Origin: an uncultured Alphaproteobacteria bacterium
GTDB taxonomy: Bacteria > Pseudomonadota > Alphaproteobacteria > UBA7985 > CAJQQZ01
Length of the DNA stretch: 64,000 nt
Assembly: GCA_905480575.1 (NCBI GenBank)
Contig: CAJQQZ010000020.1
Location: 1 to 64,000 of the forward strand
Direction: 5' to 3'
Part shown: positions 1 through 64,000 of the stretch, in pieces
Layout: every line of letters begins with the position of its first letter
Numbering within the stretch: position 1 is the first letter of the stretch
Notes under the pieces: model-generated
The model's input: the letters and a program-made list of their open reading frames with translations, nothing else
The model's database searches: none
What the model was told of the DNA's origin: nothing
Position numbers and translations under genes: made by a program

Positions 1-78
1 CGTAGTTTCCTTTGTTTGATGTTTTTGGTTTGCACCTACATCAAAACCGGAAACGGCTGGCTCCTTCAAGAGCCGAAC

Positions 79-108
79 GTAGTCCTTCCAGCTAGCTGGA
101 AGGACTAC
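79..108. repeat. 30-bp perfect palindrome between genes
   Basis: Two 15-base arms (left arm GTAGTCCTTCCAGCT) are exact reverse complements with no spacer. As RNA this gives a 13-bp stem closed by a CTAG loop. A smaller hairpin (GGCTC/GAGCC, 59-63 and 70-74) lies just before it. The palindrome sits 57 nt beyond the stop codon of the membrane protein that ends at 165. There is no following T-run on either strand, so it is not a textbook terminator. It may be a transcript end, a protein binding site or a dispersed repeat. Confidence 0.6.
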
Positions 109-164
109 TATGTCAGATTAAGTCGGAACTAATTCAATTGATTTAGTAACTGAACTTTACTTGA

Positions 165-899
165 CTATTTTGCCAACTTCTTCGCTTGCCCAACCCAGTC
201 ATCTCTCTCGATTCTGTCGGGAAATGCCCCCAGCTGTCCGACCATCCACTCAACATCTTGGTTTGAAAAGCCCGCAATCTGAGCAAATTGATAGACACCG
301 TTGTCATTCAACAGTTTCTCGAAAACAGGGCCAATGCCATTTATCTCTTTCAAATCATCGACATTATTGGGGCGTTCACGAAAGAGATTTTCTGGCGCTG
401 GCAACTCCTTTGATTGTTCTGAGGCGTCTTCAACAGTCTTGATGCTTAAGGTCAGCGCCGCCTTAGCGGAGTTTGCTTCTTCACGCGCAATCGCTAGCTC
501 CTTCTCCAAATCTTCGCAACGGCTACAGCTTTCAGCTTCTAGACGGTTCTCACCTGACATCCACAACCACCAGGCAGAAAGAATACCAACACAAGCCCCT
601 ACCGACATCGGAACAATGTGGAGACTAGTCCCAAAAACAACAAAAGCAATTACAGCGATCGAGGACAGTGCGAGCAAGACAACCAACGGCCACTTGAACG
701 ACGGGTATGACCCACCTTTGGTTTGACTGATCGCCCAAGTGGCAACTACACCAACAAGACCAGCAGTTAGAAGGAAGAACCCAGGCAACACACCGCCAAA
801 TACCGACGACAACAAGATCGCTAAGGCCATTAAGAAGACAACAAGTGCTAAAGCGCGGTTACCGCGATCTGTTTTGACCTTTTTCGGCTCGGGGGTCAT
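165..899 (-). CDS. Four-helix membrane protein with C-terminal helix-hairpin-helix domain
   Basis: A 244-residue protein of unknown function. Residues 15-115 contain about four hydrophobic segments. Then come a CSRC cysteine pair (about 126-129), a short coiled coil (DLEKELAIAREEANSAK) and a linker. Residues 180-244 match the helix-hairpin-helix tail common in alphaproteobacteria, with the core INGIGP and the end ERDDWVGQAKKLA. That fold usually binds DNA or acts as a protein-interaction module, and would lie in the cytoplasm here. The gene follows the OmpA-like gene (928-2652) by 28 nt on the same strand. The protein resembles the product of 14560-15408 in layout and in the coiled-coil motif. 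The ATG at 899 has TTAGGAA about 11 nt upstream. Function is not known. Confidence 0.8.
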   Translation of the reverse strand: MTPEPKKVKTDRGNRALALVVFLMALAILLSSVFGGVLPGFFLLTAGLVGVVATWAISQTKGGSYPSFKWPLVVLLALSSIAVIAFVVFGTSLHIVPMSVGACVGILSAWWLWMSGENRLEAESCSRCEDLEKELAIAREEANSAKAALTLSIKTVEDASEQSKELPAPENLFRERPNNVDDLKEINGIGPVFEKLLNDNGVYQFAQIAGFSNQDVEWMVGQLGAFPDRIERDDWVGQAKKLAK

Positions 900-927
900 A
901 AGTATTAGTTTCCTAAGGTGTTGGATT

Positions 928-2652
928 TCAGAACTGAATGAATCTCAATTCAACTCTGCGGTTCTTGGCATAAGCGGCTGGATTGCGGCCTGGATCAATC
1001 GGGCGAAGTGCAGCCATACTGACAGCAGATAGTCTCTCCGCTGGAACACCTTCCTTGATGAGAATTCTGACCACGTTAGCGGCTCTAGCCCCGCCGAGAT
1101 GCCAGTTGGAAGGGTATCGGTTCGTAGAAATCGAGAGACGGTCTGTGTGTCCCTCAACGAACAAATTCCATTCGCTATCTTCACTCAGTTTGGATTTGAT
1201 TTTCTCTGCGACAGCTCGGATCGTTTTTCGACCCTTTTTCGAAACCGAAGCCGAGGCAGGATAGAAGAGAATTCCGTTGTCGAGAACCAGGCGACCTTCG
1301 TTCGACTTAACTGATTCAACGTCCTGTTCTATCTCGTCTACGAGACCCTTCAACTCATCCGAAGTTTTCTCATCTCCTGAATCCAATCCAGAAATGGTTG
1401 ACTGCAAAGATTGGAGTTGTTGGCCTAACTCTTTGTTTAAGCTTTGCAGCTCAGCCAGTTCGCCCTCAAAATCTTCATCAGGATTAGATGCCGCTGTTGG
1501 TTTGTCTGACGCCTCCATATTACTCTTGGCCAACAAGTTTCTTGTGGCCTCCAGCTCTAGTTTCAGAATCCTCAATTCATCCTCTGCGCCAGAAAATTTG
1601 ACTTTCGCCTGATCTAGTTCTCTTTGTAACTCTTCAATCTTCAGTTTTGAATCAGCGCTGTTCAAAGTGCCCGTCAGCGCCTCTATACTTTTCTCACTTG
1701 ATTGGAGGCGGCTGTTCAATTCGCCAATTTTAAGCAGCGACGCAGCCTTCTGCTCTTTGAGAAGCGCTACCAACTTTGATTCTGCGTCTAACTTCTCTTC
1801 AGCTTTTGAAAGTTCGACTTGCAACTTCGTGGCAGCGTCCGTCAGTTCCGCTACTTCCAGATTGTCAAAGTTCGCCGCTTTGAGTGCCTTCTCCACTTCG
1901 TTCTGTGCTGCAAGTTGTTGCTTGATTTCAGCGAGGGCTGTTTCTGTTTCTTTCAGTTTCTTCTTGGTTTCCTCTAGTTCACTTCGAAGATCCTTCAGCT
2001 TCTTCAATCCAGAGTTTTCACCCGTTTCGGCATTTTCTTCTTGAAGCTCAAGCTCTTTGAGTTCACTGAAATCAGAAGCAAGTTTCTTTCTCAGACCTGC
2101 TAATTGCACCACCAATTCGCTGTTTTTGTCACTCAGCATTTTTACTTTTTCAGCTGCTGCTGAATGCTGTTCTTCCGCTTTCGCTAGGTCGATCTGTAAC
2201 TGCGCAGATGCCTCGTTGAGGCCCTTAATTTCAAGGTCCTTAAGATCAATAGCACTCAATGACTCATCGTACCGCCCTTTCAGGACTGCGACTTGTTTGT
2301 TTAGTTTGATTTTGTCTTTAGATGATACTGCAACAGACTTCTGAAACGCCTGTAACTCGCTTCTTTGGCTAGCGAGTTGTTTTTCCATTTGGTCAATTTC
2401 TTGGACAACGGCTTCGCATTCAACTGCATCATTTAGTTTAAAAACACCGTCACCGCCTCCGGAGTTGTAGTCCCCTTTCATGAGGCGTTGAAACCAACCG
2501 AGCTCTTTTTCAGTATTGCAGTTTTCTCGAACTTGCTCAAAAGCAGTCAAAGCTTTATCGGCATTCGCTGAAAATGCAAAATGTCCGCCAACGAGAAAGG
2601 CGATAACCGCCGCAGCCGAGGCTAGTCTAATGGACCGATCCTTGCGCATCAT
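928..2652 (-). CDS. Periplasmic coiled-coil protein with C-terminal OmpA-like domain
   Basis: About 574 residues. An N-terminal hydrophobic segment acts as a signal or anchor. It is followed by a mini-domain with two cysteines (motif CNTEKELGWF, then VECEAV), about 330 residues of heptad-rich coiled coil, and an OmpA/MotB-type peptidoglycan-binding domain over the last 120 residues (EGHTDR, NWHLGGARA, NRRVELRF). The likely role is to link the inner membrane to the cell wall. The ATG at 2652 was chosen because GGGGGA lies about 10 nt upstream; an in-frame TTG at 2670 lacks this. It is the first gene of a pair with the membrane protein at 165-899. A paralogous pair lies at 14560-16937. The mini-domain and OmpA domain are clearly shared with 15423-16937; the partner is unknown. 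Confidence 0.85.
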   Translation of the reverse strand: MMRKDRSIRLASAAAVIAFLVGGHFAFSANADKALTAFEQVRENCNTEKELGWFQRLMKGDYNSGGGDGVFKLNDAVECEAVVQEIDQMEKQLASQRSELQAFQKSVAVSSKDKIKLNKQVAVLKGRYDESLSAIDLKDLEIKGLNEASAQLQIDLAKAEEQHSAAAEKVKMLSDKNSELVVQLAGLRKKLASDFSELKELELQEENAETGENSGLKKLKDLRSELEETKKKLKETETALAEIKQQLAAQNEVEKALKAANFDNLEVAELTDAATKLQVELSKAEEKLDAESKLVALLKEQKAASLLKIGELNSRLQSSEKSIEALTGTLNSADSKLKIEELQRELDQAKVKFSGAEDELRILKLELEATRNLLAKSNMEASDKPTAASNPDEDFEGELAELQSLNKELGQQLQSLQSTISGLDSGDEKTSDELKGLVDEIEQDVESVKSNEGRLVLDNGILFYPASASVSKKGRKTIRAVAEKIKSKLSEDSEWNLFVEGHTDRLSISTNRYPSNWHLGGARAANVVRILIKEGVPAERLSAVSMAALRPIDPGRNPAAYAKNRRVELRFIQF

Positions 2653-2941
2653 GAAATTGGAATCCCCCAACGAATCCTTTAGTACGCCAAGTAAAATTCA
2701 GGGCGCTTTTCCGATTCGTTGAAGCAAAACCCGATTCGTTTGTCAAGATTTACTTCTACATTTACTTTTTGATGGCAAGTAACGGACTCTATTACTTGCT
2801 AGTGATGCACTAATATCACAAATATTTGTCACTTCAACTTTGCTTGAGTAACACAACCCTCACGCCCTGTTGACTGGCGTGAAATTAATATCACCTCCAT
2901 AAACTGACACAACAATTCTCAGAAAATGAAGTGTTAGATCC

Positions 2942-3484
2942 GTGAAAAAATCAATCCTTCCGATCCTATTGGTGGCCTTATTTTGGCCAATCACAAGCAA
3001 CGCTGGCATCGTTGGTCAAAAAGCCCCTGCCTGGCAAATAGCGGAATGGCTCAATTCTGACGGCGGGACTGTCGCCGACCATAGGGGAAAGGTCGTTGTT
3101 ATCGATTTCTTTCAACTCTGGTGCCCTGGATGTAACAACTTCTCCATTCCATTGATGCACAAGTGGGAAAAACAATACGAGAATGAGGTCAAAAATGGGA
3201 CGCTCCTCTTTGTTTCCATCCACACCGTTTTCGAAGGCCACCAATACCAAACCCCAGAAATGCTTCGGAACTTCGTTAAGAACAAAGGCATCAAGCATCC
3301 AGTGGGAAATGACCAACAGGTTGAAGGGTATCACATCCCTTTGACAATGGTTAACTACCGCACACGTGGTACACCTGAAATCGCCATCATCGACAAACAA
3401 GGTATTGTACGGTTTCAAGACAACATCTTTGAACCGAGTTTAGGCGAGAGTATGATCAATCAACTCTTGGCGGAAGGCAGTTAG
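2942..3484 (+). CDS. Secreted thioredoxin-like (TlpA/redoxin family) protein
   Basis: A 180-residue protein with a signal peptide (residues 1-21, cleavage near SNA-G) and a thioredoxin fold. The active site is CPGC at residues 61-64, followed by the cis-proline region (GTPEIAIID, about 147-155). Such proteins reduce or exchange disulfides outside the cytoplasm. The start is GTG at 2942 because the signal peptide begins there; the ribosome binding site is weak. The copper amine oxidase gene starts 38 nt downstream on the same strand, so the two are probably co-transcribed. A role in redox or copper handling for the oxidase is only a guess, since that enzyme has no visible signal peptide. The 289-nt gap upstream holds the divergent promoters. 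Confidence 0.85.
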   Translation: MKKSILPILLVALFWPITSNAGIVGQKAPAWQIAEWLNSDGGTVADHRGKVVVIDFFQLWCPGCNNFSIPLMHKWEKQYENEVKNGTLLFVSIHTVFEGHQYQTPEMLRNFVKNKGIKHPVGNDQQVEGYHIPLTMVNYRTRGTPEIAIIDKQGIVRFQDNIFEPSLGESMINQLLAEGS

Positions 3485-3522
3485 GTCGCTAGTCTCGGAA
3501 AATCGTCTTTGAGAGGTTTTCC

Positions 3523-5403
3523 ATGGTCTACAATCCTGCGCTCGCCCCCTTAACAAGAGAAGAAATAGAAACTGTTGTATCGTTGGTTAAGTCACGGAGC
3601 TTGATTGACGACACAGGCTGGTTCGAGACGATAACACTTGATGAGCCGGAACCAGGGCCAACAAACAACGACCGTAACGCCTATGTTTGCTGTTACGAAC
3701 GCTCATCAAATACCACATTCCAAGGTCTCGTCTCGCTTTCGAAGAATTCTGTTGAGGAATGGAGAAATGTACCGGGTGTACAGGCCAGGATCGTCCCCGA
3801 TGAATTCACTTACGCGCAGGAAATCGCAAAGGCTGATCCAGACTTTCAAGCAGCCTGCGCCAAACGAGGCATTACAGATCTCTCCGACCTTCTCGTCGAG
3901 GCCTGGGCTGCCGGTAACTTTGGTGTCGAAGAAGAAGAAGGCGAGCGCATCGCTTTCGGCCACTGTTGGCTGCAAAATGATGCAGGCGACAATCCCTATG
4001 GTCGCCCTGTGGCAAACCTTCATCCTGTCGTGGATCTAAGACGTGGCAAACTGATCAGGATTGATGACTATGGCGTCGTGCCAATTCCTCCCGATACAAA
4101 GTCGATTTCCAAACAAACAACCGCCCGCCAAGACCTCAAAGAACTAAACATCATTCAACCGGATGGCCCAAGCTTCGAAGTCGACGGTCAGGAAGTGCGG
4201 TGGCAGAAGTGGCACGTCCAGGTTGGCTTCGATTTACGTGAAGGGCTGGTTCTCCATAACATCGGCTATGAGGATCAAGGAACCCTGCGTCCGATCATGC
4301 GCCGCGCTTCTATGGCAGAGATGGTTGTGCCTTACGGTGACCCGACGGGGGGCAATTTTCGCCGAAATGCCTTCGATACGGGGGAGTACGGCATAGGCCA
4401 GGCTACGAGCCCTTTAACTCTTGGCTGTGATTGTCTAGGTCACATTTACTATTTTGATCTCTGGTCTCATGATTGGAATGGGGAGCCTGTTTTTGTCAAA
4501 AATGCTGTTTGTATGCACGAAGAAGACTACGGCATGCTTTGGAAGTACACCGACCCTAGGCGCGATCAATCATCAGTGACCCGGTCACGCCGTCTGGTGA
4601 TTTCTTCAGTCGCAACCATCGGGAACTACATCTATGGTTTCTTCTGGTACTTCTATCAAGACGGCACAATTGGCACAGAAGTCAAAGCTACAGGCGTGCC
4701 TTTGCCATCGGCCATCGAACAAGGCAGGACACCGGAATATGGCACACTAGTAGCACCAGGTATTGATTCACACATCCACCAACACGTTTTTTCTTTCCGC
4801 TTTGACATGGCGGTCGATGGAACGAAGAACTCTCTCGCAGAAATGAATTTTGAAGCGGTACCCTGGGATGACAAGAATCCTCATGGCAACGCTATCCTAA
4901 CGAAGCAAACGATTTTCGAAACAGAACAGGAAGCGCAGAGAGAAATGAACTTGCCTTCGGCGCGTTACTGGAAGGTCATCAACGAAAATAAACTCAATGG
5001 CTTGGGGCAACCGACAGGCTACAAGCTCGTTCCTGGCACAAATGCCCTCCCGTTTTTGCATCCCGACTCACCCGTTGGAAAACGGGCCGGTTTCATGTTT
5101 AAACACCTTTGGTGCACACCTTATGAAAAGAATGAACGCTTTCCAGCAGGTTGGTTCCCTAACCAGCACGCCGGTGGAGATGGCTTGCCGAGTTGGACAG
5201 AAGCCAACAGATCAATCAGAAACGAGGACATCGTTGTTTGGTACACAATGAACTATCATCACTTGCCTCGCCCCGAGGACTGGCCTGTCCAGCCCACCGT
5301 CTATGCTGGTTTCCATTGGATGCCTTTCGGTTTCTTTGATGAAAACCCAGCGATGGACGTGCCCGTCAGTGGTGGCCATGCTGCAAGCGTTTGTTGCGAG
5401 TAG
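3523..5403 (+). CDS. Primary-amine oxidase (copper amine oxidase, TPQ enzyme)
   Basis: A 626-residue member of the copper amine oxidase family, which turns primary amines into aldehydes with release of ammonia and hydrogen peroxide. The catalytic base is Asp285 in FDTGEYGIG. The topaquinone tyrosine is Tyr369 in TIGNYIY. The copper ligands are His419 and His421 (HQHVFSF) and His580 (HHLPRPEDW). Length is typical. One oddity is that the residue after the cofactor tyrosine is Ile, where the family usually has Asp or Glu. No signal peptide is seen, so it is probably cytoplasmic. It follows the thioredoxin-like gene and ends 12 nt before the convergent MFS gene. The substrate cannot be told from sequence. 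Confidence 0.95.
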   Translation: MVYNPALAPLTREEIETVVSLVKSRSLIDDTGWFETITLDEPEPGPTNNDRNAYVCCYERSSNTTFQGLVSLSKNSVEEWRNVPGVQARIVPDEFTYAQEIAKADPDFQAACAKRGITDLSDLLVEAWAAGNFGVEEEEGERIAFGHCWLQNDAGDNPYGRPVANLHPVVDLRRGKLIRIDDYGVVPIPPDTKSISKQTTARQDLKELNIIQPDGPSFEVDGQEVRWQKWHVQVGFDLREGLVLHNIGYEDQGTLRPIMRRASMAEMVVPYGDPTGGNFRRNAFDTGEYGIGQATSPLTLGCDCLGHIYYFDLWSHDWNGEPVFVKNAVCMHEEDYGMLWKYTDPRRDQSSVTRSRRLVISSVATIGNYIYGFFWYFYQDGTIGTEVKATGVPLPSAIEQGRTPEYGTLVAPGIDSHIHQHVFSFRFDMAVDGTKNSLAEMNFEAVPWDDKNPHGNAILTKQTIFETEQEAQREMNLPSARYWKVINENKLNGLGQPTGYKLVPGTNALPFLHPDSPVGKRAGFMFKHLWCTPYEKNERFPAGWFPNQHAGGDGLPSWTEANRSIRNEDIVVWYTMNYHHLPRPEDWPVQPTVYAGFHWMPFGFFDENPAMDVPVSGGHAASVCCE

Positions 5404-5415
5404 AATTCGACATCA

Positions 5416-6615
5416 CTATTCCGCTGGCTGCCCCACTGGGTAGTTAGGGCCGAACTGGGTCTCGTTACCTGGTTCCGGGTGTCTAGGGACGTTCAAGGAT
5501 AGTATCAAAGAGAACGCCGCCATCCCAGCGCCGGTTAGGAAGACTGCAGCTGGAGAGACCATCCAAACTGCACCCAGTAAGAAGGGTAAGAACACCGCAG
5601 CTATGTGATTGATTGTAAAAGCAACTGAAGCCGTGGAGGCCATGTCCGCTGGGTCACCGATTTTTTGGAAGTAGGTTTGTTGCGCTATGGCCATCGCAAA
5701 GAACAAGTGATCGATGACAAATAGAGCGGCTGCCACTTCATGTCTTTCAACAAAGGCATAGGCATAAAAAACAAAGAACAATCCGACGTACTCGATGATC
5801 AGGGCATTGCGCTCGCCCCACCTGGCAATCATTTTTCCTACTACTGGAGCAATAAAGAAATTGAGGGCAGACGCAGCTAAAAACAGAATGACAATATCGT
5901 CGACGCCATAGTCGAATTTCGTGACCATCAGGAAGCCGGCAAAAACGATGAAAATCTGCCTTCGGGCGCCCGCCATGAAAGTTAGAGCGTAATAGAGCCA
6001 GTAGCGCTTTCGGAGAACAATGGTTTTTCGTTGTGTCACGGCTTGCGGGAACATCGGAAAACCGATCCAACAGTAAGCCGCAATAGCAATCAAAACACAG
6101 CCGCCAATAGCATAAGAAACTTCAACCGATAACCCGACAATCGAAATCCAAAGCCAGACAGAGACGAAGGCAACAATTTCACAAAGTGACTTGAACGAGA
6201 TGATTTTACCCATGAACTGCGGCGCTTCACCTTTGGGCAACCACTGCCAAGTCAGCGACTTGTTCACAGCTTCATAGTAGTGAAAACCAATCGACATCAA
6301 AACCGTTGTGAAGTACAGCCCAACGTGGCTAGGCAAGTAGCCGGTTAAAGCAATCCCCAGTCCCATCACCCCAATCGCGACAAGAGCAAAAATTTGCTCC
6401 TTTATGATCAGCAGCAAAAACACCGCCGTGAATGCCAAGAAGCCGGGAATCTCACGCACTGACTGGACACCACCTATATCCAGGCCATTGAACCCAACCT
6501 CACGAACCGAAAAATTGTCCAACAACACCCGCCAGACAGCAAAGCCAAAAGACATTCCGACAGCAAGAAGTAACAGGAAGAGACGCGGATCGCGTAATTT
6601 TTGGTTAAGTGACAT
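5416..6615 (-). CDS. MFS transporter
   Basis: About 399 residues with roughly twelve hydrophobic segments in two halves, typical of the major facilitator superfamily in the inner membrane. The central loop carries basic residues (TQRKTIVLRKRYWLYY) as usual. The substrate is unknown. The ATG at 6615 was preferred to a TTG at 6630, although neither has a strong ribosome binding site. The gene converges on the amine oxidase with a 12-nt gap and diverges from the FMN reductase at 6748, with a 132-nt promoter gap. No dedicated regulator is next to it. Confidence 0.85.
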   Translation of the reverse strand: MSLNQKLRDPRLFLLLLAVGMSFGFAVWRVLLDNFSVREVGFNGLDIGGVQSVREIPGFLAFTAVFLLLIIKEQIFALVAIGVMGLGIALTGYLPSHVGLYFTTVLMSIGFHYYEAVNKSLTWQWLPKGEAPQFMGKIISFKSLCEIVAFVSVWLWISIVGLSVEVSYAIGGCVLIAIAAYCWIGFPMFPQAVTQRKTIVLRKRYWLYYALTFMAGARRQIFIVFAGFLMVTKFDYGVDDIVILFLAASALNFFIAPVVGKMIARWGERNALIIEYVGLFFVFYAYAFVERHEVAAALFVIDHLFFAMAIAQQTYFQKIGDPADMASTASVAFTINHIAAVFLPFLLGAVWMVSPAAVFLTGAGMAAFSLILSLNVPRHPEPGNETQFGPNYPVGQPAE

Positions 6616-6747
6616 TTGTTTGACTAACAACGGGAAGAACAGAATAACAATCCGCTCGGTCTAACACAGTTTGTTTCGCTTGCATCTGCAAAAGAACTCG
6701 ACCAGATATAGTCCCCGTACAACTAGGACGTTGCGAAAGGTTATCCA

Positions 6748-7323
6748 GTGTCAAATGTGAAGGTTTTGGTGTTTTCTGGCTCGATTAGAAAAGGGTCATT
6801 CAACAAACAACTGGCGGCAGTCGCTGCTCAATCGGCGGGCGCAGAGGCCGAAGTCACCTTGCTTGATCTCGCAGATTTCCCAATGCCGATTTATGACGGC
6901 GATCTGGAAGCGGCTGAGGGCCTCCCCACTAACGCAAAGAAACTGCGCCGTCTGTTTGACGAACACGACGCCTTTATTATTGCTTCTCCTGAATACAACG
7001 GGTTTTTCAGCCCGCTTTTGAAGAACACACTCGATTGGGTTTCCAGGTCAGACGCCGACGAACCAGACCTTGTACCCTACAAAGGAAAAGTGGCCGCCCT
7101 ATTAGCCGCATCCCCAGGTGGCCTTGGTGGCTTGCGGGCACTTCCCTCTCTTCGCCAACTCCTTTCCGGGATCGGCGTTTTGGTCATTCCGGATCAGCTC
7201 GCGATTGGTGGTGCCATGTCTGTGTTTGATGGTGAAGGACAGTTAAAGGATGACAGCTGGCAACCAAAAATAGACGGCGTTGTGGAAGCCCTCATGAAGA
7301 CCGCATCAGCGCTCAAGTCATAA
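6748..7323 (+). CDS. NADPH-dependent FMN reductase family protein
   Basis: A 191-residue flavodoxin-fold protein. The phosphate-binding loop GSIRKGSFNK is at residues 11-20 and the family signature SPEYNGFFSPLLKN at about 79-92. Members reduce FMN, quinones or chromate with NAD(P)H in the cytoplasm. The start is GTG at 6748, with GAAAGG 7 nt upstream. Its stop codon overlaps the next start (TAATG), so it is translationally coupled to the IMPACT-family gene. The true substrate is not predictable. Confidence 0.9.
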   Translation: MSNVKVLVFSGSIRKGSFNKQLAAVAAQSAGAEAEVTLLDLADFPMPIYDGDLEAAEGLPTNAKKLRRLFDEHDAFIIASPEYNGFFSPLLKNTLDWVSRSDADEPDLVPYKGKVAALLAASPGGLGGLRALPSLRQLLSGIGVLVIPDQLAIGGAMSVFDGEGQLKDDSWQPKIDGVVEALMKTASALKS

Positions 7324-7712
7324 TGCCAAAAACTTGGCCGCAATACTTGCTCTTAGAACAGGTTATATCCGACCGAGGGTCGCGATATTCTGTTGGCCTG
7401 GGAGCAGTGACATGCCAGGAAGATGTTAAGGCGCTGCTAAAGACGCACACAACCAAGAAGAAGTACCGTACCGCTACCCATAATACTTGGGCAGCAAGAA
7501 TTACCGCAGACAATGGTGTCGAAGAATTAAAATCTGACGACGGCGAAAGTGGCGCTGGTGGTGTCATACTAAATGTGTTGGAAGGTGAAAAAGCCGTGGA
7601 TGTGGCCGTGATTGTTACCCGCTGGTATGGCGGCAAACATCTTGGCCCTGATCGCTTCAGACATGTTAAAAACGCGACCCATATGGTGCTGAAGGAAGTA
7701 TCTCATGGATAA
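7323..7712 (+). CDS. IMPACT/YigZ family protein
   Basis: A 129-residue protein matching the N-terminal domain of the YigZ/IMPACT (UPF0029) family, with the signatures SDDGESGAGG and TRWYGGKHLGPDRFRH. It is shorter than typical bacterial YigZ (about 200 residues) and lacks the second, ferredoxin-like domain. The family is linked to translation control, but the bacterial function is poorly defined. It overlaps the FMN reductase stop by one base and overlaps galE by 8 nt, so the three genes are one transcription unit. Confidence 0.85.
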   Translation: MPKTWPQYLLLEQVISDRGSRYSVGLGAVTCQEDVKALLKTHTTKKKYRTATHNTWAARITADNGVEELKSDDGESGAGGVILNVLEGEKAVDVAVIVTRWYGGKHLGPDRFRHVKNATHMVLKEVSHG

Positions 7713-8679
7713 AGTTCTGGTTGTTGGCGGCGCCGGTTATATCGGCAGTCATTGTTGCAAAGCACTTGCTGCTTCAGGGCGGGAGGTCGTTGTCTTTGAT
7801 AACCTCTCAACTGGTCACGAAGACTTATGCCTTTGGGCTCCGCTAGTCAAAGGCGACGTTTGCGACAAGGCGGCTGTTAGCCAGTTATTTGAAGATCATC
7901 AATTTTCCGCGGTGTTTCACTTTGCGGCCAAATCCTTGGTTGGTGAGTCAGCCGCAAAGCCTGCTTTCTATTGGAACACCAATGTCAGCGGCACAATGAA
8001 CCTGCTTGATGCTATGGTCCACCACTCTGTCCCAAACATCATCTTCTCCTCTACTGCCGCAGTCTACGGAGAACCTGATCGACCGCTGATCGACGAAACC
8101 CAAACCCTAGCCCCGATCAACACTTATGGGCGCACAAAAGTCGCCTGCGAGCAAATGATCCGCTCATATGCGGAAGCCCATCAATTGGGTTATGTTTGCC
8201 CTCGCTATTTCAATGCAGCCGGGGCAGACGCGGATCTAGAGACTGGGGAAGATCACTCACCTGAAACGCACGTGATCCCGATTTTGCTAGAGGCCGCCCG
8301 GGGTATCAGAGGCAAATTCTCTATCTTTGGCGATGACTATGCCACGTCCGACGGCACAGCCGTCCGTGACTACATTCACGTCACTGATCTTGCCAATGCC
8401 CATGTTGCAGCCTTGGATCATCTTGTTCTTGGTGGCGAAAGTGTCGCTGTGAACCTTGGAACCAGCCAGGGGGCTTCCGTCAAAGAACTGATTGAGGTCG
8501 CTCGCACGACAACAGGCAAGACAATCCCGACGGAGGTCGCGCCACGACGTGCTGGCGATCCAGCACAGTTGGTGGCCGACGCAACGAAAGCTCAAACACT
8601 CTTTAATTGGAAGCCGACAAACTCCACTTTGGAACAGATCATTGACGACGCTTGGCGTTGGCATCTAAAACGCTTCTAA
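7705..8679 (+). CDS. galE: UDP-glucose 4-epimerase
   Basis: A 324-residue extended short-chain dehydrogenase that interconverts UDP-glucose and UDP-galactose. It has the NAD-binding motif GGAGYIGS (residues 8-15), the catalytic Ser116/Thr117 region in FSSTAAVYG, and the YxxxK pair Tyr141/Lys145 in TYGRTK. RYFNAAGAD and HVIPILLEAARG are typical GalE segments. The ATG has GAAGGAAG upstream inside the previous gene. The glycosyltransferase gene begins 22 nt downstream, which suggests surface-polysaccharide precursor supply. Confidence 0.93.
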   Translation: MDKVLVVGGAGYIGSHCCKALAASGREVVVFDNLSTGHEDLCLWAPLVKGDVCDKAAVSQLFEDHQFSAVFHFAAKSLVGESAAKPAFYWNTNVSGTMNLLDAMVHHSVPNIIFSSTAAVYGEPDRPLIDETQTLAPINTYGRTKVACEQMIRSYAEAHQLGYVCPRYFNAAGADADLETGEDHSPETHVIPILLEAARGIRGKFSIFGDDYATSDGTAVRDYIHVTDLANAHVAALDHLVLGGESVAVNLGTSQGASVKELIEVARTTTGKTIPTEVAPRRAGDPAQLVADATKAQTLFNWKPTNSTLEQIIDDAWRWHLKRF

Positions 8680-8701
8680 ATTCAAACTCTCGGGACAGAA
8701 C

Positions 8702-9682
8702 ATGAGCCTCCAACCTTTGGTCACTTGCGCCATCCCTGTTTACAATGGGGCTGCTTTTCTGGCCGAAGCCATCCAGTCAATATTAGACCAGACCTATACA
8801 AACATCGAATTGATCATCATCAATGATGGTTCATCCGATGAGAGTTTGGCGATTGCTCAGTCTTTCCAGTCGCGACATCCCGAGATCACCGTTATCGATC
8901 AAGAAAACAAAGGTTTGATCGGAACGTTAAACCACAGCTTGGAACTAGCGAATGGCCTCTACTACGCGAGGATGGATGCAGACGACATAGCGCTGCCCAC
9001 ACGGTTCGAAAAACAGGTAGATTTTTTACAATACAACCCAGGTCATGCGGCGGTTGGCTCAGGTTTCATTTTGATCGACCAAAATGGAACGAAAGCTGCC
9101 ACACCGAACCTCCCTATTACTGATCAGGTCGATCTAAGTCTCTATCCTCCAATGATAGCAACCTTACCGCATCCAACGACAATGATGAGGGTTGACGCTC
9201 TGAAAAAGACTGGTGGCTATCGTCCTTTTTTCAAACATGCGGAAGACCGAGATCTGTGGGCAAGGTTGCAAGAAGAAGGTCGGTTGGAAATCCTGCGAGA
9301 ACCTCTCTTGCTCTATCGCAAACACGGTGAAAACATCACTGTTAAGCACAACCCGATTCAACAAATCAACGGGCTATTAGCCGACATTTCAGCTGTAGTT
9401 CGATCACTCGGTTTGGATGACAAACCTGTGCTTGAAGCCTATCTTAGTCACAAAGACTGGCGCCGTGCATTGAACGAATTCGCGGCTGTCTTGGACGGCA
9501 AAAGAGACGTTCATTACATGCGAGACCTTTACTTCGTTCACCGACGCGCCTGGGACGCAACCAGCGCCGGAAGTAAGTTCGGCTGCCTGACAAAATACCT
9601 TCTCAAAGGGCAACTATCTATGGCAGCCTTCATCCTGAGAAAATGGTTTGGAAAAACTAAATCTTACAAAGATGCTGCTTAA
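8702..9682 (+). CDS. Family 2 glycosyltransferase
   Basis: A 326-residue GT-A fold glycosyltransferase. The N-terminal region has VTCAIPVYNGAAFLAEAIQS (residues 7-26), a nucleotide-binding NDGSSD motif, and the metal-binding RMDADD at about residues 91-96. A later EDRDLWARL segment is typical of the acceptor side. It probably adds a sugar to a cell-surface glycan in the cytoplasm. No membrane segments are evident. It is the last gene of the galE unit and abuts the convergent quinone oxidoreductase gene at 9683 with no gap. Confidence 0.9.
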   Translation: MSLQPLVTCAIPVYNGAAFLAEAIQSILDQTYTNIELIIINDGSSDESLAIAQSFQSRHPEITVIDQENKGLIGTLNHSLELANGLYYARMDADDIALPTRFEKQVDFLQYNPGHAAVGSGFILIDQNGTKAATPNLPITDQVDLSLYPPMIATLPHPTTMMRVDALKKTGGYRPFFKHAEDRDLWARLQEEGRLEILREPLLLYRKHGENITVKHNPIQQINGLLADISAVVRSLGLDDKPVLEAYLSHKDWRRALNEFAAVLDGKRDVHYMRDLYFVHRRAWDATSAGSKFGCLTKYLLKGQLSMAAFILRKWFGKTKSYKDAA

Positions 9683-10669
9683 CTAAACAGCGAGCAACAC
9701 CTTGCCTTTAGTCTCACGGGCTTGCAACGCGCGGTGGGCATCGGCTGCTTCAGCCAAAGGATACGTCCTGTCGTGCCGTAACTTGAGATCCCCTTTCCGG
9801 TAAAGCTCAAACAGATCGTTGGCTCTCGCCCGTCTTTGTTCCAGGTTCGGAATGTAATCTGCCAAATGAGGACGCGTGAAGAAGATCGAACCTGCTTCCG
9901 CGATATCAAGCGGATTGATCGAGTGAACAGCCCCAGAACTCGCACCGTAATTACACAAAGTGCCTCTGCGTGCCGTGGATTTCATCGATCCTTCGATGGT
10001 CGCAATCCCGACGGAGTCATAAACCGCGTTACAGCCTTTCCCTTTTGTTATCTCGGCGACCCGTTCCGCAAAATCTTCCTGTGTATAGATGATGACATGA
10101 TCAGCGCCGAGTGAACGCGAAATTTCAGCTTTTTCTACTGACCCAACTGTCGAGATCACCTCAGCGCCCTTGGCTTTCGCCAGCTGTGTCATGATCTGTC
10201 CGACACCGCCAGCGCCTGCATGGATCAATGCTCTTTCACCGGGCTGCAGAGCATGCAACGAATGGGTCATGTAGTGTGCGGTTGACCCTTGCAACATGAG
10301 CGTAGTCGCCATTTCCAAAGGCACATCATCGGGAACTGGAACAAGTTTCCAAGCTGGCACTACGGCATATTCAGCGTAGCTGCCTAGGTGCAGGCAATAG
10401 GCCACTGTTTGACCGACATAAACTTCCGTGACGCCTTCACCTAGAGCCTCAACGACACCAGCCCCCTCCATGCCGATCACCATCGGTGGATTTTGTGCAT
10501 AGGTGTGTGAGTTTTTATACAGGCCTGAGCGCATATAAACGTCGATGAAATTCAATCCAGCATAGGAAATCTTGACCAGTGCTTCACCAGGACCAGGCAT
10601 AGGTTTATCCGTCTCACCAAAACGCATATTTTCAGGCCCGCCGTAAGCGTCAACTAGGATTGCTTTCAT
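9683..10669 (-). CDS. NADPH:quinone oxidoreductase (zinc-independent MDR family)
   Basis: A 328-residue medium-chain dehydrogenase/reductase. The GroES-like half covers about residues 1-120. The Rossmann half has the loop HAGAGGVGQIMTQLAKAKGA (about 150-169). No zinc-ligand cysteines are present, in line with the quinone oxidoreductase branch. It would reduce quinones or enones with NADPH. Its ATG overlaps the stop codon of the upstream acyl-CoA dehydrogenase (ATGA), so the two are coupled. The in vivo substrate is unknown. Confidence 0.9.
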   Translation of the reverse strand: MKAILVDAYGGPENMRFGETDKPMPGPGEALVKISYAGLNFIDVYMRSGLYKNSHTYAQNPPMVIGMEGAGVVEALGEGVTEVYVGQTVAYCLHLGSYAEYAVVPAWKLVPVPDDVPLEMATTLMLQGSTAHYMTHSLHALQPGERALIHAGAGGVGQIMTQLAKAKGAEVISTVGSVEKAEISRSLGADHVIIYTQEDFAERVAEITKGKGCNAVYDSVGIATIEGSMKSTARRGTLCNYGASSGAVHSINPLDIAEAGSIFFTRPHLADYIPNLEQRRARANDLFELYRKGDLKLRHDRTYPLAEAADAHRALQARETKGKVLLAV

Positions 10670-11832
10670 GCCAATGCTTCCATTTCTTTCATTAATTCGC
10701 GTGCGATGATAACACGCTGCACTTCACTCGTGCCTTCATAGATCGTCGTAATCCTAACATCTCGAGCGTATCTCTCAAGCGGATTGTCTCTGATGTATCC
10801 AGCACCACCCATTAACTGAAGTGCTGTATAACAAGCTCTGTTTGCAGCCTCGGTCGAGAACAGTTTCGCCATTGACGCAGCCTTAGCATAGGGGCGTCCT
10901 TCTTGTTTCAACTGTGCCGCTTGCAATGTTAGCAGTTTCCCTGCCTCCAATTCCGTGTAAGTATCGGCAATCATCCATTGAATGCCTTGGAAATCGGCTA
11001 CTTTCACGCCGAATTGCTCCCGTTCTCTCACGAAAGCAACCGCCGTCGCCATGGCTGCTTGGGCTATCCCTAAAGCTAAACCGGCAACGTTGATCCTGCC
11101 ACCGGTCAGCTCTTTCATAGCGATTTTGAAACCTTGATTCTCTTCGCCTAACATGGCGGATGCTGGGATTTTGCAGTCTTGGAAAACAATTTCGTTGGTT
11201 GCCGAGCCGCTCTGCCCCATCTTGCTTTCAGCTTTTCCAATTGTGATACCTGGCGTATCTGGATCAACAAGGAACAGCGAAACTCCCCTGCCTTTAGGAG
11301 CATCGGGATCAGTCACAGCCCAAACCACCAACACTCCGGCATACTCCCCTGAGGTGATGTAAAGTTTAGATCCGTTCAAGAGCCAACCATTGCCATGTCT
11401 TTCAGCTTTAGTCTTCATGGCCGCAGGATCAGAACCCGCGCCGCTTTCGGTTAAGCAAAAGGAGCCCGCAGCAAAAGTACCATCCGCCAATTTAGGCAAG
11501 TAGTTTTCCTTCTGCTCCTTACTGCCAATCGCCTGGATTACTTCGCCGACCAGGTTTGTGACAGACATTGTAACGGCCGTCGAAGCACAGGTCTTCGCAA
11601 CTTCCTGTATCGCCAGCGCACAGGCTGTCGCTCCCGCTTCACTTCCCCCATAGTCACTGGACACATTGAGCCCCATGTAGCCTAGTTCCGCCAGTCCTTT
11701 AAGGCCTGTCAGAAACTCCGCTCTACCTTCCCCTCGATCCAAGGCCTCGACATTAGCGCTCAATCGATCCGTCGCGTATCGACTGGCCGTCTCGACAATG
11801 GCGGCCTCTTCAGAGGTAAGATCAAAGTCCAT
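10666..11832 (-). CDS. Acyl-CoA dehydrogenase
   Basis: A 388-residue flavoprotein that introduces a double bond into acyl-CoA thioesters. Signatures are CLTESGAGSDPAAMKTKA, the FAD-side segment SGEYAGV, and the catalytic glutamate in TIYEGTSEVQR near the C terminus. The start is set at the ATG at 11832 because AAAGGA lies 7 nt upstream; an upstream extension to 11886 is in frame but has no such site. It overlaps the quinone oxidoreductase start by 4 nt. The chain-length class is unclear, although the sequence looks short- or branched-chain-like. Confidence 0.93.
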   Translation of the reverse strand: MDFDLTSEEAAIVETASRYATDRLSANVEALDRGEGRAEFLTGLKGLAELGYMGLNVSSDYGGSEAGATACALAIQEVAKTCASTAVTMSVTNLVGEVIQAIGSKEQKENYLPKLADGTFAAGSFCLTESGAGSDPAAMKTKAERHGNGWLLNGSKLYITSGEYAGVLVVWAVTDPDAPKGRGVSLFLVDPDTPGITIGKAESKMGQSGSATNEIVFQDCKIPASAMLGEENQGFKIAMKELTGGRINVAGLALGIAQAAMATAVAFVREREQFGVKVADFQGIQWMIADTYTELEAGKLLTLQAAQLKQEGRPYAKAASMAKLFSTEAANRACYTALQLMGGAGYIRDNPLERYARDVRITTIYEGTSEVQRVIIARELMKEMEALA

Positions 11833-11971
11833 AGCGATTTCCTTTAGTTGACAGGATAGAAAGAGTTCACGCTCGCAAGCTAGCAAAACTTTTGCTTACT
11901 AGAAAGATTGCCTCTAAGCTATTTTGGCCCATCTTCTGCTCCAAGAGCAACTTTTCTCGAAAGAACCTTTC

Positions 11972-12868
11972 ATGACAGCAAGCAAGTCGGCGGCGACCGA
12001 CCAAAGGCCTTTGATCGCGGCTGGGTTTATGGTCATTTCGACCATCGGATTTGTTGCTATGCACGTCATCATTCAGAGGGTTTCTCAAGACCTCCATCCG
12101 TTTGTTACCGCCTTCTTTCGCTGCATGTTTGGTATTTTGGTGGTGCTCCCTTGGTTCATGAAGAGTGGCTTAGAACCGCTTCGCACTTCAAAACCTGGAC
12201 TGCTGCTGCTGAGAGCATTCGTAAACACCCTGGCGATGATGATGTTCTTTTGGGCGCTAGCGATAACGCCCTTGATGACAACCACCGCCTTGGCCTTCAC
12301 CTCCCCAATCATGGCGACCGTAATGGCCATATTCTTTTTTGGTGAACGATTGGGACCGCGCCGTATAGGTGCCGTTGTTGTGGGCTCTGTCGGTGTCCTG
12401 ATAATCCTAAGACCTGGTCTGATCCCGCTAGAATTAGGCCCCCTCCTGCTTCTTGTCTCCTGCTTCCTTTGGGCTGTTACAGTCTTGATTGTTAAAATCA
12501 TCAGCAAAACAGAGAGCAGCGTGACAATCACGGCCTATATGACCCTGATGATGGCACCAATGACCTTCGTCTTTGCTCTGCCTTTCTGGCAGACACCAAC
12601 CCTAGAACAGCTTCTTTGGCTGGCTTTAGGTGGCAGCCTTGGAACAATTGGTCACCTAACTATGACCCAAGCTTTGAAAGTCGCTGACACAGCTACAGTA
12701 ATGCCTTTGGACTTCCTAAAACTTGTTTGGTCAGCGGTGTTTTCTTATGCATTGTTTCTCACCATTCCAGATTTCTGGACACAGGTCGGTGGTGTTGTTA
12801 TTTGTGCAGCTTCGGCCTATTTGGCTTATCGTTCCCACAGGGAACTGAGACCTTCGATCAAGGTATAG
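11972..12868 (+). CDS. EamA/DMT family transporter
   Basis: A 298-residue inner-membrane protein with about ten hydrophobic helices in two EamA repeats. Typical features are ALAFTSPIMATVMAIFFFGE and RRIGAVVVGSVGVLIILRPG at the end of the first repeat. It resembles the product of 28686-29600 over its length (both have a TIGHxTMT segment), so the two are paralogues. The ATG at 11972 was chosen because it directly precedes the conserved region. The substrate is unknown. The aminotransferase gene begins 13 nt downstream, so co-transcription is likely. Confidence 0.85.
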   Translation: MTASKSAATDQRPLIAAGFMVISTIGFVAMHVIIQRVSQDLHPFVTAFFRCMFGILVVLPWFMKSGLEPLRTSKPGLLLLRAFVNTLAMMMFFWALAITPLMTTTALAFTSPIMATVMAIFFFGERLGPRRIGAVVVGSVGVLIILRPGLIPLELGPLLLLVSCFLWAVTVLIVKIISKTESSVTITAYMTLMMAPMTFVFALPFWQTPTLEQLLWLALGGSLGTIGHLTMTQALKVADTATVMPLDFLKLVWSAVFSYALFLTIPDFWTQVGGVVICAASAYLAYRSHRELRPSIKV

Positions 12869-12881
12869 AAGAGAGACAAGA

Positions 12882-13799
12882 ATGGCCAAACAAGGCACCC
12901 ACGATTACATCGACGATCCGCGCAACGCGTCAATCAAAATCTATGTTTCAGGCGAGCTTTTGCCGCGCGAAAAGGCCATGGTCTCGGTTTTTGATTCAGG
13001 CTTCATTCTGGGCGATGGCATTTGGGAAGGGCTGCGGCTCCACCATGGCAAGATAGCTTTTCTGGAAGCACACTTAGATCGCATGTACGAAGGTGCACTC
13101 TCTCTTGATCTGGACATTGGCCTCACGCGCCAAGAAATGACAGATGCGATTTATGAAACAGTTGAGGCCAACGGCATGGAGAACCATGTCCATATCCGCC
13201 TTATGGTGACACGAGGATTGAAGGCCACGCCTTACCAAGATCCAAGGATGACCATTGGTGCGGCAACTGTTGTCATCATCCCAGAATACAAGAACCCGAT
13301 CCCAGCGACGGTCGAAAGAGGAATATCTCTATTTACTGTCCATGTCCGCAGAACCTCTCCCGATATGCAGGATCAAAAGTGGAATTCCCATTCTAAACTG
13401 AACTGTATTTCTGCCTGCATTCAGGCCGCCAAAGCTGGCGCAGATGAAGCCTTGATGCTTGACCCTCAGGGGTTCGTTGCGACCTGTAACTCGACGCACT
13501 TCTTCATTGTTAGAAAGGGTGAAGTTTGGACTTCCAGCGGCGACTATTGTCTTGGCGGCATCACAAGATCAAACATCATCAAACTCTGTGAAGACAATGG
13601 CATCCCTGTCTTTCAGAAGAACTTTTCGCTGACAGATGTTTACGGCGCGGAAGAAGCTTTTGTCACTGGCACCTTCGCCGGAATTTGCCCTGTTACGACA
13701 GTTGATGGGCGACAGGTGGACAAAGCTGACCGTGCCGTTATTAAGAAACTGCAATCGCTATATAAAGAAATGATTGATCGGGAGTGTCCAAAGGGATGA
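12882..13799 (+). CDS. Class IV (fold-type IV) PLP aminotransferase-like protein
   Basis: A 305-residue protein of the branched-chain/D-amino-acid aminotransferase fold. Residues 35-55 (SVFDSGFILGDGIWEGLRL) and the probable PLP lysine Lys172 (SKLNC) fit the family. The usual glutamate that contacts the PLP ring nitrogen, normally in a V-x-E-x-x-x-x-N-I-F context, is replaced by Thr201 (VATCNSTHFF). Activity may therefore differ from a normal IlvE. AGAGAGACAAG precedes the ATG. The stop overlaps the start of the sulfotransferase-like gene (ATGA). The reaction cannot be assigned. Confidence 0.85.
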   Translation: MAKQGTHDYIDDPRNASIKIYVSGELLPREKAMVSVFDSGFILGDGIWEGLRLHHGKIAFLEAHLDRMYEGALSLDLDIGLTRQEMTDAIYETVEANGMENHVHIRLMVTRGLKATPYQDPRMTIGAATVVIIPEYKNPIPATVERGISLFTVHVRRTSPDMQDQKWNSHSKLNCISACIQAAKAGADEALMLDPQGFVATCNSTHFFIVRKGEVWTSSGDYCLGGITRSNIIKLCEDNGIPVFQKNFSLTDVYGAEEAFVTGTFAGICPVTTVDGRQVDKADRAVIKKLQSLYKEMIDRECPKG

Positions 13800-14551
13800 G
13801 CAGAAACGGTTCTGAATGCACCCGGATCGCAATGTGGTCCGGTCCACGCAACATCTCAACCGCAATGATGCGTTCATTTGAGAACCGTTCTGATACCATC
13901 GTCGTCGATGAGCCATTCTATGCCTATTACTTGGCTCGTACTGGCATCATGCATCCCATGAACGAAGAAATACTAGCTTCACAATCAAACGACTGGCAGC
14001 AAGTCGTGAAGGAAATTACCGGCCCAACCTTCGAAGATAGCCCAGTGTTTTATCAGAAGCAAATGACCCATCATTTACTGGAAGAAGTCGATAGAGGATG
14101 GATGAAGGAGTGTTTCAGCGCTTTTTTGATTCGTGACCCCAGAGCAATCATTGCCTCCTACTCCGCAAAGCGAGATAGTGTAACACTGGAAGACATTGGC
14201 ATCATTCAGCAGGCTGAGATCTTCGATTATGTTTGTGACCAACTGGGCGAAGCCCCGCCAGTGTTGGAAGCCAATGACGTGCTGGCCAATCCGGAATCTG
14301 TATTATCTCAGCTGTGTGAGAAGGCAGGCATTTCTTTCCAAGATGCTATGGTCCAATGGCCTAAAGGAAGACGGGAAAGCGACGGTGTTTGGGCCGATCA
14401 CTGGTACCATTCGGTCGAAGGCTCGACGGGCTTCAGTGCTCCCAGAGCGGCACCGACTAAACTTGAAGAGTCAGACCTGGAAAAGCTCGCTGAACTTTCC
14501 TGGCCAGCATACGAGCGAATGGCAAAGTATCGCCTGCGCCCTGAGGCTTAA
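13796..14551 (+). CDS. P-loop sulfotransferase-like protein
   Basis: About 251 residues. The N-terminal WSGPRNISTAMMRSF (residues 14-28) matches the 5'-phosphosulfate-binding loop of sulfotransferases. RDPRAIIASYSAKRDS (about 110-125) matches the 3'-phosphate motif. The ATG at 13796 overlaps the previous stop by 4 nt, and GGAG lies 11 nt upstream. Homologous domains occur fused to class IV aminotransferases in larger proteins from plants and other eukaryotes, so the pair probably works together. The acceptor is unknown, and true sulfotransferase activity is not shown. Confidence 0.75.
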   Translation: MSRNGSECTRIAMWSGPRNISTAMMRSFENRSDTIVVDEPFYAYYLARTGIMHPMNEEILASQSNDWQQVVKEITGPTFEDSPVFYQKQMTHHLLEEVDRGWMKECFSAFLIRDPRAIIASYSAKRDSVTLEDIGIIQQAEIFDYVCDQLGEAPPVLEANDVLANPESVLSQLCEKAGISFQDAMVQWPKGRRESDGVWADHWYHSVEGSTGFSAPRAAPTKLEESDLEKLAELSWPAYERMAKYRLRPEA

Positions 14552-14559
14552 AACTTCGA

Positions 14560-15408
14560 TTACTTCGAAGTCTCAACGATCCAGTCAACGATGTTGTCTT
14601 CTACAACCTCACCACTTCGCAGGTCAGTCAGCTTTTGAATTCTGTCGGCTCTGTAAGTCCAGCAAGAAATCTGGCTTTTAGAGAAGGTATCAAGGTTCAA
14701 AACACCTGACCGCTCTACAATGGCGTAAACCGCGATTTCTTTCTCGGAAACCTTACCTTTGAGATCTTTGTAGGTGATTTGGAAACGACGGGCCAATCCT
14801 CCGGACAAGAGCTTGCCACCGACTAAGTCATCTGCTTGTGCTTTTTGCTTCTCGTCATCCTGGTCATCTACCTCAGCAGTTTCGGCTTCTGAGACTTGGC
14901 TTTTGTTACCAGATGCAATTTCCTGCTCTAGCTCGTTGTAAGCGCGCTGCCATCGAACTGCGTTGGCATATGCGTCTGACGCTTCTTCTCGTGCCTGAGC
15001 CAGGTCTTTGCGCATATCGCCGATATTGCTACCGCCTACATCAGAAGTCGTTAGGCTTCGGCCCACTAGAATCCAAATAGAACAAATTAAAGATACACAA
15101 GTTCCAACGAGAATTGCGATCGAACTTAGCCCCACCCCAATGGGAATTAGGACAATACCAACGGTCGCCATCAAGAACAGACAACCGCCTAACAACCGCC
15201 TGATCAGATGGCCGCCTGAACGGTTCGTCGTTTGCCATACAGCAATAGATGAAAACAGGGCGACGACGCACGCGCTCAACACAAAGAGAACCGGCATAGG
15301 TTGCTCGAAGAGCACAAAGGCTGCGACGGCTAGAGTAGTCACCAGCAACAGAAGCCCCAATGGGCGGCTGCCAACCGTAGAACGCTGAATTTGAACTTCT
15401 TCGGACAC
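14560..15408 (-). CDS. Four-helix membrane protein with C-terminal WYL-like domain
   Basis: A 282-residue protein with about four hydrophobic helices (residues 16-115), a coiled coil with DLAQAREEASDAY, an acidic linker, and a C-terminal domain of about 75 residues. That domain has the pattern ITYKDLKGKVSEKEI, then WTYRADRIQKL, then LRSGEVVEDN. This resembles WYL-type ligand-binding domains, but the match is by eye only. It has the same layout and coiled-coil motif (AREEA) as the product of 165-899, which carries a helix-hairpin-helix tail instead. The start is GTG at 15408 with AGGCG upstream. It lies 14 nt behind the OmpA-like gene. Function is unknown. Confidence 0.75.
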   Translation of the reverse strand: MSEEVQIQRSTVGSRPLGLLLLVTTLAVAAFVLFEQPMPVLFVLSACVVALFSSIAVWQTTNRSGGHLIRRLLGGCLFLMATVGIVLIPIGVGLSSIAILVGTCVSLICSIWILVGRSLTTSDVGGSNIGDMRKDLAQAREEASDAYANAVRWQRAYNELEQEIASGNKSQVSEAETAEVDDQDDEKQKAQADDLVGGKLLSGGLARRFQITYKDLKGKVSEKEIAVYAIVERSGVLNLDTFSKSQISCWTYRADRIQKLTDLRSGEVVEDNIVDWIVETSK

Positions 15409-15422
15409 CTGTTGTCGCCTAC

Positions 15423-16937
15423 TTAATTCTTGTAATCAGAGAGCCTAAGCTCAATGCGTCTGTTTATGGCCTTAGCCTTACTCGTATCTCGTTTGTCTCT
15501 CGGCTGGAATTCTGCAAATGAGACAGCAGATAAGTTATGAGACTTAATCCCGTTTGAGACGAGCGCTCGGACAACCGCAATCGACCGGCCAGACGCCAAA
15601 TACCAGTTTGAAGGGTATTGCTCATTCGAAATCGGATCACTATCTGTGTGACCATCAATTTGCAGGACCCAATCCTTTTTGCCCTTCATGACTTTCTTAA
15701 TCACCCCGGCCAAGACATGAAGAACGGCTTTGCCGTCATCTGACAACTCGGCGGAGCCTTTCTCAAACAAGACTCTGTTACCCAGAACCGCTCGACCTTC
15801 AACTAAGTTGACGTCACGGGAAATATCATCAAGTTCCTTCATCAACTTGCCGTGCAATTCGCTCTGAAATTCTGAAGCTGAGCCTTGAGTGGTTGCGCTT
15901 GTGGCTTTTGCTGGCGGTAGTGATGCGGCTTGAGCAAGCTGCGTTTGCAGTGTTTCGATCTGACCTCTCAATTGCATATTATGAGAACTTGCTGCCTCCA
16001 ATGCGCCTCTAGCCTGACCTTCTATCATCGTAAGTCTAGCGGTTTCGGCCTCTGCCGCCTTCAAATCCAACTCAAGCGATAACTTGGCTCTTCGAACTGT
16101 TTCCAGCTCTAACATCATTTGCTGATCAGGATTCTTCTCCTGCTGCTTACGTAGAGACCCTTGCAGTTCATCTGCTTTGGTTTGAAACCGGTTAACCAAG
16201 TTCTTCGCTTTGACAAGATCTGCTTTCGCTCTCTCAAGCTCTACATCACGGTCTGACAAACTGCCTTTAAGAGAAAGAAGCTGGTTCTTGAGCTGACTCA
16301 ATTCTTCGTTTCCTGCTCCCGCCGCTTTATCGTTGTCTGAAATCGAAGCCAGCAATTCTGCGCGCGCTTCCCGTAAAGCCGCTATTTCAGACTTCAGTTT
16401 TTGGTTTTGTTCTTCAATCCGCTGATAGCGTTGTTGTTCTTCGCTGTTGTTTACTGCGGCCGTTTGGCCAGTGTTATCGCCCGCCGACAGGGCCGCAACG
16501 CGTTGCCTCAAGCGTTTGATCGTTTCCAATGAACGCTTCGCGTCTGCCGCTGCGCTAGAGCCCGCATTGGCTAAATCCGCCTCGAGAGCTACCTGTTTCC
16601 CCTTCAGCTGTTCTAGATCTTTCGCTCTCTCATCCAGCTGTCCCTTTAACGTAGCCTGTCGACGTTGGAGTTCCAAAACAACTGGGAACAAACGCCCGCA
16701 ATCTTGAGAACCTTCTGTTTCATAGCTATTGCCTAGCCCTCGGGATCTATAAGAATTCTCAACCAGTGAATCGAGCCAAGTCTTTTGCCCCTGATTACAA
16801 GAGGCAATCAGATCAGAGAGTTCATTATCGCTCATACGCGATTGAGCAATGCCCGTGTTGACCGAAGCCAAGAAAAGCAAACACCCCAGCGCATAGCCAG
16901 CTGTTTTAAAAACCGTCAACTTGAGTTTTATCTTCAT
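15423..16937 (-). CDS. Periplasmic coiled-coil protein with C-terminal OmpA-like domain
   Basis: A 504-residue paralogue of 928-2652. It has a signal peptide (about residues 1-31), a mini-domain with two cysteines (SCNQGQKTWLDSL and SQDCGRLF), about 250 residues of coiled coil, and an OmpA/MotB-type domain over the last 125 residues (DGHTDSDPIS, NWYLASGRS, NRRIELRL). It should bind peptidoglycan and span the periplasm. It is the first gene of a pair with the membrane protein at 14560-15408. The ATG at 16937 is clear. The 185 nt upstream are shared with the divergent dehydratase gene. Confidence 0.85.
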   Translation of the reverse strand: MKIKLKLTVFKTAGYALGCLLFLASVNTGIAQSRMSDNELSDLIASCNQGQKTWLDSLVENSYRSRGLGNSYETEGSQDCGRLFPVVLELQRRQATLKGQLDERAKDLEQLKGKQVALEADLANAGSSAAADAKRSLETIKRLRQRVAALSAGDNTGQTAAVNNSEEQQRYQRIEEQNQKLKSEIAALREARAELLASISDNDKAAGAGNEELSQLKNQLLSLKGSLSDRDVELERAKADLVKAKNLVNRFQTKADELQGSLRKQQEKNPDQQMMLELETVRRAKLSLELDLKAAEAETARLTMIEGQARGALEAASSHNMQLRGQIETLQTQLAQAASLPPAKATSATTQGSASEFQSELHGKLMKELDDISRDVNLVEGRAVLGNRVLFEKGSAELSDDGKAVLHVLAGVIKKVMKGKKDWVLQIDGHTDSDPISNEQYPSNWYLASGRSIAVVRALVSNGIKSHNLSAVSFAEFQPRDKRDTSKAKAINRRIELRLSDYKN

Positions 16938-17122
16938 CTTGTTCTTTTGTGCTCGACCATGGACTGGTTTCGTTCAAGAAGTCAGTTCACAGTTTACAAA
17001 ATGGACGCCCGCTTGGCGATATCTTATTGCTGCCTATCAGACGAATTGGGATTTATTTAAGGCATTACACCGACTAGAAGGAGTCTCCTCTGCTAATTTG
17101 TTCAAGTGATGGAAAAAGTCCC

Positions 17123-18049
17123 ATGGTTAATAGGAAAGAGATTGAGGCAGCTGCTGAACGCATAGAGCCGTACATCCTCAAAACACCGCTTATCGACCAT
17201 CAATTCAATCGTGATTCTGGCCGCCGCATACTTCTAAAACTTGAACTTATGCAGAAAAGTGGCTCCTTCAAAGCAAGGGGTGCCTTCAATTCAATTTTGA
17301 GTCAGACTGTTCCTGACAGTGGTGTCATCGCAGCTTCTGGCGGCAACCACGGTGCGGCCGTCGCTTATGCCGCCCAAGTCTTAGGGCACACAGCCGAGAC
17401 TTTCGTCCCAACAATTTCATCTCCAAACAAGGTCGCACGCCTCCAAAACTATGGCGCAGTCGTCAATCAAGTCGGTACCGAGTTTGCTGAAACCCTTGAA
17501 GCCTGCCTGAGGCGCCAGGAGGAGACGGGCGCACTTTCTGTTCATGCCTACGACGAACCTCAAACCTTGGCCGGACAAGGAACGCTCGCGCGTGAAATGG
17601 AAAAACAGGCCTCGCGGGCCATCGATACCGTTTTCGTAGCCGTTGGCGGTGGGGGCTTGATTGGCGGAACGCTTTCTTGGTTTGAAGACCAAGTAAAAGT
17701 AATCGCCGTGGAACCTAAGAACGCGGCGACATTGAACAAAGCGCTCGAAGCCGACCAGCCTGTACGAGTGCCAATTTCAGGCATAGCGGCTGACTCTCTT
17801 GGGGCACGCCAGATTGGGAACCTAGGGTTTGAGGCTGCGAAAAACTATTTGCACAGCAGCATCTTGGTAGAAGACACGGACATCAAAGCAGCACAACATT
17901 ACCTGTGGGAAAACTTCCGAGTGACAGCTGAGCCGGGTGGAGCGGCAGCTCTCGCCCCTTTACTCACAGAGCAATATAAGCCAGAGAAAGACGAAACCGT
18001 TGCCGTAGTGATCTGCGGCGGCAATGTTGATCTTAACTCTCTTCTCTAA
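17123..18049 (+). CDS. Serine/threonine dehydratase family PLP enzyme
   Basis: A 308-residue fold-type II PLP enzyme. The Schiff-base lysine is Lys50 in GSFKARGA, and the phosphate loop is VAVGGGGLIGG (about residues 171-181). ASGGNHG (about 73-79) is also typical. It probably deaminates serine or threonine to 2-oxo acids. The C-terminal ACT domain of biosynthetic IlvA is absent, so a catabolic or racemase-like role is possible. Its end overlaps the convergent kinase-peptidase gene by 17 nt. Confidence 0.9.
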   Translation: MVNRKEIEAAAERIEPYILKTPLIDHQFNRDSGRRILLKLELMQKSGSFKARGAFNSILSQTVPDSGVIAASGGNHGAAVAYAAQVLGHTAETFVPTISSPNKVARLQNYGAVVNQVGTEFAETLEACLRRQEETGALSVHAYDEPQTLAGQGTLAREMEKQASRAIDTVFVAVGGGGLIGGTLSWFEDQVKVIAVEPKNAATLNKALEADQPVRVPISGIAADSLGARQIGNLGFEAAKNYLHSSILVEDTDIKAAQHYLWENFRVTAEPGGAAALAPLLTEQYKPEKDETVAVVICGGNVDLNSLL

Positions 18050-19799
18050 AAAAGAAGTCTTCTGGTATCTTCATAATCAGATTTGGGTTGATGCAGATTG
18101 ACGACCAAACATCCCACTGAGACTTAGGTGCAACACCAGGGAAGTTCCCAGTCAATCCCAGAAGAGAAGTCATGATTTGAAAGTGAAGATGAGGCGGCCA
18201 ATCGCCATTTACAGGATAGTTGCCAAGCCAAGCAATGCGATCACCCGAACTCACTGTCACTCCAGGCTCCAATCCCTCAAGTGATTCAAGAGCTAAGTGT
18301 CCGTAAAGCGTAAAGAACTCATGGTCTAGACCCGGTATCTTATGGCGTAAAATTATCGTTGGTCCATAATCTAACCAATCTTCGTTGTTAACCGCGGAGA
18401 CGACTTCACCGTCAAAAGGCGCATAGACCGGCACCCCGGCTTGGTCAAAAACATCAATGCCGGTATGAATAGACCTGCGTTCTCCTTTGGCCGCGTGCTC
18501 TGTAAACTGATCGCCACGGTAGACTACCCGGTCTTCGCCATAAAACCCGATCCCAGCTTGCGCTTCCTTCGATGCAATGCGTGCGAAGAGATGCTTTGTG
18601 AAATTTTTAGTCGATTTTTGAGCTTCGTCATCACCTAAGTCGAGGCCACCTGCCCTGAAATCGAGCGGCACTTTGGAAACAGTCGCTAGCTCATAGTCAA
18701 AAAGCTCACTGCGCAGGTGTGATGCTTCATCGCCCTTAAACCATTTTTCGATTACATCTGCGTTTGGGCTTGGGGTAAGGCCGCACGCTGCACGAAACGC
18801 AAAGTATGAAACCTCTGCATTCATAGCCTGCATGCGGATCAGCAGTTCCCATGCCGGTTTCAGCGAGATCAAATGATAGGCATTGTCACTTTCCAGGCTG
18901 GCCCGCTTCTCCCCCACAACAATAGTTGTCGCAAGCCGAACCTGGATCAGTCCCCAAAGTAAACTGAGCTCCACATCTGTTAGAGGGTAAGTTGTGTTGT
19001 AAGCTGCTACCATTGTCCTCGCAGCCGTCAACACATCATCTTGGTCAAAAAGGAAATAGGGTAGCGCCACCGCCAACTCACAGATCCTGCAGCTGTAAAC
19101 GAGATCCCCGAAATCAATCAGCCCAGCAACCTTATTGTGATTACCGCTATCAACCAGTACGTTCCAATCGTTGGCATCATTGTGAATGACGGCTTTGGGT
19201 AGTTTGTCCAGTTGGGGCTTCAGCGAACCGTCAAATTGATCCAGCACCCGCTCAACTCTCAATCGCTTCTCTGGGTCAGCGATGAAATCCAGGTCCTTCC
19301 TCAGTGTTGTTGCGTTCTGCAAATCCCACAGCAACGGAGGGTGACTTCCTGACGGCACAAGCCCCTCCAATGCTAAGTCAAGTTTAGCCAGGTAACCACC
19401 TAGATCAGCCAACAGACCAAAGGTTTTAGGAACGTCGGCCGCAACCTTCCCCTCTACCCATGAGACCAACCGCATCAGATGAGTAGTACCTTCAATCTCG
19501 ACAGTTGCTATATTCTCCTCATCCAAAGAAACGATCACTGTGGGTGTCTTTAGCTCAGGTGCATTGACCCTCAAACGAGTCAAAACCTGATCTTGCAGCT
19601 CCAAACTGTCAAAACTTTCGCCTTGATTGGCGACTTTCAAGACAAACTTGCGACCCTCCTTGTCTTCCAATCGGAAGTTCGCGTCCCGTTCGCCTTCCAA
19701 GGGTGATGCAATCACATGAAGTCCATAAACTTCGAGCGCCAAACTTTCGGCTAACTTCGGATCAACAGACGGAGCTGGATTATCTATAAGAGAAGTCAT
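18033..19799 (-). CDS. Fusion of APH-type kinase and M23 metallopeptidase domains
   Basis: A 588-residue two-domain protein. Residues 20-340 are an aminoglycoside-phosphotransferase/hydroxylysine-kinase-type fold, with HNDAND at 206-211 (catalytic Asp208) and IDFGD at 228-232. Residues 415-575 are an M23 (LytM-type) domain with zinc ligands His445/Asp449 (HTGID) and His539 (HLHF), plus His501 and His537. In many bacteria this pair is followed in one chain by a class III aminotransferase of the phospholyase type. Here the chain stops after the M23 domain. The likely substrates are small amino alcohols or hydroxylated amino acids for the kinase half; the role of the peptidase half is unclear. 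No signal peptide is seen. Confidence 0.85.
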   Translation of the reverse strand: MTSLIDNPAPSVDPKLAESLALEVYGLHVIASPLEGERDANFRLEDKEGRKFVLKVANQGESFDSLELQDQVLTRLRVNAPELKTPTVIVSLDEENIATVEIEGTTHLMRLVSWVEGKVAADVPKTFGLLADLGGYLAKLDLALEGLVPSGSHPPLLWDLQNATTLRKDLDFIADPEKRLRVERVLDQFDGSLKPQLDKLPKAVIHNDANDWNVLVDSGNHNKVAGLIDFGDLVYSCRICELAVALPYFLFDQDDVLTAARTMVAAYNTTYPLTDVELSLLWGLIQVRLATTIVVGEKRASLESDNAYHLISLKPAWELLIRMQAMNAEVSYFAFRAACGLTPSPNADVIEKWFKGDEASHLRSELFDYELATVSKVPLDFRAGGLDLGDDEAQKSTKNFTKHLFARIASKEAQAGIGFYGEDRVVYRGDQFTEHAAKGERRSIHTGIDVFDQAGVPVYAPFDGEVVSAVNNEDWLDYGPTIILRHKIPGLDHEFFTLYGHLALESLEGLEPGVTVSSGDRIAWLGNYPVNGDWPPHLHFQIMTSLLGLTGNFPGVAPKSQWDVWSSICINPNLIMKIPEDFFFREES

Positions 19800-19915
19800 T
19801 TGCTCTGCTCCATCTTTCTTTCAAATTGGATTCGTTCCAAACGGTACAAACTGCTCGCTTGATGTACTGAATTTTTAGCTGACCGCAAACTGGAAAGCAG
19901 CGAAACTCTCGGTTT

Positions 19916-19930
19916 TTCGCAAAACGCGAA
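19916..19930. promoter_or_regulatory. Possible LysR-type site (T-N11-A dyad)
   Basis: TTCGC and GCGAA flank the 5-base spacer AAAAC, giving the T-N11-A pattern favoured by LysR-family regulators. It lies in the 281-nt gap between the divergent kinase-M23 gene and the LysR gene at 20081. Arms this short occur by chance, so this is only a candidate. Nothing else in the gap was recognised. Confidence 0.25.
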
Positions 19931-20080
19931 GTAGATCAAAAAAGTGATCATAGTACGAATCCTATTCGCCTCTTTTTGCCTTGGCGGTTATATCAGCCTT
20001 AGCTAATAGCAGGAGGTTGGGTTTCTAAAGATAGAGGCCACTTAAACGCAGTCGCTAAACAAGAAAAAGACCAAAAATTC

Positions 20081-21004
20081 GTGAAATGGAGTGACTTACA
20101 AATATTTGCGGCGGTAGCAAGAACCGGCAGTTTCAACGCAGCAGCGCAAGAGCTTGGCGTAACGCAACCGACGATCAGCCGCTCAATCAAGAAACTTGAA
20201 CTGGAATTTAACATTTCCCTGTTCAATAAATACCAATCTGGCGCGGAGATAACATCATACGGTGAAAGATTACTGGACGATGTATTGGCAATGGAAACTA
20301 ATGCATCCGCTATCCAAAACTCCGTCAAAATGGCCAACAAGCCCCTGGGTGGGCATGTTTCCCTTCAAGGTACACCGGGGCTATTGTATCACTGGATCAT
20401 AGAAAATCTTGACCTGCTGACAGAACGTCATCCCAAAATTAACATGATGTTTTTGGTAACGGACTCGCCAGAAGCCAGAAGCGTCAAAACAGATTTCCGC
20501 ATCTCCTACATTCTACCTGAAAATTCAGAGCTAAAGGTCGCCAAAATTGGCACACTGCATTCGGTTCCCTACGCCAGTGAAGCCTACTTCAAAGAATATG
20601 GCGTGCCGGAAACGTTAGCTGATTTGAAACAGCATAGAACGGTGGATCACGTCGTCTCTCCAAAAGACGACACATTTCCTCAGCACACTTTGCTGAGGGG
20701 GCGAACTAACATTGTCCACAGTTCAAACGATGGGACCATTCAGGCTAAACTTGTTAGCCAAGGCCGTGGCATCGGCGTACTCGCCGCTGGTGCCCACAGA
20801 TTGTATCCAAATATCCTTACAGTCCCAATCGAGGAACTGAGGGCTTCGTCCCCTCTTTACCTCTCCTACCGGCCAGAGTTGGAGGTCTCTCCCATTGCCA
20901 GAGCCGTCATCCGCTGGATTAGATACATATTCAAGGAACAATACAGTCCTTACTTTGAAGATGTTCTGAATGAAGAAGACCTTCCCCAATATCAGCCTAA
21001 GTAA
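20081..21004 (+). CDS. LysR family transcriptional regulator
   Basis: A 307-residue regulator. Residues 1-60 form the winged helix-turn-helix (LQIFAAVARTGSFNAAAQEL, then TQPTISRSIKKLE). The rest is a periplasmic-binding-protein-like effector domain. The start is GTG at 20081. It is transcribed away from the kinase-M23 gene (18033-19799), which is the natural first candidate target. The effector is unknown. A long gene-poor stretch follows. Confidence 0.92.
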   Translation: MKWSDLQIFAAVARTGSFNAAAQELGVTQPTISRSIKKLELEFNISLFNKYQSGAEITSYGERLLDDVLAMETNASAIQNSVKMANKPLGGHVSLQGTPGLLYHWIIENLDLLTERHPKINMMFLVTDSPEARSVKTDFRISYILPENSELKVAKIGTLHSVPYASEAYFKEYGVPETLADLKQHRTVDHVVSPKDDTFPQHTLLRGRTNIVHSSNDGTIQAKLVSQGRGIGVLAAGAHRLYPNILTVPIEELRASSPLYLSYRPELEVSPIARAVIRWIRYIFKEQYSPYFEDVLNEEDLPQYQPK

Positions 21005-21354
21005 CACCAAGGAAACTTGCAAAGAATCGAGTTTTACAGCCATCGAAAGCAACGCTGATTTGTTACATAAACATACACAAAACAGTTGTTTAAAAATTAA
21101 CAATGAAATCGTCCTAAAATCGACCTATTTGTACCAATATCGTCATAACTACAAAAATTGATAGGTAGAAACACCTAAAATAACGCGATCTTATTCATAT
21201 TTTTTTAACGACACTCGACTGACTTGTAATCCTCTAATTCCACATGCATACATAATTCATGTGAGGCAGTTAGCCACCAAGTTGTCTAACGGTTTTCATT
21301 TCGGGTCAGGTCTGATTTTCGCCCTTTCCATTCTTATAGATCTGACTTGCTTTT

Positions 21355-21385
21355 AGGAGGCTTCTTTTTGGAGCCTCCTTTTTTT
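21355..21385 (+). terminator. Rho-independent terminator
   Basis: AGGAGGCT (21355-21362) and AGCCTCCT (21372-21379) form an 8-bp GC-rich stem with a 9-nt loop. A T-run to 21385 follows directly. It is the clearest intrinsic terminator in the window. Confidence 0.85.
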
Positions 21386-21520
21386 GCTCATCTTAGTCGA
21401 TTCACATTTCGATTGCTACAACTAGGCTTGCGCCAAGCGGCAATGCAAGGTAACGCGGATAAGCTCCTTTTTCCGGGATCACTTTCAAAAGTAAAAAGGG
21501 GCACCTCCTGAAAACCTTTA

Positions 21521-21548
21521 AAACCAATGTTCCCTGGAACAAAGGTTT
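21521..21548. promoter_or_regulatory. 28-bp imperfect palindrome upstream of EamA gene
   Basis: The arms are AAACC, two unpaired bases, then TGTTCC, around a CT centre, mirrored as GGAACA, two bases, GGTTT. Eleven of fourteen positions pair. It ends 17 nt before the ATG at 21566, so a bound protein or an RNA hairpin there could block expression of the transporter. The regulator is unknown. Confidence 0.45.
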
Positions 21549-21565
21549 AGAACAGTGCCAAGCCA

Positions 21566-22480
21566 ATGACACAGACTGAAAAACAGCCCAATCTCCTCAG
21601 AGGTAACGCTCTAACCATAACCGCCATTTTACTTTGGTCAAGTAACTTTCCAATTGTTGAAGTTCTAGTTCAGTCTTGGCATCCTCTCCTTCTGGCCACC
21701 GCTCGCTTGATATCCTCAGGTTTCTGCCTCTTTCTCTTACTCATCATTCTTGGCAAACTTCCCAAAATCTCTGACTTGCCGTTCAAGCCCATTTGGGTGT
21801 TTGGGGGCTGTCTGTTAGGAATGGCAACAATATTACAAACTTTTGCTGTTCAAATGGCTGGGTCCGTCATGGTTGCGATCATTGGAACAGCCATGCCGCT
21901 CATTTCCGCAGTCATAGGGTATGTTTTTGCTAAAGAACCTATTGGTTTGCTGGTTGCCATCGGGATCGCCTTCGCGATCGTTGGAGGCATCGTATCTTCT
22001 ATCGCCGGCATGACTTTCGAAATTACTTTAGGCCTTGGTGAAGGTTTGATGCTCATGTCGACGATCATGTGGACGCTCTATGCGCGAGGACTGGTTAACC
22101 ACCTTGGCCATTTGGATAACATGACCGGCGTTGCCTTCTGTTCCCTTGCGGGAAGTATCACAGCGTTCGTTCTTTGTGGTTTGGCCTTAACGCTCGGATT
22201 TGCGGAACCAGTCTATGATCTTTCTCTTACCTCAATAGGCTTGATTGTGTGGCTGGGTGGCATTGCTGTCGGTTTTTCAACAGTCCTCTTTGTGGCGGGT
22301 TCCAGACTTCTCAGTGTTACCATTGCCTCTATGCATCTGAATGTTGTGCCGTTCTACGTCATGATGATTTCGTTGGCATTAGGCGGCGTGCTGGTATGGC
22401 AGCAGTTCTGGGGTGCGAGTTTAGTGGTCGTGGGTGCTGTGTTGGCTCAAATCACTAAGAAAAGCACTCAATCCGATTGA
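21566..22480 (+). CDS. EamA/DMT family transporter
   Basis: A 304-residue inner-membrane protein with about ten hydrophobic helices in two repeats. The first begins LLWSSNFPIVEVLV and ends near IAFAIVGGIVSSIAG. The substrate is unknown. It is preceded by a palindrome at 21521-21548 that may control it. Its 3' end overlaps the convergent glycerate kinase gene by 13 nt. Confidence 0.85.
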   Translation: MTQTEKQPNLLRGNALTITAILLWSSNFPIVEVLVQSWHPLLLATARLISSGFCLFLLLIILGKLPKISDLPFKPIWVFGGCLLGMATILQTFAVQMAGSVMVAIIGTAMPLISAVIGYVFAKEPIGLLVAIGIAFAIVGGIVSSIAGMTFEITLGLGEGLMLMSTIMWTLYARGLVNHLGHLDNMTGVAFCSLAGSITAFVLCGLALTLGFAEPVYDLSLTSIGLIVWLGGIAVGFSTVLFVAGSRLLSVTIASMHLNVVPFYVMMISLALGGVLVWQQFWGASLVVVGAVLAQITKKSTQSD

Positions 22481-23745
22481 TCACTCGTGACTAAAATCGC
22501 TCGGAAATCGTTAACATTAGTCAATGTCGGGCCTGTGATCACCTGATCACCAAGCGTTTCAAAAAAGCTATGCCCATCGTTGTTTGCTAGAGCCTTCCCC
22601 ACTGGGAAACCCAACGCCACTGCTCTGCTTAATGTGGATGGTGTAACGGCTGCTCCGGCCACTTCTTCGCGGCCATCAATCCCATCTGTGTCTGCCGCCA
22701 GGGCATAAACGTTGTTTAACCCATCAAGTGCTTCAGCTAGCCCGAGGAGGAATTCGACGTTACGACCTCCCCTGCCATTGCCCTTGACGGTCACAGTGGT
22801 TTCGCCACCTGATATCAAAACACAAGGGGCTGGAATGGGTTGTTGGTGTGTGACAACCTGGGCCGCTATTCCTGCCATGACTTTTCCCACTTCCTGTGCT
22901 TCTCCCTCAATGGCGTCTCCTAGAATGAGCGGCGTGATGCCATGGCTTCTCGCAACCTCAGCCGCGGCCTCCAAAGAAGCCTGAGGCGTGGCAATCATTT
23001 CGAAGGAAGCATTGCAGAGCTCTGAGGCACCAGTTGACGGCGTCTCATTTACTTCATCCGCCAATGCAGCCCGAACTGATGCCGGTAAATTTAACTGATA
23101 CTTCTCAACAATCGCACGTGCATCTGCAAGGCTCGTATCGTCTGGGACAGTGGGCCCTGAAGCAATCACAGACGGATCATCGCCTGGTACATCAGAGATC
23201 AAGAGGCTTACGACCTTGGCTGGATAAGCAGCAACAGCCAGCCGCCCGCCTTTGATTTGGGAGAGATGTTTACGAAGACAGTTTATTTCATCGATGGACG
23301 CACCACAGCGCAGAAGCTCACTGTTGACCTTCTGCTTATCTTCCAAACTGACTCCGTCAACCGGCAACGTGAGCAAAGCAGAGCCGCCACCTGAAACCAA
23401 CACAAGCAACAGATCGTCTTCACCCAATCCTTGCGCTATCTCCAAAATCCTTTGAGAAGCGTTCATCCCCGCTTCATCAGGAACGGGGTGAGAGGCTTGC
23501 ACGATTTCAACCCGGTCGCAGTCAACAGCATGCCCATAACGGGTAAGCACCAAGCCGCTGAGCTCACCATCGTAATTCTCTTCCAAAGCCTTCGCCATTG
23601 CTGCTGAAGCTTTTCCCGCGCCCACAACCGCCAGCCTTGACGGTAAGTCCTTAGGCAAAAAGGCAGGAACCCTGCTTGCGGGCATGGCCGCATCAACAGC
23701 CGCGGCAAACATTTCTTTTAGGATCTCGATTTCGTTGTTCTTCAT
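22468..23745 (-). CDS. Type-2 glycerate kinase (DUF4147/MOFRL family)
   Basis: About 425 residues. The N-terminal DUF4147 domain has VVGAGKASAAMAKALE and LVSGGGSALLTLP. The C-terminal MOFRL domain has ISGGETTVTVKGNGRGGRN and LAADTDGIDG. The family phosphorylates D-glycerate, usually to 2-phosphoglycerate, and feeds serine-cycle, tartronate or sugar-acid catabolism into glycolysis. The ATG at 23745 was preferred to a GTG at 23754. The EamA permease at 23793-24701 is directly upstream on the same strand (47 nt), so co-transcription is likely. Confidence 0.92.
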   Translation of the reverse strand: MKNNEIEILKEMFAAAVDAAMPASRVPAFLPKDLPSRLAVVGAGKASAAMAKALEENYDGELSGLVLTRYGHAVDCDRVEIVQASHPVPDEAGMNASQRILEIAQGLGEDDLLLVLVSGGGSALLTLPVDGVSLEDKQKVNSELLRCGASIDEINCLRKHLSQIKGGRLAVAAYPAKVVSLLISDVPGDDPSVIASGPTVPDDTSLADARAIVEKYQLNLPASVRAALADEVNETPSTGASELCNASFEMIATPQASLEAAAEVARSHGITPLILGDAIEGEAQEVGKVMAGIAAQVVTHQQPIPAPCVLISGGETTVTVKGNGRGGRNVEFLLGLAEALDGLNNVYALAADTDGIDGREEVAGAAVTPSTLSRAVALGFPVGKALANNDGHSFFETLGDQVITGPTLTNVNDFRAILVTSDQSD

Positions 23746-23792
23746 GGGGCTCACTTAGCTAAACAATTGTAATTCAAGACAGGGGATAATCG

Positions 23793-24701
23793 TCAACGCC
23801 ACAACAAAAGCAGCACAATGCCGATGACAACCAGGATGATGCCGACAACCTCCAACTTGGTGGTTTTCTCCCGGAAAAAGAAGACGGTCACTAAGAAGGT
23901 AAATAACAGTTCAATCTGCCCCAAAGCTCTCACATAGGCGGCATTTTGCAATGTGAAAGCGGTAAACCAACCAACAGACCCTAGCATGCCTGCAAGCCCA
24001 ACCATTGAAGCAGGCCTCCAGCAGACAAGAACATCAGTCAATGTTTGCCGTTCTTTCCAGAGCAAATAAGCGCCCATCATCAATGTCTGCAGGACGACCG
24101 AAATAGCCAAGGTGTAGCAGGCTGCCATAATAAAGTTGCCATGTTCGAGCGAAAGAGCAGCCGCTCTGAAGAAGACCACTGAGAGGCCAAGGAATGCACC
24201 GCATGTAAGACCTAGCAGTGTGGCTTTTTCCCCCAGAGAAGTGAAAAGCGACGACAGAGTTACCTTCGTTTGCCCCGCTGACATGATCAGAACTCCTGCA
24301 ACTGAAATCGCGATGGCTATTGATGCAGTGAGGGTTATCTTGTCACCCAACAATATGAGTCCGAAGATCGCCACCTGTGCCACTTCAGTCTTTGAGAAGG
24401 TGGTGCCAACGGCGAAGTTGCGGAAATTGAACAACACCATCAGGAGGACAGTGAACAATATCTGACTCAGGCCACCGAGAATGGACCAGGCCAGAAACGT
24501 ACCGTGGAACCTCGGCAATTCCCAACCAAAGCCCCAATAGAGGATAGCAAGATAAATCAGGGCAAAGGGCCAAGCGTAAAGAAAACGAACGTAAGCGGCT
24601 CCCAAACTAGTCAAGCGACCTTTGAGATGCTTCTGTAACGCAGATCGTGCGTTTTGCATGAAGGCTGCAAAAATCGTGATGGGGATCCAAAGTTCGAACA
24701 T
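23793..24701 (-). CDS. EamA/DMT family transporter
   Basis: A 302-residue inner-membrane protein with about ten hydrophobic helices and two EamA-like repeats (FFFREKTTKLEVVGIILVVIG at the C terminus). It is upstream of the glycerate kinase on the same strand and may share its transcript. A link to glycerate or a related hydroxy acid is possible but unproven. Confidence 0.82.
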   Translation of the reverse strand: MFELWIPITIFAAFMQNARSALQKHLKGRLTSLGAAYVRFLYAWPFALIYLAILYWGFGWELPRFHGTFLAWSILGGLSQILFTVLLMVLFNFRNFAVGTTFSKTEVAQVAIFGLILLGDKITLTASIAIAISVAGVLIMSAGQTKVTLSSLFTSLGEKATLLGLTCGAFLGLSVVFFRAAALSLEHGNFIMAACYTLAISVVLQTLMMGAYLLWKERQTLTDVLVCWRPASMVGLAGMLGSVGWFTAFTLQNAAYVRALGQIELLFTFLVTVFFFREKTTKLEVVGIILVVIGIVLLLLWR

Positions 24702-24755
24702 AACTGATTGCCTACAAATCTAAGACTGACGTTTTCAACCTTTGCTCAAAAAACG

Positions 24756-25439
24756 TCAAGGCTTGGCGTGCTTACACTTTGGATCGAAGTCTTCCAATCG
24801 GCCATCTATCAAGCTTTGAGACCTGGTGGCGATTTTGGAGCGGAAGTGGGCATCATGGGAAATCAGGATCATCGATTGAGGCAAAGACGTCAAAATTTCA
24901 ACCAAGCGTTCCGTGGTGGCCTCGTCCAAACCATTGCTGGGTTCGTCTAGCAATAAAACCCTGGGCTCCATTGCCATCACAGCCGCCAACGTAACCAGAC
25001 GTTTTTCACCACCTGACAACTTGTGAGTTATTCTTTCTCTTAAATGCGTTAACTCAAAGCGATCCAAGATTTGATCAACAATTGTGAGCGTTTCTGTTTT
25101 CGACTTACCGAGATTTAGAGGGCCAAAAGCGATGTCCTCTGCCACTGTTGGGCAAAACAACTGATCGTCGGGATCTTGAAAAACGAGCCCAGCCAACCGT
25201 CTCACTTCGTGAAAGTCTCTTTCAGATACCCGTTGCGATCCGAATGCGTAAACCCTACCCGCATCCGGTTTCAACAGCCCGACAATGATATGCAGCAAGG
25301 TAGATTTACCGATGCCGTTCGGCCCAGAAATACAAAGCCTCTCGTTGGGATGAAGTTCTAGATTCAAACGTTCAAGAGTGGCTGCCCGCCCAGGATAAGA
25401 GAAAGAAATATCCTCGAGCTTGATTAGGGGCTGGGTCAT
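24756..25439 (-). CDS. ECF-type cobalt/nickel transporter ATPase (CbiO/NikO-like)
   Basis: A 227-residue ABC ATPase. Walker A is GPNGIGKST (about residues 38-46), the ABC signature is LSGGEKR, and Walker B is VLLLDEPSNGLDE. It energises the EcfT/substrate-binding core of the transporter. The ATG at 25439 overlaps the stop of the CbiQ-like gene (ATGA). A longer in-frame extension to 25499 lies entirely inside that gene and is unlikely. It is the last gene of the five-gene operon under the cobalamin riboswitch. Confidence 0.93.
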   Translation of the reverse strand: MTQPLIKLEDISFSYPGRAATLERLNLELHPNERLCISGPNGIGKSTLLHIIVGLLKPDAGRVYAFGSQRVSERDFHEVRRLAGLVFQDPDDQLFCPTVAEDIAFGPLNLGKSKTETLTIVDQILDRFELTHLRERITHKLSGGEKRLVTLAAVMAMEPRVLLLDEPSNGLDEATTERLVEILTSLPQSMILISHDAHFRSKIATRSQSLIDGRLEDFDPKCKHAKP

Positions 25440-26191
25440 TGGAGATTCACCCAAATCAAAACCAAAAGAAATCCGATTGCGAAGCCTGTAAAGATCCAAT
25501 CATGCACCTTGAATAACATGACGTCGAGGTGAGGCCAACGCCCCGCAAAACCTCTGCATTTCATGGCATTAAGCACTCGCTCTGACCGCTCCATGGCTTT
25601 TATCAACATCATGCCAACCAAGTAGCCAAAGGATTTATAGGAATGAATGGAATTGGCGGGCCGGAAACCCCTGGCTTTCATCGCTACTCGGGAACGCAGG
25701 TACTCATCTCTCAAGACGTCGACGTAACGCACTGTGAACAACAACAGCTGAACCAATGTTTCAGGCACTTTCAACCTATGAAGTGCTTGACCCAACGTGA
25801 CCGTTTCCATTGAGCCGATCATCGTCAGTAACATCAACACGATAGCGTTGGCTTTCATCGCGATCTGTAAAGCGCGCCAAAGCCCTTCCCAAGAAGCAGC
25901 GAAGCCAAAGAGGGTGAACCAAGTCTGCCCTGGCATTGTAAAGGGCAACATCACGAGGATCAGAAGGATGAATCCATCCATCCCCGCCATTCGCTTCAGT
26001 GTTGTTGCAACTGGCAGCCGTGAAAATGGGAGCGTTAGGGCAGATAGACAAACCGCTAAACCCAACGCCCAAAAGGAATTCAGCGAGACAACAACGACCG
26101 CAAAGGCCGCTACCGCAATAATTCGAATTCTTGGGTCGAGGTGACCGACACTGAAGACCGTGGAGCTTAGTTGTCTGACTTCAGTCTGCAT
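25436..26191 (-). CDS. ECF-type transporter transmembrane T component (CbiQ/NikQ-like)
   Basis: A 251-residue membrane protein with about five hydrophobic segments. It carries EcfT-type coupling motifs with an A-R-G core: SRVAMKARGF at about residues 165-174 and LNAMKCRGF at about 211-219. These helices contact the ATPase. It overlaps the NikL-like gene by 11 nt and the ATPase gene by 4 nt, so translation is coupled through the operon. Confidence 0.92.
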   Translation of the reverse strand: MQTEVRQLSSTVFSVGHLDPRIRIIAVAAFAVVVVSLNSFWALGLAVCLSALTLPFSRLPVATTLKRMAGMDGFILLILVMLPFTMPGQTWFTLFGFAASWEGLWRALQIAMKANAIVLMLLTMIGSMETVTLGQALHRLKVPETLVQLLLFTVRYVDVLRDEYLRSRVAMKARGFRPANSIHSYKSFGYLVGMMLIKAMERSERVLNAMKCRGFAGRWPHLDVMLFKVHDWIFTGFAIGFLLVLIWVNLQ

Positions 26192-26774
26192 TCTGATTAT
26201 CTTTCAACTTTCGGCGGGCCAGCAAATAGAATGCGAGCCCGAAGAGGCCGAGAATGTAACCCAACCCACCAAGGATCGATTGGAAGTCATTCTTCTCTTT
26301 GTAGGATGCTAGTTCTTTTTTTAGCGGTTTGATTTCCCGGCGAACCTCTTCGGCTATCATTTCGCGCAGTTGTTCACTCAATTCTTGGCTTACGGATGAC
26401 GTTGAGTTGCTCTTCGGTTTCTTCGCTGGTGCTGACGACTTGGGTTTCAGATGAGCTGGCAAGTCCTCTTCATACAGAATGCCTTGAGCGATATGACCAG
26501 CACCTAAATCAGATCTAAAAACATGTCGGACAGCCTTCGTTGGCTCGAAAGTAAAAAAGCCCTCTGCATCAGTGACGGCTTGCCCAAGTTGGTTTCCGTC
26601 GGAATCAGAAATCTCCACCGTCACGCTATCTGCCATTTCTCCGTTTGAGAAACCGACTTCACCCTCGATCATCTTACCAGCCGGATAAACGGACAGGATC
26701 AGCTTGTGGGCGTGAGCGCCGTTCAACGGCAGCGAAACGAGAGCAAGCAACACAACGACCCGAAAAACCTTCAT
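26181..26774 (-). CDS. NikL-like accessory component of the ECF metal transporter
   Basis: A 197-residue protein with a signal peptide (residues 1-22), a beta-sandwich region of carboxypeptidase-regulatory type (DADGEFFTF-like segment, read as VTDAEGFFTFEP), a low-complexity linker, a predicted helix and one C-terminal membrane segment (ILGGLGYILGLFGLAFYLLA). This matches NikL-type accessory subunits found with NikM, NikQ and NikO. It is probably anchored with its domain in the periplasm, and contains early histidines (HAHK) that could bind metal. Its start overlaps the NikM-like stop (ATGA). Confidence 0.75.
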   Translation of the reverse strand: MKVFRVVVLLALVSLPLNGAHAHKLILSVYPAGKMIEGEVGFSNGEMADSVTVEISDSDGNQLGQAVTDAEGFFTFEPTKAVRHVFRSDLGAGHIAQGILYEEDLPAHLKPKSSAPAKKPKSNSTSSVSQELSEQLREMIAEEVRREIKPLKKELASYKEKNDFQSILGGLGYILGLFGLAFYLLARRKLKDNQNAD

Positions 26775-27391
26775 CTCGTCTCTCCCTGCTGCATGATGCC
26801 GAAAAGCTCTGGCTTCACTCTCGCTATTAAATAAACCGCCGCTGCCGAGAGCAATCCCTCGATAATCATAACGGGGATATGGGCAAAGAAGACAAACTTT
26901 GCGGCAGGCACAAACTCGTCACCGCTGAGCGCTAAGAAAAAAGCAACAAAAAGAGTTGTCAAAGAAATAGCCAACGCACCGCCAATTCCACCCCAAACGG
27001 CTGCGGCTGTAGGAGATCTTCCCTTAAGCCCGTGGCGACAAAGATAAAAAGCCAGTACCGCTGGCAAGGCTATGTTGAGCGTATTGATTCCAAGGACAGT
27101 TATACCGCCAAATCCAAAGAAAATCGCTTGCAGCAACAGCCCGATAAAGAGTGCAGGAAAAGCCGCCCAGCCGAGGATCACACCTGCAAGTCCATTCATA
27201 ATCAGATGAATTGAGGACGGCCCGAGTGGTACGTGGATAAGCGAAGCGACGAAGAAAGTTGCGCTCAACATACCAGCGGCTGGGATTTTCTCCATCGACA
27301 GATGCCTCAAGCCGTAAGCGACGCCAGCAACTGCTAAAACAGCGCCGCCAGCCACGACTTCAGTTGATAAGGCTCCATCGACAATATGCAT
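26771..27391 (-). CDS. ECF-type metal transporter substrate-binding membrane subunit (CbiM/NikM-like)
   Basis: A 206-residue membrane protein with about six hydrophobic segments. It begins MHIVDGALS; the free N terminus and His2 form the metal site in CbiM/NikM proteins. IHVPLGPSSIHLIMNGLAG is also a family hallmark and supplies further histidines. It imports Co2+ or Ni2+. The cobalamin riboswitch upstream of the operon favours cobalt. It follows the NikK-like gene by 6 nt and overlaps the next gene by 4 nt. Confidence 0.95.
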   Translation of the reverse strand: MHIVDGALSTEVVAGGAVLAVAGVAYGLRHLSMEKIPAAGMLSATFFVASLIHVPLGPSSIHLIMNGLAGVILGWAAFPALFIGLLLQAIFFGFGGITVLGINTLNIALPAVLAFYLCRHGLKGRSPTAAAVWGGIGGALAISLTTLFVAFFLALSGDEFVPAAKFVFFAHIPVMIIEGLLSAAAVYLIARVKPELFGIMQQGETR

Positions 27392-27397
27392 GCCAGG

Positions 27398-28186
27398 CTA
27401 CTCGAAATCAAAAGCGCGGATCCAGATGACCGCGTCTTGAGAAAGAGATTTATCGTTGTGCGTTTTCTTCGCGCCAACTCCGAGCGCAGCAAAGCCCCAA
27501 AACCCAGCTCGTGGTATTCCAAAAGTGAAATAGCCATCGCTATCTGAAAGGGCGACGATGGAGCCACCAGGAACAGGAGAAACACTTGGAGGGAAAGTCG
27601 CGTTGTTTTGAGGATCTAGCTCAGCTGCCATGTACTCTATCTCGATTTCAGCGTTACCAACGGGTTTTCCATCCGACAACACCCTTCCTGTAAAGCTGGA
27701 CCCAACCATCACGTTGGTCGGTTTGTTCAAGGGAAGAATTTCAGCTGGCAGCCCGACTGGCTCCATCCAATCCGTCGGAACCCCACCACGATTGAGATAA
27801 GATTTTGTAAACTGCTGTATATAGATGCCCTCGCTCTCCTCCAGATAGGGAGCAGGTTCTATCACGAAGATGTAGTCCCCCAACCGCCGAACGGGCGTTG
27901 TTACTTCAAAAGCAACCGCTTCGTTGATTGGCCCGTGGAAGGAAACTTCAGAGACCTCTTCGGTCAAATCGACATTCTTGCCTTTGTGCCGATAGTAAAC
28001 CGCTTGGGGCTTACCCATATCCATCATTGGGCCATTTTCAAGGGGATGCCAGAACACCATTTTCATGGTGACATCCGCGGCTCTCGCAAGATTCACTTCC
28101 GGCGTGTACAGCAGCTGGAAATGAGCCGAAGCTGTTGTTGCTCCTGCTACGATCATTGCAAAAGCGGCAATGATTTTCGTTTTCAT
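27398..28186 (-). CDS. NikK-like periplasmic DUF4198 protein
   Basis: A 262-residue protein with a signal peptide (residues 1-21, ending ASA-H) and a DUF4198 domain (FWHPLENGPMMDMGKP near the N terminus). It is the first gene of the metal transporter operon. Family members are thought to capture metal in the periplasm and pass it to NikM, and the mature protein starts with a histidine. TTAGGAGA precedes the ATG by 5 nt and can be masked by an upstream complementary strand at 28225-28232. Confidence 0.85.
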   Translation of the reverse strand: MKTKIIAAFAMIVAGATTASAHFQLLYTPEVNLARAADVTMKMVFWHPLENGPMMDMGKPQAVYYRHKGKNVDLTEEVSEVSFHGPINEAVAFEVTTPVRRLGDYIFVIEPAPYLEESEGIYIQQFTKSYLNRGGVPTDWMEPVGLPAEILPLNKPTNVMVGSSFTGRVLSDGKPVGNAEIEIEYMAAELDPQNNATFPPSVSPVPGGSIVALSDSDGYFTFGIPRAGFWGFAALGVGAKKTHNDKSLSQDAVIWIRAFDFE

Positions 28187-28191
28187 ATTTA

Positions 28192-28232
28192 TCTCCTAAG
28201 GGCGCAGCAAAGGCCGCTAAATGGTTAGGAGA
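28192..28232 (-). promoter_or_regulatory. Anti-Shine-Dalgarno hairpin of the riboswitch operon
   Basis: In the minus-strand mRNA, TCTCCTAA (28232 to 28225) is an exact 8-base complement of the ribosome binding site TTAGGAGA (28199 to 28192). An inner stem GCGGC/GCTGC with a CTTT loop strengthens the hairpin. It lies between the cobalamin riboswitch and the NikK-like start. This suggests that the riboswitch shuts off translation by hiding the binding site. Confidence 0.7.
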
Positions 28233-28324
28233 CGCGAAGGGGAAAGTGTGAGAGGAGCCAAGTACCGTTGGCCACTGCTCATGACGCAGTCCCCGGCGTC
28301 TGGAAGCTTTACCTGAATTAGTCA

Positions 28325-28505
28325 GGCAGTTGTGGCAGGTCTCCTGGCTCACGGGTCAAAGTTCTTCGTTGCCTTCCCAATCTCCGAAGAAATCAGTGGT
28401 CTTCAACGTGTCACTCACCGCTTACAGTTGCGGGGGCAGCCAGAGATTAGGCCCCTTTTGGGTACGCCTCACTCTGTTCCCTTTTCATCCGGTTTGAAGC
28501 TTTCC
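28325..28505 (-). promoter_or_regulatory. Cobalamin (B12) riboswitch
   Basis: Read on the minus strand, the conserved blocks occur in order. They are AAAAGGGAAC (near 28476-28486), GCTGCCCCCGCAACTGTAAG (28421-28440), CCACTG (28394-28399), GGGAAGGC (28371-28378) and the B12 box AGCCAGGAGACCTGCC (28334-28349). It precedes the cobalt/nickel ECF operon, so cobalamin should repress metal uptake. A possible promoter is TTGACA at 28557-28552, with TAGTCA 17 nt downstream. The outer ends of the element are approximate. Confidence 0.95.
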
Positions 28506-28597
28506 AAACCAGAACCATCAACGGGTTCTGACTACCCCCCGCAATGAAGACTGTCAATTCTCAAAGCGACGATCTTCGGTCTAATCAGCTTCAAAGC

Positions 28598-28619
28598 CAA
28601 CAAAGGCTAGCTTTTGTTG
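28598..28619. promoter_or_regulatory. 22-bp near-perfect palindrome between divergent operons
   Basis: CAACAAA (28598-28604) and TTTGTTG (28613-28619) flank a GCTAGC core; only one base pair breaks the symmetry. It lies between the promoters of the cobalt operon (minus) and the EamA gene at 28686 (plus). It looks like a dimeric repressor or activator site. The regulator is not identified. Confidence 0.45.
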
Positions 28620-28685
28620 ATCAATGTATTAGTTCTCTATCCTTGAAGCGTTCTGAGACCGGGCGCAAAATCAAGAAAGTTCCTT

Positions 28686-29600
28686 ATGCCAATCATTGAG
28701 ACGGTCAAATCCAACAAGACCTTACAGGGAATTCTCTGGATGGTGGTCACGGGTTGGCTTTTTGTTTTTGTGACCGGCCTTGTAAGGTACCTAGGGTCTG
28801 ATCTGCCTGCTGCTGAAGCAGCCTTTATTCGTTACGCATTCGGCTTAATCTTGGTTTTACCAGCTCTGTTCAAAGTCTTTAGGAGCTCCATTCCGGCGAG
28901 TTTGCATATTTCCTTAGGCTTGAGAGGCTTCGTTCATGCCCTTGCAATCATTTTCTGGTTCTACGCGATGGCTCGCATTCCTGTCGCGGAAGTGACAGCC
29001 ATTGGCTATACCTCACCCATTTTCGTTACAATCGGTGCCGCACTCTTCCTTGGTGAAAAGTTTAAGTTACGTCGTGTCATGGCAGTTCTTGCTGGTTTTG
29101 TCGGAGCAATCGTTATACTGCGCCCTGGATTTCAGGAGGTTGGCATGGGTCAGTTAGCGCAATTGGCGGCGGCACCTCTTTTCGCAATATCCTTCATCAT
29201 AACAAAAAAGCTGACAGGCAAAATTGAACCCGTCGCGATTGTCGCGATGTTGTCGCTTTATTGCCCGCTTGTCTTAGCCCCTTTTGCTTTTTCGGTTTGG
29301 GTTACACCCAGCATGGAAGATCTGTTCATCCTCTTCCTAACCGCAATCTTTGCCACCATTGGCCATGTAACAATGACAAAAGCCTTCAAATGTGCGCCGC
29401 TGACGGTAACCCAACCAGTTGGCCTGTTGCAGCTGGTATGGGCCTCACTTCTGGGCTTGCTCGTCTTCAACGAAGCACTTGACCCTTGGGTGCTGCTTGG
29501 TGGCGGTATCATCGTCGTTGCAGCTACTTACATTTCTCATCGTGAAGCGGTGGCATCTCGTAGGGAGATAACACCTCCTGCCCCTGCAACGAAAGTCTAA
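28686..29600 (+). CDS. EamA/DMT family transporter
   Basis: A 304-residue inner-membrane protein with about ten hydrophobic helices. It is a paralogue of the product of 11972-12868: both have TSPI, an FxGE motif, an IxILRPG motif and TIGHxTMT at matching places. It leads a possible operon with the acetyltransferase (3-nt gap) and the beta-propeller protein. The substrate is unknown. Confidence 0.85.
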   Translation: MPIIETVKSNKTLQGILWMVVTGWLFVFVTGLVRYLGSDLPAAEAAFIRYAFGLILVLPALFKVFRSSIPASLHISLGLRGFVHALAIIFWFYAMARIPVAEVTAIGYTSPIFVTIGAALFLGEKFKLRRVMAVLAGFVGAIVILRPGFQEVGMGQLAQLAAAPLFAISFIITKKLTGKIEPVAIVAMLSLYCPLVLAPFAFSVWVTPSMEDLFILFLTAIFATIGHVTMTKAFKCAPLTVTQPVGLLQLVWASLLGLLVFNEALDPWVLLGGGIIVVAATYISHREAVASRREITPPAPATKV

Positions 29601-29603
29601 CTC

Positions 29604-30074
29604 TTGTCTCGCCCACTGTTTCGGCTCGCGCGGGTTGAAGAGGCAGATCTCTTGTCAGAGTTATGTTTCCAATCCAAGGCGCACTGGGGCTATGACGTTG
29701 ATTTCATGGAAAAATGCCGCGAGAGTTTGCGCGTCGACGTCGGTGCTATCGAGGGCGGCTTGGTTCTAGTGGGCGAACAAGAAAGCCGTTTGACTTGTGT
29801 TTCAATTATCGAGCGGCTTGAGGGCGACCTATGGGAGCTTGATGCTTTTTTTGTTCGTCCTGATTTTATCGGACAAGGGTTAGGTCGAAAACTCTTTGGT
29901 GCAACACTCGAACTACTGACAAATCAAGGCTGCCGGGAACTAGAAATATTATCCGACCCTCAGGCTCGGCCATTCTATGAAGCTTTAGGCGCAACGTTTG
30001 TCAAACACTCGCCCTCCAATGCGATCCCTGACCGATCACTTCCTCTACTGAAGTTTATCGTCGATAACACCTAG
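29604..30074 (+). CDS. GNAT family N-acetyltransferase
   Basis: A 156-residue protein with the GNAT fold. LDAFFVRPDFIGQGLGRKLF (about residues 78-97) contains the acetyl-CoA pyrophosphate loop Q-G-L-G-R-K. The C-terminal PFYEALGATFVKH is typical of strand 7 and its neighbourhood. The apparent start is TTG at 29604, 3 nt after the EamA stop, so expression probably depends on the upstream gene. The acceptor is unknown. Confidence 0.85.
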   Translation: MSRPLFRLARVEEADLLSELCFQSKAHWGYDVDFMEKCRESLRVDVGAIEGGLVLVGEQESRLTCVSIIERLEGDLWELDAFFVRPDFIGQGLGRKLFGATLELLTNQGCRELEILSDPQARPFYEALGATFVKHSPSNAIPDRSLPLLKFIVDNT

Positions 30075-30106
30075 ACAAGCACCGCATGTTGCGTAAAGTC
30101 AGAACC

Positions 30107-31072
30107 ATGACAATCAAAGCCACACGCCTACTCGATCACCCAATCATCTATCCGCACATGGACGACCGTATGGGTGACAACATTAATGGCCCAGCGATTA
30201 TTCGCATGCCGGATTGGGCAAGTGGAAAGCTCGGTAAGTATCACCTCTATTTTTCGGACCACAGAGGCACCTATTTGAGGATGGCTTTTGCTGAGGATTT
30301 GCTCGGTCCTTGGGTCATACACAGTCCTGGCGTCATGTCGCTCGAAGAATCGTTGTACATTACAGAAGACCCGCCTGAGCCGCCAGTTGAAGACCGTCCT
30401 CCTTGGGCAAAGCTCATGGTTGGTGGGTATCTTTATGCCCACATAGCCTCTCCTGATATCCATATCGACGAAGAGAACAAATGCTTTCATTTGTACTATC
30501 ACGGTTTGCTGGCTAACGGTGACCAACTCACCCGCTACGCTTGCTCGGAAGATGGTTTAACTTTCACACCGCGAGACCCTTTGCTTGGGCCGCCTTATTT
30601 CAGGGCCTTTCAATACAAAGATCACGTTTATACGATCACTTGGGGCGGTCAGATTTGGCGTGCGCCAACTTGGGAAGGGCCGTTTGAACCAGGGCCAAAG
30701 CTAATACCATACAAAGCTCTTGACGGGATCGGCGAAGGTTTTAGGCATGGTGAAGTCCACGTTGTCGGACAAAGGCTTCATATTTTCTACACACGCATGG
30801 GCGACCGTCCTGAATCCATTCTCCACGCTTCGTTGGAACTCAGTGATGATTGGATGAATTGGACGCTTTCCGAACCCAGCAAAATACTTGAACCAGAGCT
30901 GGACTGGGAAGGGGCTGACCTGCCGTTAGAGACTTCTGTCATGGGGGCCACTAGCGGAAGGGCCCGTGAACTGAGAGATCCCTGTGTATTCGTCGATGAA
31001 GGCGTCACTTACTTGCTCTATTGTGGTGCTGGTGAAGCCGGTTTTGGCATTGCCAAGCTGGAAGGACTTTAG
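30107..31072 (+). CDS. Beta-propeller protein, glycoside hydrolase GH43/GH32-like
   Basis: About 321 residues rich in aromatic beta-strand repeats: YHLYFSDHRG, FHLYYHGL, YTITWGGQIWRAPTWEGP, LHIFYTRMGDRP and RDPCVFVDEGVTYLLYCGAGE. This spacing fits a five-bladed propeller of the GH43/GH32 type. The late RDP and the acidic residues near the strand ends could be catalytic, but they cannot be assigned by eye. No signal peptide is seen. The ATG at 30107 was chosen over an upstream start at 30086. Its 3' end overlaps the convergent EamA gene by 4 nt. The substrate is unknown. Confidence 0.65.
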   Translation: MTIKATRLLDHPIIYPHMDDRMGDNINGPAIIRMPDWASGKLGKYHLYFSDHRGTYLRMAFAEDLLGPWVIHSPGVMSLEESLYITEDPPEPPVEDRPPWAKLMVGGYLYAHIASPDIHIDEENKCFHLYYHGLLANGDQLTRYACSEDGLTFTPRDPLLGPPYFRAFQYKDHVYTITWGGQIWRAPTWEGPFEPGPKLIPYKALDGIGEGFRHGEVHVVGQRLHIFYTRMGDRPESILHASLELSDDWMNWTLSEPSKILEPELDWEGADLPLETSVMGATSGRARELRDPCVFVDEGVTYLLYCGAGEAGFGIAKLEGL

Positions 31073-32028
31073 GTCTTACGCCTCAGCAGCAGTACAAACA
31101 CGAGACCAACTGAAACGATTGCAATTCCCAACCACTGATACATTGACGGCCACTCGCCCAACACCGGGATAGCGAGCAATGTTGCTGTGGACGGCACACA
31201 AGCGGACAAAGCCGCGGTCGGCGTCGCGCCCAAATACTCGATCATCAAGGCATAAGCGATCACAGCTGCCAGCCCTGGTCCCAGGCCCTGGAACAACATT
31301 TGAAAGATGATCGAACCCCAGGCCGCATCAGCCATATTAGTCGGCAAGCCGCTGAGCCACATCGGGACCAGCCAGATCATGTTTGGAACCGAGATGATCA
31401 CCAAAGCCTCTTTGGGCGACAGTCCCCAACGACGGGCAAAGACGACGTAAGTCGACAAGACGCCCGATGAAACCATGAAACACAGCGCGCCTATCCAGGC
31501 GTCCTCGCCAACACTGTCGACATCAAAGAACCCGAGAAAAAGGCCCCCTAGAAGGACAAGCCCAACGCCCGTTAGCGCTCTGGGACCAAGGCGTTCGCCA
31601 AAAAATGCAAAACCCAAAATCACCGCAAAGATCGGCATCATTGAATTCAGAAAAACGCCCGCATAAGCCGCTGGCGCGTAGCTCAAACCCTGGTAGGCGA
31701 AAAAGCAATAGATAATGGCGGGACCAGTTGCAGCCAGCAGCATCGCTTTGAAAAAAGTCAGGTGTCTTGGCCACCAATGATAGGCGACAGGTGTAAAAAT
31801 TACACCGACAAGAACAAAGCGCAAGGTGACCAAGTCCAACGGTGTAAGGTCCGTCTTAACGCCCAAGCGCGAAAAGACCGTGAAGCCTGACCAAATCGCA
31901 ATCATCACTAGCGAGGAAACAATGCCTATGACTAGTTTTCGTTTTTCCGTTACTTCAGCCAAGGCTTCTTCTTTCTTATGAAACTTTCGCTCACATATAG
32001 AGTGGTTTCCTCGCTTGAACAGCCTCAT
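31069..32028 (-). CDS. EamA/DMT family transporter
   Basis: A 319-residue inner-membrane protein with about ten hydrophobic helices in two EamA repeats. FFGERLGPRALTGVGLVLLGG closes the first repeat. The first 25 residues are hydrophilic and overlap the upstream aminotransferase gene by 38 nt. A TTG further in, at the LAEVTEKRK segment, is an alternative start, so the N terminus is uncertain. It is probably co-transcribed with the aminotransferase, whose substrate or product it may carry. Confidence 0.8.
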   Translation of the reverse strand: MRLFKRGNHSICERKFHKKEEALAEVTEKRKLVIGIVSSLVMIAIWSGFTVFSRLGVKTDLTPLDLVTLRFVLVGVIFTPVAYHWWPRHLTFFKAMLLAATGPAIIYCFFAYQGLSYAPAAYAGVFLNSMMPIFAVILGFAFFGERLGPRALTGVGLVLLGGLFLGFFDVDSVGEDAWIGALCFMVSSGVLSTYVVFARRWGLSPKEALVIISVPNMIWLVPMWLSGLPTNMADAAWGSIIFQMLFQGLGPGLAAVIAYALMIEYLGATPTAALSACVPSTATLLAIPVLGEWPSMYQWLGIAIVSVGLVFVLLLRRKT

Positions 32029-33298
32029 TCACCGCCTCGATGAAATCGAGACAATTTTGATCAGTCACTTCCAAAGAAAGCGCGATGAACCCCCGGCTTG
32101 CCAAATAGAAACCAGCCTCAAGTAAATCGAAGAATAGCAATTCTCTCGTTGCTTGATTCAGCTGCGCGACTTCCTCGGGTGATTTCGGCGCTTTTCGGCT
32201 GGCGTGAATATTGATCAATGACCCCAGTCCCGAGGCATAGAAGTTTACAGACTCTGCCTGGAAAACCTGGTTGATCTGTTGGGTCAGCCAAGTCCCTCGC
32301 TCGTGCAACTCCCTCGCCTTTTCCTCGGTGAAGATCTCACCTAAGCCAGCGATGCCGGCAGCCATCGTCAGGGTGTTGTTGTTAAATGTTCCGGCGTGAG
32401 GCAGATGCCCTTCCTTAGTTGGATCGAAAAGCTCCATGATGTCAGCGCGACCGCCAAAGGCACCAAAGGACATTCCACCACCGATGTACTTTCCAAGCGT
32501 TGTCATGTCAGGCGTAATTCCATGCAAACCTTGTGCTCCACCACTAGCGAAGCGTGAGGTCATCACCTCGTCAAAAATCAACAAAGCGCCCACCGCAGCA
32601 GTTTCTTCTCTGAGCATTTGCAAGAAACTGACATCTCCGACGATACAGCCACCAGAGCCCATCATTGGCTCAACCAGCACACAGGCCAATTCCGAAGCGT
32701 TTTCTCTGATTAACTCACGTGTCGTTTCAATGTCATTGTACTTACCAAGCACAAAGGGATAAGGCGCGTTGGTCGGGATGCCCCCGCCGCCAAAGTAAAG
32801 CAACCCGCCATGATAGCCGCCATTCATCACCATGACTTTATCACGTCCGGTATGAGTACGCGCTGTCGACAAAGCCATGAGATTGGCTTCGGTTCCTGAA
32901 TTGGTAAAACGCACCAACTCCACCGACGCGAAGCGATCACAAACCAATTTCGCCAAACGGTGCTCGTAAGTATTGTGACCGGTCAGATTGATTCCTCCGT
33001 CAATTGCATCCTTAACGGCTTTTTTAATGACAGGATGAGAATGACCATAGATCCCGGCTGTGTATTCGCCCAGCAGGTTGAGATAGCGATGTCCATCAAC
33101 GTCTTCGACGTAGCCACCCTCCCCTTTTGCAATGCGCAGAGGTACGGGGCCATGGTACAAAACCGTCCTAGTGTTACCGCCGGGCATGACTTTGACCGCT
33201 TCTTCATGGGTCGTAACGGTGTTAGGGCGTTTTGCCAAATAGCTGGCTCTGGCTTCTTCAAGCGCTGATTTTAGATCTGAATTTTGATGATCGGACAT
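31991..33298 (-). CDS. Class III aminotransferase (glutamate-1-semialdehyde aminomutase-like)
   Basis: A 435-residue fold-type I PLP enzyme. The Schiff-base lysine is Lys270 in TTLGKYIGGGMSFGAFGGR and the PLP-binding aspartate is Asp243 in IFDEVMTSRF. SGTEANLMAL (about residues 134-143) binds the cofactor phosphate. Overall it resembles HemL but sits in a catabolic setting, so a transaminase or aminomutase acting on an amino acid is more likely than tetrapyrrole synthesis. It is followed by an overlapping EamA gene and diverges from the thioesterase gene at 33379. Confidence 0.9.
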   Translation of the reverse strand: MSDHQNSDLKSALEEARASYLAKRPNTVTTHEEAVKVMPGGNTRTVLYHGPVPLRIAKGEGGYVEDVDGHRYLNLLGEYTAGIYGHSHPVIKKAVKDAIDGGINLTGHNTYEHRLAKLVCDRFASVELVRFTNSGTEANLMALSTARTHTGRDKVMVMNGGYHGGLLYFGGGGIPTNAPYPFVLGKYNDIETTRELIRENASELACVLVEPMMGSGGCIVGDVSFLQMLREETAAVGALLIFDEVMTSRFASGGAQGLHGITPDMTTLGKYIGGGMSFGAFGGRADIMELFDPTKEGHLPHAGTFNNNTLTMAAGIAGLGEIFTEEKARELHERGTWLTQQINQVFQAESVNFYASGLGSLINIHASRKAPKSPEEVAQLNQATRELLFFDLLEAGFYLASRGFIALSLEVTDQNCLDFIEAVNEAVQARKPLYM

Positions 33299-33378
33299 GA
33301 GCTATCTTTAAATTGGATTTCCCTGGAAATAAGATTAGCTTAGTTCTCAGTAAAGACCAGAAGAAAGAAGTCAAAACC

Positions 33379-33819
33379 ATGTTGAAAGCGGTTCAGAAAA
33401 TTCGGGTCGAATGGAGCCATTGCGATCCCGCTGGGATCATTTTCAATCCGCATTACTATATTTGGATGGACCAGGGTACACACCGTATCTTTGAAGCAGC
33501 TGGGTTTGATATGCCCAAAGAGATTGGGACCAACAATTTCAAAGGACTGCCACTGGTAACTTCTGGTGCTACATTTATCAAACCCGTCCGGTATGGTGAT
33601 ACAATTGAGTTGTTCAGCACGATTACTAAGTTTGGCAACAAATCCTTCAGAATGGAACACAGCTTCATGTTCGAAAATGCTGAAGTTGCTAATGGATTTG
33701 AGGTGCGCGTTTGGGGCAATGATGACGGCCAGGGCGGAATGGTCGGAGCCCCCTTTCCGGAAAAAATTAAAAGGTTGTTTGATCGCGAAGAAACGCTAGA
33801 TACAACCACAATGATCTAA
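33379..33819 (+). CDS. Hotdog-fold acyl-CoA thioesterase (4-hydroxybenzoyl-CoA thioesterase family)
   Basis: About 146 residues. The family signature WSHCDPAGIIFNPHYYIWMD (residues 11-30) contains the catalytic Asp (CDPAG). It hydrolyses acyl- or aroyl-CoA thioesters in the cytoplasm. The ATG at 33379 was chosen because the conserved fold begins there; an upstream in-frame start at 33313 adds only a hydrophilic tail. The aldo/keto reductase gene follows at 28 nt. An aromatic-CoA substrate would suit the box pathway in this window, but that gene set is 20 kb away. Confidence 0.88.
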   Translation: MLKAVQKIRVEWSHCDPAGIIFNPHYYIWMDQGTHRIFEAAGFDMPKEIGTNNFKGLPLVTSGATFIKPVRYGDTIELFSTITKFGNKSFRMEHSFMFENAEVANGFEVRVWGNDDGQGGMVGAPFPEKIKRLFDREETLDTTTMI

Positions 33820-33847
33820 TCAGGCTTTGCCAGTCGAGGAAATGAAA

Positions 33848-34855
33848 ATGAAAAAAGTTAACTTCTATCAAGGCGGTCCAAAGGTATCGGCTGTTGGCTA
33901 TGGTGCCATGAGTTTCAGTGATTTCTACGGCGAAACTTCACGAGAGAACTCCTTTGCCATTCTGGATCGTTGTCAAGACGTTGACATGGATCATGTCGAC
34001 ACCGCCCATATGTATGGTCGCGGCGAAAGTGAAACTGTGATCGGCCTCTATTTGAAAGAAAACCCCTCAGCTAAGGACTTCTTTAAGATCGCTACAAAAG
34101 GCGGAATTTGGGAAGGCAAACGTGAGGATAATGAAGGCTCAGCGAGCAACAACTCGCCTGAATACATGCGTAAAAATCTAGAGGAATCCCTTCAGCGATT
34201 GGGGCTAGATTGTATCGACCTCTACTATGTTCATCGTTTGGATAACCGTTTCAGCATCGATGCAACCACCGAACTGATGGTAGATTTCATTAAAGAAGGT
34301 AAAATCAAGAGCTACGGCTACAGTGAAATTTCACCCGCTAGCCTGCGTCGGGTCAACGCCATTCATCCTTGTGGGGCCATCCAAAACGAATACTCACTTT
34401 GGTGCCGGTCCCCAGAACTTGGCATGATCCAAGCCTGTGATGAATTGAATGTTACTTTTGTGCCTTTCTCTCCTGTTGGGCGGGGTATTCTGACCGACAA
34501 GCCAAGGCGCACCGAAGACAATTCTGATGCGCCGTTCTTGAAAGTAAATCCGCGGTTTATTGAGCCGAATTTGAGCGTTAATCTTGAGTGGACAGACAAG
34601 TTCAGAGCTTTTGCAGCCGACAAGGGCGTTCCAACTGCTTCGCTTGCTGTTGCCTGGTCCATCGCCAAAGGCAGGAACATGCTTACGATCCCCGGAACGC
34701 GTTTCGTCAAACATCTCGACGAGTTGGCCTTGGGTGGCTCTCTAAATCTCAGCCTCAGTGAAGTTCAAGAAATCGAGACCGTTTTGCCCGCTGGTTTCGC
34801 GCAAGGTGACCGTTACTCCGATGGTCAATGGACGACGCAAGAGAGATTCTGCTAG
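33848..34855 (+). CDS. Aldo/keto reductase
   Basis: About 335 residues with the (beta/alpha)8 aldo/keto reductase fold. The catalytic tetrad is visible as Asp and Tyr in HVDTAHMYGRGESE, Lys in IATKGG, and His in YYVHRLDN. The C-terminal FVPFSPVGRGIL and TIPGTRFVKHLDE segments bind NADPH. GAGGA lies 7 nt before the ATG at 33848, which decides the start over ATG 33842. It would reduce a sugar or aldehyde with NADPH. The thioesterase gene precedes it. Confidence 0.92.
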   Translation: MKKVNFYQGGPKVSAVGYGAMSFSDFYGETSRENSFAILDRCQDVDMDHVDTAHMYGRGESETVIGLYLKENPSAKDFFKIATKGGIWEGKREDNEGSASNNSPEYMRKNLEESLQRLGLDCIDLYYVHRLDNRFSIDATTELMVDFIKEGKIKSYGYSEISPASLRRVNAIHPCGAIQNEYSLWCRSPELGMIQACDELNVTFVPFSPVGRGILTDKPRRTEDNSDAPFLKVNPRFIEPNLSVNLEWTDKFRAFAADKGVPTASLAVAWSIAKGRNMLTIPGTRFVKHLDELALGGSLNLSLSEVQEIETVLPAGFAQGDRYSDGQWTTQERFC

Positions 34856-34871
34856 CGCATCCTGCCAAAAA

Positions 34872-35984
34872 TCAATGAACCGATAGCGTGGAGTTGTCGA
34901 TCAGAGCCCAATCTAGATCGATACCCATGCCCGGTTTCTGGGGCAGCTTTGCGATACCGTTTTCAATCGGCAAGTCTTCAACCAAGCCAAAACCGAACTG
35001 GTCTTTCGGCCAGAGTAGTTCGAGATAGGTGCAATTTCTAACTGCAGCACAAAGGTGTAGATTGACCAGCTCTAAGGGGTGGAAGATCGCCGTGTGGATC
35101 TCGCAATTGACATTGAAAGCTTCTGCTGTAGTGGCCGTTTTCATGGTTCCCGTGACACCTCCCGTCCAGGAGACATCGGCCCTGACGACATCAACCACCT
35201 TGGTCGCGATACATTCGGCCACTGTGTAGGGATGCTTAGCAAGCACTTCAGTGCCGACGACAGGAATGTCGAGCTGTCGCGTCAGCTCTCTAAGTGTGTG
35301 ATATGAATCGTCGCCCATCGGCTCCTCAAACCAGCGGAAATCCAACGCTTCTAGCCCCCGTCCGTACCGAAGGGCGTCTGGCAATGACATCAGTGAGACT
35401 GGATCGCTCATCAAGTTGAAACCGGATCCCACCGCCTGTCGAACAGCAGCATGGATTTCTAAATCTTCATCAATAGATTTGCCGGGAGGATGCAGCTTGT
35501 AAGCCTTGTAGCCCTTGCTTTGTACATCGAGTGCTTCGGTCACATAGTCTTCAGCCGTTTCCATAAACATGGAGCTGCAATAAACAGGTACTTGGTCCCT
35601 AAAAGCACCGAGATATTTGTAAAGAGGCTGCTCTGCCAACTCCGCTGCCATCAACCAAAGACAAATATCCGCTGGGCCATACATGTAGATCGGTAAGTGA
35701 GCCCAATAGCGATCATGCTTTTTGAAATCATGCCACAACGCTTCACGATCAAACACAGAGCGTCCTTTGAAGAATGGCTCTAATGATGCCTTGCCCATGA
35801 TAGCTGAACCTTCCGCACTGGATCCGGCAAAGCCAAAAGTCGAAACCTTGTCTCCGCTTTCCAAAGTCATAGTGTAAACGAGGAACTCCAGACCATCAGG
35901 GCGTTTCACGCCGGCGAGTGCATCGGTTGACGCCACTTCGTTGTTGACTTTACAGGCACGAATTTCGAGCGACTCAATTTTCAT
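34872..35984 (-). CDS. Mandelate racemase/muconate lactonizing (enolase) superfamily dehydratase-like enzyme
   Basis: A 370-residue two-domain enzyme with an N-terminal capping domain and a (beta/alpha)7 barrel. The barrel has Lys163 in a KLH motif, metal ligands in LMSDPVSL, FEEPMGD and GTEVLAKH, and a late Asp/His dyad (RADVSWTGG and EIHTAIFHP). This fits acid-sugar dehydratases or racemases. It lies 4 nt downstream of the RraA-type gene, opposite the TRAP operon, so it probably acts on a sugar acid carried by that transporter. The exact substrate is unknown. Confidence 0.88.
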   Translation of the reverse strand: MKIESLEIRACKVNNEVASTDALAGVKRPDGLEFLVYTMTLESGDKVSTFGFAGSSAEGSAIMGKASLEPFFKGRSVFDREALWHDFKKHDRYWAHLPIYMYGPADICLWLMAAELAEQPLYKYLGAFRDQVPVYCSSMFMETAEDYVTEALDVQSKGYKAYKLHPPGKSIDEDLEIHAAVRQAVGSGFNLMSDPVSLMSLPDALRYGRGLEALDFRWFEEPMGDDSYHTLRELTRQLDIPVVGTEVLAKHPYTVAECIATKVVDVVRADVSWTGGVTGTMKTATTAEAFNVNCEIHTAIFHPLELVNLHLCAAVRNCTYLELLWPKDQFGFGLVEDLPIENGIAKLPQKPGMGIDLDWALIDNSTLSVH

Positions 35985-35988
35985 CGGC

Positions 35989-36636
35989 TTAAAACTTTCT
36001 GTATTGCAAATAGGCTTCTTGAGGGTCCATTCCGCCCATGATGGCGGAGCGGATCTGGTTCTCTGTCTGCATGGCTTCTATCGATTGCTCAGTCACCACC
36101 TCTACTATTTCATGGGGAATCCGAACCATGCCGTCTCTGTCGCCGAGCAAGAAATCACCAGGTCTAATGTAAACGTCGCCTATGTGAATTGGGATATCGA
36201 ATCCGGTCGGCAACCAAGCACCAACAATGTCACGCGGGGTGTGAAACCGGCTCCAAGATTGAAATCCTATATTAAGCAGGAAGTCCGTATCTCTGATACC
36301 ACCGTCTAAGACGCAACCAAGAACACCTTTCTTCTGCAATGTCTCAGCCGATAGCTCGCCCATCTGAGCGATCACGTGGTTATGAGGTTGGCTGACCCAA
36401 ATATGATTGGGTTTCGCCTTGGATAGAAGACCTGTCCATTCGAACAAAGTATCATGAGGGTCAGCGGCTTCATCCATCCGACCTTCTATGGTGAAAACCG
36501 GTCCACAAAGCCGTTTTTCAGGCATAAGAGGTACAATTTCTTTTGGAAGTGTAAAGTTCTTTAAACCGCGTGCGCGCAAAATATCATGAACGATCGAGGC
36601 ATAACAGGTGCTCAGTTTTGTGGTGATATCTTCCAT
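35989..36636 (-). CDS. RraA-family aldolase/decarboxylase-like protein
   Basis: A 215-residue RraA-fold protein. GELSAETLQKKGVLGCVLDG followed by GIRDTD carries the Gly-x20-Arg-Asp metal and substrate motif of 4-hydroxy-4-methyl-2-oxoglutarate (HMG/CHA) aldolases, and GDRDG follows. Catalytically competent members cleave 4-hydroxy-2-oxo acids to pyruvate. The RNase-inhibitor role of E. coli RraA is less likely here. It is first in a two-gene unit with the enolase-superfamily enzyme and diverges from the TRAP operon. Confidence 0.88.
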   Translation of the reverse strand: MEDITTKLSTCYASIVHDILRARGLKNFTLPKEIVPLMPEKRLCGPVFTIEGRMDEAADPHDTLFEWTGLLSKAKPNHIWVSQPHNHVIAQMGELSAETLQKKGVLGCVLDGGIRDTDFLLNIGFQSWSRFHTPRDIVGAWLPTGFDIPIHIGDVYIRPGDFLLGDRDGMVRIPHEIVEVVTEQSIEAMQTENQIRSAIMGGMDPQEAYLQYRKF

Positions 36637-36939
36637 TCGGCGTCCCCTGAATTGCCTAGAAACTCCAACAGATCATGGGCCAAACGACAAATATGTCAAC
36701 TAGCCGAAGTTCAAAAAATTGAAGATAGTTTCTATTCTGAACTCGTAATTCAGTACGTTTTCCAGCGATAAACAGTCGCTATATGATCAATTTGTAAAAT
36801 TTCAAACTCACGATTGACCTTGCAAAGCTTCAAAATATGTCAATAATGTTAGCTATGCCGCTCATGACTCTCTTACTTTCGCAGCACGGCGGCATTGATG
36901 AATAGGTTAACCTAGACAAATAATAAGGGAGGAATTCAC
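36637..36939. promoter_or_regulatory. Divergent promoter region with 12-bp palindrome
   Basis: This 303-nt gap separates the RraA-type gene (minus) from the TRAP operon (plus). TAGGTTAACCTA at 36903-36914 is an exact palindrome, 25 nt before the ATG at 36940. A weaker dyad, CTGAA/TTCAG, lies at 36737-36753. Either could bind a regulator of the divergent genes, perhaps a GntR-type protein, but none is encoded nearby. A strong GGAGG precedes the TRAP binding-protein ATG. Confidence 0.4.
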
Positions 36940-38001
36940 ATGAAATCCATTTTGTCTAAAATCACGGCTGCAGCTGTTGCAACCGTTATGACTGTCGGTA
37001 CTGTTGGTCTGGCTGTAAGCGATGCTGAGGCCAAAAAGGTCCGCTGGAAAATGCACTCCGCTTTTGGTAAAAACGTTGCCGTTATCGGACCTGTTGGCTA
37101 CCGTATCGCCGACATGATCCGCGAAATGTCTGGCGGCGACTTTGACATCAAGGTATTCGAGCCAGGCGCACTCGCTGGTGGTTACGCTTACTATGATCCT
37201 GTCTCTCAGGGTGCTTTCGAAGCCGGTTATGGTACACCAGGTGCAAACCAGGGTAAAAACTCTGCATTCGCTTTTGCTTCTACATGGCCTTTCGGTCCAG
37301 GTGCGCTAGAATTCAATTCTTGGCTTATCAACGGTGGTGGTGTTGATTTAATCGCGGACCTTTACGCTCGTGATAACATTAAATTCTTTTACTGTGGTAT
37401 GATTCCACCTGAAACATCAGGTTGGTTCCGTGAGCCAATTGAAAGCCTTGACCAGCTCCGTGGTCTAAAGATGCGCTTCTTCGGTATGGGTGCGAAAGTA
37501 ATGCAGAAGTTCGGCGTTGCAACACAGCAGCTTGCCGGTGGCGATATCTATCCAGCGCTTGAGCTCGGTACGATTGACGCGACAGAATTCTCTATGCCTG
37601 CAATTGACCGTACTCTCGGTTTCTACCAGATTGCTAAGTACAACTACTTCCCTGGCTGGCACCAGCAGTCAACAACTAACGAAATCCTCGTTAACATGGA
37701 CAAATGGAACGAGCTTTCAGATCAGAACAAAGCCATTTTCGAAGCAGCTTGTAAGGCAAACATCCCTTACCAGCTTGCAGATGGTGAATCCATGCAGGCG
37801 GCCGCTATGCTCGCGAACGAGAAAGATGGCGTCCAAAACCTGACATGGCCTGATGAAGTTCTTGATGAACTTCGCGCTAAATGGACAGAAGTGCTTGCCG
37901 ATGAGCGTGCTGCTAACTCAGACGTTGAAGCTCTTTGGCAATCATTCTCTGCCTTCCACGAAGAGTATGTCACTTGGAGTGAGCGTGGTTACCTGAAATA
38001 G
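36940..38001 (+). CDS. TRAP transporter substrate-binding protein (DctP family)
   Basis: A 353-residue periplasmic protein with a signal peptide (residues 1-31, ending AEA). The family arginine that binds the carboxylate lies in GLKMRFFGMG. The arrangement FEPGALAGG and ELGTIDATEFSMP resembles the alpha-keto-acid-binding (TakP-like) branch. Codon use is dominated by GGT, GTT, CTT and GCT, unlike its neighbours, which suggests strong expression. GGAGG precedes the ATG. Two hairpins at 38021-38065 follow and may hold the binding-protein message level above that of the permeases. Confidence 0.93.
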   Translation: MKSILSKITAAAVATVMTVGTVGLAVSDAEAKKVRWKMHSAFGKNVAVIGPVGYRIADMIREMSGGDFDIKVFEPGALAGGYAYYDPVSQGAFEAGYGTPGANQGKNSAFAFASTWPFGPGALEFNSWLINGGGVDLIADLYARDNIKFFYCGMIPPETSGWFREPIESLDQLRGLKMRFFGMGAKVMQKFGVATQQLAGGDIYPALELGTIDATEFSMPAIDRTLGFYQIAKYNYFPGWHQQSTTNEILVNMDKWNELSDQNKAIFEAACKANIPYQLADGESMQAAAMLANEKDGVQNLTWPDEVLDELRAKWTEVLADERAANSDVEALWQSFSAFHEEYVTWSERGYLK

Positions 38002-38020
38002 GATAATCTAACGACGCCAT

Positions 38021-38065
38021 TCATTCGAAAGAATGACGGACAACCGGCGCTTCGGCGTCGGTTGT
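38021..38065 (+). other. Two tetraloop hairpins between TRAP binding-protein and permease genes
   Basis: Stem 1 is TCATTC/GAATGA closed by GAAA (38021-38036). Stem 2 has 11 pairs (38040-38050 with 38055-38065, one G-U) closed by UUCG with a C-G base. Both loops are unusually stable tetraloops. No T-run follows, so this is more likely a processing or stabilising element, or a partial terminator, than a full stop. Confidence 0.65.
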
Positions 38066-38165
38066 TCGCGTCTTAAATCCAAGTTTGGAGCTTGGCATTC
38101 CATTCGCCAGCTTCGAAACTTCCGCTTTTTTGGGTAAGCTTTTTGGGTAAGCAAGGGCGAAAACT

Positions 38166-38822
38166 ATGAACTCCTATTTAAAAGTCGCATCTGTCTTTGA
38201 CAAGATTGCGCGAAAGGCTGGTGAATACGCCAGTTGGATCATCATCCCGCTGATCCTCGTGATTGTTATGGATGTTGTTTCTCGTAAACTTGATTTTGTG
38301 AAAAGCTGGGCAGCGGACATTACCATCGCCTATGGTTTTTCGCCGTCTTTTATAATGCAAGATCTAGAATGGCATTTGCATGGTGTGCTTTTGCTTTTCA
38401 CCTTTGGTTTTGGTTATTTGTACAATTCTCACGTGAGGGTCGATATCTTCCGTGAAAATGCCTCTAGGCGAGGCCAAGTAAAAATAGAAACTTTTGGCCT
38501 AATAATCGGTGCAATCCCATTCCTTTTAGTCATGATGTATTACTCGTGGATTATGACCTACTCCTCTTTCACGCAAGGTGAAGGTTCAGAGTCACAGGTG
38601 GGCATCGGCTATCGTTTCATTATTAAAGGCGCATTGGTTATCGGATTTGCTCTCTGCCTTTCGGCGGTCATCGCTACTTTGTTGCGCTGCATTGCCTATC
38701 TTAGGGCGGACGCCGACGAGATTCCAACGATTGAAAAGGAACTGCAGTTCCTGACCGGGGAAGACGCTATGGCGACCCTTATCTTGCAACAAAATGAAGA
38801 AAGCCTGGAGGGCAAGCCATGA
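38166..38822 (+). CDS. TRAP transporter small permease (DctQ family)
   Basis: A 218-residue inner-membrane protein with about four helices. DLEWHLHGVLLLFTFGFGYL and NSHVRVDIFRE are typical of DctQ. It overlaps the large permease gene by 4 nt (ATGA). It bridges the binding protein and the large permease. A near-exact tandem copy of a 13-base string (38124-38150) lies just upstream of its start. Confidence 0.92.
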   Translation: MNSYLKVASVFDKIARKAGEYASWIIIPLILVIVMDVVSRKLDFVKSWAADITIAYGFSPSFIMQDLEWHLHGVLLLFTFGFGYLYNSHVRVDIFRENASRRGQVKIETFGLIIGAIPFLLVMMYYSWIMTYSSFTQGEGSESQVGIGYRFIIKGALVIGFALCLSAVIATLLRCIAYLRADADEIPTIEKELQFLTGEDAMATLILQQNEESLEGKP

Positions 38823-40432
38823 CGGAGTTTTGGGAATGGCTGATCGACGATCACCTTTATGAATACATCGGTGCCTACATGTTCTTGGCGCTTGCCTGCT
38901 GTCTGTTTACTGGCATACCGGTCGCATTCGCACTTGGCGCTGTTTCTCTAATCTTTGGCTGCATCGCAGTTTGGTTGGATGTTCTTGATTTTCAAACGTT
39001 TTTTGCTGTCGTCAACCGCATTTGGGGTGGCGATGGTCAATCGGGTGCAATCCAAAACCCGATCCTGGTAGCGATCCCCTGTTTCGTTTTCATGGGAACC
39101 ATGTTGGAAAAATCCAGGGTTGCAGCCGATCTGCTGCACATCCTTCAAATCATGCTTCGTAAAGTACCGGGCGGTTTGGCCCTTTCTGTGACAGTTATGG
39201 GAACGATCATGGCAGCGACAACGGGCATCATCGGCGCATCCGTTGTTATGATGACACTCTTGGCTCTGCCAGCGATGATCAACCGTGGCTACTCGCACTC
39301 GCTTGCGGCGGGAACGATCGCGGCTTCAGCAACTCTCGGCATTCTTATCCCACCATCAATCATGTTGGTTCTGATGGCTAATATCTTGGCGGTTTCGGTG
39401 GGCAATTTGTTCATCGGAGCCATCATTCCTGGTCTGGTGCTTTCATGCCTGTACTTCGGCTACATCATGATGCGCGCAACAATTAATCCGAGCATCGCAC
39501 CGCCGATTGGTGATGACGATTTCCATCTGGAACCAACAGACAAACGGAACCTCATGTTGTTCCTCGGCTTCTCTGTCGGATTTGTCATTCTGGGTACTAT
39601 TGCTGACTCTATGGAACTTCTAGGGCTCAATTGGAAGTTCTTGGCATTCCTTGGCATCTTTGCCACGGCGATGGTCATTGGCAAACGTGAAGGCAACACT
39701 TACCTTGGCGGTGTCTTACAGGGCTTTTTGCCCCCTATCTTCCTGATCGTTTTGGTTTTGGGTTCAATTTTTGCCGGCTGGGCAACACCAACCGAAGCAG
39801 CGGGCGTCGGGGCCTTTGGCTCGATCCTCTTGGCTTGGGTCAACGGTACGCTCAACTACGAAACTCTGAAGCAGGTTTGTCACAGAACGGGCCTAACAAC
39901 TGCGATGATCTTCTTGATCTTCGTCGGTGCCACAGCCTTCTCCACGATTTTCAGAAACGTCTACGGCGAAGACCTGATCATTCATTTCATTGAGTGGCTG
40001 AACCTTAACCCATGGCCTTTGCTCTTCATGTTGATGGCAGCGGTCTTCCTTTTGGGTTTCTTCTTCGACTTCCTGGAAATCACCCTGATCATCTTGCCTG
40101 TGTTCTCTCCGATCATTAAAGCTTTGGCTCCGATCTTCGCACCTCACCTGGGATTGGATGCACCAACTAATTTGGCGCAAATTCAATTCGTTGAAGCGCA
40201 AGTCATATATTGGTTTGCCATACTGGTGGCGGTGAATTTACAAACTTCATTCCTCACACCACCCTTTGGTTTTGCCCTCTTCTACTTGAAGGGCGTGGCA
40301 CCAAAAGAAGTCAAAATGCAGGATATCTATAAAGGTATTATTCCTTTTGTGATCCTTCAGTTGATTGGTTTGGCCATCGTCATTTACTTCCCCAATCTGG
40401 CACTCTGGCTCCCGAGCTTAGTTCTAGAATAA
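38819..40432 (+). CDS. TRAP transporter large permease (DctM family)
   Basis: A 537-residue membrane protein with about 13 helices, the Na+-coupled channel subunit. GTIAASATLGILIPPSIMLVLMA and WATPTEAAGVGAFGS are strong DctM signatures. Its length is above the usual 430 residues, mainly through extra loop sequence around residues 215-290. It is the last gene of the TRAP operon, which ends at a terminator at 40456-40483. The cargo is probably a carboxylic or sugar acid used by the flanking enzymes. Confidence 0.95.
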   Translation: MTEFWEWLIDDHLYEYIGAYMFLALACCLFTGIPVAFALGAVSLIFGCIAVWLDVLDFQTFFAVVNRIWGGDGQSGAIQNPILVAIPCFVFMGTMLEKSRVAADLLHILQIMLRKVPGGLALSVTVMGTIMAATTGIIGASVVMMTLLALPAMINRGYSHSLAAGTIAASATLGILIPPSIMLVLMANILAVSVGNLFIGAIIPGLVLSCLYFGYIMMRATINPSIAPPIGDDDFHLEPTDKRNLMLFLGFSVGFVILGTIADSMELLGLNWKFLAFLGIFATAMVIGKREGNTYLGGVLQGFLPPIFLIVLVLGSIFAGWATPTEAAGVGAFGSILLAWVNGTLNYETLKQVCHRTGLTTAMIFLIFVGATAFSTIFRNVYGEDLIIHFIEWLNLNPWPLLFMLMAAVFLLGFFFDFLEITLIILPVFSPIIKALAPIFAPHLGLDAPTNLAQIQFVEAQVIYWFAILVAVNLQTSFLTPPFGFALFYLKGVAPKEVKMQDIYKGIIPFVILQLIGLAIVIYFPNLALWLPSLVLE

Positions 40433-40455
40433 GATTGTAAAAACATGAACTGCTG

Positions 40456-40483
40456 AAAATGCCGGGCTTTGTCCCGGCATTTT
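40456..40483 (+). terminator. Terminator of the TRAP operon
   Basis: AAAATGCCGGG (40456-40466) and CCCGGCATTTT (40473-40483) form an 11-bp stem with a 6-nt loop, starting 24 nt after the large permease stop. The 3' arm ends in TTTT, followed by CTTT. The A-rich 5' arm could also end transcription from the other strand. Confidence 0.85.
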
Positions 40484-40506
40484 CTTTGGCAACGAGGGTT
40501 AATCAA

Positions 40507-40944
40507 ATGGCCGACAAATTTCATTACATCGTGAGAGGGCTTTGTATTTCAGAGGGCCAAATTTTGGTTGCCAAAGCAATAGGAGAGAAGAACACTTTTC
40601 TACCCGGTGGTCATGTCGACACTGGCGAAAAGGCACAAGACGCCTTGGTGCGAGAGATCAAAGAAGAGTTGGGAGTGACCGCCACAATCTCATTCTTTCT
40701 TGGAGCAGTTGAGAATTACTGGGAGCAAAACTCTGTCAGTCACTTCGAAATCAATCTCGTATTCATGGTCAAAATCGACGAGCTTTCAGTTAACACCAAA
40801 CCAACATCACAGGAAGACCATCTAGAGTTCTTATGGGTAAGGCCTGAAGAATTGCCCGCACTTAACCTACTACCTACGCCCAATATAGAACTTGTTAACG
40901 GATTACATCAGTACAAACCTGCTTTTTGGGCGTCCACCCTCTGA
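40507..40944 (+). CDS. NUDIX hydrolase
   Basis: About 145 residues. The Nudix box runs from GGHVDTGEKAQDALVREIKE to ELG (residues 35-57), matching G-x5-E-x7-R-E-x2-E-E. It hydrolyses nucleoside diphosphates linked to another group. The ATG at 40507 was chosen because a longer start at 40459 would lie inside the terminator hairpin. It converges on an EamA gene. The substrate is unknown. Confidence 0.9.
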   Translation: MADKFHYIVRGLCISEGQILVAKAIGEKNTFLPGGHVDTGEKAQDALVREIKEELGVTATISFFLGAVENYWEQNSVSHFEINLVFMVKIDELSVNTKPTSQEDHLEFLWVRPEELPALNLLPTPNIELVNGLHQYKPAFWASTL

Positions 40945-40951
40945 AATCAAA

Positions 40952-41839
40952 CTAGTGAGAAACCTCATTACGTTCTCTAAACCAAATGAACAATCCGGTT
41001 GAGATGATGATCGCGCCCCCTAACAGGGTCCAAAGGTCAGGCCATTGATCAAACAATAGTGTGCTCCAGATCGTGACGTAGATCAAATAGGAGTATGAGA
41101 ACGGTGTGAGCGCCGATGCACCTGCGAAAGAGTGCGCTCTTGTCACCAGTTCGTGGCCCAGCCACCCCCAAAAGCCCATCATCAACAAAATCATCCAGTT
41201 GATCATTGTGCCGGGATTGTGCCACTGCAATACCGCGAAAGGTGCGAGCAAGATAATACCTGCAGCGGCGGCGTAAAACTGCATGATATCTGAATCAACA
41301 TCTCCCGAGAGTTTACGCGTGGTTATGATATAAAGCGCGAAGCTTATCGCATTGACCACCGACAAAATGATCGCCCAGTGAAAGGTCGTGTCAAAAGGTC
41401 GAATGGCTATCACCAATCCCACGAAGCCAACACAGATAGCAGCCCAACGCCACTTCCCGACTTTTTCGCCTAACAATGGCCCAGATAAAGCACAAACAAT
41501 CAAGGGTGAGGAGAAAAGAATTGTCGATGTCAACGTCAACGGCAAATAGAGAACGGCGCCAAAATTGAGGCCAGTACAGGCCAATATGAATAGAGCCCGC
41601 AGGACAACCAATCCAAACCTCGGCGTATGGAAGGACGATAGTTTCCAACCGCTCTTCAACACCAAACCCAATGTAATCGCAAAATGGACGATGTAACGAA
41701 GGAAAGCCGTGACCAACACAGGCATGCCCAACAGGGCCATCCATTTGGCGCTCGCATCAATAAATGAAAATACGCAAAACCCCAGCAACATCAATATAAT
41801 GCCCTTTAGGGGGAGATCCTGCCTCGGCGTTAACGCCAC
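40952..41839 (-). CDS. EamA/DMT family transporter
   Basis: A 295-residue inner-membrane protein with about ten helices in two repeats. LSGPLLGEKVGKWRWAAICV closes the first repeat. The start is GTG at 41839. It lies 14 nt downstream of the UxaA dehydratase gene on the same strand, so it may carry the sugar acid that enzyme uses. Confidence 0.83.
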   Translation of the reverse strand: MALTPRQDLPLKGIILMLLGFCVFSFIDASAKWMALLGMPVLVTAFLRYIVHFAITLGLVLKSGWKLSSFHTPRFGLVVLRALFILACTGLNFGAVLYLPLTLTSTILFSSPLIVCALSGPLLGEKVGKWRWAAICVGFVGLVIAIRPFDTTFHWAIILSVVNAISFALYIITTRKLSGDVDSDIMQFYAAAAGIILLAPFAVLQWHNPGTMINWMILLMMGFWGWLGHELVTRAHSFAGASALTPFSYSYLIYVTIWSTLLFDQWPDLWTLLGGAIIISTGLFIWFRERNEVSH

Positions 41840-41853
41840 CTAATTGGCCGACT

Positions 41854-43380
41854 TCACATCGTCGCTCCGATTTGCCAGGGCACAAATTCATAGTCTCCTA
41901 AGCCTTGTTGCTCAGACTTAGATTGTTCACCTGAAGCAACACGCAGGAACAATTCGTAGATTTCGCGGCCCTTCTCTTCCAAAGACACACCAACCGTCAA
42001 CATCTCACCAGCGTTTACGTCCATGTCGCCAGTCATCTTTTGGTACATAGGCGTGTTGGTTGCTACCTTGATTGTTGGAGCGGGTTTGGAACCAAAAGCT
42101 GATCCTCTGCCCGTCGTGAAACAAACAAGATTGGAGCCACTGGCAATCTGACCGGTCACAGAGGCTGGGTCATAGCCCGGTGAGTCCATAAAGGCAAAAC
42201 CCTTCGCTGTCACCGGCTCCCCATATTTGTAGACACCAGTCAGCGGCGTCGTGCCGCCTTTAGCAGCTGCCCCTAGGGATTTCTCAAGGATAGTGGTTAG
42301 CCCGCCCTTCTTGTTACCAGGGCTAGGGTTGTTATCCATGGAGCCGTGATTGCGCGCTGTGTAGTCTTCCCACCAATTAATCAACCCGATCAACTTATCA
42401 CCAACCTTGCGGTCAACCGCCCTTCTGGTAAGCAAATGTTCCGCACCGTAGATTTCAGGCGTTTCGGCCAACACACCTGTGCCACCCTGCGCCACAATCA
42501 AATCACATGCATAACCAAGCGCTGGGTTTGCTGTAATGCCTGACCAAGCATCTGACCCCCCGCATTGTAGCGCAACTGTCAGTTCAGATACCGGGCAAGG
42601 CTCTCGCACAGACTTGTTGGCTTCCGGCAACATAGCGCGAACCTTTTCGATCCCAATCTCAACCGTCTTCGCCAAACCAGCAACGTCCTGAATGTTCATC
42701 GCATGGAACAGAGGGCCTTTTTTGAGACCATAAGCCTCAAGCAACCAATCGATCTGATTCATTTCGCAACCAAGGCCGACCATCAACACACCAGCGTGGT
42801 TAGGATGGCGTGCATAACCCCACATTATTCGCTGCAAGGCATCAAAACCTTCACCATCGCCAGCCATGCCACAACCTGTGCCGTGAACGAAGGCAACGAC
42901 ACCATCGACGTTAGGGTATTTGGCCAACTCTTCTGGCCCAAACGCAGCAGCAATCATACGCGCCGCGGTTGCTGAACAATTAACCGAAGTTATTATGGCG
43001 ATATAATTACGGGTGCCAACTTTGCCACTGTCACGACGGTATCCCATAAAGGTATCGCGTTCAGCTTCTGCTATTGGTGTGGCCGGACGAAGATCGGTTG
43101 AAAATTCGTACTCTGCTTGCGTGTTTCGGAATTCAACATTGTGGGTATGAACATGGTCACCGGCGGCGATGTCCTCTGCCGCGTAGCCGATCAGCTGTGC
43201 GTACTTTGTAACGGCATCGCCCTTCTTCAGGGCTGAAGTCGCTATCTTGTGCCCACGAGGGATGATCACCGCCGTTGATGTGCTCTCGACAGCAACGCCA
43301 ACCTCTAAGGTCTTAATGGCTGTAACCACGTTATCCTTTTCATCCAACCGAATGGTTTCTGACACGGTGAGAACTCCCAT
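41854..43380 (-). CDS. UxaA/GarD family sugar-acid dehydratase
   Basis: A 508-residue enzyme of the altronate/galactarate dehydratase family. The N-terminal SAF domain (residues 1-90) is followed by the catalytic domain, with TGCGMAGDGEG, GLGCEMNQ and ALQCGGSDAWSG motifs and GGTGVLAETPEIYGAEHLL. It dehydrates an aldonic or aldaric acid to the 2-keto-3-deoxy acid, using iron. Altronate, galactarate or arabinonate are all possible. It shares a transcript with the EamA gene and diverges from the SDR gene at 43555. Confidence 0.92.
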   Translation of the reverse strand: MGVLTVSETIRLDEKDNVVTAIKTLEVGVAVESTSTAVIIPRGHKIATSALKKGDAVTKYAQLIGYAAEDIAAGDHVHTHNVEFRNTQAEYEFSTDLRPATPIAEAERDTFMGYRRDSGKVGTRNYIAIITSVNCSATAARMIAAAFGPEELAKYPNVDGVVAFVHGTGCGMAGDGEGFDALQRIMWGYARHPNHAGVLMVGLGCEMNQIDWLLEAYGLKKGPLFHAMNIQDVAGLAKTVEIGIEKVRAMLPEANKSVREPCPVSELTVALQCGGSDAWSGITANPALGYACDLIVAQGGTGVLAETPEIYGAEHLLTRRAVDRKVGDKLIGLINWWEDYTARNHGSMDNNPSPGNKKGGLTTILEKSLGAAAKGGTTPLTGVYKYGEPVTAKGFAFMDSPGYDPASVTGQIASGSNLVCFTTGRGSAFGSKPAPTIKVATNTPMYQKMTGDMDVNAGEMLTVGVSLEEKGREIYELFLRVASGEQSKSEQQGLGDYEFVPWQIGATM

Positions 43381-43554
43381 TTTCTAACAAGTTTAGCATC
43401 AACGACAATGCAACCTAGTTCAGCCACGTGAGAAATCAACGAAACCTTGGATTCTCTGATCATCTAAGGGTTAACCCCAGCCTCTATAGAAACATGTCGA
43501 CTAGGAGGTGAGTTTCGGTAAAAAGAAACAACAATGAAACTTAGGAGAATATCG

Positions 43555-44286
43555 ATGGGACGTCTCGCCGGAAAAAAAGCAATTGTGACTGCCGCAGGCC
43601 AAGGAATTGGCAGAGCCTCTGCCCTGGCGTTGGCCAATGAAGGCGCAAAGGTGATCGCCACAGACATCAATGAAGAAGCCTTGGCATCGCTCGACCATGA
43701 AAACATTGAAACTTTGGTTCTCAATGTTTTGGATGACCAAGCAATTAAGGACAATGTTTCCTCTCTAGCACCCGACGTTCTTTTTAACTGCGCGGGCTTC
43801 GTACATGCGGGGACGATCCTTGAATGCACTGATGACGAGTGGGAATTTGCCTTCAACCTCAATGTTCGTTCACACTTCAAGATGATTCAATCAGTACTGC
43901 CAGGTATGATTGAACGCGGTGTTGGATCGATCATCAATATGTCTTCGGCCTGTTCTTCAATCATCGGTGCACCGAACCGCTTTGTGTACGGTGCTAGTAA
44001 GGCTGCAGTTCTTGGCATCACAAAATCAGTCGCGACAGAATACATTACCACCGGTGTTCGCTGTAACGCGATCTGCCCAGGCACTGTTGACAGCCCTTCC
44101 TTGCATGATCGCCTCAAGGCAACTGGTGATTATGAGGCAGCCTTGAAAGCTTTCACGGCACGCCAACCAATGGGCCGCATTGCTTCAGCCGAAGAAATAG
44201 CGGCCCTCATCGTCTATCTGGCATCTGACGAAAGTGCCTTCACGACTGGCCAAGCCCACGTCATTGACGGCGGTTGGGCAGGATAA
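43555..44286 (+). CDS. SDR dehydrogenase, 2-keto-3-deoxy-L-fuconate dehydrogenase-like
   Basis: About 243 residues. It has the NAD motif [10 protein letters not shown] (residues 13-22) and a YGASKAA catalytic pair. The sequence closely follows the BDH2/2-keto-3-deoxy-L-fuconate dehydrogenase branch, with [29 protein letters not shown] and [22 protein letters not shown] lies 7 nt before the ATG at 43555, which decides the start. The IlvD/Edd dehydratase gene follows 10 nt downstream. The pair fits a deoxy-sugar-acid route, dehydration then oxidation. Confidence 0.85.
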
Positions 44287-44296
44287 GGAAAACACC

Positions 44297-46099
44297 ATGA
44301 CAGAACAAAAAATCAAACCAGAACAGCTTCGCTCAAAACTTTGGTGGGATAACCCTGAAGACCGGGAAATGACGGCGCTTTATATTGAGCGCTATGTAAA
44401 CTACGGCCTCACCCGTGAAGAGCTCCAATCCGGCAAGCCGATCATTGGTATCGCCCAAACTGGTTCTGATCTTTCGCCCTGTAACCGCCATCATATTGAG
44501 CTGTCAAAACGTGTTCGTGATGGTGTGATCGCCGCCGGTGGAACCGTTCTGGAGATCCCCGTCCATCCAATCCAGGAGACCGGTAAACGCCCAACGGCCA
44601 TGCTGGATAGAAATCTGGCCTATCTAAGCTTGGTCGAGAGCTTGTTTGGTTACCCAATTGATGGTGTCGTGCTGAACATTGGTTGCGACAAGACTACTCC
44701 CGCCCTGCTTATGGCGGCCGCAACCGTTAACATCCCAGCCATCGCGTTGTCAGTTGGTCCTATGTTGAACGGTTGGTTCAGGGGCGAACGCACCGGCTCG
44801 GGCGTGGTCGTCTGGAAGGCTCGCGAAATGCTAGCCGCAGGCGAAATCGATGACGATGGTTTCATGGAATTAGTCGCCTCTTCAGCACCGTCTACTGGTT
44901 ATTGTAATTCAATGGGTACAGCAACCACGATGAATTCATTGGCCGAGGCTCTCGGTATGCAACTGCCAGGTTCAGCCGCCATCCCTGCCCCCATGCGTGA
45001 ACGCGGCCAGATGGCCTACCAAACCGGAAAACGCATTGTTGATATGGTTTGGGAAGATCTCAAGCCCTCCGACATTATGACACGTGAAGCCTTTGAAAAT
45101 GCCATTGTTGTCAACTCTGCAATCGGCGGCTCTACCAATGCACCTATCCACCTGAACGCCATAGCGCGGCATTTGAACGTTCCGCTCAACAATGACGACT
45201 GGCAAAATGTCGGCTTAGACGTGCCGCTGATTGTGAATCTTCAGCCCGCAGGTAAATATCTCGGCGAAGACTATCACCGCGCAGGCGGTGTTCCAGCCGT
45301 CGTCAATCAACTGCTCGAAGCCAATCTGCTGCCTCATCCAAATGCTGTTACAGCCAATGGGAAAACGATGGGGGAGAATTGCGCCAATACCCCTATAGAA
45401 AATGAAGACGTAATCTATCCTATTTCATCCCCGATGATGCAGGCCGCCGGTTTTGTAAATCTGAAAGGCAACCTGTTTGATTCGGCGATCATGAAGACTT
45501 CAGTCATCTCAGAAGAATTCAGACAGCGCTACCTCTCCAAGCCCGGTGATCTTAACGCTTTTGAAGCCCGCGCTATCGTGTTCGATGGCCCAGAAGATTA
45601 CCACAAAAATGTCGACGACCCAGCGCTCAACATTGATGCGCACTGTATATTGGTGATGCGCGGCGCTGGGCCTAAAGGTTACCCCGGCGGCGCAGAGGTG
45701 GTGAATATGAGAGCGCCTTCTTACCTTCTGAAACAGGGCATTAATGATTTGCCTTGTTTGGGTGACGGACGGCAATCTGGTACTTCCGGCGCACCTTCAA
45801 TTCTGAACGCTTCACCTGAAGCCGCGGACGGTGGCGGTTTGGCTCTGCTACAAACGGGCGATATCATCAGGATTGATCTGACTAAATGCAGCGCTGACAT
45901 TATGGTCAGTGAAGAAGAATTAGCCAAGCGTGCTGAAGATCTAGCCGCCGCTGGTGGCTTCCCAACGCCTGAAAGCCAATCCCCTTGGCAGCAATTCTTC
46001 CGAGAGAAAGTCCAACCTTTCTCAGAGGGCATGGTGCTGAAGGATGCCCCAAATTATCAAGCTATTGGCCAGCGTCATATTCCACGCAACAATCACTAA
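44297..46099 (+). CDS. IlvD/Edd family sugar-acid dehydratase (arabinonate/fuconate dehydratase-like)
   Basis: A 600-residue Fe-S enzyme. The cluster cysteines lie in [15 protein letters not shown] and [14 protein letters not shown], and [16 protein letters not shown] is the catalytic C-terminal motif. The opening [18 protein letters not shown] is typical of sugar-acid rather than amino-acid dehydratases. It converts an aldonate to a 2-keto-3-deoxy acid. AAGGAAA precedes the ATG at 44297. It sits in an operon between two SDR genes. Confidence 0.93.
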
Positions 46100-46117
46100 A
46101 CTTGAAAGGCGAACCAG

Positions 46118-46864
46118 ATGAACAAGATTGACCTCAAGGGCGAAATTGCAATTGTTACCGGCGGTGCTCAGGGTATCGGCCTAGCCACTGCTAACCGCCT
46201 TGCGGCGTCTGGTGCCAAGGTTTGCCTTTGGGACATCGATTACGATCAATTGAAAGCAGCTAAAGCGGAAGTGGGTCGTGCCGCCACGATCTACAAAGTC
46301 GATATCACCCGTTACAATCAAGTCGAAAAGACAATGGAACGGGTGCTTGATCGACACGGAAAAGTGTCCATTCTCGTTAACTCCGCGGGCATCGCCGGCA
46401 TCAACACGACAGTCGATGACTATCCTTTAGATGAATGGCAAAGGGTCATGGAGCTCAACGTTAACGGCACATTCCACACCAATCGAGCTGCTGTGCCGAT
46501 AATGAAATCCAACAACTATGGCCGCATTGTCAACATCGCTTCGGTCGCGGGTAAGGAAGGCAACCCAAACGCATCGGCTTACTCCACATCAAAAGCCGCG
46601 GTTATTGGCTTCACCAAGTCTCTAGGCAAAGAACTTGCGAACCATGACATCGCTGTCAATTGCGTGACCCCAGCCGCTGCAAAAACCCGTATCTTCGACC
46701 AAATGACAGATGAGCATATCAACTACATGCTTTCCAAAATTCCAAGAGGTCGCTTTGTCGAAGTTGACGAGATTGCAGGCATGATCGCTTGGCTGGTCAG
46801 CAAAGAGAACTCTTATACGACTGCTGGCGTGTTTGATTTGTCAGGTGGACGCGCTACCTATTAA
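46118..46864 (+). CDS. SDR dehydrogenase (sugar dehydrogenase-like)
   Basis: A 248-residue classical short-chain dehydrogenase with TGGAQGIGLA (about residues 14-23), NSAGIAG, and the YSTSK catalytic pair near 155-159. The context suggests oxidation of an aldose or a sugar-acid hydroxyl with NAD(P). It lies 18 nt after the dehydratase gene and is the last plus-strand gene of that operon. The substrate is not certain. Confidence 0.85.
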   Translation: MNKIDLKGEIAIVTGGAQGIGLATANRLAASGAKVCLWDIDYDQLKAAKAEVGRAATIYKVDITRYNQVEKTMERVLDRHGKVSILVNSAGIAGINTTVDDYPLDEWQRVMELNVNGTFHTNRAAVPIMKSNNYGRIVNIASVAGKEGNPNASAYSTSKAAVIGFTKSLGKELANHDIAVNCVTPAAAKTRIFDQMTDEHINYMLSKIPRGRFVEVDEIAGMIAWLVSKENSYTTAGVFDLSGGRATY

Positions 46865-46894
46865 TCGTTGGTTTTATATAGGGGGCTAAGAATT

Positions 46895-48079
46895 TCAAGG
46901 TTCCTTCTCCAAAAGCCTTACTATTAGAATTGCAAGCAATCCCGCAAAGGATGGAGCCAGCATGAACCCGAGTAAGGCATATGCACCGTTCTCGGCAGTC
47001 AACAGAGAGCCGCTAAGCCAGGTCATCAAAGCGCCTGTGGCGACAGCCATGCTGCCAGCTAATCCAACGGCACTCCCGGCCAGCCTTGGGAACACCGACA
47101 TATAGCCTGCACTACAACTCGGCACCGTTAGACCGTTCCCGACTCCCACAAAAAGCGTGGCGCCAAAAACCACCCAGGGTTCGTTGATGCCACATAACAC
47201 GGCGATCAACCCCAGCGAAAGACCGACGCAAGCAACCAAACGGCCAGTTATAATCAGCCTCAAAAGCGGCCATCGTTTCGTGAGTTGACTGGAGAAGAAA
47301 GCACCAACGGCAAAACCGCCGGTAATCGATCCAATGATGAGGCCTAATTTGGCTGCCGACAACCCGAAAACAGCGCTGGCAACCAAAGGGGCACCACCGA
47401 TAAAAATGTAGAAAGCACCGACAGAGAATGCTTGGCAAAGGACGTATCCCCAATAACGACCAGAACCGACAATCTTGGGATAGCTTCGCCATTGTTCCGT
47501 CATCGAGGCAGAAGGCTCCAAGTTTGTTTCTTTAAGATCAACAAAACACACGATCAAAAGCAAACTTCCAAGCGCTAGATAAAGCACGAAATTCGCGCGC
47601 CACCCGAAGAAGAAATCCAAGGTTCCACCAATCATCGGCCCCATCATGGGTGCTACAGCCATCGCCATCGTAATGTATGAGATTAAGGTGGCGGCCTCTC
47701 TTTGCGCACAGGTGTCTCGAACCATTGCCATGGATAGCAACCAGCCTGCATAGACAGCGGTTTGAAGCATGCGGAAAATCAGAAACTCCTCAATGGTTTC
47801 TGCTTGCAGGCATCCAAATGAGGCAACAACAAAGATCGCTAATGAGATAAGTAGAACTGGCCTACGCCCAAATCTATCTGACAACGGTCCGATCAACAGT
47901 TGAAGCAAAGCCACCACTGCAAGGTAGCCTGCAATTGCCAAATTAACCTTGGCATAGGAGGTTTCGAAGTCTGCTGCCATGTTCGCCAACGAGGGCGTAA
48001 ACATATTGAGGGACGTATTTGAAAGAGCCGTTAAGAGGACCAGAATTATCAGTCGGGGGCGTGGAGCTAAGGCTGTCAT
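46895..48079 (-). CDS. MFS transporter, Bcr/CflA-like
   Basis: A 394-residue inner-membrane protein with about twelve helices. GPLSDRFGRRPVLL (about residues 63-76) is the MFS loop 2-3 motif. The opening (TALSNTSLNMFTPSLANMAADF) is close to drug-efflux DHA1/Bcr members. It is alone on its strand between the SDR gene and the divergent GMC oxidoreductase gene. The substrate is unknown. Confidence 0.85.
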   Translation of the reverse strand: MTALAPRPRLIILVLLTALSNTSLNMFTPSLANMAADFETSYAKVNLAIAGYLAVVALLQLLIGPLSDRFGRRPVLLISLAIFVVASFGCLQAETIEEFLIFRMLQTAVYAGWLLSMAMVRDTCAQREAATLISYITMAMAVAPMMGPMIGGTLDFFFGWRANFVLYLALGSLLLIVCFVDLKETNLEPSASMTEQWRSYPKIVGSGRYWGYVLCQAFSVGAFYIFIGGAPLVASAVFGLSAAKLGLIIGSITGGFAVGAFFSSQLTKRWPLLRLIITGRLVACVGLSLGLIAVLCGINEPWVVFGATLFVGVGNGLTVPSCSAGYMSVFPRLAGSAVGLAGSMAVATGALMTWLSGSLLTAENGAYALLGFMLAPSFAGLLAILIVRLLEKEP

Positions 48080-48214
48080 CGAGACTATTGTTCTGAAAGA
48101 ATGTTGCTCTAAGCACTACACGCTCTGTCCCCTTAGCAAAAGCTTTACTAATTATCCGTCTGACTTAGATTGATCTTCAATTCCTTAACTCTTGCTTTCA
48201 CGGACCCAAATTTC

Positions 48215-49813
48215 ATGAGCGAAGCATTCGACTACATCATTGTTGGTGCAGGCTCCGCAGGTTGCCCACTCGCTAATCGTTTGTCGACGGACCCTAGAAA
48301 CTCCGTACTGCTGTTGGAAGCAGGACCGCCGGATAGGAACCCGTGGATACACATACCCATTGGCTATTACCGGACAATGACCTCGCCGCTTTCATGGGGA
48401 TATGAAACAGAACCAGATAATGGAATTGGCGGGCGAAGTATAATCTGGCCGCGTGGTAAAGTCTTGGGCGGCTCCAGTTCCATCAATGGACTGGCCTATA
48501 TGCGTGGACAGAAAGAGGACTACGACTACTGGCGGCAACTCGGTAACACTGGTTGGGGTTACGACGATGTTTTGCCTTACTTTAAAAAATCCGAAACTCA
48601 AGAAAGAGGAGGTAGTGAATTCCATGGTGATACCGGTCCTCTTCGAGTTTCAGACATCAAAGACCGACGAGAAATTTCAGAAGCCTTCATCGAAGCAGCA
48701 ATCGAAAGCGGCATTCCTTTTAATGAAGATTTCAACGGCTCATACCAGGAAGGCGTCGGTCATTTCCAGACTACGTCCTATCGCGGACGCAGATGTTCAG
48801 CGGCGACTGCTTATCTAAAGCCAATCAAGAATCGACCTAACCTTTCGATAGAGACAGATGCGCAAGTTCGCTGGATTGAGTTCGATCAAAAACGTGCGTC
48901 CAAAGTTCATTACACACAACGCGGTGTTCAAAAAGAAGCAATCATAAAAGGCGAGATTGTCGTTTCCGGCGGTGCAATCAACTCACCTCAACTTCTACAA
49001 TTGTCAGGGATAGGACCAGCCAACCACCTAAAAGCTTCCGGGGTCGACGTCCTGCACGACCTGCCAGGCGTCGGCGCTCATCTGCAAGACCATTATCAAG
49101 CTCGCATCGTTTTGGAACTCAACCGTCCCCTGTCCGTGAATGATGACGTGCGAACTTTGTTTGGCAAGGCTAAGACGGCACTCAACTTTGCCCTGTTCAG
49201 ACGTGGCCCTATGACTTTCAGTGCGGGGCATGCATGCCTGTTCACCAAAGTCCTGCCTGAATCTGCGACGCCCGACGTTCAGGTTCATTTTGTGCCGTTC
49301 AGCGCCACCAAACTTGGTGGCACACTGCATCCCTTCTCCGGTATCAGCCCCTCCATTTGCCAGATGAGGCCTGAGAGTCGAGGCGAAGTGATGATCCGAT
49401 CCAACGACCCTTTTGAGCATCCAGCTATCACCACTAACTATCTGTCGACCGACTACGACCAGCGGCTAATGATTGAAGGGCTGAAAATGCTACGCGGTAT
49501 CCTTAAGACGCCTAGTTTTGATCAATACGTTCTGACCGAACGGGAACCTGGCAGTGACGTGATCAGTGATGAAGCTCTGCTCAATTACGCAAAAGAAAAA
49601 GGCAACACGATTTTTCACCCAACATCGACATGCCGCATGGGACAAGATGAGTTGTCGGTTGTCGATGAGCGCTTGCGCATTCACGGTTTGCAGGGAATAC
49701 GGGTCGCTGATTGTTCCATCATGCCTGCCGTCATCTCAGGCAACACCAATGCTCCAGCGATTATGATTGGCGAAAAATGTGCTGCAATGATGATCGAAGA
49801 CGCAAAGTTCTAG
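48215..49813 (+). CDS. GMC family FAD oxidoreductase (choline dehydrogenase-like)
   Basis: A 532-residue flavoenzyme. The dinucleotide-binding motif is IIVGAGSAGCPLANRLS at the N terminus, followed by GGSSSINGLAYMRG and SGGAINSPQLLQLSGIG. The catalytic histidine is in IFHPTSTCRMG near the C terminus, with a partner Asn in NTNAPA. It oxidises an alcohol; in this setting a sugar or polyol is as likely as choline. The ATG at 48215 directly precedes the conserved domain. It converges on the aldolase gene with a 4-nt overlap. Confidence 0.93.
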   Translation: MSEAFDYIIVGAGSAGCPLANRLSTDPRNSVLLLEAGPPDRNPWIHIPIGYYRTMTSPLSWGYETEPDNGIGGRSIIWPRGKVLGGSSSINGLAYMRGQKEDYDYWRQLGNTGWGYDDVLPYFKKSETQERGGSEFHGDTGPLRVSDIKDRREISEAFIEAAIESGIPFNEDFNGSYQEGVGHFQTTSYRGRRCSAATAYLKPIKNRPNLSIETDAQVRWIEFDQKRASKVHYTQRGVQKEAIIKGEIVVSGGAINSPQLLQLSGIGPANHLKASGVDVLHDLPGVGAHLQDHYQARIVLELNRPLSVNDDVRTLFGKAKTALNFALFRRGPMTFSAGHACLFTKVLPESATPDVQVHFVPFSATKLGGTLHPFSGISPSICQMRPESRGEVMIRSNDPFEHPAITTNYLSTDYDQRLMIEGLKMLRGILKTPSFDQYVLTEREPGSDVISDEALLNYAKEKGNTIFHPTSTCRMGQDELSVVDERLRIHGLQGIRVADCSIMPAVISGNTNAPAIMIGEKCAAMMIEDAKF

Positions 49814-50457
49814 CCCGCCGTTACTTTGTCGTAAGCAGCCATAATTTCTTTGGCCCGTTTTTCTATTTCTTCAAGGCTTAGTCCGGCTGAATACAAGTTA
49901 CTTCCGATGCCGAACCCGTTGACGCCTGCGCCAAGATAGTCCGCAAAGTTGCCCGGCCCAACACCACCAACGGCACAGATTTCCAGATCTTTTGGCAAAA
50001 TAGCTTTGATGGCCTTGATACCACTTGGCCCAAGAACCGAAGCAGGGAAAAACTTTAAGACAGAAGCGCCAGCCGCCAAAGCTGAATGAGCATCGGTCGG
50101 GGTTAACACACCCGGCATCGAGAACATGCCATTCGCAACCGTCGCACTAATAACGTCAGGGTTCGCGTTGGGCGACACAATCAGGTTCCCACCACAATCG
50201 CGTATTTTGTTGACTTCATCAACCGTGAGAACCGTGCCAGCTCCAATGAAGCAGCCCTCGGGCTTCTTTGCTTTGGCAACCTCGACCGCTGTGGCGATTG
50301 ATGTAAAAGGATCGGGAGAGTTCAACGGTATCTCAATAGCTTCAAACCCTAAATCAATCAGACTGGATACAATTGCCGCTGTTTCAGCAGGTTCGATCCC
50401 GCGCAGAATAGCAACGAGTTTACGGTTCAAGCTTTGCCAGATTGGTTGTATAATCAT
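49810..50457 (-). CDS. dgoA: 2-dehydro-3-deoxy-6-phosphogalactonate aldolase
   Basis: About 215 residues in the KDPG/KDPGal class I aldolase family. Lys135 in VLKFFPAS forms the Schiff base and Glu42 in EIPLNSP is the general acid/base. It cleaves KDPGal to pyruvate and glyceraldehyde 3-phosphate. The ATG at 50457 was chosen, with GAGAGAA upstream; an in-frame TTG at 50475 overlaps the kinase gene. It follows the kinase gene by 8 nt, as expected for consecutive steps of the De Ley-Doudoroff route. Confidence 0.9.
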   Translation of the reverse strand: MIIQPIWQSLNRKLVAILRGIEPAETAAIVSSLIDLGFEAIEIPLNSPDPFTSIATAVEVAKAKKPEGCFIGAGTVLTVDEVNKIRDCGGNLIVSPNANPDVISATVANGMFSMPGVLTPTDAHSALAAGASVLKFFPASVLGPSGIKAIKAILPKDLEICAVGGVGPGNFADYLGAGVNGFGIGSNLYSAGLSLEEIEKRAKEIMAAYDKVTAG

Positions 50458-50465
50458 TGTTCTCT

Positions 50466-51374
50466 CTAGGACCAAATAGCATCGGCGGCATAAGACAATC
50501 CCGCTAACACCAGCTCTTCAGCGTTGAGTAAAGTGGTTTGTATTCCCGCTATGCCTAAAGCCTTTGTGTAAGCCACGGCCAAAGAACCGTTGGCAATTAA
50601 CTGTACGGATCCTGCAGCTCTGTCTTTCATCGATGCAACTTCTGACCCGATCAAAAGCCCTGACAGTCGAGATGGCATTTCTGCTGCTTTGCCAGTGCCG
50701 AGCAACAGCGGGGTAGACCGGATTGAAAACAAAGCACTCAACATCGCCTCAGGCTTTTCCAAGGCATCTTCAACGCCGCTCTTGAACGCTTCACTGTTGG
50801 CGTAATCAACACTGACAGCTTTCAAAAAATGAGACAAAGTTGAGTGTTGCGATAGCAGCGCAAAAACCTCGCCTGTCATGACAGTGGAGAATGAAGAGAC
50901 GGAACCTTCGCTGACAGCTATCCATTTGGAGTGCGTCCCCGGCAAGCAAAACAGCCCCTCTGCTTTTCCTAGGAGCTCCGCACCCAGCAACATTGTTTCT
51001 TCTCCGCGAATGACATCAGGGGACGCCGGTGGACGTTGCGCCAAGCCCGGGAGAATGCGCACGTCTCTATCGTTGGCATTCACTGTCACCGCTGCTGCCG
51101 CTATTTCTGCCAACCGCGCGGGCAAATCAAAGTAAGGCACCTCTTGCCAGCCTTGCGCTGCCCCGGCCATGCCACAAATGACGACAGGCACGTCTGAGCC
51201 AACGGACATCGCAGATAGATGCCGCTCTAGGACAGCATCGAATTGGTCCCGTGCCAGCGTCGACATGCCCTCTTTGCTTCGACGCTTTGCCAACACTTCG
51301 TTGGCAGATGACATCTTCCACAATCGAAGCGAAGACGTGCCCCAGTCAACACAGACAAATTCAGAAGAAGGCAT
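50466..51374 (-). CDS. dgoK: 2-dehydro-3-deoxygalactonokinase
   Basis: About 302 residues. It begins VCVDWGTSSLRLW, the phosphate-1 motif of the DgoK family, and has CGMAGAAQGW and LPGTHSKWI. It phosphorylates 2-keto-3-deoxygalactonate to the 6-phosphate that the next gene's aldolase cleaves. The ATG at 51374 lies 2 nt beyond the stop of the upstream enolase-superfamily gene, so the three genes form one operon. Confidence 0.92.
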   Translation of the reverse strand: MPSSEFVCVDWGTSSLRLWKMSSANEVLAKRRSKEGMSTLARDQFDAVLERHLSAMSVGSDVPVVICGMAGAAQGWQEVPYFDLPARLAEIAAAAVTVNANDRDVRILPGLAQRPPASPDVIRGEETMLLGAELLGKAEGLFCLPGTHSKWIAVSEGSVSSFSTVMTGEVFALLSQHSTLSHFLKAVSVDYANSEAFKSGVEDALEKPEAMLSALFSIRSTPLLLGTGKAAEMPSRLSGLLIGSEVASMKDRAAGSVQLIANGSLAVAYTKALGIAGIQTTLLNAEELVLAGLSYAADAIWS

Positions 51375-51376
51375 AG

Positions 51377-52546
51377 CTAGCAATCAAGCTCATAATGTTT
51401 AATGAATTCTCGGTCCGGTTCAACACCGATCCCAGGAGCAGTCGGGACAGCCACGCAACCCTCATTTTCGGCAACTTGTTTCTGGATCGAGAGCGGTTCG
51501 ACCAGCAGGTCATCGCGGAATTTGTTATCCGTCGTATCAAACTCTAACCACGGCTCCCAAGGATGAAGACCACCAGGCATTGGCGGCATCGCAGCAAGTA
51601 GCTGAAGATTCGTAGCAACCGCAATGGCTGATCCCCAGACGTGGTTAATCACCGGGGTGAAGTGGGCATGGGCCAAAGCCATCACGCGCAAATATTCAGT
51701 GATGCCACCAAGGGCACAAACTTCCGGCTGAGCGATATCGAGGCACCGTGTTTCCAGAAGTTTTCGCCAGCCCCAACGATTAAATTCTGCTTCACCACCC
51801 GAAATATTGGTCTTCAGTCCGGCCCGCAGTTCTTTGTACCCATCGAGATCTTCAGGCGCCACCGGCTCTTCAAACCAATAGGCTTCCATCTCATCGAGCG
51901 CACGTCCAACATAAAAAGCGTCGGATGTTGTGTAACAATGGTTGGCATCAACCATGAAGGGGAAGTCATCACCAACACCAGCGCGCACCGCCGCTGCCAA
52001 CTTGACGTCAGGCCTTGGACCGAAGCCGACCTTCATCTTGGTGGCTTTGAATCCCATGCCTTTGATCGCTGCTGCTTCATCCTTAAAACGTGCCGCCAGT
52101 GAATCTGTATCTTCCTGACGCAGCATCATGCCATATCCGTAGACAGCAACCTTGTCACGATGATTGCCACCAATCAGCTTGGAAATCGGCAACCCAGCGA
52201 TCTTACCAACCAAGTCCCAAAGGGCAATATCGACGCCAGACAAAGACTGCATCGACATGCCCTTTTGTCCGTGGTCTCTCAGCAAATTGTAGACCTTGTG
52301 CCAAAGCACATCTCTGTCGAGGGGATCAGCACCCAAGATCATCGGCTGAATGACCTTCTCAACAATACCCTTGTTCGCTATTGCGATGTTTCCAGGGCCA
52401 AAACACTCGCCCCAACCAGTCAAACCTTCGTCAGTTTCAACCTCAACAAGATGGGCCGTGCGTTGATTATAGTACTGTTGAGAATAGCCGAGCTCTTCCG
52501 GCATATCGTAGCGAAGAATGTGGCTTGTAACTTTGGTGATTTTCAT
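51377..52546 (-). CDS. Enolase-superfamily enzyme, galactarolactone cycloisomerase/galactonate dehydratase-like
   Basis: A 389-residue member of the mandelate racemase subgroup. KMKVGFG carries the KxK catalytic lysines, and the metal ligands lie in MVDANHCYT, FEEPVAPED and SGGEAEF. The His/Asp dyad is in VINHVWG and upstream. The sequence runs parallel to the Agrobacterium D-galactarolactone cycloisomerase over most of its length (WGECFGPG, MSMQSLSGVDIALWDL, HPWEPWLEFD). With the kinase and aldolase genes downstream, it probably makes the 2-keto-3-deoxy acid. Galactonate dehydratase activity is the main alternative. Confidence 0.88.
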   Translation of the reverse strand: MKITKVTSHILRYDMPEELGYSQQYYNQRTAHLVEVETDEGLTGWGECFGPGNIAIANKGIVEKVIQPMILGADPLDRDVLWHKVYNLLRDHGQKGMSMQSLSGVDIALWDLVGKIAGLPISKLIGGNHRDKVAVYGYGMMLRQEDTDSLAARFKDEAAAIKGMGFKATKMKVGFGPRPDVKLAAAVRAGVGDDFPFMVDANHCYTTSDAFYVGRALDEMEAYWFEEPVAPEDLDGYKELRAGLKTNISGGEAEFNRWGWRKLLETRCLDIAQPEVCALGGITEYLRVMALAHAHFTPVINHVWGSAIAVATNLQLLAAMPPMPGGLHPWEPWLEFDTTDNKFRDDLLVEPLSIQKQVAENEGCVAVPTAPGIGVEPDREFIKHYELDC

Positions 52547-52673
52547 TGAGCTTACCTCTGTTCTTTTAATCTTTTAAACTATCTTAGCCTCAAATGGGTA
52601 GGCCATTTTGAAAGCCGCAATTGCTTAGTCGTGGCTAGGCCGTTATCTTGCTGCCAAACAAGGAGAAAGCATC

Positions 52674-53420
52674 ATGTCAAAGCCAATCGCCCTCATCACT
52701 GGAGCCTCTTCAGGTATCGGACGCGCCACCGCAAGAACCTTTCTAGACGGTGGGTACACAACTATCGTAACAGCCAGGAGGGTTGAAGCTTTGCAGGAAA
52801 CTCTGGATGGACATGCGAACGGTTTTGCTATTCCGGCCGACATGACTAAGCCCGATGAAGTCCAGGCCTTGTTTGCACAGATCAAAAAGGACCACGGCCG
52901 CCTGGATGTTACATTTAACAATGCGGGTGCCGGTGTCCCTGGCAAGTCTGTCGAAGAGTTGAGCTGGGAAGAATGGCGTCACGTCATGGGTGTCAACATT
53001 GATGGTGTTTTCCTTTCCACCAAATACGCGTTCGAGCTGATGCGTGATCAAGATCCGCAAGGTGGCCGCATCATCAACAACGGCTCTGTCTCCTCCTATG
53101 TTCCCCGCCCCGGCTCGGCCCCCTACACAGCCTCCAAGCACGCTGTTCAAGGCCTGACCCGTTCAACCAGCTTAGACGGTCGTAAGTACAACATCGCTTG
53201 TGGCCAGATCGATATCGGCAACGCAGCCTCAGAAATGACAGTGAAAATGGCTTCTGGTCCGGGTGTCCCGCAGGCAGATGGCTCTATGAGCCAGGAACCT
53301 GTGATGGACGTGCAGCATGTCGCCGATGCGGTACTCAACATGGCTAACTTGCCGTTAGATGCCAATGTTCTGTTCATGACAATCATGGCAACTAAGATGC
53401 CATACGTCGGACGCGGATAA
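52674..53420 (+). CDS. SDR family oxidoreductase
   Basis: A 248-residue classical SDR with TGASSGIGRA (residues 9-18), NNAGAG and a YTASK catalytic pair. AAGGAG precedes the ATG at good spacing. It is transcribed away from the galactarolactone cycloisomerase-like gene across a 127-nt gap, so the two may share control. The substrate is unknown; a sugar or sugar acid is likely from context. Confidence 0.85.
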   Translation: MSKPIALITGASSGIGRATARTFLDGGYTTIVTARRVEALQETLDGHANGFAIPADMTKPDEVQALFAQIKKDHGRLDVTFNNAGAGVPGKSVEELSWEEWRHVMGVNIDGVFLSTKYAFELMRDQDPQGGRIINNGSVSSYVPRPGSAPYTASKHAVQGLTRSTSLDGRKYNIACGQIDIGNAASEMTVKMASGPGVPQADGSMSQEPVMDVQHVADAVLNMANLPLDANVLFMTIMATKMPYVGRG

Positions 53421-53454
53421 CCAGCGTTAACGGGAATTGTAGGGAAACTAGCGA

Positions 53455-53982
53455 CTAGCGAATAAACTGATCGACATAATCCGCGCCTAGCCCGACTTCC
53501 TCGTAGTGCTTGCGGCACATTTCGATCTTGGTGAAGACGTCTTCATAGCCAGTGACTTTGCCATAAGGGTCAACGTAGACCATCATACCGTTCACCTGGA
53601 AATAAGTGATCATTTCCTTCACGTCGTCTGGCACAACGAGAGTATGGGTTTCACCTGGTGGCTCATAGACGTAGCCACCCTCTTCGGCTACCCAGTCGTG
53701 CTCCAGATAATGCCAGCGCCCCTTAAGAACAAAGCCATGCACACCCTGTGGGTGACGGTGACGGGATAAGACGCCCGACTGACGAACCCTCAGCAAATTC
53801 ATCCAATAGCCCTGCGAACGGTTCAAACAAAGCGGGCGAAATGACACTGTTTCTGTTTGCGGCACCCAGATACGTTCATCGGATGTTGCCGCATTTGGAA
53901 CAACGATTTCCTCCTGCGCATCCAATGGGAAAGGCAATTGGTAGGGCATTCTTGGATCGTATTCTTGATCTTGGTTTGACAT
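53455..53982 (-). CDS. Cupin protein, 2,4'-dihydroxyacetophenone dioxygenase-like
   Basis: A 175-residue cupin. The metal ligands are probably in RHRHPQGVHGFVLKGRW and in ETHTL. The overall sequence resembles 2,4'-dihydroxyacetophenone dioxygenase-type cupins. Those cleave an aryl-carbonyl bond, but members in sugar operons may instead bind sugars or act as isomerases. It lies 23 nt downstream of the SDR gene at 54006-54716 on the same strand. Confidence 0.75.
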   Translation of the reverse strand: MSNQDQEYDPRMPYQLPFPLDAQEEIVVPNAATSDERIWVPQTETVSFRPLCLNRSQGYWMNLLRVRQSGVLSRHRHPQGVHGFVLKGRWHYLEHDWVAEEGGYVYEPPGETHTLVVPDDVKEMITYFQVNGMMVYVDPYGKVTGYEDVFTKIEMCRKHYEEVGLGADYVDQFIR

Positions 53983-54005
53983 TTTAATTCCTAGAATAGA
54001 GCTAG

Positions 54006-54716
54006 TTAAACGGCGGCGTAACCGCCGTCGACGTTGTAAAGAGAGCCCGTGAGGAAACCGGCTTTTTCAGACAGCAGCCAAGCAACCATCTCCCCAACTT
54101 CTGACGGAGTGCCCCACCGCCCCATGGGTGTTCGATTAACAATGGGATCATTGTGCACTGGATCGGCTCTAAGAGCGTCAGTAAGTTCAGTAGCGATCCA
54201 GCCGGGCGCAACGGCATTGACACGCACGCCTTCCGGCGCCCATTTCGAGGCCAATGATTTAGTCAACAAAGCCACACCGCCTTTCGAGGCTGAGTAAGCT
54301 GGAACCATCGCACCACCAAAGTAGCTGCGCATTGATGCCGTGTTAACAATTGAACCTTTGGCTTTCACCAGTTTTTCATGTGCCGCCATACAACATCGCA
54401 TTGTTCCCGTCAGGTTCACGTCAATCACTTTTTGGAACACGTCGATATCGAACTCTGCCTCACGCATGATGATGCCTGCGCAATTGACCAAGCCATCGAG
54501 TTGATCGAATTGGTCGAAAAATGCCAAAACCTGATCATTGTCAGTCACATCAAGCAACTGACAATCGACAGCCTCGCCAAGTTTCGATGCACGAAAACCT
54601 TCGATTTCCTGTTCACTCACAGTGGCCGCAGTTACATGCCAACCGTTTTCCACTAAAACAGAAGTTACACCAGCTCCAATGCCTCTCGTTCCTCCAGTCA
54701 CAACAGCTCGTTTCAA
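54006..54716 (-). CDS. SDR family oxidoreductase
   Basis: A 236-residue classical SDR. TGGTRGIGAG (about residues 8-17) binds NAD(P), NCAGII is present, and YSASKGG carries the catalytic Tyr and Lys. The start is TTG at 54716, with AAAGGAG 7 nt upstream; no better ATG is available. It lies upstream of the cupin gene and downstream of boxR on the same strand (41 nt). Its substrate is unknown, so it may belong to either the sugar-acid or the aromatic gene set. Confidence 0.83.
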   Translation of the reverse strand: MKRAVVTGGTRGIGAGVTSVLVENGWHVTAATVSEQEIEGFRASKLGEAVDCQLLDVTDNDQVLAFFDQFDQLDGLVNCAGIIMREAEFDIDVFQKVIDVNLTGTMRCCMAAHEKLVKAKGSIVNTASMRSYFGGAMVPAYSASKGGVALLTKSLASKWAPEGVRVNAVAPGWIATELTDALRADPVHNDPIVNRTPMGRWGTPSEVGEMVAWLLSEKAGFLTGSLYNVDGGYAAV

Positions 54717-54757
54717 AGTAGATCTCCTTTGGCTCTCGTTATCGGAGAACTAGTCGG

Positions 54758-55534
54758 TTACCTGAACAAAGCAACCAGCTGCTCCAGATTATTTTCAATT
54801 GATTTTCCACTGGTATCGACAGTCGCGTCTGCCAATTGATACATGTCTTCACGACTGGTCAGAATTCGCTTCAATTCTGCCATCGCGCCGGGGTTTCCAG
54901 CCATGGGGCGGCTGTCCCCTTGAGCCCGCACTCTTTCCATATGTTCTTCTGGAGAGGCCTTAAGCCAGACCGTTCTAAACGCGTGCCGAAGGGTTGCAAA
55001 AGTGGGGGGAGATGATACGATCCCACCGCCAACAGCTAGTACGATCCGATTACTACGGTCAACCAAGGCATCCAACGCCTTGCTTTCAAGTTCACGGTAT
55101 CCTTCTTGACCATAAAGCGCGATGACTTCGGAAACTGGCATTCCGCTTTGCTCTTCGATGACTGTGTTAAGCTCAACAAAGTCTAGAGAAAGACAGTCTG
55201 CTAACCTTCGCCCAAGCGTTGATTTACCAGCCCCTCTTAAGCCAATGAGAGCAATAGAGTGCTCCATTTTCTTCTTAGTCGGCTGGTCAGACAGTAAATC
55301 TTGGGGTTGGACACCCAAAGCCTTAGAAATTCGGTAAAGGAAAGCAACAGAGATATTCCCGGCTCCGCTTTCCAGCTGAGCTAGATAGCGCTCAGAAACA
55401 CCTGATATTTGCGATAGTTTTTTCCGCGAAATCGACCTTTGACCGCGCAGCATTCTGACCTTATCCCCTATCGAGCACAGAAATGCGGAGAGCTCTTCTT
55501 TCTCCGCCGAAGGACGGGAATTCATCTGATTCAT
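54758..55534 (-). CDS. boxR: BoxR/BzdR-type regulator of the benzoyl-CoA pathway
   Basis: A 258-residue regulator with two parts. Residues 20-75 are an XRE-type helix-turn-helix (KLSQISGVSERYLAQLESG). Residues 90-258 resemble shikimate kinase, with the P-loop GLRGAGKST at 98-106. This combination is specific to BoxR/BzdR regulators, which sense benzoyl-CoA and repress their operons. It lies 9 nt behind boxA and is co-oriented. A TGCA-N6-TGCA site for it is present upstream of boxC (59948-59961). Confidence 0.95.
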   Translation of the reverse strand: MNQMNSRPSAEKEELSAFLCSIGDKVRMLRGQRSISRKKLSQISGVSERYLAQLESGAGNISVAFLYRISKALGVQPQDLLSDQPTKKKMEHSIALIGLRGAGKSTLGRRLADCLSLDFVELNTVIEEQSGMPVSEVIALYGQEGYRELESKALDALVDRSNRIVLAVGGGIVSSPPTFATLRHAFRTVWLKASPEEHMERVRAQGDSRPMAGNPGAMAELKRILTSREDMYQLADATVDTSGKSIENNLEQLVALFR

Positions 55535-55543
55535 CCCAGCAGC

Positions 55544-56737
55544 CTAATAGGTCTCAACATGATAACGGCCTTCTTCGCGCATCTTGCTCTTCACCGCTTC
55601 CCAACCACCATCTATGGGACCAGCTATCTGTGAAAGCGCTGCTTCAACGCCCTCTTCCATTGCACGTAATCCACAGATGTAGATGTGAGCTTTTGGCTCC
55701 TTTAGGAAAGAAAGCACCTCATCTTTACGATCCAGTAATTCATCTTGAACGTAGCGTTTCGATTTCCCTTCCACACGACTAAGAACCAGGTATTTACGGA
55801 GAAAACCATCTGGAATTTTCTTCAGCGGCCCAAAGTACGGGAGCGAAGCCTCGGTTCGCGCGCCAAATACCAACGTCATTGAGTCGGTTAGATCTGGACT
55901 CGTCCTTTGCCGGTTCATGGTGAAAGCGCGAAACGGTGCTGAGCCTGTACCGGTGCAGATCATCAGCATCTTTGCCTCTGGGTCATTGGGCATTAGGAAC
56001 GTCGAACCGAATGGTCCTGTGATCTGAATCTTATCGCCCTGTTGAAGGTCGCAAAGGTAGTTAGAGCAAAGCCCTTTGTCTTCTCGTTTTACCGTCAGCG
56101 AAAAGTTGTTGTAATTCGGCCGTTCACCATCACGCGGGCTAGAGATTGAATAGAGGCGTGGCAAGTGTGCCTTTCCTGCGTCATCGACACCCGGTGCAAT
56201 GACACCAACGGACTGCCCCTCTAGCAGCGGCAGCGGAACCGAACCAGCATCCAAAATCAGATGGCGAACGTCATGCTCAGGGTCATCGGTCAGGCGATAG
56301 TTGCCCTGGATCGTAACCTCAATTGGTTTCCCCAAGTTGTAGAGATTGATGGTTGGTTTGGAGGCAGAATCTGGTGCTTTAGTTTTACCCCCTGCCCCCG
56401 AATGCGCTTCCGCTAAGAGGTTTGCAATTTCATCATCCAGCGCCTCAATCGTGCTCTCATCACCCCCTTCTTCCGTTTCGAATTCTTCTTGGTTTGGCAA
56501 CTCTTCAAACTCAAACTGCTCCTCAACCGTATAGGGCGTAGAGACAACGCGCCACTCGTCAATCGATCCGGTTGGACAGACAGGGATGCAGTCCATGCAG
56601 TAATTGCATTTCTCGAAATCCACGACCACATTGTCATCGTTATGCGTGATCGCTTCAATCGGACAAGTGTTCTCGCAAGTATAACAACGGATACAGATCT
56701 CTGGGTCAATCAAGTGCTGTTTAGCAAATTGTGACAT
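55544..56737 (-). CDS. boxA: Benzoyl-CoA 2,3-epoxidase reductase subunit BoxA
   Basis: About 397 residues. The N terminus is a two-[4Fe-4S] ferredoxin (CIRCYTCENTCP and CNYCMDCIPVCP). An acidic linker (about residues 70-100) is followed by an FNR-type FAD/NADPH domain, with RLYSISSPR, GTGSAPFRAF and a C-terminal EGRYHVETY. It passes electrons from NADPH to BoxB. The ATG at 56737 was chosen because AAGGGTG lies about 8 nt upstream; the apparent GTG start at 56746 is closer to the BoxB stop. Length is slightly below the usual BoxA. Confidence 0.95.
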   Translation of the reverse strand: MSQFAKQHLIDPEICIRCYTCENTCPIEAITHNDDNVVVDFEKCNYCMDCIPVCPTGSIDEWRVVSTPYTVEEQFEFEELPNQEEFETEEGGDESTIEALDDEIANLLAEAHSGAGGKTKAPDSASKPTINLYNLGKPIEVTIQGNYRLTDDPEHDVRHLILDAGSVPLPLLEGQSVGVIAPGVDDAGKAHLPRLYSISSPRDGERPNYNNFSLTVKREDKGLCSNYLCDLQQGDKIQITGPFGSTFLMPNDPEAKMLMICTGTGSAPFRAFTMNRQRTSPDLTDSMTLVFGARTEASLPYFGPLKKIPDGFLRKYLVLSRVEGKSKRYVQDELLDRKDEVLSFLKEPKAHIYICGLRAMEEGVEAALSQIAGPIDGGWEAVKSKMREEGRYHVETY

Positions 56738-56748
56738 GCTGAACACCC

Positions 56749-58200
56749 TTATGCCATATGAAGCTTAACGTACTCGAAATCCCCAGGCAGACCATCGATG
56801 CCGACTTTTGGCGCCGAAATCCAGCTGGCATATTTGCCAGGCTCACTGCATGGAGCCATTAAAGACTGAATGAAGTCGCCGTCAGCTTTCGACGGCAACC
56901 AATCAGCAATCTTTGAATCGTAATCAGCTTGCGAGAGCATATTGCCTTCTGGATCAATGGGCTGGCCTTTGAACACACCAATGGCTCGGTTGAAACCTTC
57001 ATGGGGCATTGTCATTTCAAATTTAACGCCGGATTTTTCGATCACTTTATTCCAGCGCTTCACGCCGCCGGCGGCGTCTTTCTTGTAATCATCGCGCAGG
57101 CGCATGTTGATCGCTGTTAAGGCCGGAGCATCAACCATTTTGATTTCTCCATCGACCATCTTCACAACTGGATATGTCGCATCAGTAAGCTTGTGATCAT
57201 CGTCTAGGCGATGCTCCATAAACCGACCTTTGATACCGGAGTTAAAGGCGTTAGCAGCGTTGGTTGAGACCTCTTGCCCGAACAGATCCAGTGAAAGCGT
57301 ATAGTGCATATTGAGCTTCTTCTGGATCGTCGGCAGATCAATGACACCTAGATCACGGATTTTGTTGATCTCATAAGGATCTTCAATGCCTGCTTCCTTC
57401 ATCACATCGCACGTTCGTTGAATGACACGCGATACGCCGGTTTCTCCAACAAACATGTGATGCGCTTCTTCCGTCAACATGAAGCGACAAGTGCGAGATA
57501 AAGGATCGAAACCAGACTGCGCCAAGGACTCAAGCTGCATCTTGCCATCACGGTCGGTGAAGTAAGTAAACATGAAGAAAGACAACCAGTCTGGTGTTTC
57601 CTCATTAAAAGCTCCCAACATGCGTGGCGCTTCCTCAGAGCCCGACGAACGCCGCAACAAATCATCAGCTTCTTCACGACCGTTGCGACCGAAGTATTTT
57701 TGCAGCAAATAGACCATCGCCCAAAGGTGTCGCCCCTCTTCTACATTGACCTGAAAGAGGTTTCTCAGATCATACAAAGAAGGAGCCGTCAGCCCCAGGA
57801 ACCGTTGCTGTTCAACAGAGCCCGGTTCAGTGTCCCCCTGGATGACGATGAGGCGTTGAAGCAGAGAACGGTATTCGCCTGGCACTTCCTGCCACGCTGC
57901 CTCGCCAGTATGTTCTCCACAAGGAATCCTACGGTCTTCGACTTCAGGCGCTAGCAAAATACCCCAACGATATTCCGGCATCTTAACATAACCAAATTTC
58001 GCCCAACCTTTTGGATCTACCGAGACGGCAGTGCGAAGATAGACAAGGCTTTCTTGGAATTGTTGTGGAATCAGATCATTCCACCAACTGATATAACCAG
58101 GGTGCCACTTCTCAAGCGCCTTTTGCACGCGCTTGTCAGAAGAAAGGCCGACGTTGTTTGGAATGAGTGTATCGTATTCTACTGTTGAAATGTCTGCCAC
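56749..58200 (-). CDS. boxB: Benzoyl-CoA 2,3-epoxidase oxygenase subunit BoxB
   Basis: A 483-residue diiron oxygenase that epoxidises benzoyl-CoA. The two EExxH-type motifs are EEGRH (154-158) and EEAHH (244-248). Glu125 and Asp216 fall at spacings that fit the known BoxB ligand pattern. The start is GTG at 58200, with AAGGGAA upstream. It is encoded between boxC (24 nt away) and boxA, so the whole epoxidase is in one operon. Length is normal for the family. Confidence 0.96.
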   Translation of the reverse strand: MADISTVEYDTLIPNNVGLSSDKRVQKALEKWHPGYISWWNDLIPQQFQESLVYLRTAVSVDPKGWAKFGYVKMPEYRWGILLAPEVEDRRIPCGEHTGEAAWQEVPGEYRSLLQRLIVIQGDTEPGSVEQQRFLGLTAPSLYDLRNLFQVNVEEGRHLWAMVYLLQKYFGRNGREEADDLLRRSSGSEEAPRMLGAFNEETPDWLSFFMFTYFTDRDGKMQLESLAQSGFDPLSRTCRFMLTEEAHHMFVGETGVSRVIQRTCDVMKEAGIEDPYEINKIRDLGVIDLPTIQKKLNMHYTLSLDLFGQEVSTNAANAFNSGIKGRFMEHRLDDDHKLTDATYPVVKMVDGEIKMVDAPALTAINMRLRDDYKKDAAGGVKRWNKVIEKSGVKFEMTMPHEGFNRAIGVFKGQPIDPEGNMLSQADYDSKIADWLPSKADGDFIQSLMAPCSEPGKYASWISAPKVGIDGLPGDFEYVKLHMA

Positions 58201-58224
58201 GTCTCTGTTCCCTTGCTCTTTGTA

Positions 58225-59889
58225 CTAAACTCTACGGCGGTCAAATTCACCGCGTTTCCCTGAACCATATCGCTGTAAGGCCCCCGCTTCACCAACGGCA
58301 TTGGGCCGTTGGAAAATCCAATTTTGCCAGGCTGTCAAACGTCCAAAAATTCTAGTTTCCATGGTTTCAGGCCCAGCAAAACGCAAATTGGCTTCCATGC
58401 CCGTCATTGCATCAGGAGAGAAACTCGCACGCTCTTCCAAGAAGATCCGAACTTCATCTTCCCAATCGACGTCATCAAAAGCGAAAGTAACCAAACCCAA
58501 CTCTTCCGCATCGACAGCGTTCAGTTCTTCGCCAATTTTGTCCGTAAGCTCGGTCACTGTTTCGGGTTCGCCTAAGAAACGCGTTTCCAAACGGCTCAAG
58601 TCGTTCGCCATAGGGAAACTACCGAAATTGGATTGAGTCAGCGTGATCTTGGCTTCCGGGCGATTGTCCTCTTCGAACTCGCCTTCCATCATGTATGTAC
58701 GGTCAACCGCGAAGAGTATTTCCGCCAAAAAGCCAGCGAAACATGATCCATTCTCGATTAATCCCACCAGAGAGCGAGAGGTCATATCAATGCGTTTTAG
58801 AACGCGTTTCCAATACAGAAGGATCTCTTTGGCCAACCAATCGCTTTCCTGATTTTCAGTCAAGAAACTCTCCTGAGCAGCGACAGCTTCAGGGCTTCCC
58901 ACGGACTTGAAAGTGACGACACCCAACTCCAATTCATTAAATCGAAGATGCAGGATTGCGTCATCCAGCTCGCGTGCCAATCTCATCATCCAGCCGCCAG
59001 CACCCCGACTGTGTAACTCTTCGATTGAACTCGGCACTTCCTCATCAGGACCAGATAAGACTATGGTCGCCAGCCCGTTTGTACGGTCAACTTCGACCTC
59101 GACCACTGAATAGCTAAGAGACCCATCGTCATGAATGGTTCGTTGCAAAGGTGTCAACGCTATTCCTTTACCGGAGAACCCTGATTTCGCGGCCTCTCCA
59201 ACTTCTTGGGACTTGTTTGCTACAAATTCATCGAACTTTGAGTTAGCGACGACTGCATCGACTAAATTCCAATCTTTCGCGCGGCGGCCACGCACACCCT
59301 CCTCGATTGAGCAGAAAACGTCGGCGCGGTCCCGTCTGACTTTGCGTTTGTCGGTCACTCTTGTCAGCCCGCCTGTGCCTGGCAAAACGGCCAGTAAAGG
59401 AACCTCTGGCAAAGAGACAGAAGATGAGCCATCGTCGGTAAGATAAATTTCTTCGCATGCCAACGCCAACTCATAGCCACCGCCTGCACAAGCACCCTTC
59501 ACTGCGGCGAGGTAGTGTTGCCCACTGTCTGTAGACGCAGCTTCGTAAGTGTTTCGCGTTTCATTGGTGAATTTGCAAAAGTTAACTTTGTGAGCATGTT
59601 CTGCGCCACCCAACATTTTGATGTTGGCTCCAGCACAGAAAACCTTCTCTTTGCCTGACTGCATGACCACCGCACCGACCTCCGGGTGCTCAAAGCGCAT
59701 ACGCTGTACAATATCCGCCAATTCAATATCAACGCCGAGATCGTAGGAGTTCAACTTCAGCTCATAGCCGTCAAACAAACCACCGTTTTCATCGACATCC
59801 ATCGTCAATCTGGCAACCGGTCCATCAAAATCAACACGCCAATGCTTGTATTGCGATGGGTCCGTTTGGAAATTGATGACTTTGATCAC
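58225..59889 (-). CDS. boxC: 2,3-epoxybenzoyl-CoA dihydrolase BoxC
   Basis: A 554-residue duplicated crotonase-fold enzyme that opens the epoxide ring and releases formate. The first repeat has SGKEKVFCAGANIKMLG and the oxyanion-hole region KGACAGGGYELALACEEI. SRGAGGWMMRLARELDDAI and a second crotonase-like unit follow. The start is GTG at 59889 with AGGGAG 9 nt upstream. It is the first gene of the box operon, downstream of the BoxR operator. BoxD and a benzoate-CoA ligase are not seen in the window. Confidence 0.96.
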   Translation of the reverse strand: MIKVINFQTDPSQYKHWRVDFDGPVARLTMDVDENGGLFDGYELKLNSYDLGVDIELADIVQRMRFEHPEVGAVVMQSGKEKVFCAGANIKMLGGAEHAHKVNFCKFTNETRNTYEAASTDSGQHYLAAVKGACAGGGYELALACEEIYLTDDGSSSVSLPEVPLLAVLPGTGGLTRVTDKRKVRRDRADVFCSIEEGVRGRRAKDWNLVDAVVANSKFDEFVANKSQEVGEAAKSGFSGKGIALTPLQRTIHDDGSLSYSVVEVEVDRTNGLATIVLSGPDEEVPSSIEELHSRGAGGWMMRLARELDDAILHLRFNELELGVVTFKSVGSPEAVAAQESFLTENQESDWLAKEILLYWKRVLKRIDMTSRSLVGLIENGSCFAGFLAEILFAVDRTYMMEGEFEEDNRPEAKITLTQSNFGSFPMANDLSRLETRFLGEPETVTELTDKIGEELNAVDAEELGLVTFAFDDVDWEDEVRIFLEERASFSPDAMTGMEANLRFAGPETMETRIFGRLTAWQNWIFQRPNAVGEAGALQRYGSGKRGEFDRRRV

Positions 59890-59945
59890 ACTCAGCTCCC
59901 TTAGATCTACTCAATAAATCTATAGTGAACCCAGATCACAAGCAC

Positions 59946-59966
59946 AATGCAATTTACTGCATTATA
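59946..59966 (-). promoter_or_regulatory. Box operon promoter and BoxR operator
   Basis: AATGCA (59946-59951) and TGCATT (59958-59963) are inverted repeats that contain TGCA-N6-TGCA, the pattern described for BzdR/BoxR operators. On the minus strand TATAAT occupies 59966-59961, overlapping the operator, so bound BoxR should block RNA polymerase. The -35 box is weak. The boxC start is 57 nt downstream. The 119-nt gap holds nothing else recognised. Confidence 0.75.
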
Positions 59967-60008
59967 TGACGCCATGGCGAACGGACGCTCGCCTTAGTGT
60001 ATTATAGT

Positions 60009-60467
60009 TCATAATTTCATCATCAATAATTCAACTTCCTGAAAATCCACGCCCATCACCGATAATCCTTTAGCCCCCTGAAAAGCACGAACAAAACACT
60101 CCTCGGCCAAAGTTTTCAATCGCTGCGCAGCTTTGACCTGTCCACACTTCTGCTTCAAAAAAGCATTCGTCAAATGGATCATGCCTTGGAGCAGGAAACG
60201 TTCACGGCTGTTAGGTGCAGCGCGCAACCAGACGGCTTCCCAAACCTCATGAGCCTCCCAGAAGAACCCAACGTCGAACAATCGCAGGCCGAACAGCCAG
60301 GGTATGTTTGCTCCCGAACCGTCACTCAATGTGAGCTCTGGAGCTAAGTTGATAACATGATCCAAGAAGCCTTCTTCATGCCTCCCATTCACCCCTGGCA
60401 AATGGGCGTAGGCTGGTAGGTCTATGCTGTTTGGATCAAGCAACGGATGCCTGCTGAATGAGTGCAT
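60009..60467 (-). CDS. DUF309 domain protein
   Basis: About 152 residues. The family motif FWEAHEVWEAVW (about residues 80-91) and the later LLQGMIHLTNAFLK match DUF309, a small helical domain of unknown function. The gene overlaps the 3' end of the acyl-CoA synthetase gene by 32 nt. The start may be GTG at 60479 or ATG at 60467; neither is decisive. Its function is unknown. Confidence 0.8.
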   Translation of the reverse strand: MHSFSRHPLLDPNSIDLPAYAHLPGVNGRHEEGFLDHVINLAPELTLSDGSGANIPWLFGLRLFDVGFFWEAHEVWEAVWLRAAPNSRERFLLQGMIHLTNAFLKQKCGQVKAAQRLKTLAEECFVRAFQGAKGLSVMGVDFQEVELLMMKL

Positions 60468-62532
60468 CAACAACGACACACCCCTCTGCCATCACAAACA
60501 GCGGATTGATTTCGATTTCGGAGAGATTGTTTTCGCTCTTCATGACAAGGTCCTGAAGCTTAAGCAAAGCATCGAGCAAGGCATCTTTGTCGCCCTTGGC
60601 GCCTCCTCTGAAACCATCCAACAACTTGTCGATTTTGAGTTTCGCGAGGTTACGGCTGAAATCAGATTTGGAGGCCGGTAGCAAAAGAGTGGCCGCGTCG
60701 GCCAGTAACTCGGTCATGACACCACCACTCGCCAAGGTCATCGCCCATCCGAATTGCGGATCCTTGCGCACTGAGACCAGCAATTCTGCCACGGGCTTCT
60801 CCACCATCTTTTCGACGAGAAAATTGTCACTCAGTGCGTCAGGTTGAAGTCTTCCCACAAAATTCTGCATCTCAGCGACGGCCCGTTCGACCTCTGCCAT
60901 TGAATTCAGATTGAGGGCAACGGCACCAACTTCTGATTTGTGAGCCAAAGAGGCGTGGACCATTTTCACGACGACAGGAAAACCAACATCGACGGCGTCA
61001 TCGCCAGCCGTTGCTGAAGAAGAAAGCTTTGCAGACGGTGTTTGCAACCCTGCCGTTTTTAAAAGCTGTTTGCCCTGATACTCATCAATCAGTTCATTGT
61101 TTGCGTTGAAGCTAGAAGAGAGCAGCCGATCGAGTGGTTCCTCTGATATCTCATTTCTACGTTGATTATACCAAGCGGCGGCAGAAATTGCGTCCAAACA
61201 CTCCATCAGTCCTTGCATCGGAGCGACGCCTTTCGAGACCAAAAACTCTCTTGTTTCTTGGTCCATATTCTCCGGGATTGTGCTGCACACCGCAGCAGGT
61301 GTTCCATACAGCTTTGCTGCTTCAAGAAAACTCCTCGCATCATTGGAATAATAGATCTTGCTTTCGTCGAGGCCTGGCGCTGGGTAATCCTGAATGATCA
61401 CCGTGGCATCATAGTTATCTGACAAGAAAGAGGCGAAGACAGGCAGAGTTTTTTCCGGAAAACCCCAAATCGGTGTCGTGTAATCCAGCGGATTGGATAG
61501 AGTAGCGGTATGCGGCAGGAGCTCGGGCAGCTCTTTTTGAACGGTCTCAGAAGGCCTCGGGAACTCCAGCCCAACTTTTTCGCCATAGTCCGCCAACATG
61601 GTGGCACCACCGCCTGAACAGGTAAAACCACCGACCCTTTTCCCACTCGGTAATCCAGCCACAGAAATGAACTTACAGGTCTCCAGCAATTGAGAAGGGT
61701 TGAAAACACGAATGATCCCCAACCGATCAAACAGAGCCTCATAGAGGTCGTCGGCACCCGATAAGGAACCGGTATGACTGACTGTCAATTCTGAACCGAT
61801 AGACGACGTACCTGTCTTCAACGCCACAATCGGAATTTTCTTTTCAAGGGCCTTGAGTGCCGCTCTTTCGAAAGCCGGAACGTCTTTCAGACCTTCGATG
61901 TGCAGGCCAATGACTTTGACCTCGGGTAGGTCCGCGAACAGATCAACAAAGTCATCGAGCTGGAGAATGGATTGGTTGCCCGCAGAAACCATGTAGGCGA
62001 ATGGCACAGAACGCTGGCTCATGGTCAAGTCGGACGACAACATACCGCTTTGGGTGACTATGGCCGCCCCGTAACCAGGGCAAGTACCACCATGGGCGAA
62101 CGGCCAGAGCGCGACCTGATCAACATAGTTAATCATGCCGTAGCAGTTCGGACCGATCAACGCCATGTCGCCTGCGGCTTCAATCAAGCGTGCCTCGTCT
62201 TTGGCTCCCTCTTCGCCCATTTCACCAAAACCAGCGGTGTAACAAACCACACCACCAGCCCCCATTTGGCTCAGTTTCGCTAATGTCTCGATCGCTGGCT
62301 CTTTGGGAACAGCCAGGAAAATTGCGTCTGGTGCTTCGGGCAAATCGTCAACAGACGCAAAACAGTGATGACCGCCGATCTGGTCACGCTTAGGATTAAC
62401 GGGCCAAAAAGGACCATCAAATCCGCGTCGTGCGCATTCTGTTGCTACAACCTCGACATCTCTGCCTCCGATCGCCGCCACATGGCGTGGCTTCAGCAAT
62501 CGCAGCAAATTATCTTTCTGCGCTGGTGTCAT
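60436..62532 (-). CDS. NDP-forming acyl-CoA synthetase (acetate--CoA ligase-like)
   Basis: A 698-residue single-chain enzyme. It begins with a CoA-binding domain (AAIGGRDVEVVATE), continues through the succinyl-CoA-ligase-type region with the catalytic His in TVSHTGSLSGADDLYEAL, and ends in an ATP-grasp-like domain (VVKMVHASLAHKSEVGAVAL). It makes or uses an acyl-CoA at the expense of ADP/ATP. The ATG at 62532 overlaps the stop of the acyl-CoA dehydrogenase gene (ATGA); an extension to 62598 is in frame but would lie inside that gene. The acid substrate is unknown. Confidence 0.9.
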   Translation of the reverse strand: MTPAQKDNLLRLLKPRHVAAIGGRDVEVVATECARRGFDGPFWPVNPKRDQIGGHHCFASVDDLPEAPDAIFLAVPKEPAIETLAKLSQMGAGGVVCYTAGFGEMGEEGAKDEARLIEAAGDMALIGPNCYGMINYVDQVALWPFAHGGTCPGYGAAIVTQSGMLSSDLTMSQRSVPFAYMVSAGNQSILQLDDFVDLFADLPEVKVIGLHIEGLKDVPAFERAALKALEKKIPIVALKTGTSSIGSELTVSHTGSLSGADDLYEALFDRLGIIRVFNPSQLLETCKFISVAGLPSGKRVGGFTCSGGGATMLADYGEKVGLEFPRPSETVQKELPELLPHTATLSNPLDYTTPIWGFPEKTLPVFASFLSDNYDATVIIQDYPAPGLDESKIYYSNDARSFLEAAKLYGTPAAVCSTIPENMDQETREFLVSKGVAPMQGLMECLDAISAAAWYNQRRNEISEEPLDRLLSSSFNANNELIDEYQGKQLLKTAGLQTPSAKLSSSATAGDDAVDVGFPVVVKMVHASLAHKSEVGAVALNLNSMAEVERAVAEMQNFVGRLQPDALSDNFLVEKMVEKPVAELLVSVRKDPQFGWAMTLASGGVMTELLADAATLLLPASKSDFSRNLAKLKIDKLLDGFRGGAKGDKDALLDALLKLQDLVMKSENNLSEIEINPLFVMAEGCVVVDALIQQASVA

Positions 62533-63683
62533 GCCCCGAGCGGACGCAGTATTGCGCGCGAAATGATATGCCTTTGAATCTCGGACGTGCCATCCCAAAT
62601 CCGCTCAAGGCGGGAATCCCGCCACAAGCGTTGGATTGGCATCTCCTCCATCAGGCCCATACCACCAAAAATCTGCACCGTGTTGTCGGCCACGCGGTTG
62701 AGCATTTCAGAACAATAAACTTTAACCATGGCAGCATCACTATCTGTCATTTGTTCATTGTCTGCACGCATGACAGCGTCTTGAACCATCAACTCAGCCG
62801 CACGCATTTCAATCGCCATATCAGCCAACTTGAAGGACGTGCTTTGGAATTTGCCAATCTGCTGCCCAAACTGTTTTCGGTTCGCCGCCCAATCCGACGA
62901 CAGATCAAACATGCGCTCTGCTTTACCACAGCACGAAGCGCCAATCCAGATGCGCCCCATACCCAGCCATTGACCTGCGAGCTCCAACCCCTTGCCTTCT
63001 TCGCCCAGGATTTGGTCCGGGCCAAGACGCACATCGGAAAAGTTGAGGCGAAAAGTGTGATAGCCTCGGTAAGAAACGCACTTGGCACCAATGGCGATAT
63101 CGAAACCCTTCGTTCCAACGTCAACCAAGAAGGCCGTTACTCTTTTGCGTGGTCCGCGTTTGGTCTCATCAACGCCCGTTTGGGCAAAGACAATCGCGAA
63201 GTCTGGCATCACTGGTCCTGAGATAAAGTGCTTAGATCCGTTGAGTATCCAATCGTCCCCGTCTCTGCGAGCATTAGACTTCATCGACATAATGTCGGAG
63301 CCTGCTTCGGGTTCCGTCAAACCAAAGAGCTCCCGCTTCTCACCTGAAACACAAGGATAGAGATACTTTTCCTTTTGTGCCTCTGTCCCAGCCAGCAGGA
63401 TTTCTGTAGGTCGGGCGGCCCAAGCGTGCAAGGCGTGAGAGGTTTTACCAAACTCCCGTTCGATCAACATCTGTCCAGCGTAGTCCAGACCACCGCCGCC
63501 AACTTCTTCTGGCAGGTTTGCAGCGAACAGGCCAATTTCTTTAGACTTTGTTTCGATTTGACGACCGATTTCCTCCGGCACCTCACCGAGCTGATCTACC
63601 AACTCCTCGTGAGGTATGATCTCCTCTTCGACAAAGCGTTTGGTTGTTTCCAGCAGCAACTGATTTTCGTGGCTAAGCTCCAT
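62529..63683 (-). CDS. Acyl-CoA dehydrogenase with Asp at the catalytic-base position
   Basis: A 384-residue flavoprotein. GLTEPEAGSDIMSMKSNAR is the FAD/substrate motif and the C-terminal signature is IWDGTSEIQRHII. In most family members the last motif reads YEGT, where Glu is the catalytic base; here it is Asp. The enzyme may still be active, or may use another residue. It overlaps the synthetase gene by 4 nt and follows the BKACE-type gene by 2 nt, so the three form one unit. Confidence 0.9.
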   Translation of the reverse strand: MELSHENQLLLETTKRFVEEEIIPHEELVDQLGEVPEEIGRQIETKSKEIGLFAANLPEEVGGGGLDYAGQMLIEREFGKTSHALHAWAARPTEILLAGTEAQKEKYLYPCVSGEKRELFGLTEPEAGSDIMSMKSNARRDGDDWILNGSKHFISGPVMPDFAIVFAQTGVDETKRGPRKRVTAFLVDVGTKGFDIAIGAKCVSYRGYHTFRLNFSDVRLGPDQILGEEGKGLELAGQWLGMGRIWIGASCCGKAERMFDLSSDWAANRKQFGQQIGKFQSTSFKLADMAIEMRAAELMVQDAVMRADNEQMTDSDAAMVKVYCSEMLNRVADNTVQIFGGMGLMEEMPIQRLWRDSRLERIWDGTSEIQRHIISRAILRPLGA

Positions 63684-63685
63684 GA

Positions 63686-64000
63686 TTAGGCATCCGCGCC
63701 GCGAAGCTTGAGCTTGTTGCGTGCTTCCTGTGGTGTCAGAACATTAGCGCCCATTCGGGTGATGATCTCAATCACGCGTTCAACCAACTGTCCATTCGTC
63801 GCCAAGACACCGCGATCTAGATAGATATTGTCCTCGAGACCAACGCGGACGTTACCCCCCATCGCGACCGCGGCAGCGGCCATCGGCATCTGCATGCGGG
63901 AGATCCCGAAGCTTGCCCAAGAAGCGCCAGCTGGCAACTGATCCTTCATAACTTTCATCGTGTCGACATCTTGATCGGCTCCCCAAGGAATACCGAGGCA
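63686..64000 (-). CDS. BKACE family protein (beta-keto acid cleavage enzyme, DUF849), partial
   Basis: Only the C-terminal 104 residues are in the window; the gene runs past its right edge. The reading frame is open from 64000 ([11 protein letters not shown]) to the stop at 63686. [11 protein letters not shown] and the C-terminal AREKLKL-like ending ([12 protein letters not shown]) are strong signatures of the 3-keto-5-aminohexanoate cleavage (BKACE) family. These enzymes condense a beta-keto acid with acetyl-CoA to give acetoacetate and a new acyl-CoA. The in-frame ATG at 63958 is internal and not the start. The acyl-CoA dehydrogenase gene follows 2 nt downstream. Confidence 0.9.

Follow-up and report, generated by a model that had tools for sequence, protein, structure and literature searches.

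Paired genes for an OmpA-domain protein and a membrane protein with a predicted cytoplasmic HhH or WYL domain in an uncultured alphaproteobacterium

Genes and protein layout

The stretch of DNA analyzed here (64,000 nucleotides of an uncultured Alphaproteobacteria bacterium, hereafter the window) contains two pairs of genes, both on the minus strand, in which a gene for an OmpA-domain protein is followed by one for a membrane protein. The first pair is represented by P2 (928–2652, 574 aa; ORF, Pfam and NCBIfam matches, same-genus orthologue) and P1 (165–899, 244 aa; ORF, AlphaFold2), a four-helix membrane protein with a predicted cytoplasmic coiled coil and an HhH domain. The second comprises P4 (15423–16937, 504 aa; ORF, Pfam and NCBIfam matches, homologues) and P3 (14560–15408, 282 aa; ORF, AlphaFold2), a four-helix membrane protein with a predicted cytoplasmic coiled coil and a WYL domain, whose start codon is GTG. 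The gap between the genes is 28 bp from P2 to P1 and 14 bp from P4 to P3. The original prediction, made from the sequence of the window, described the same gene order, orientation and protein layout for both pairs, and the four ORFs, all on the minus strand with the OmpA gene first, confirm it. The start of the window is the end of the contig, and the region downstream of P1 is therefore cut off. At 18033–19799 the window also encodes a single protein that carries a phosphotransferase (APH) domain together with a peptidase M23 domain.

P2 and P4 share a signal segment, a two-cysteine mini-domain, a long coiled coil and an OmpA domain, as had been proposed. The putative signal segments were read from the sequence and cover aa 1–31 in both P2 (2560–2652, ending in SANA) and P4 (16845–16937); in P2 the hydrophobic stretch spans residues 10–28. 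Next lies the mini-domain, delimited by the cysteine positions in an alignment of six homologues (C45–C79 of P2, 2416–2520; C47–C80 of P4, 16698–16799); the two cysteines and a conserved Tyr are common to all six of the aligned OmpA homologues. A coiled-coil spacer follows (1315–2415 in P2, with SMC-type and other coiled-coil matches; 15828–16685 in P4, with coiled-coil matches) and leads to a MotB-type OmpA domain (937–1314 in P2, with GHTD and LGGARA residues; 15438–15818 in P4), assigned by Pfam, NCBIfam and an OmpA tree and alignment. Matches to Pfam OmpA (PF00691) have E-values of 6e-14 for P2 and 1.5e-14 for P4 (52.6 and 54.6 bits against a cut-off of 27.2), and those to the NCBIfam model PRK09039, 'peptidoglycan-binding protein', have values of 2e-32 and 5e-39, both below the family cut-off. 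In OmpA, diaminopimelate is held by the Asp of GHTD and the Arg of LSxxRA, and the OmpA-domain alignment shows both residues in P2 and P4. As judged from sequence, P2 and P4 are coiled-coil proteins with an export signal and an OmpA domain of the peptidoglycan-binding type.

The membrane partners were described originally as proteins of about four helices followed by a coiled coil, and the AlphaFold2 models (mean pLDDT 83 for P1 and 57 for P3, the latter model being poor overall) agree with this. The helices occupy aa 11–121 of P1 (537–869) and aa 16–120 of P3 (15049–15363) and are homologous between the two proteins; the coiled coils occupy aa 126–161 (417–524) and aa 128–172 (14893–15027), respectively. 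The AREEA motif noted at the outset occurs in both proteins, within the coiled coil in the case of P1, but it is absent from the same-genus orthologue, and was rejected as a mark of the family because orthologues lack it. Basic residues are located at the N-terminus and around the loop between helices 2 and 3 of P1 and P3, a charge distribution that predicts an inside C-terminus and would place the coiled coil, like the HhH or WYL domain, on the cytoplasmic side. Periplasmic loops are almost absent from both proteins, so that any contact with a partner would have to be intramembrane. What the first description of these proteins overlooked is that their cytoplasmic domains are distinct, HhH in P1 versus WYL in P3, and this difference is their most informative feature.

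The HhH and WYL domains and the origin of the two pairs

The HhH domain of P1 comprises 65 residues (aa 180–244, 168–362; NCBIfam, HHH_5, AlphaFold2) and matches, in NCBIfam models, the C-terminal tails of alphaproteobacterial NuoE (1e-24), L21 (4e-17), S2 (4e-13) and the phasin PhaH (1e-11). The HHH_5 model recognizes 15 of 20 members of this HhH family, with a best value of 2.7e-7, and P1 itself at only 0.088. In the family alignment the Gly-x-Gly of the hairpin is invariant, and the AlphaFold2 model of P1 presents the domain as short helices (block pLDDT 88–98, mostly 95–98). A fold search with P1 returned matches at chance level only, mostly TRPV channels, and the assignment of the HhH fold is therefore based on sequence profiles. 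The same domain forms a C-terminal tail on the ribosomal proteins L21, L27, S2 and S1, on NuoE, on a phasin and on an ABC ATPase (loci L110, L039, L133, L141, L045, L125, and L037); by eye, it is also present on the L19 protein of locus L188 and on a protein resembling PHB depolymerase at L191. The source genome also encodes, on contig C113, a tandem of membrane-HhH genes (L036, 5855–6772 and 7139–8005) which are relatives of P1 and have no OmpA neighbour.

A known parallel to P1 is protein-O of Dinoroseobacter shibae, a subunit of the RC-LH1 complex whose HhH domain is unresolved in the structure (PDB 8yy9, PMC12079452). Like P1, protein-O combines membrane helices with a linker and carries this HhH domain at its C-terminus (3.5e-25); unlike that of P1, its gene is located next to nuoE and not next to an OmpA gene, and the homology established between the two proteins lies in the HhH domain. 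Its presence in RC-LH1 indicates that HhH proteins anchored in the membrane can be genuine subunits of a complex.

The WYL (Sm-fold) domain of P3 (aa 205–264, 14617–14796) was assigned by Pfam, orthologues and Foldseek. P3 itself remains under the Pfam WYL (PF13280) cut-off (0.0088; 16.5 bits against 21.8), and three orthologues exceed it (9e-6 to 4e-5, 24.1–26.0 bits). Best Foldseek matches of the P3 model are PafBC, BrxR, CapW and DriD (leading probability 1.00, best E 2e-3). The modeled barrel is Sm-like, with five strands at 207–262 and block pLDDT values mostly of 78–88 that dip to about 61–64 near residues 201–210 and 241–250. Two arginines, R253-x-x-R256 (14641–14652), are located in the beta4/beta5 loop according to the AlphaFold2 strands and the alignment. 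Binding of ssDNA by PafBC depends on two arginines in this loop of its WYL domain (PMC11804915, PMC6789036); R253 and R256 were equated with this pair by strand position and spacing only. The R-x-x-R is invariant in paired P3 orthologues and lost in an unpaired paralogue of the source genome (contig C95, L014 5323–5895), which has two helices, a WYL domain like that of P3 and no OmpA neighbour. The Tyr of the WYL triplet is missing in P3, where the corresponding strand reads LNL, and there is no WCX domain. P3 thus resembles PafBC, BrxR, CapW and DriD in the WYL Sm-fold with an R-x-x-R loop and differs from them in being a membrane protein with no recognized HTH or WCX, whereas they are soluble transcription factors.

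The two pairs were presented originally as a duplicated module, and homology was found on both sides. In a whole-genome search with P1, the sole non-HhH protein found at E ≤ 0.001 was P3 (2e-10), and the search with P3, up to E = 10, returned P1 (1e-10), one WYL-bearing relative and one match at E 0.68. Alignment of the N-terminal parts of P1 and P3 gave z = 9.4 relative to class-preserving shuffles, with separate compositions for membrane and non-membrane positions. In the OmpA-domain tree P2 and P4 are sisters with a support of 88/85, and the next to join are the partners of WYL-type proteins from the same order (81/72), both values being below the starred level of the program. These relationships show, at the level of sequence and prediction, that the module was duplicated within the lineage and that the cytoplasmic domain was exchanged. 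Given the position of the WYL-type partners next to P2 and P4 in the tree, the WYL-type module probably came first, and the HhH domain of P1 would be a later replacement. Homology between the helices of P3 and the two helices of its counterparts in family f2 was unsupported (z = -0.4), so that it is the WYL domain, together with the OmpA partner, that relates P3 to these proteins.

Occurrence of the pairs in other genomes

A search for co-occurrence, a check proposed with the original prediction, found the pairing and the mini-domain intact elsewhere: P2/P1 in a genome of the same genus (G001) and the P4/P3 type in three genomes from a second family of that order (G002, G006, and G010). In G001 the proteins are 52% (P2) and 54% (P1) identical to those of the window and their genes have the same order, strand and close spacing; a P4/P3 pair was not found in this genome, which is about 84% complete. 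About 150 bp after the G001 pair (L038, 8718–10310), on the same strand, there is a gene for an L,D-transpeptidase (YkuD, 1e-14). In G002, G006, and G010 a P4-like gene is followed on the same strand by a gene for a two-helix coiled-coil WYL protein. In a third family (G003, G005, and G007) an OmpA protein of roughly 940 residues, BON-like in G005 (the one tested of the three), precedes a one-helix coiled-coil HhH protein.

Outside the genus, the four-helix domain was sought among 372 genomes of the class; strong matches occur only in the source genome, with weak matches in five others. The WYL-type module gave, across the class, three weak matches only beyond the source genome and G002; with respect to named genomes it is found in three metagenome-assembled genomes only.

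The distribution of HhH genes was surveyed by profile searches of class and phylum samples, which added 80 neighbourhoods; in these and the earlier loci, 104 HhH genes were classified by script. Within Alphaproteobacteria, 19 of 40 membrane-anchored HhH genes (those with a predicted membrane helix ahead of the HhH) are located directly downstream of an OmpA-domain gene on the same strand, whereas none of 57 soluble HhH fusions (NuoE, L21, S2, L27, ABC ATPase, phasin, S1) adjoins one. The corresponding Fisher test (p = 2e-9) is descriptive only, since profile score guided the choice of loci, joined in the second round by hand-picking after the pattern had been seen, related genomes were counted separately, and seven HhH genes outside both classes (with no helix and not recognized as fusions; none of them adjacent) were left out. 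A first pass on a smaller set gave 11/26 versus 0/35 (p = 2e-5); between passes the HhH profile was changed and the permitted overlap with the OmpA frame was widened from 400 to 700 bases.

The 19 OmpA/HhH pairs, among which the window pair is not counted, span seven family codes (f1, f3, f15, f73, f83, f148, and f179). Several of their OmpA partners carry BON domains and have no long coiled-coil spacer, and the OmpA domains of these HhH-type partners lack the MotB-type insertion, which points to repeated origins of the layout or to an exchange of its parts. Pairs of this kind, often with a BON-OmpA protein (e.g., L046, L109, and L132), share with P2/P1 the gene order, the OmpA end, the membrane anchor and the HhH end; they differ from it in the absence of a long spacer and in the type of OmpA domain (a weak split in the tree), and their membrane helices have no demonstrated relation to those of P1. 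Two genomes, G192 and G557 (L109, L124, L195, and L196), each contain two different OmpA/HhH pairs, indicating that multiple copies of the module per genome recur.

A possible wall-to-cytoplasm tether and its alternatives

The two genes of each pair are co-inherited, and our tentative preference is for a function as a tether from the cell wall to the cytoplasm that would display an exchangeable HhH or WYL domain to a cytoplasmic client. The architecture is well supported; we infer the formation of a complex and the target bound by the domain. The first gene would provide an exported coiled-coil protein with its OmpA domain on peptidoglycan, and the second an inner-membrane protein whose coiled coil and HhH or WYL end point into the cytoplasm. 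The two proteins may then associate, with the membrane partner held in place by the wall-bound one and the client docked at the wall by HhH or WYL. Since both domains have folds of a nucleic-acid type and the R-x-x-R is kept in P3, nucleic acid or a nucleic-acid-bearing machine is favoured as the client; a protein is the main alternative and nearly as likely, and protein docking would explain equally well why ribosomal proteins, NuoE and phasins bear the HhH tail. Several observations speak against the tether: P1 and P3 have almost no periplasmic loops, roughly half of the membrane-anchored HhH genes have no OmpA gene next to them (the C113 tandem is an example), the related protein-O is part of RC-LH1, and the WYL domain of P3 is devoid of the triplet Tyr and of WCX. 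A more specific version, in which the HhH or WYL domain of a dedicated alphaproteobacterial wall tether would attach the nucleoid, ssDNA or ribosomes to the wall, is unlikely.

Pairs of an OmpA-domain and a membrane protein are of a known kind, and it is the non-MotA partner with an HhH or WYL domain that was not found described. The suggestion of an undescribed envelope-spanning complex holds as far as a conserved two-gene envelope module is concerned, for which no description was found in the open-access literature searched, most subscription papers lying outside that search. The best-known pairs of such a layout are ion-driven stators, which the window pairs are not; the latter are predicted to expose domains of a nucleic-acid type on the cytoplasmic side. 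Should the partners associate, they would physically connect the cell wall with the cytoplasm in a way not yet described for this large class of bacteria, and the widespread and unexplained HhH tail that ribosomal proteins, complex I and phasins of Alphaproteobacteria carry would gain a testable setting.

A real possibility, if a somewhat doubtful one, is that the pairs form a structural brace between peptidoglycan and the inner membrane, or a complex-assembly factor, with HhH and WYL as protein-docking modules that have no role related to nucleic acids. The proteins bearing the HhH tail (NuoE, L21, L27, S2, S1, and phasins) could all share a protein partner, subunits of RC-LH1 and of complex I are among its carriers, and the L,D-transpeptidase gene after the G001 pair also counts in favour of this reading. 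The invariant Gly-x-Gly of HhH and the retention of R-x-x-R in paired WYL copies argue against this explanation, both being expected for nucleic-acid binding without proving it.

It is improbable that the pairs are sensors of the envelope state, in which wall strain, relayed by the membrane protein, frees or buries HhH or WYL and so alters gene expression or repair: WYL is a ligand-sensing module in regulators such as PafBC and DriD, but P1 and P3 have neither a DNA-binding HTH nor an enzymatic output domain in Pfam or NCBIfam.

That the genes are independent chance neighbours with no shared function is very unlikely. OmpA-domain genes are numerous and unpaired paralogues of both P3 (C95) and P1 (C113) exist; however, order, strand and close spacing are kept within the genus, the arrangement is also found in the order and, with different parts, in seven families, and it is absent from the 57 control genes.

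Least probable of all, and rejected here, is a stator powered by ions, as in MotAB, TolQR, ExbBD or ZorAB, whose A subunit has diverged, a reading to which the gene pairing reminiscent of MotAB and the MotB-type OmpA domains of P2 and P4 (PRK09039, MotD, and ZorB models) lend some appeal but which is contradicted by the absence of A-subunit homology, of an Asp in the N-terminal hydrophobic segment of P2 and P4, and of acidic residues in the helix cores of P1 and P3. In agreement with the earlier impression that the membrane proteins do not look like MotA, P1 and P3 match no MotA, ExbB, TolQ or ZorA model in Pfam, NCBIfam or PADLOC. A stator-like MotA/OmpA pair of the source genome (C180; L012, 5166–8808) served as positive control; its A protein matches both the Pfam MotA-type model (0.0055, weak) and ZorA (7e-15, clear), and its B protein has the membrane Asp (WPGFVDALATLLLVV). 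This PRK09039-type pair with a MotA/TolQ-type partner resembles the window pairs in being a two-gene unit in which a long coiled coil leads to a MotB-type OmpA domain, and differs from them in the MotA-like partner, in the membrane Asp and in that P2 and P4 score below the PRK09039 cut-off. ZorAB and MotAB likewise combine an OmpA-domain protein and a membrane partner in one operon, whereas the window pairs have no ZorA or MotA homology and no membrane Asp. Zorya was also rejected as an identification, as P2 and P4 match ZorB models via the shared OmpA domain only, and the C180 B protein does likewise.
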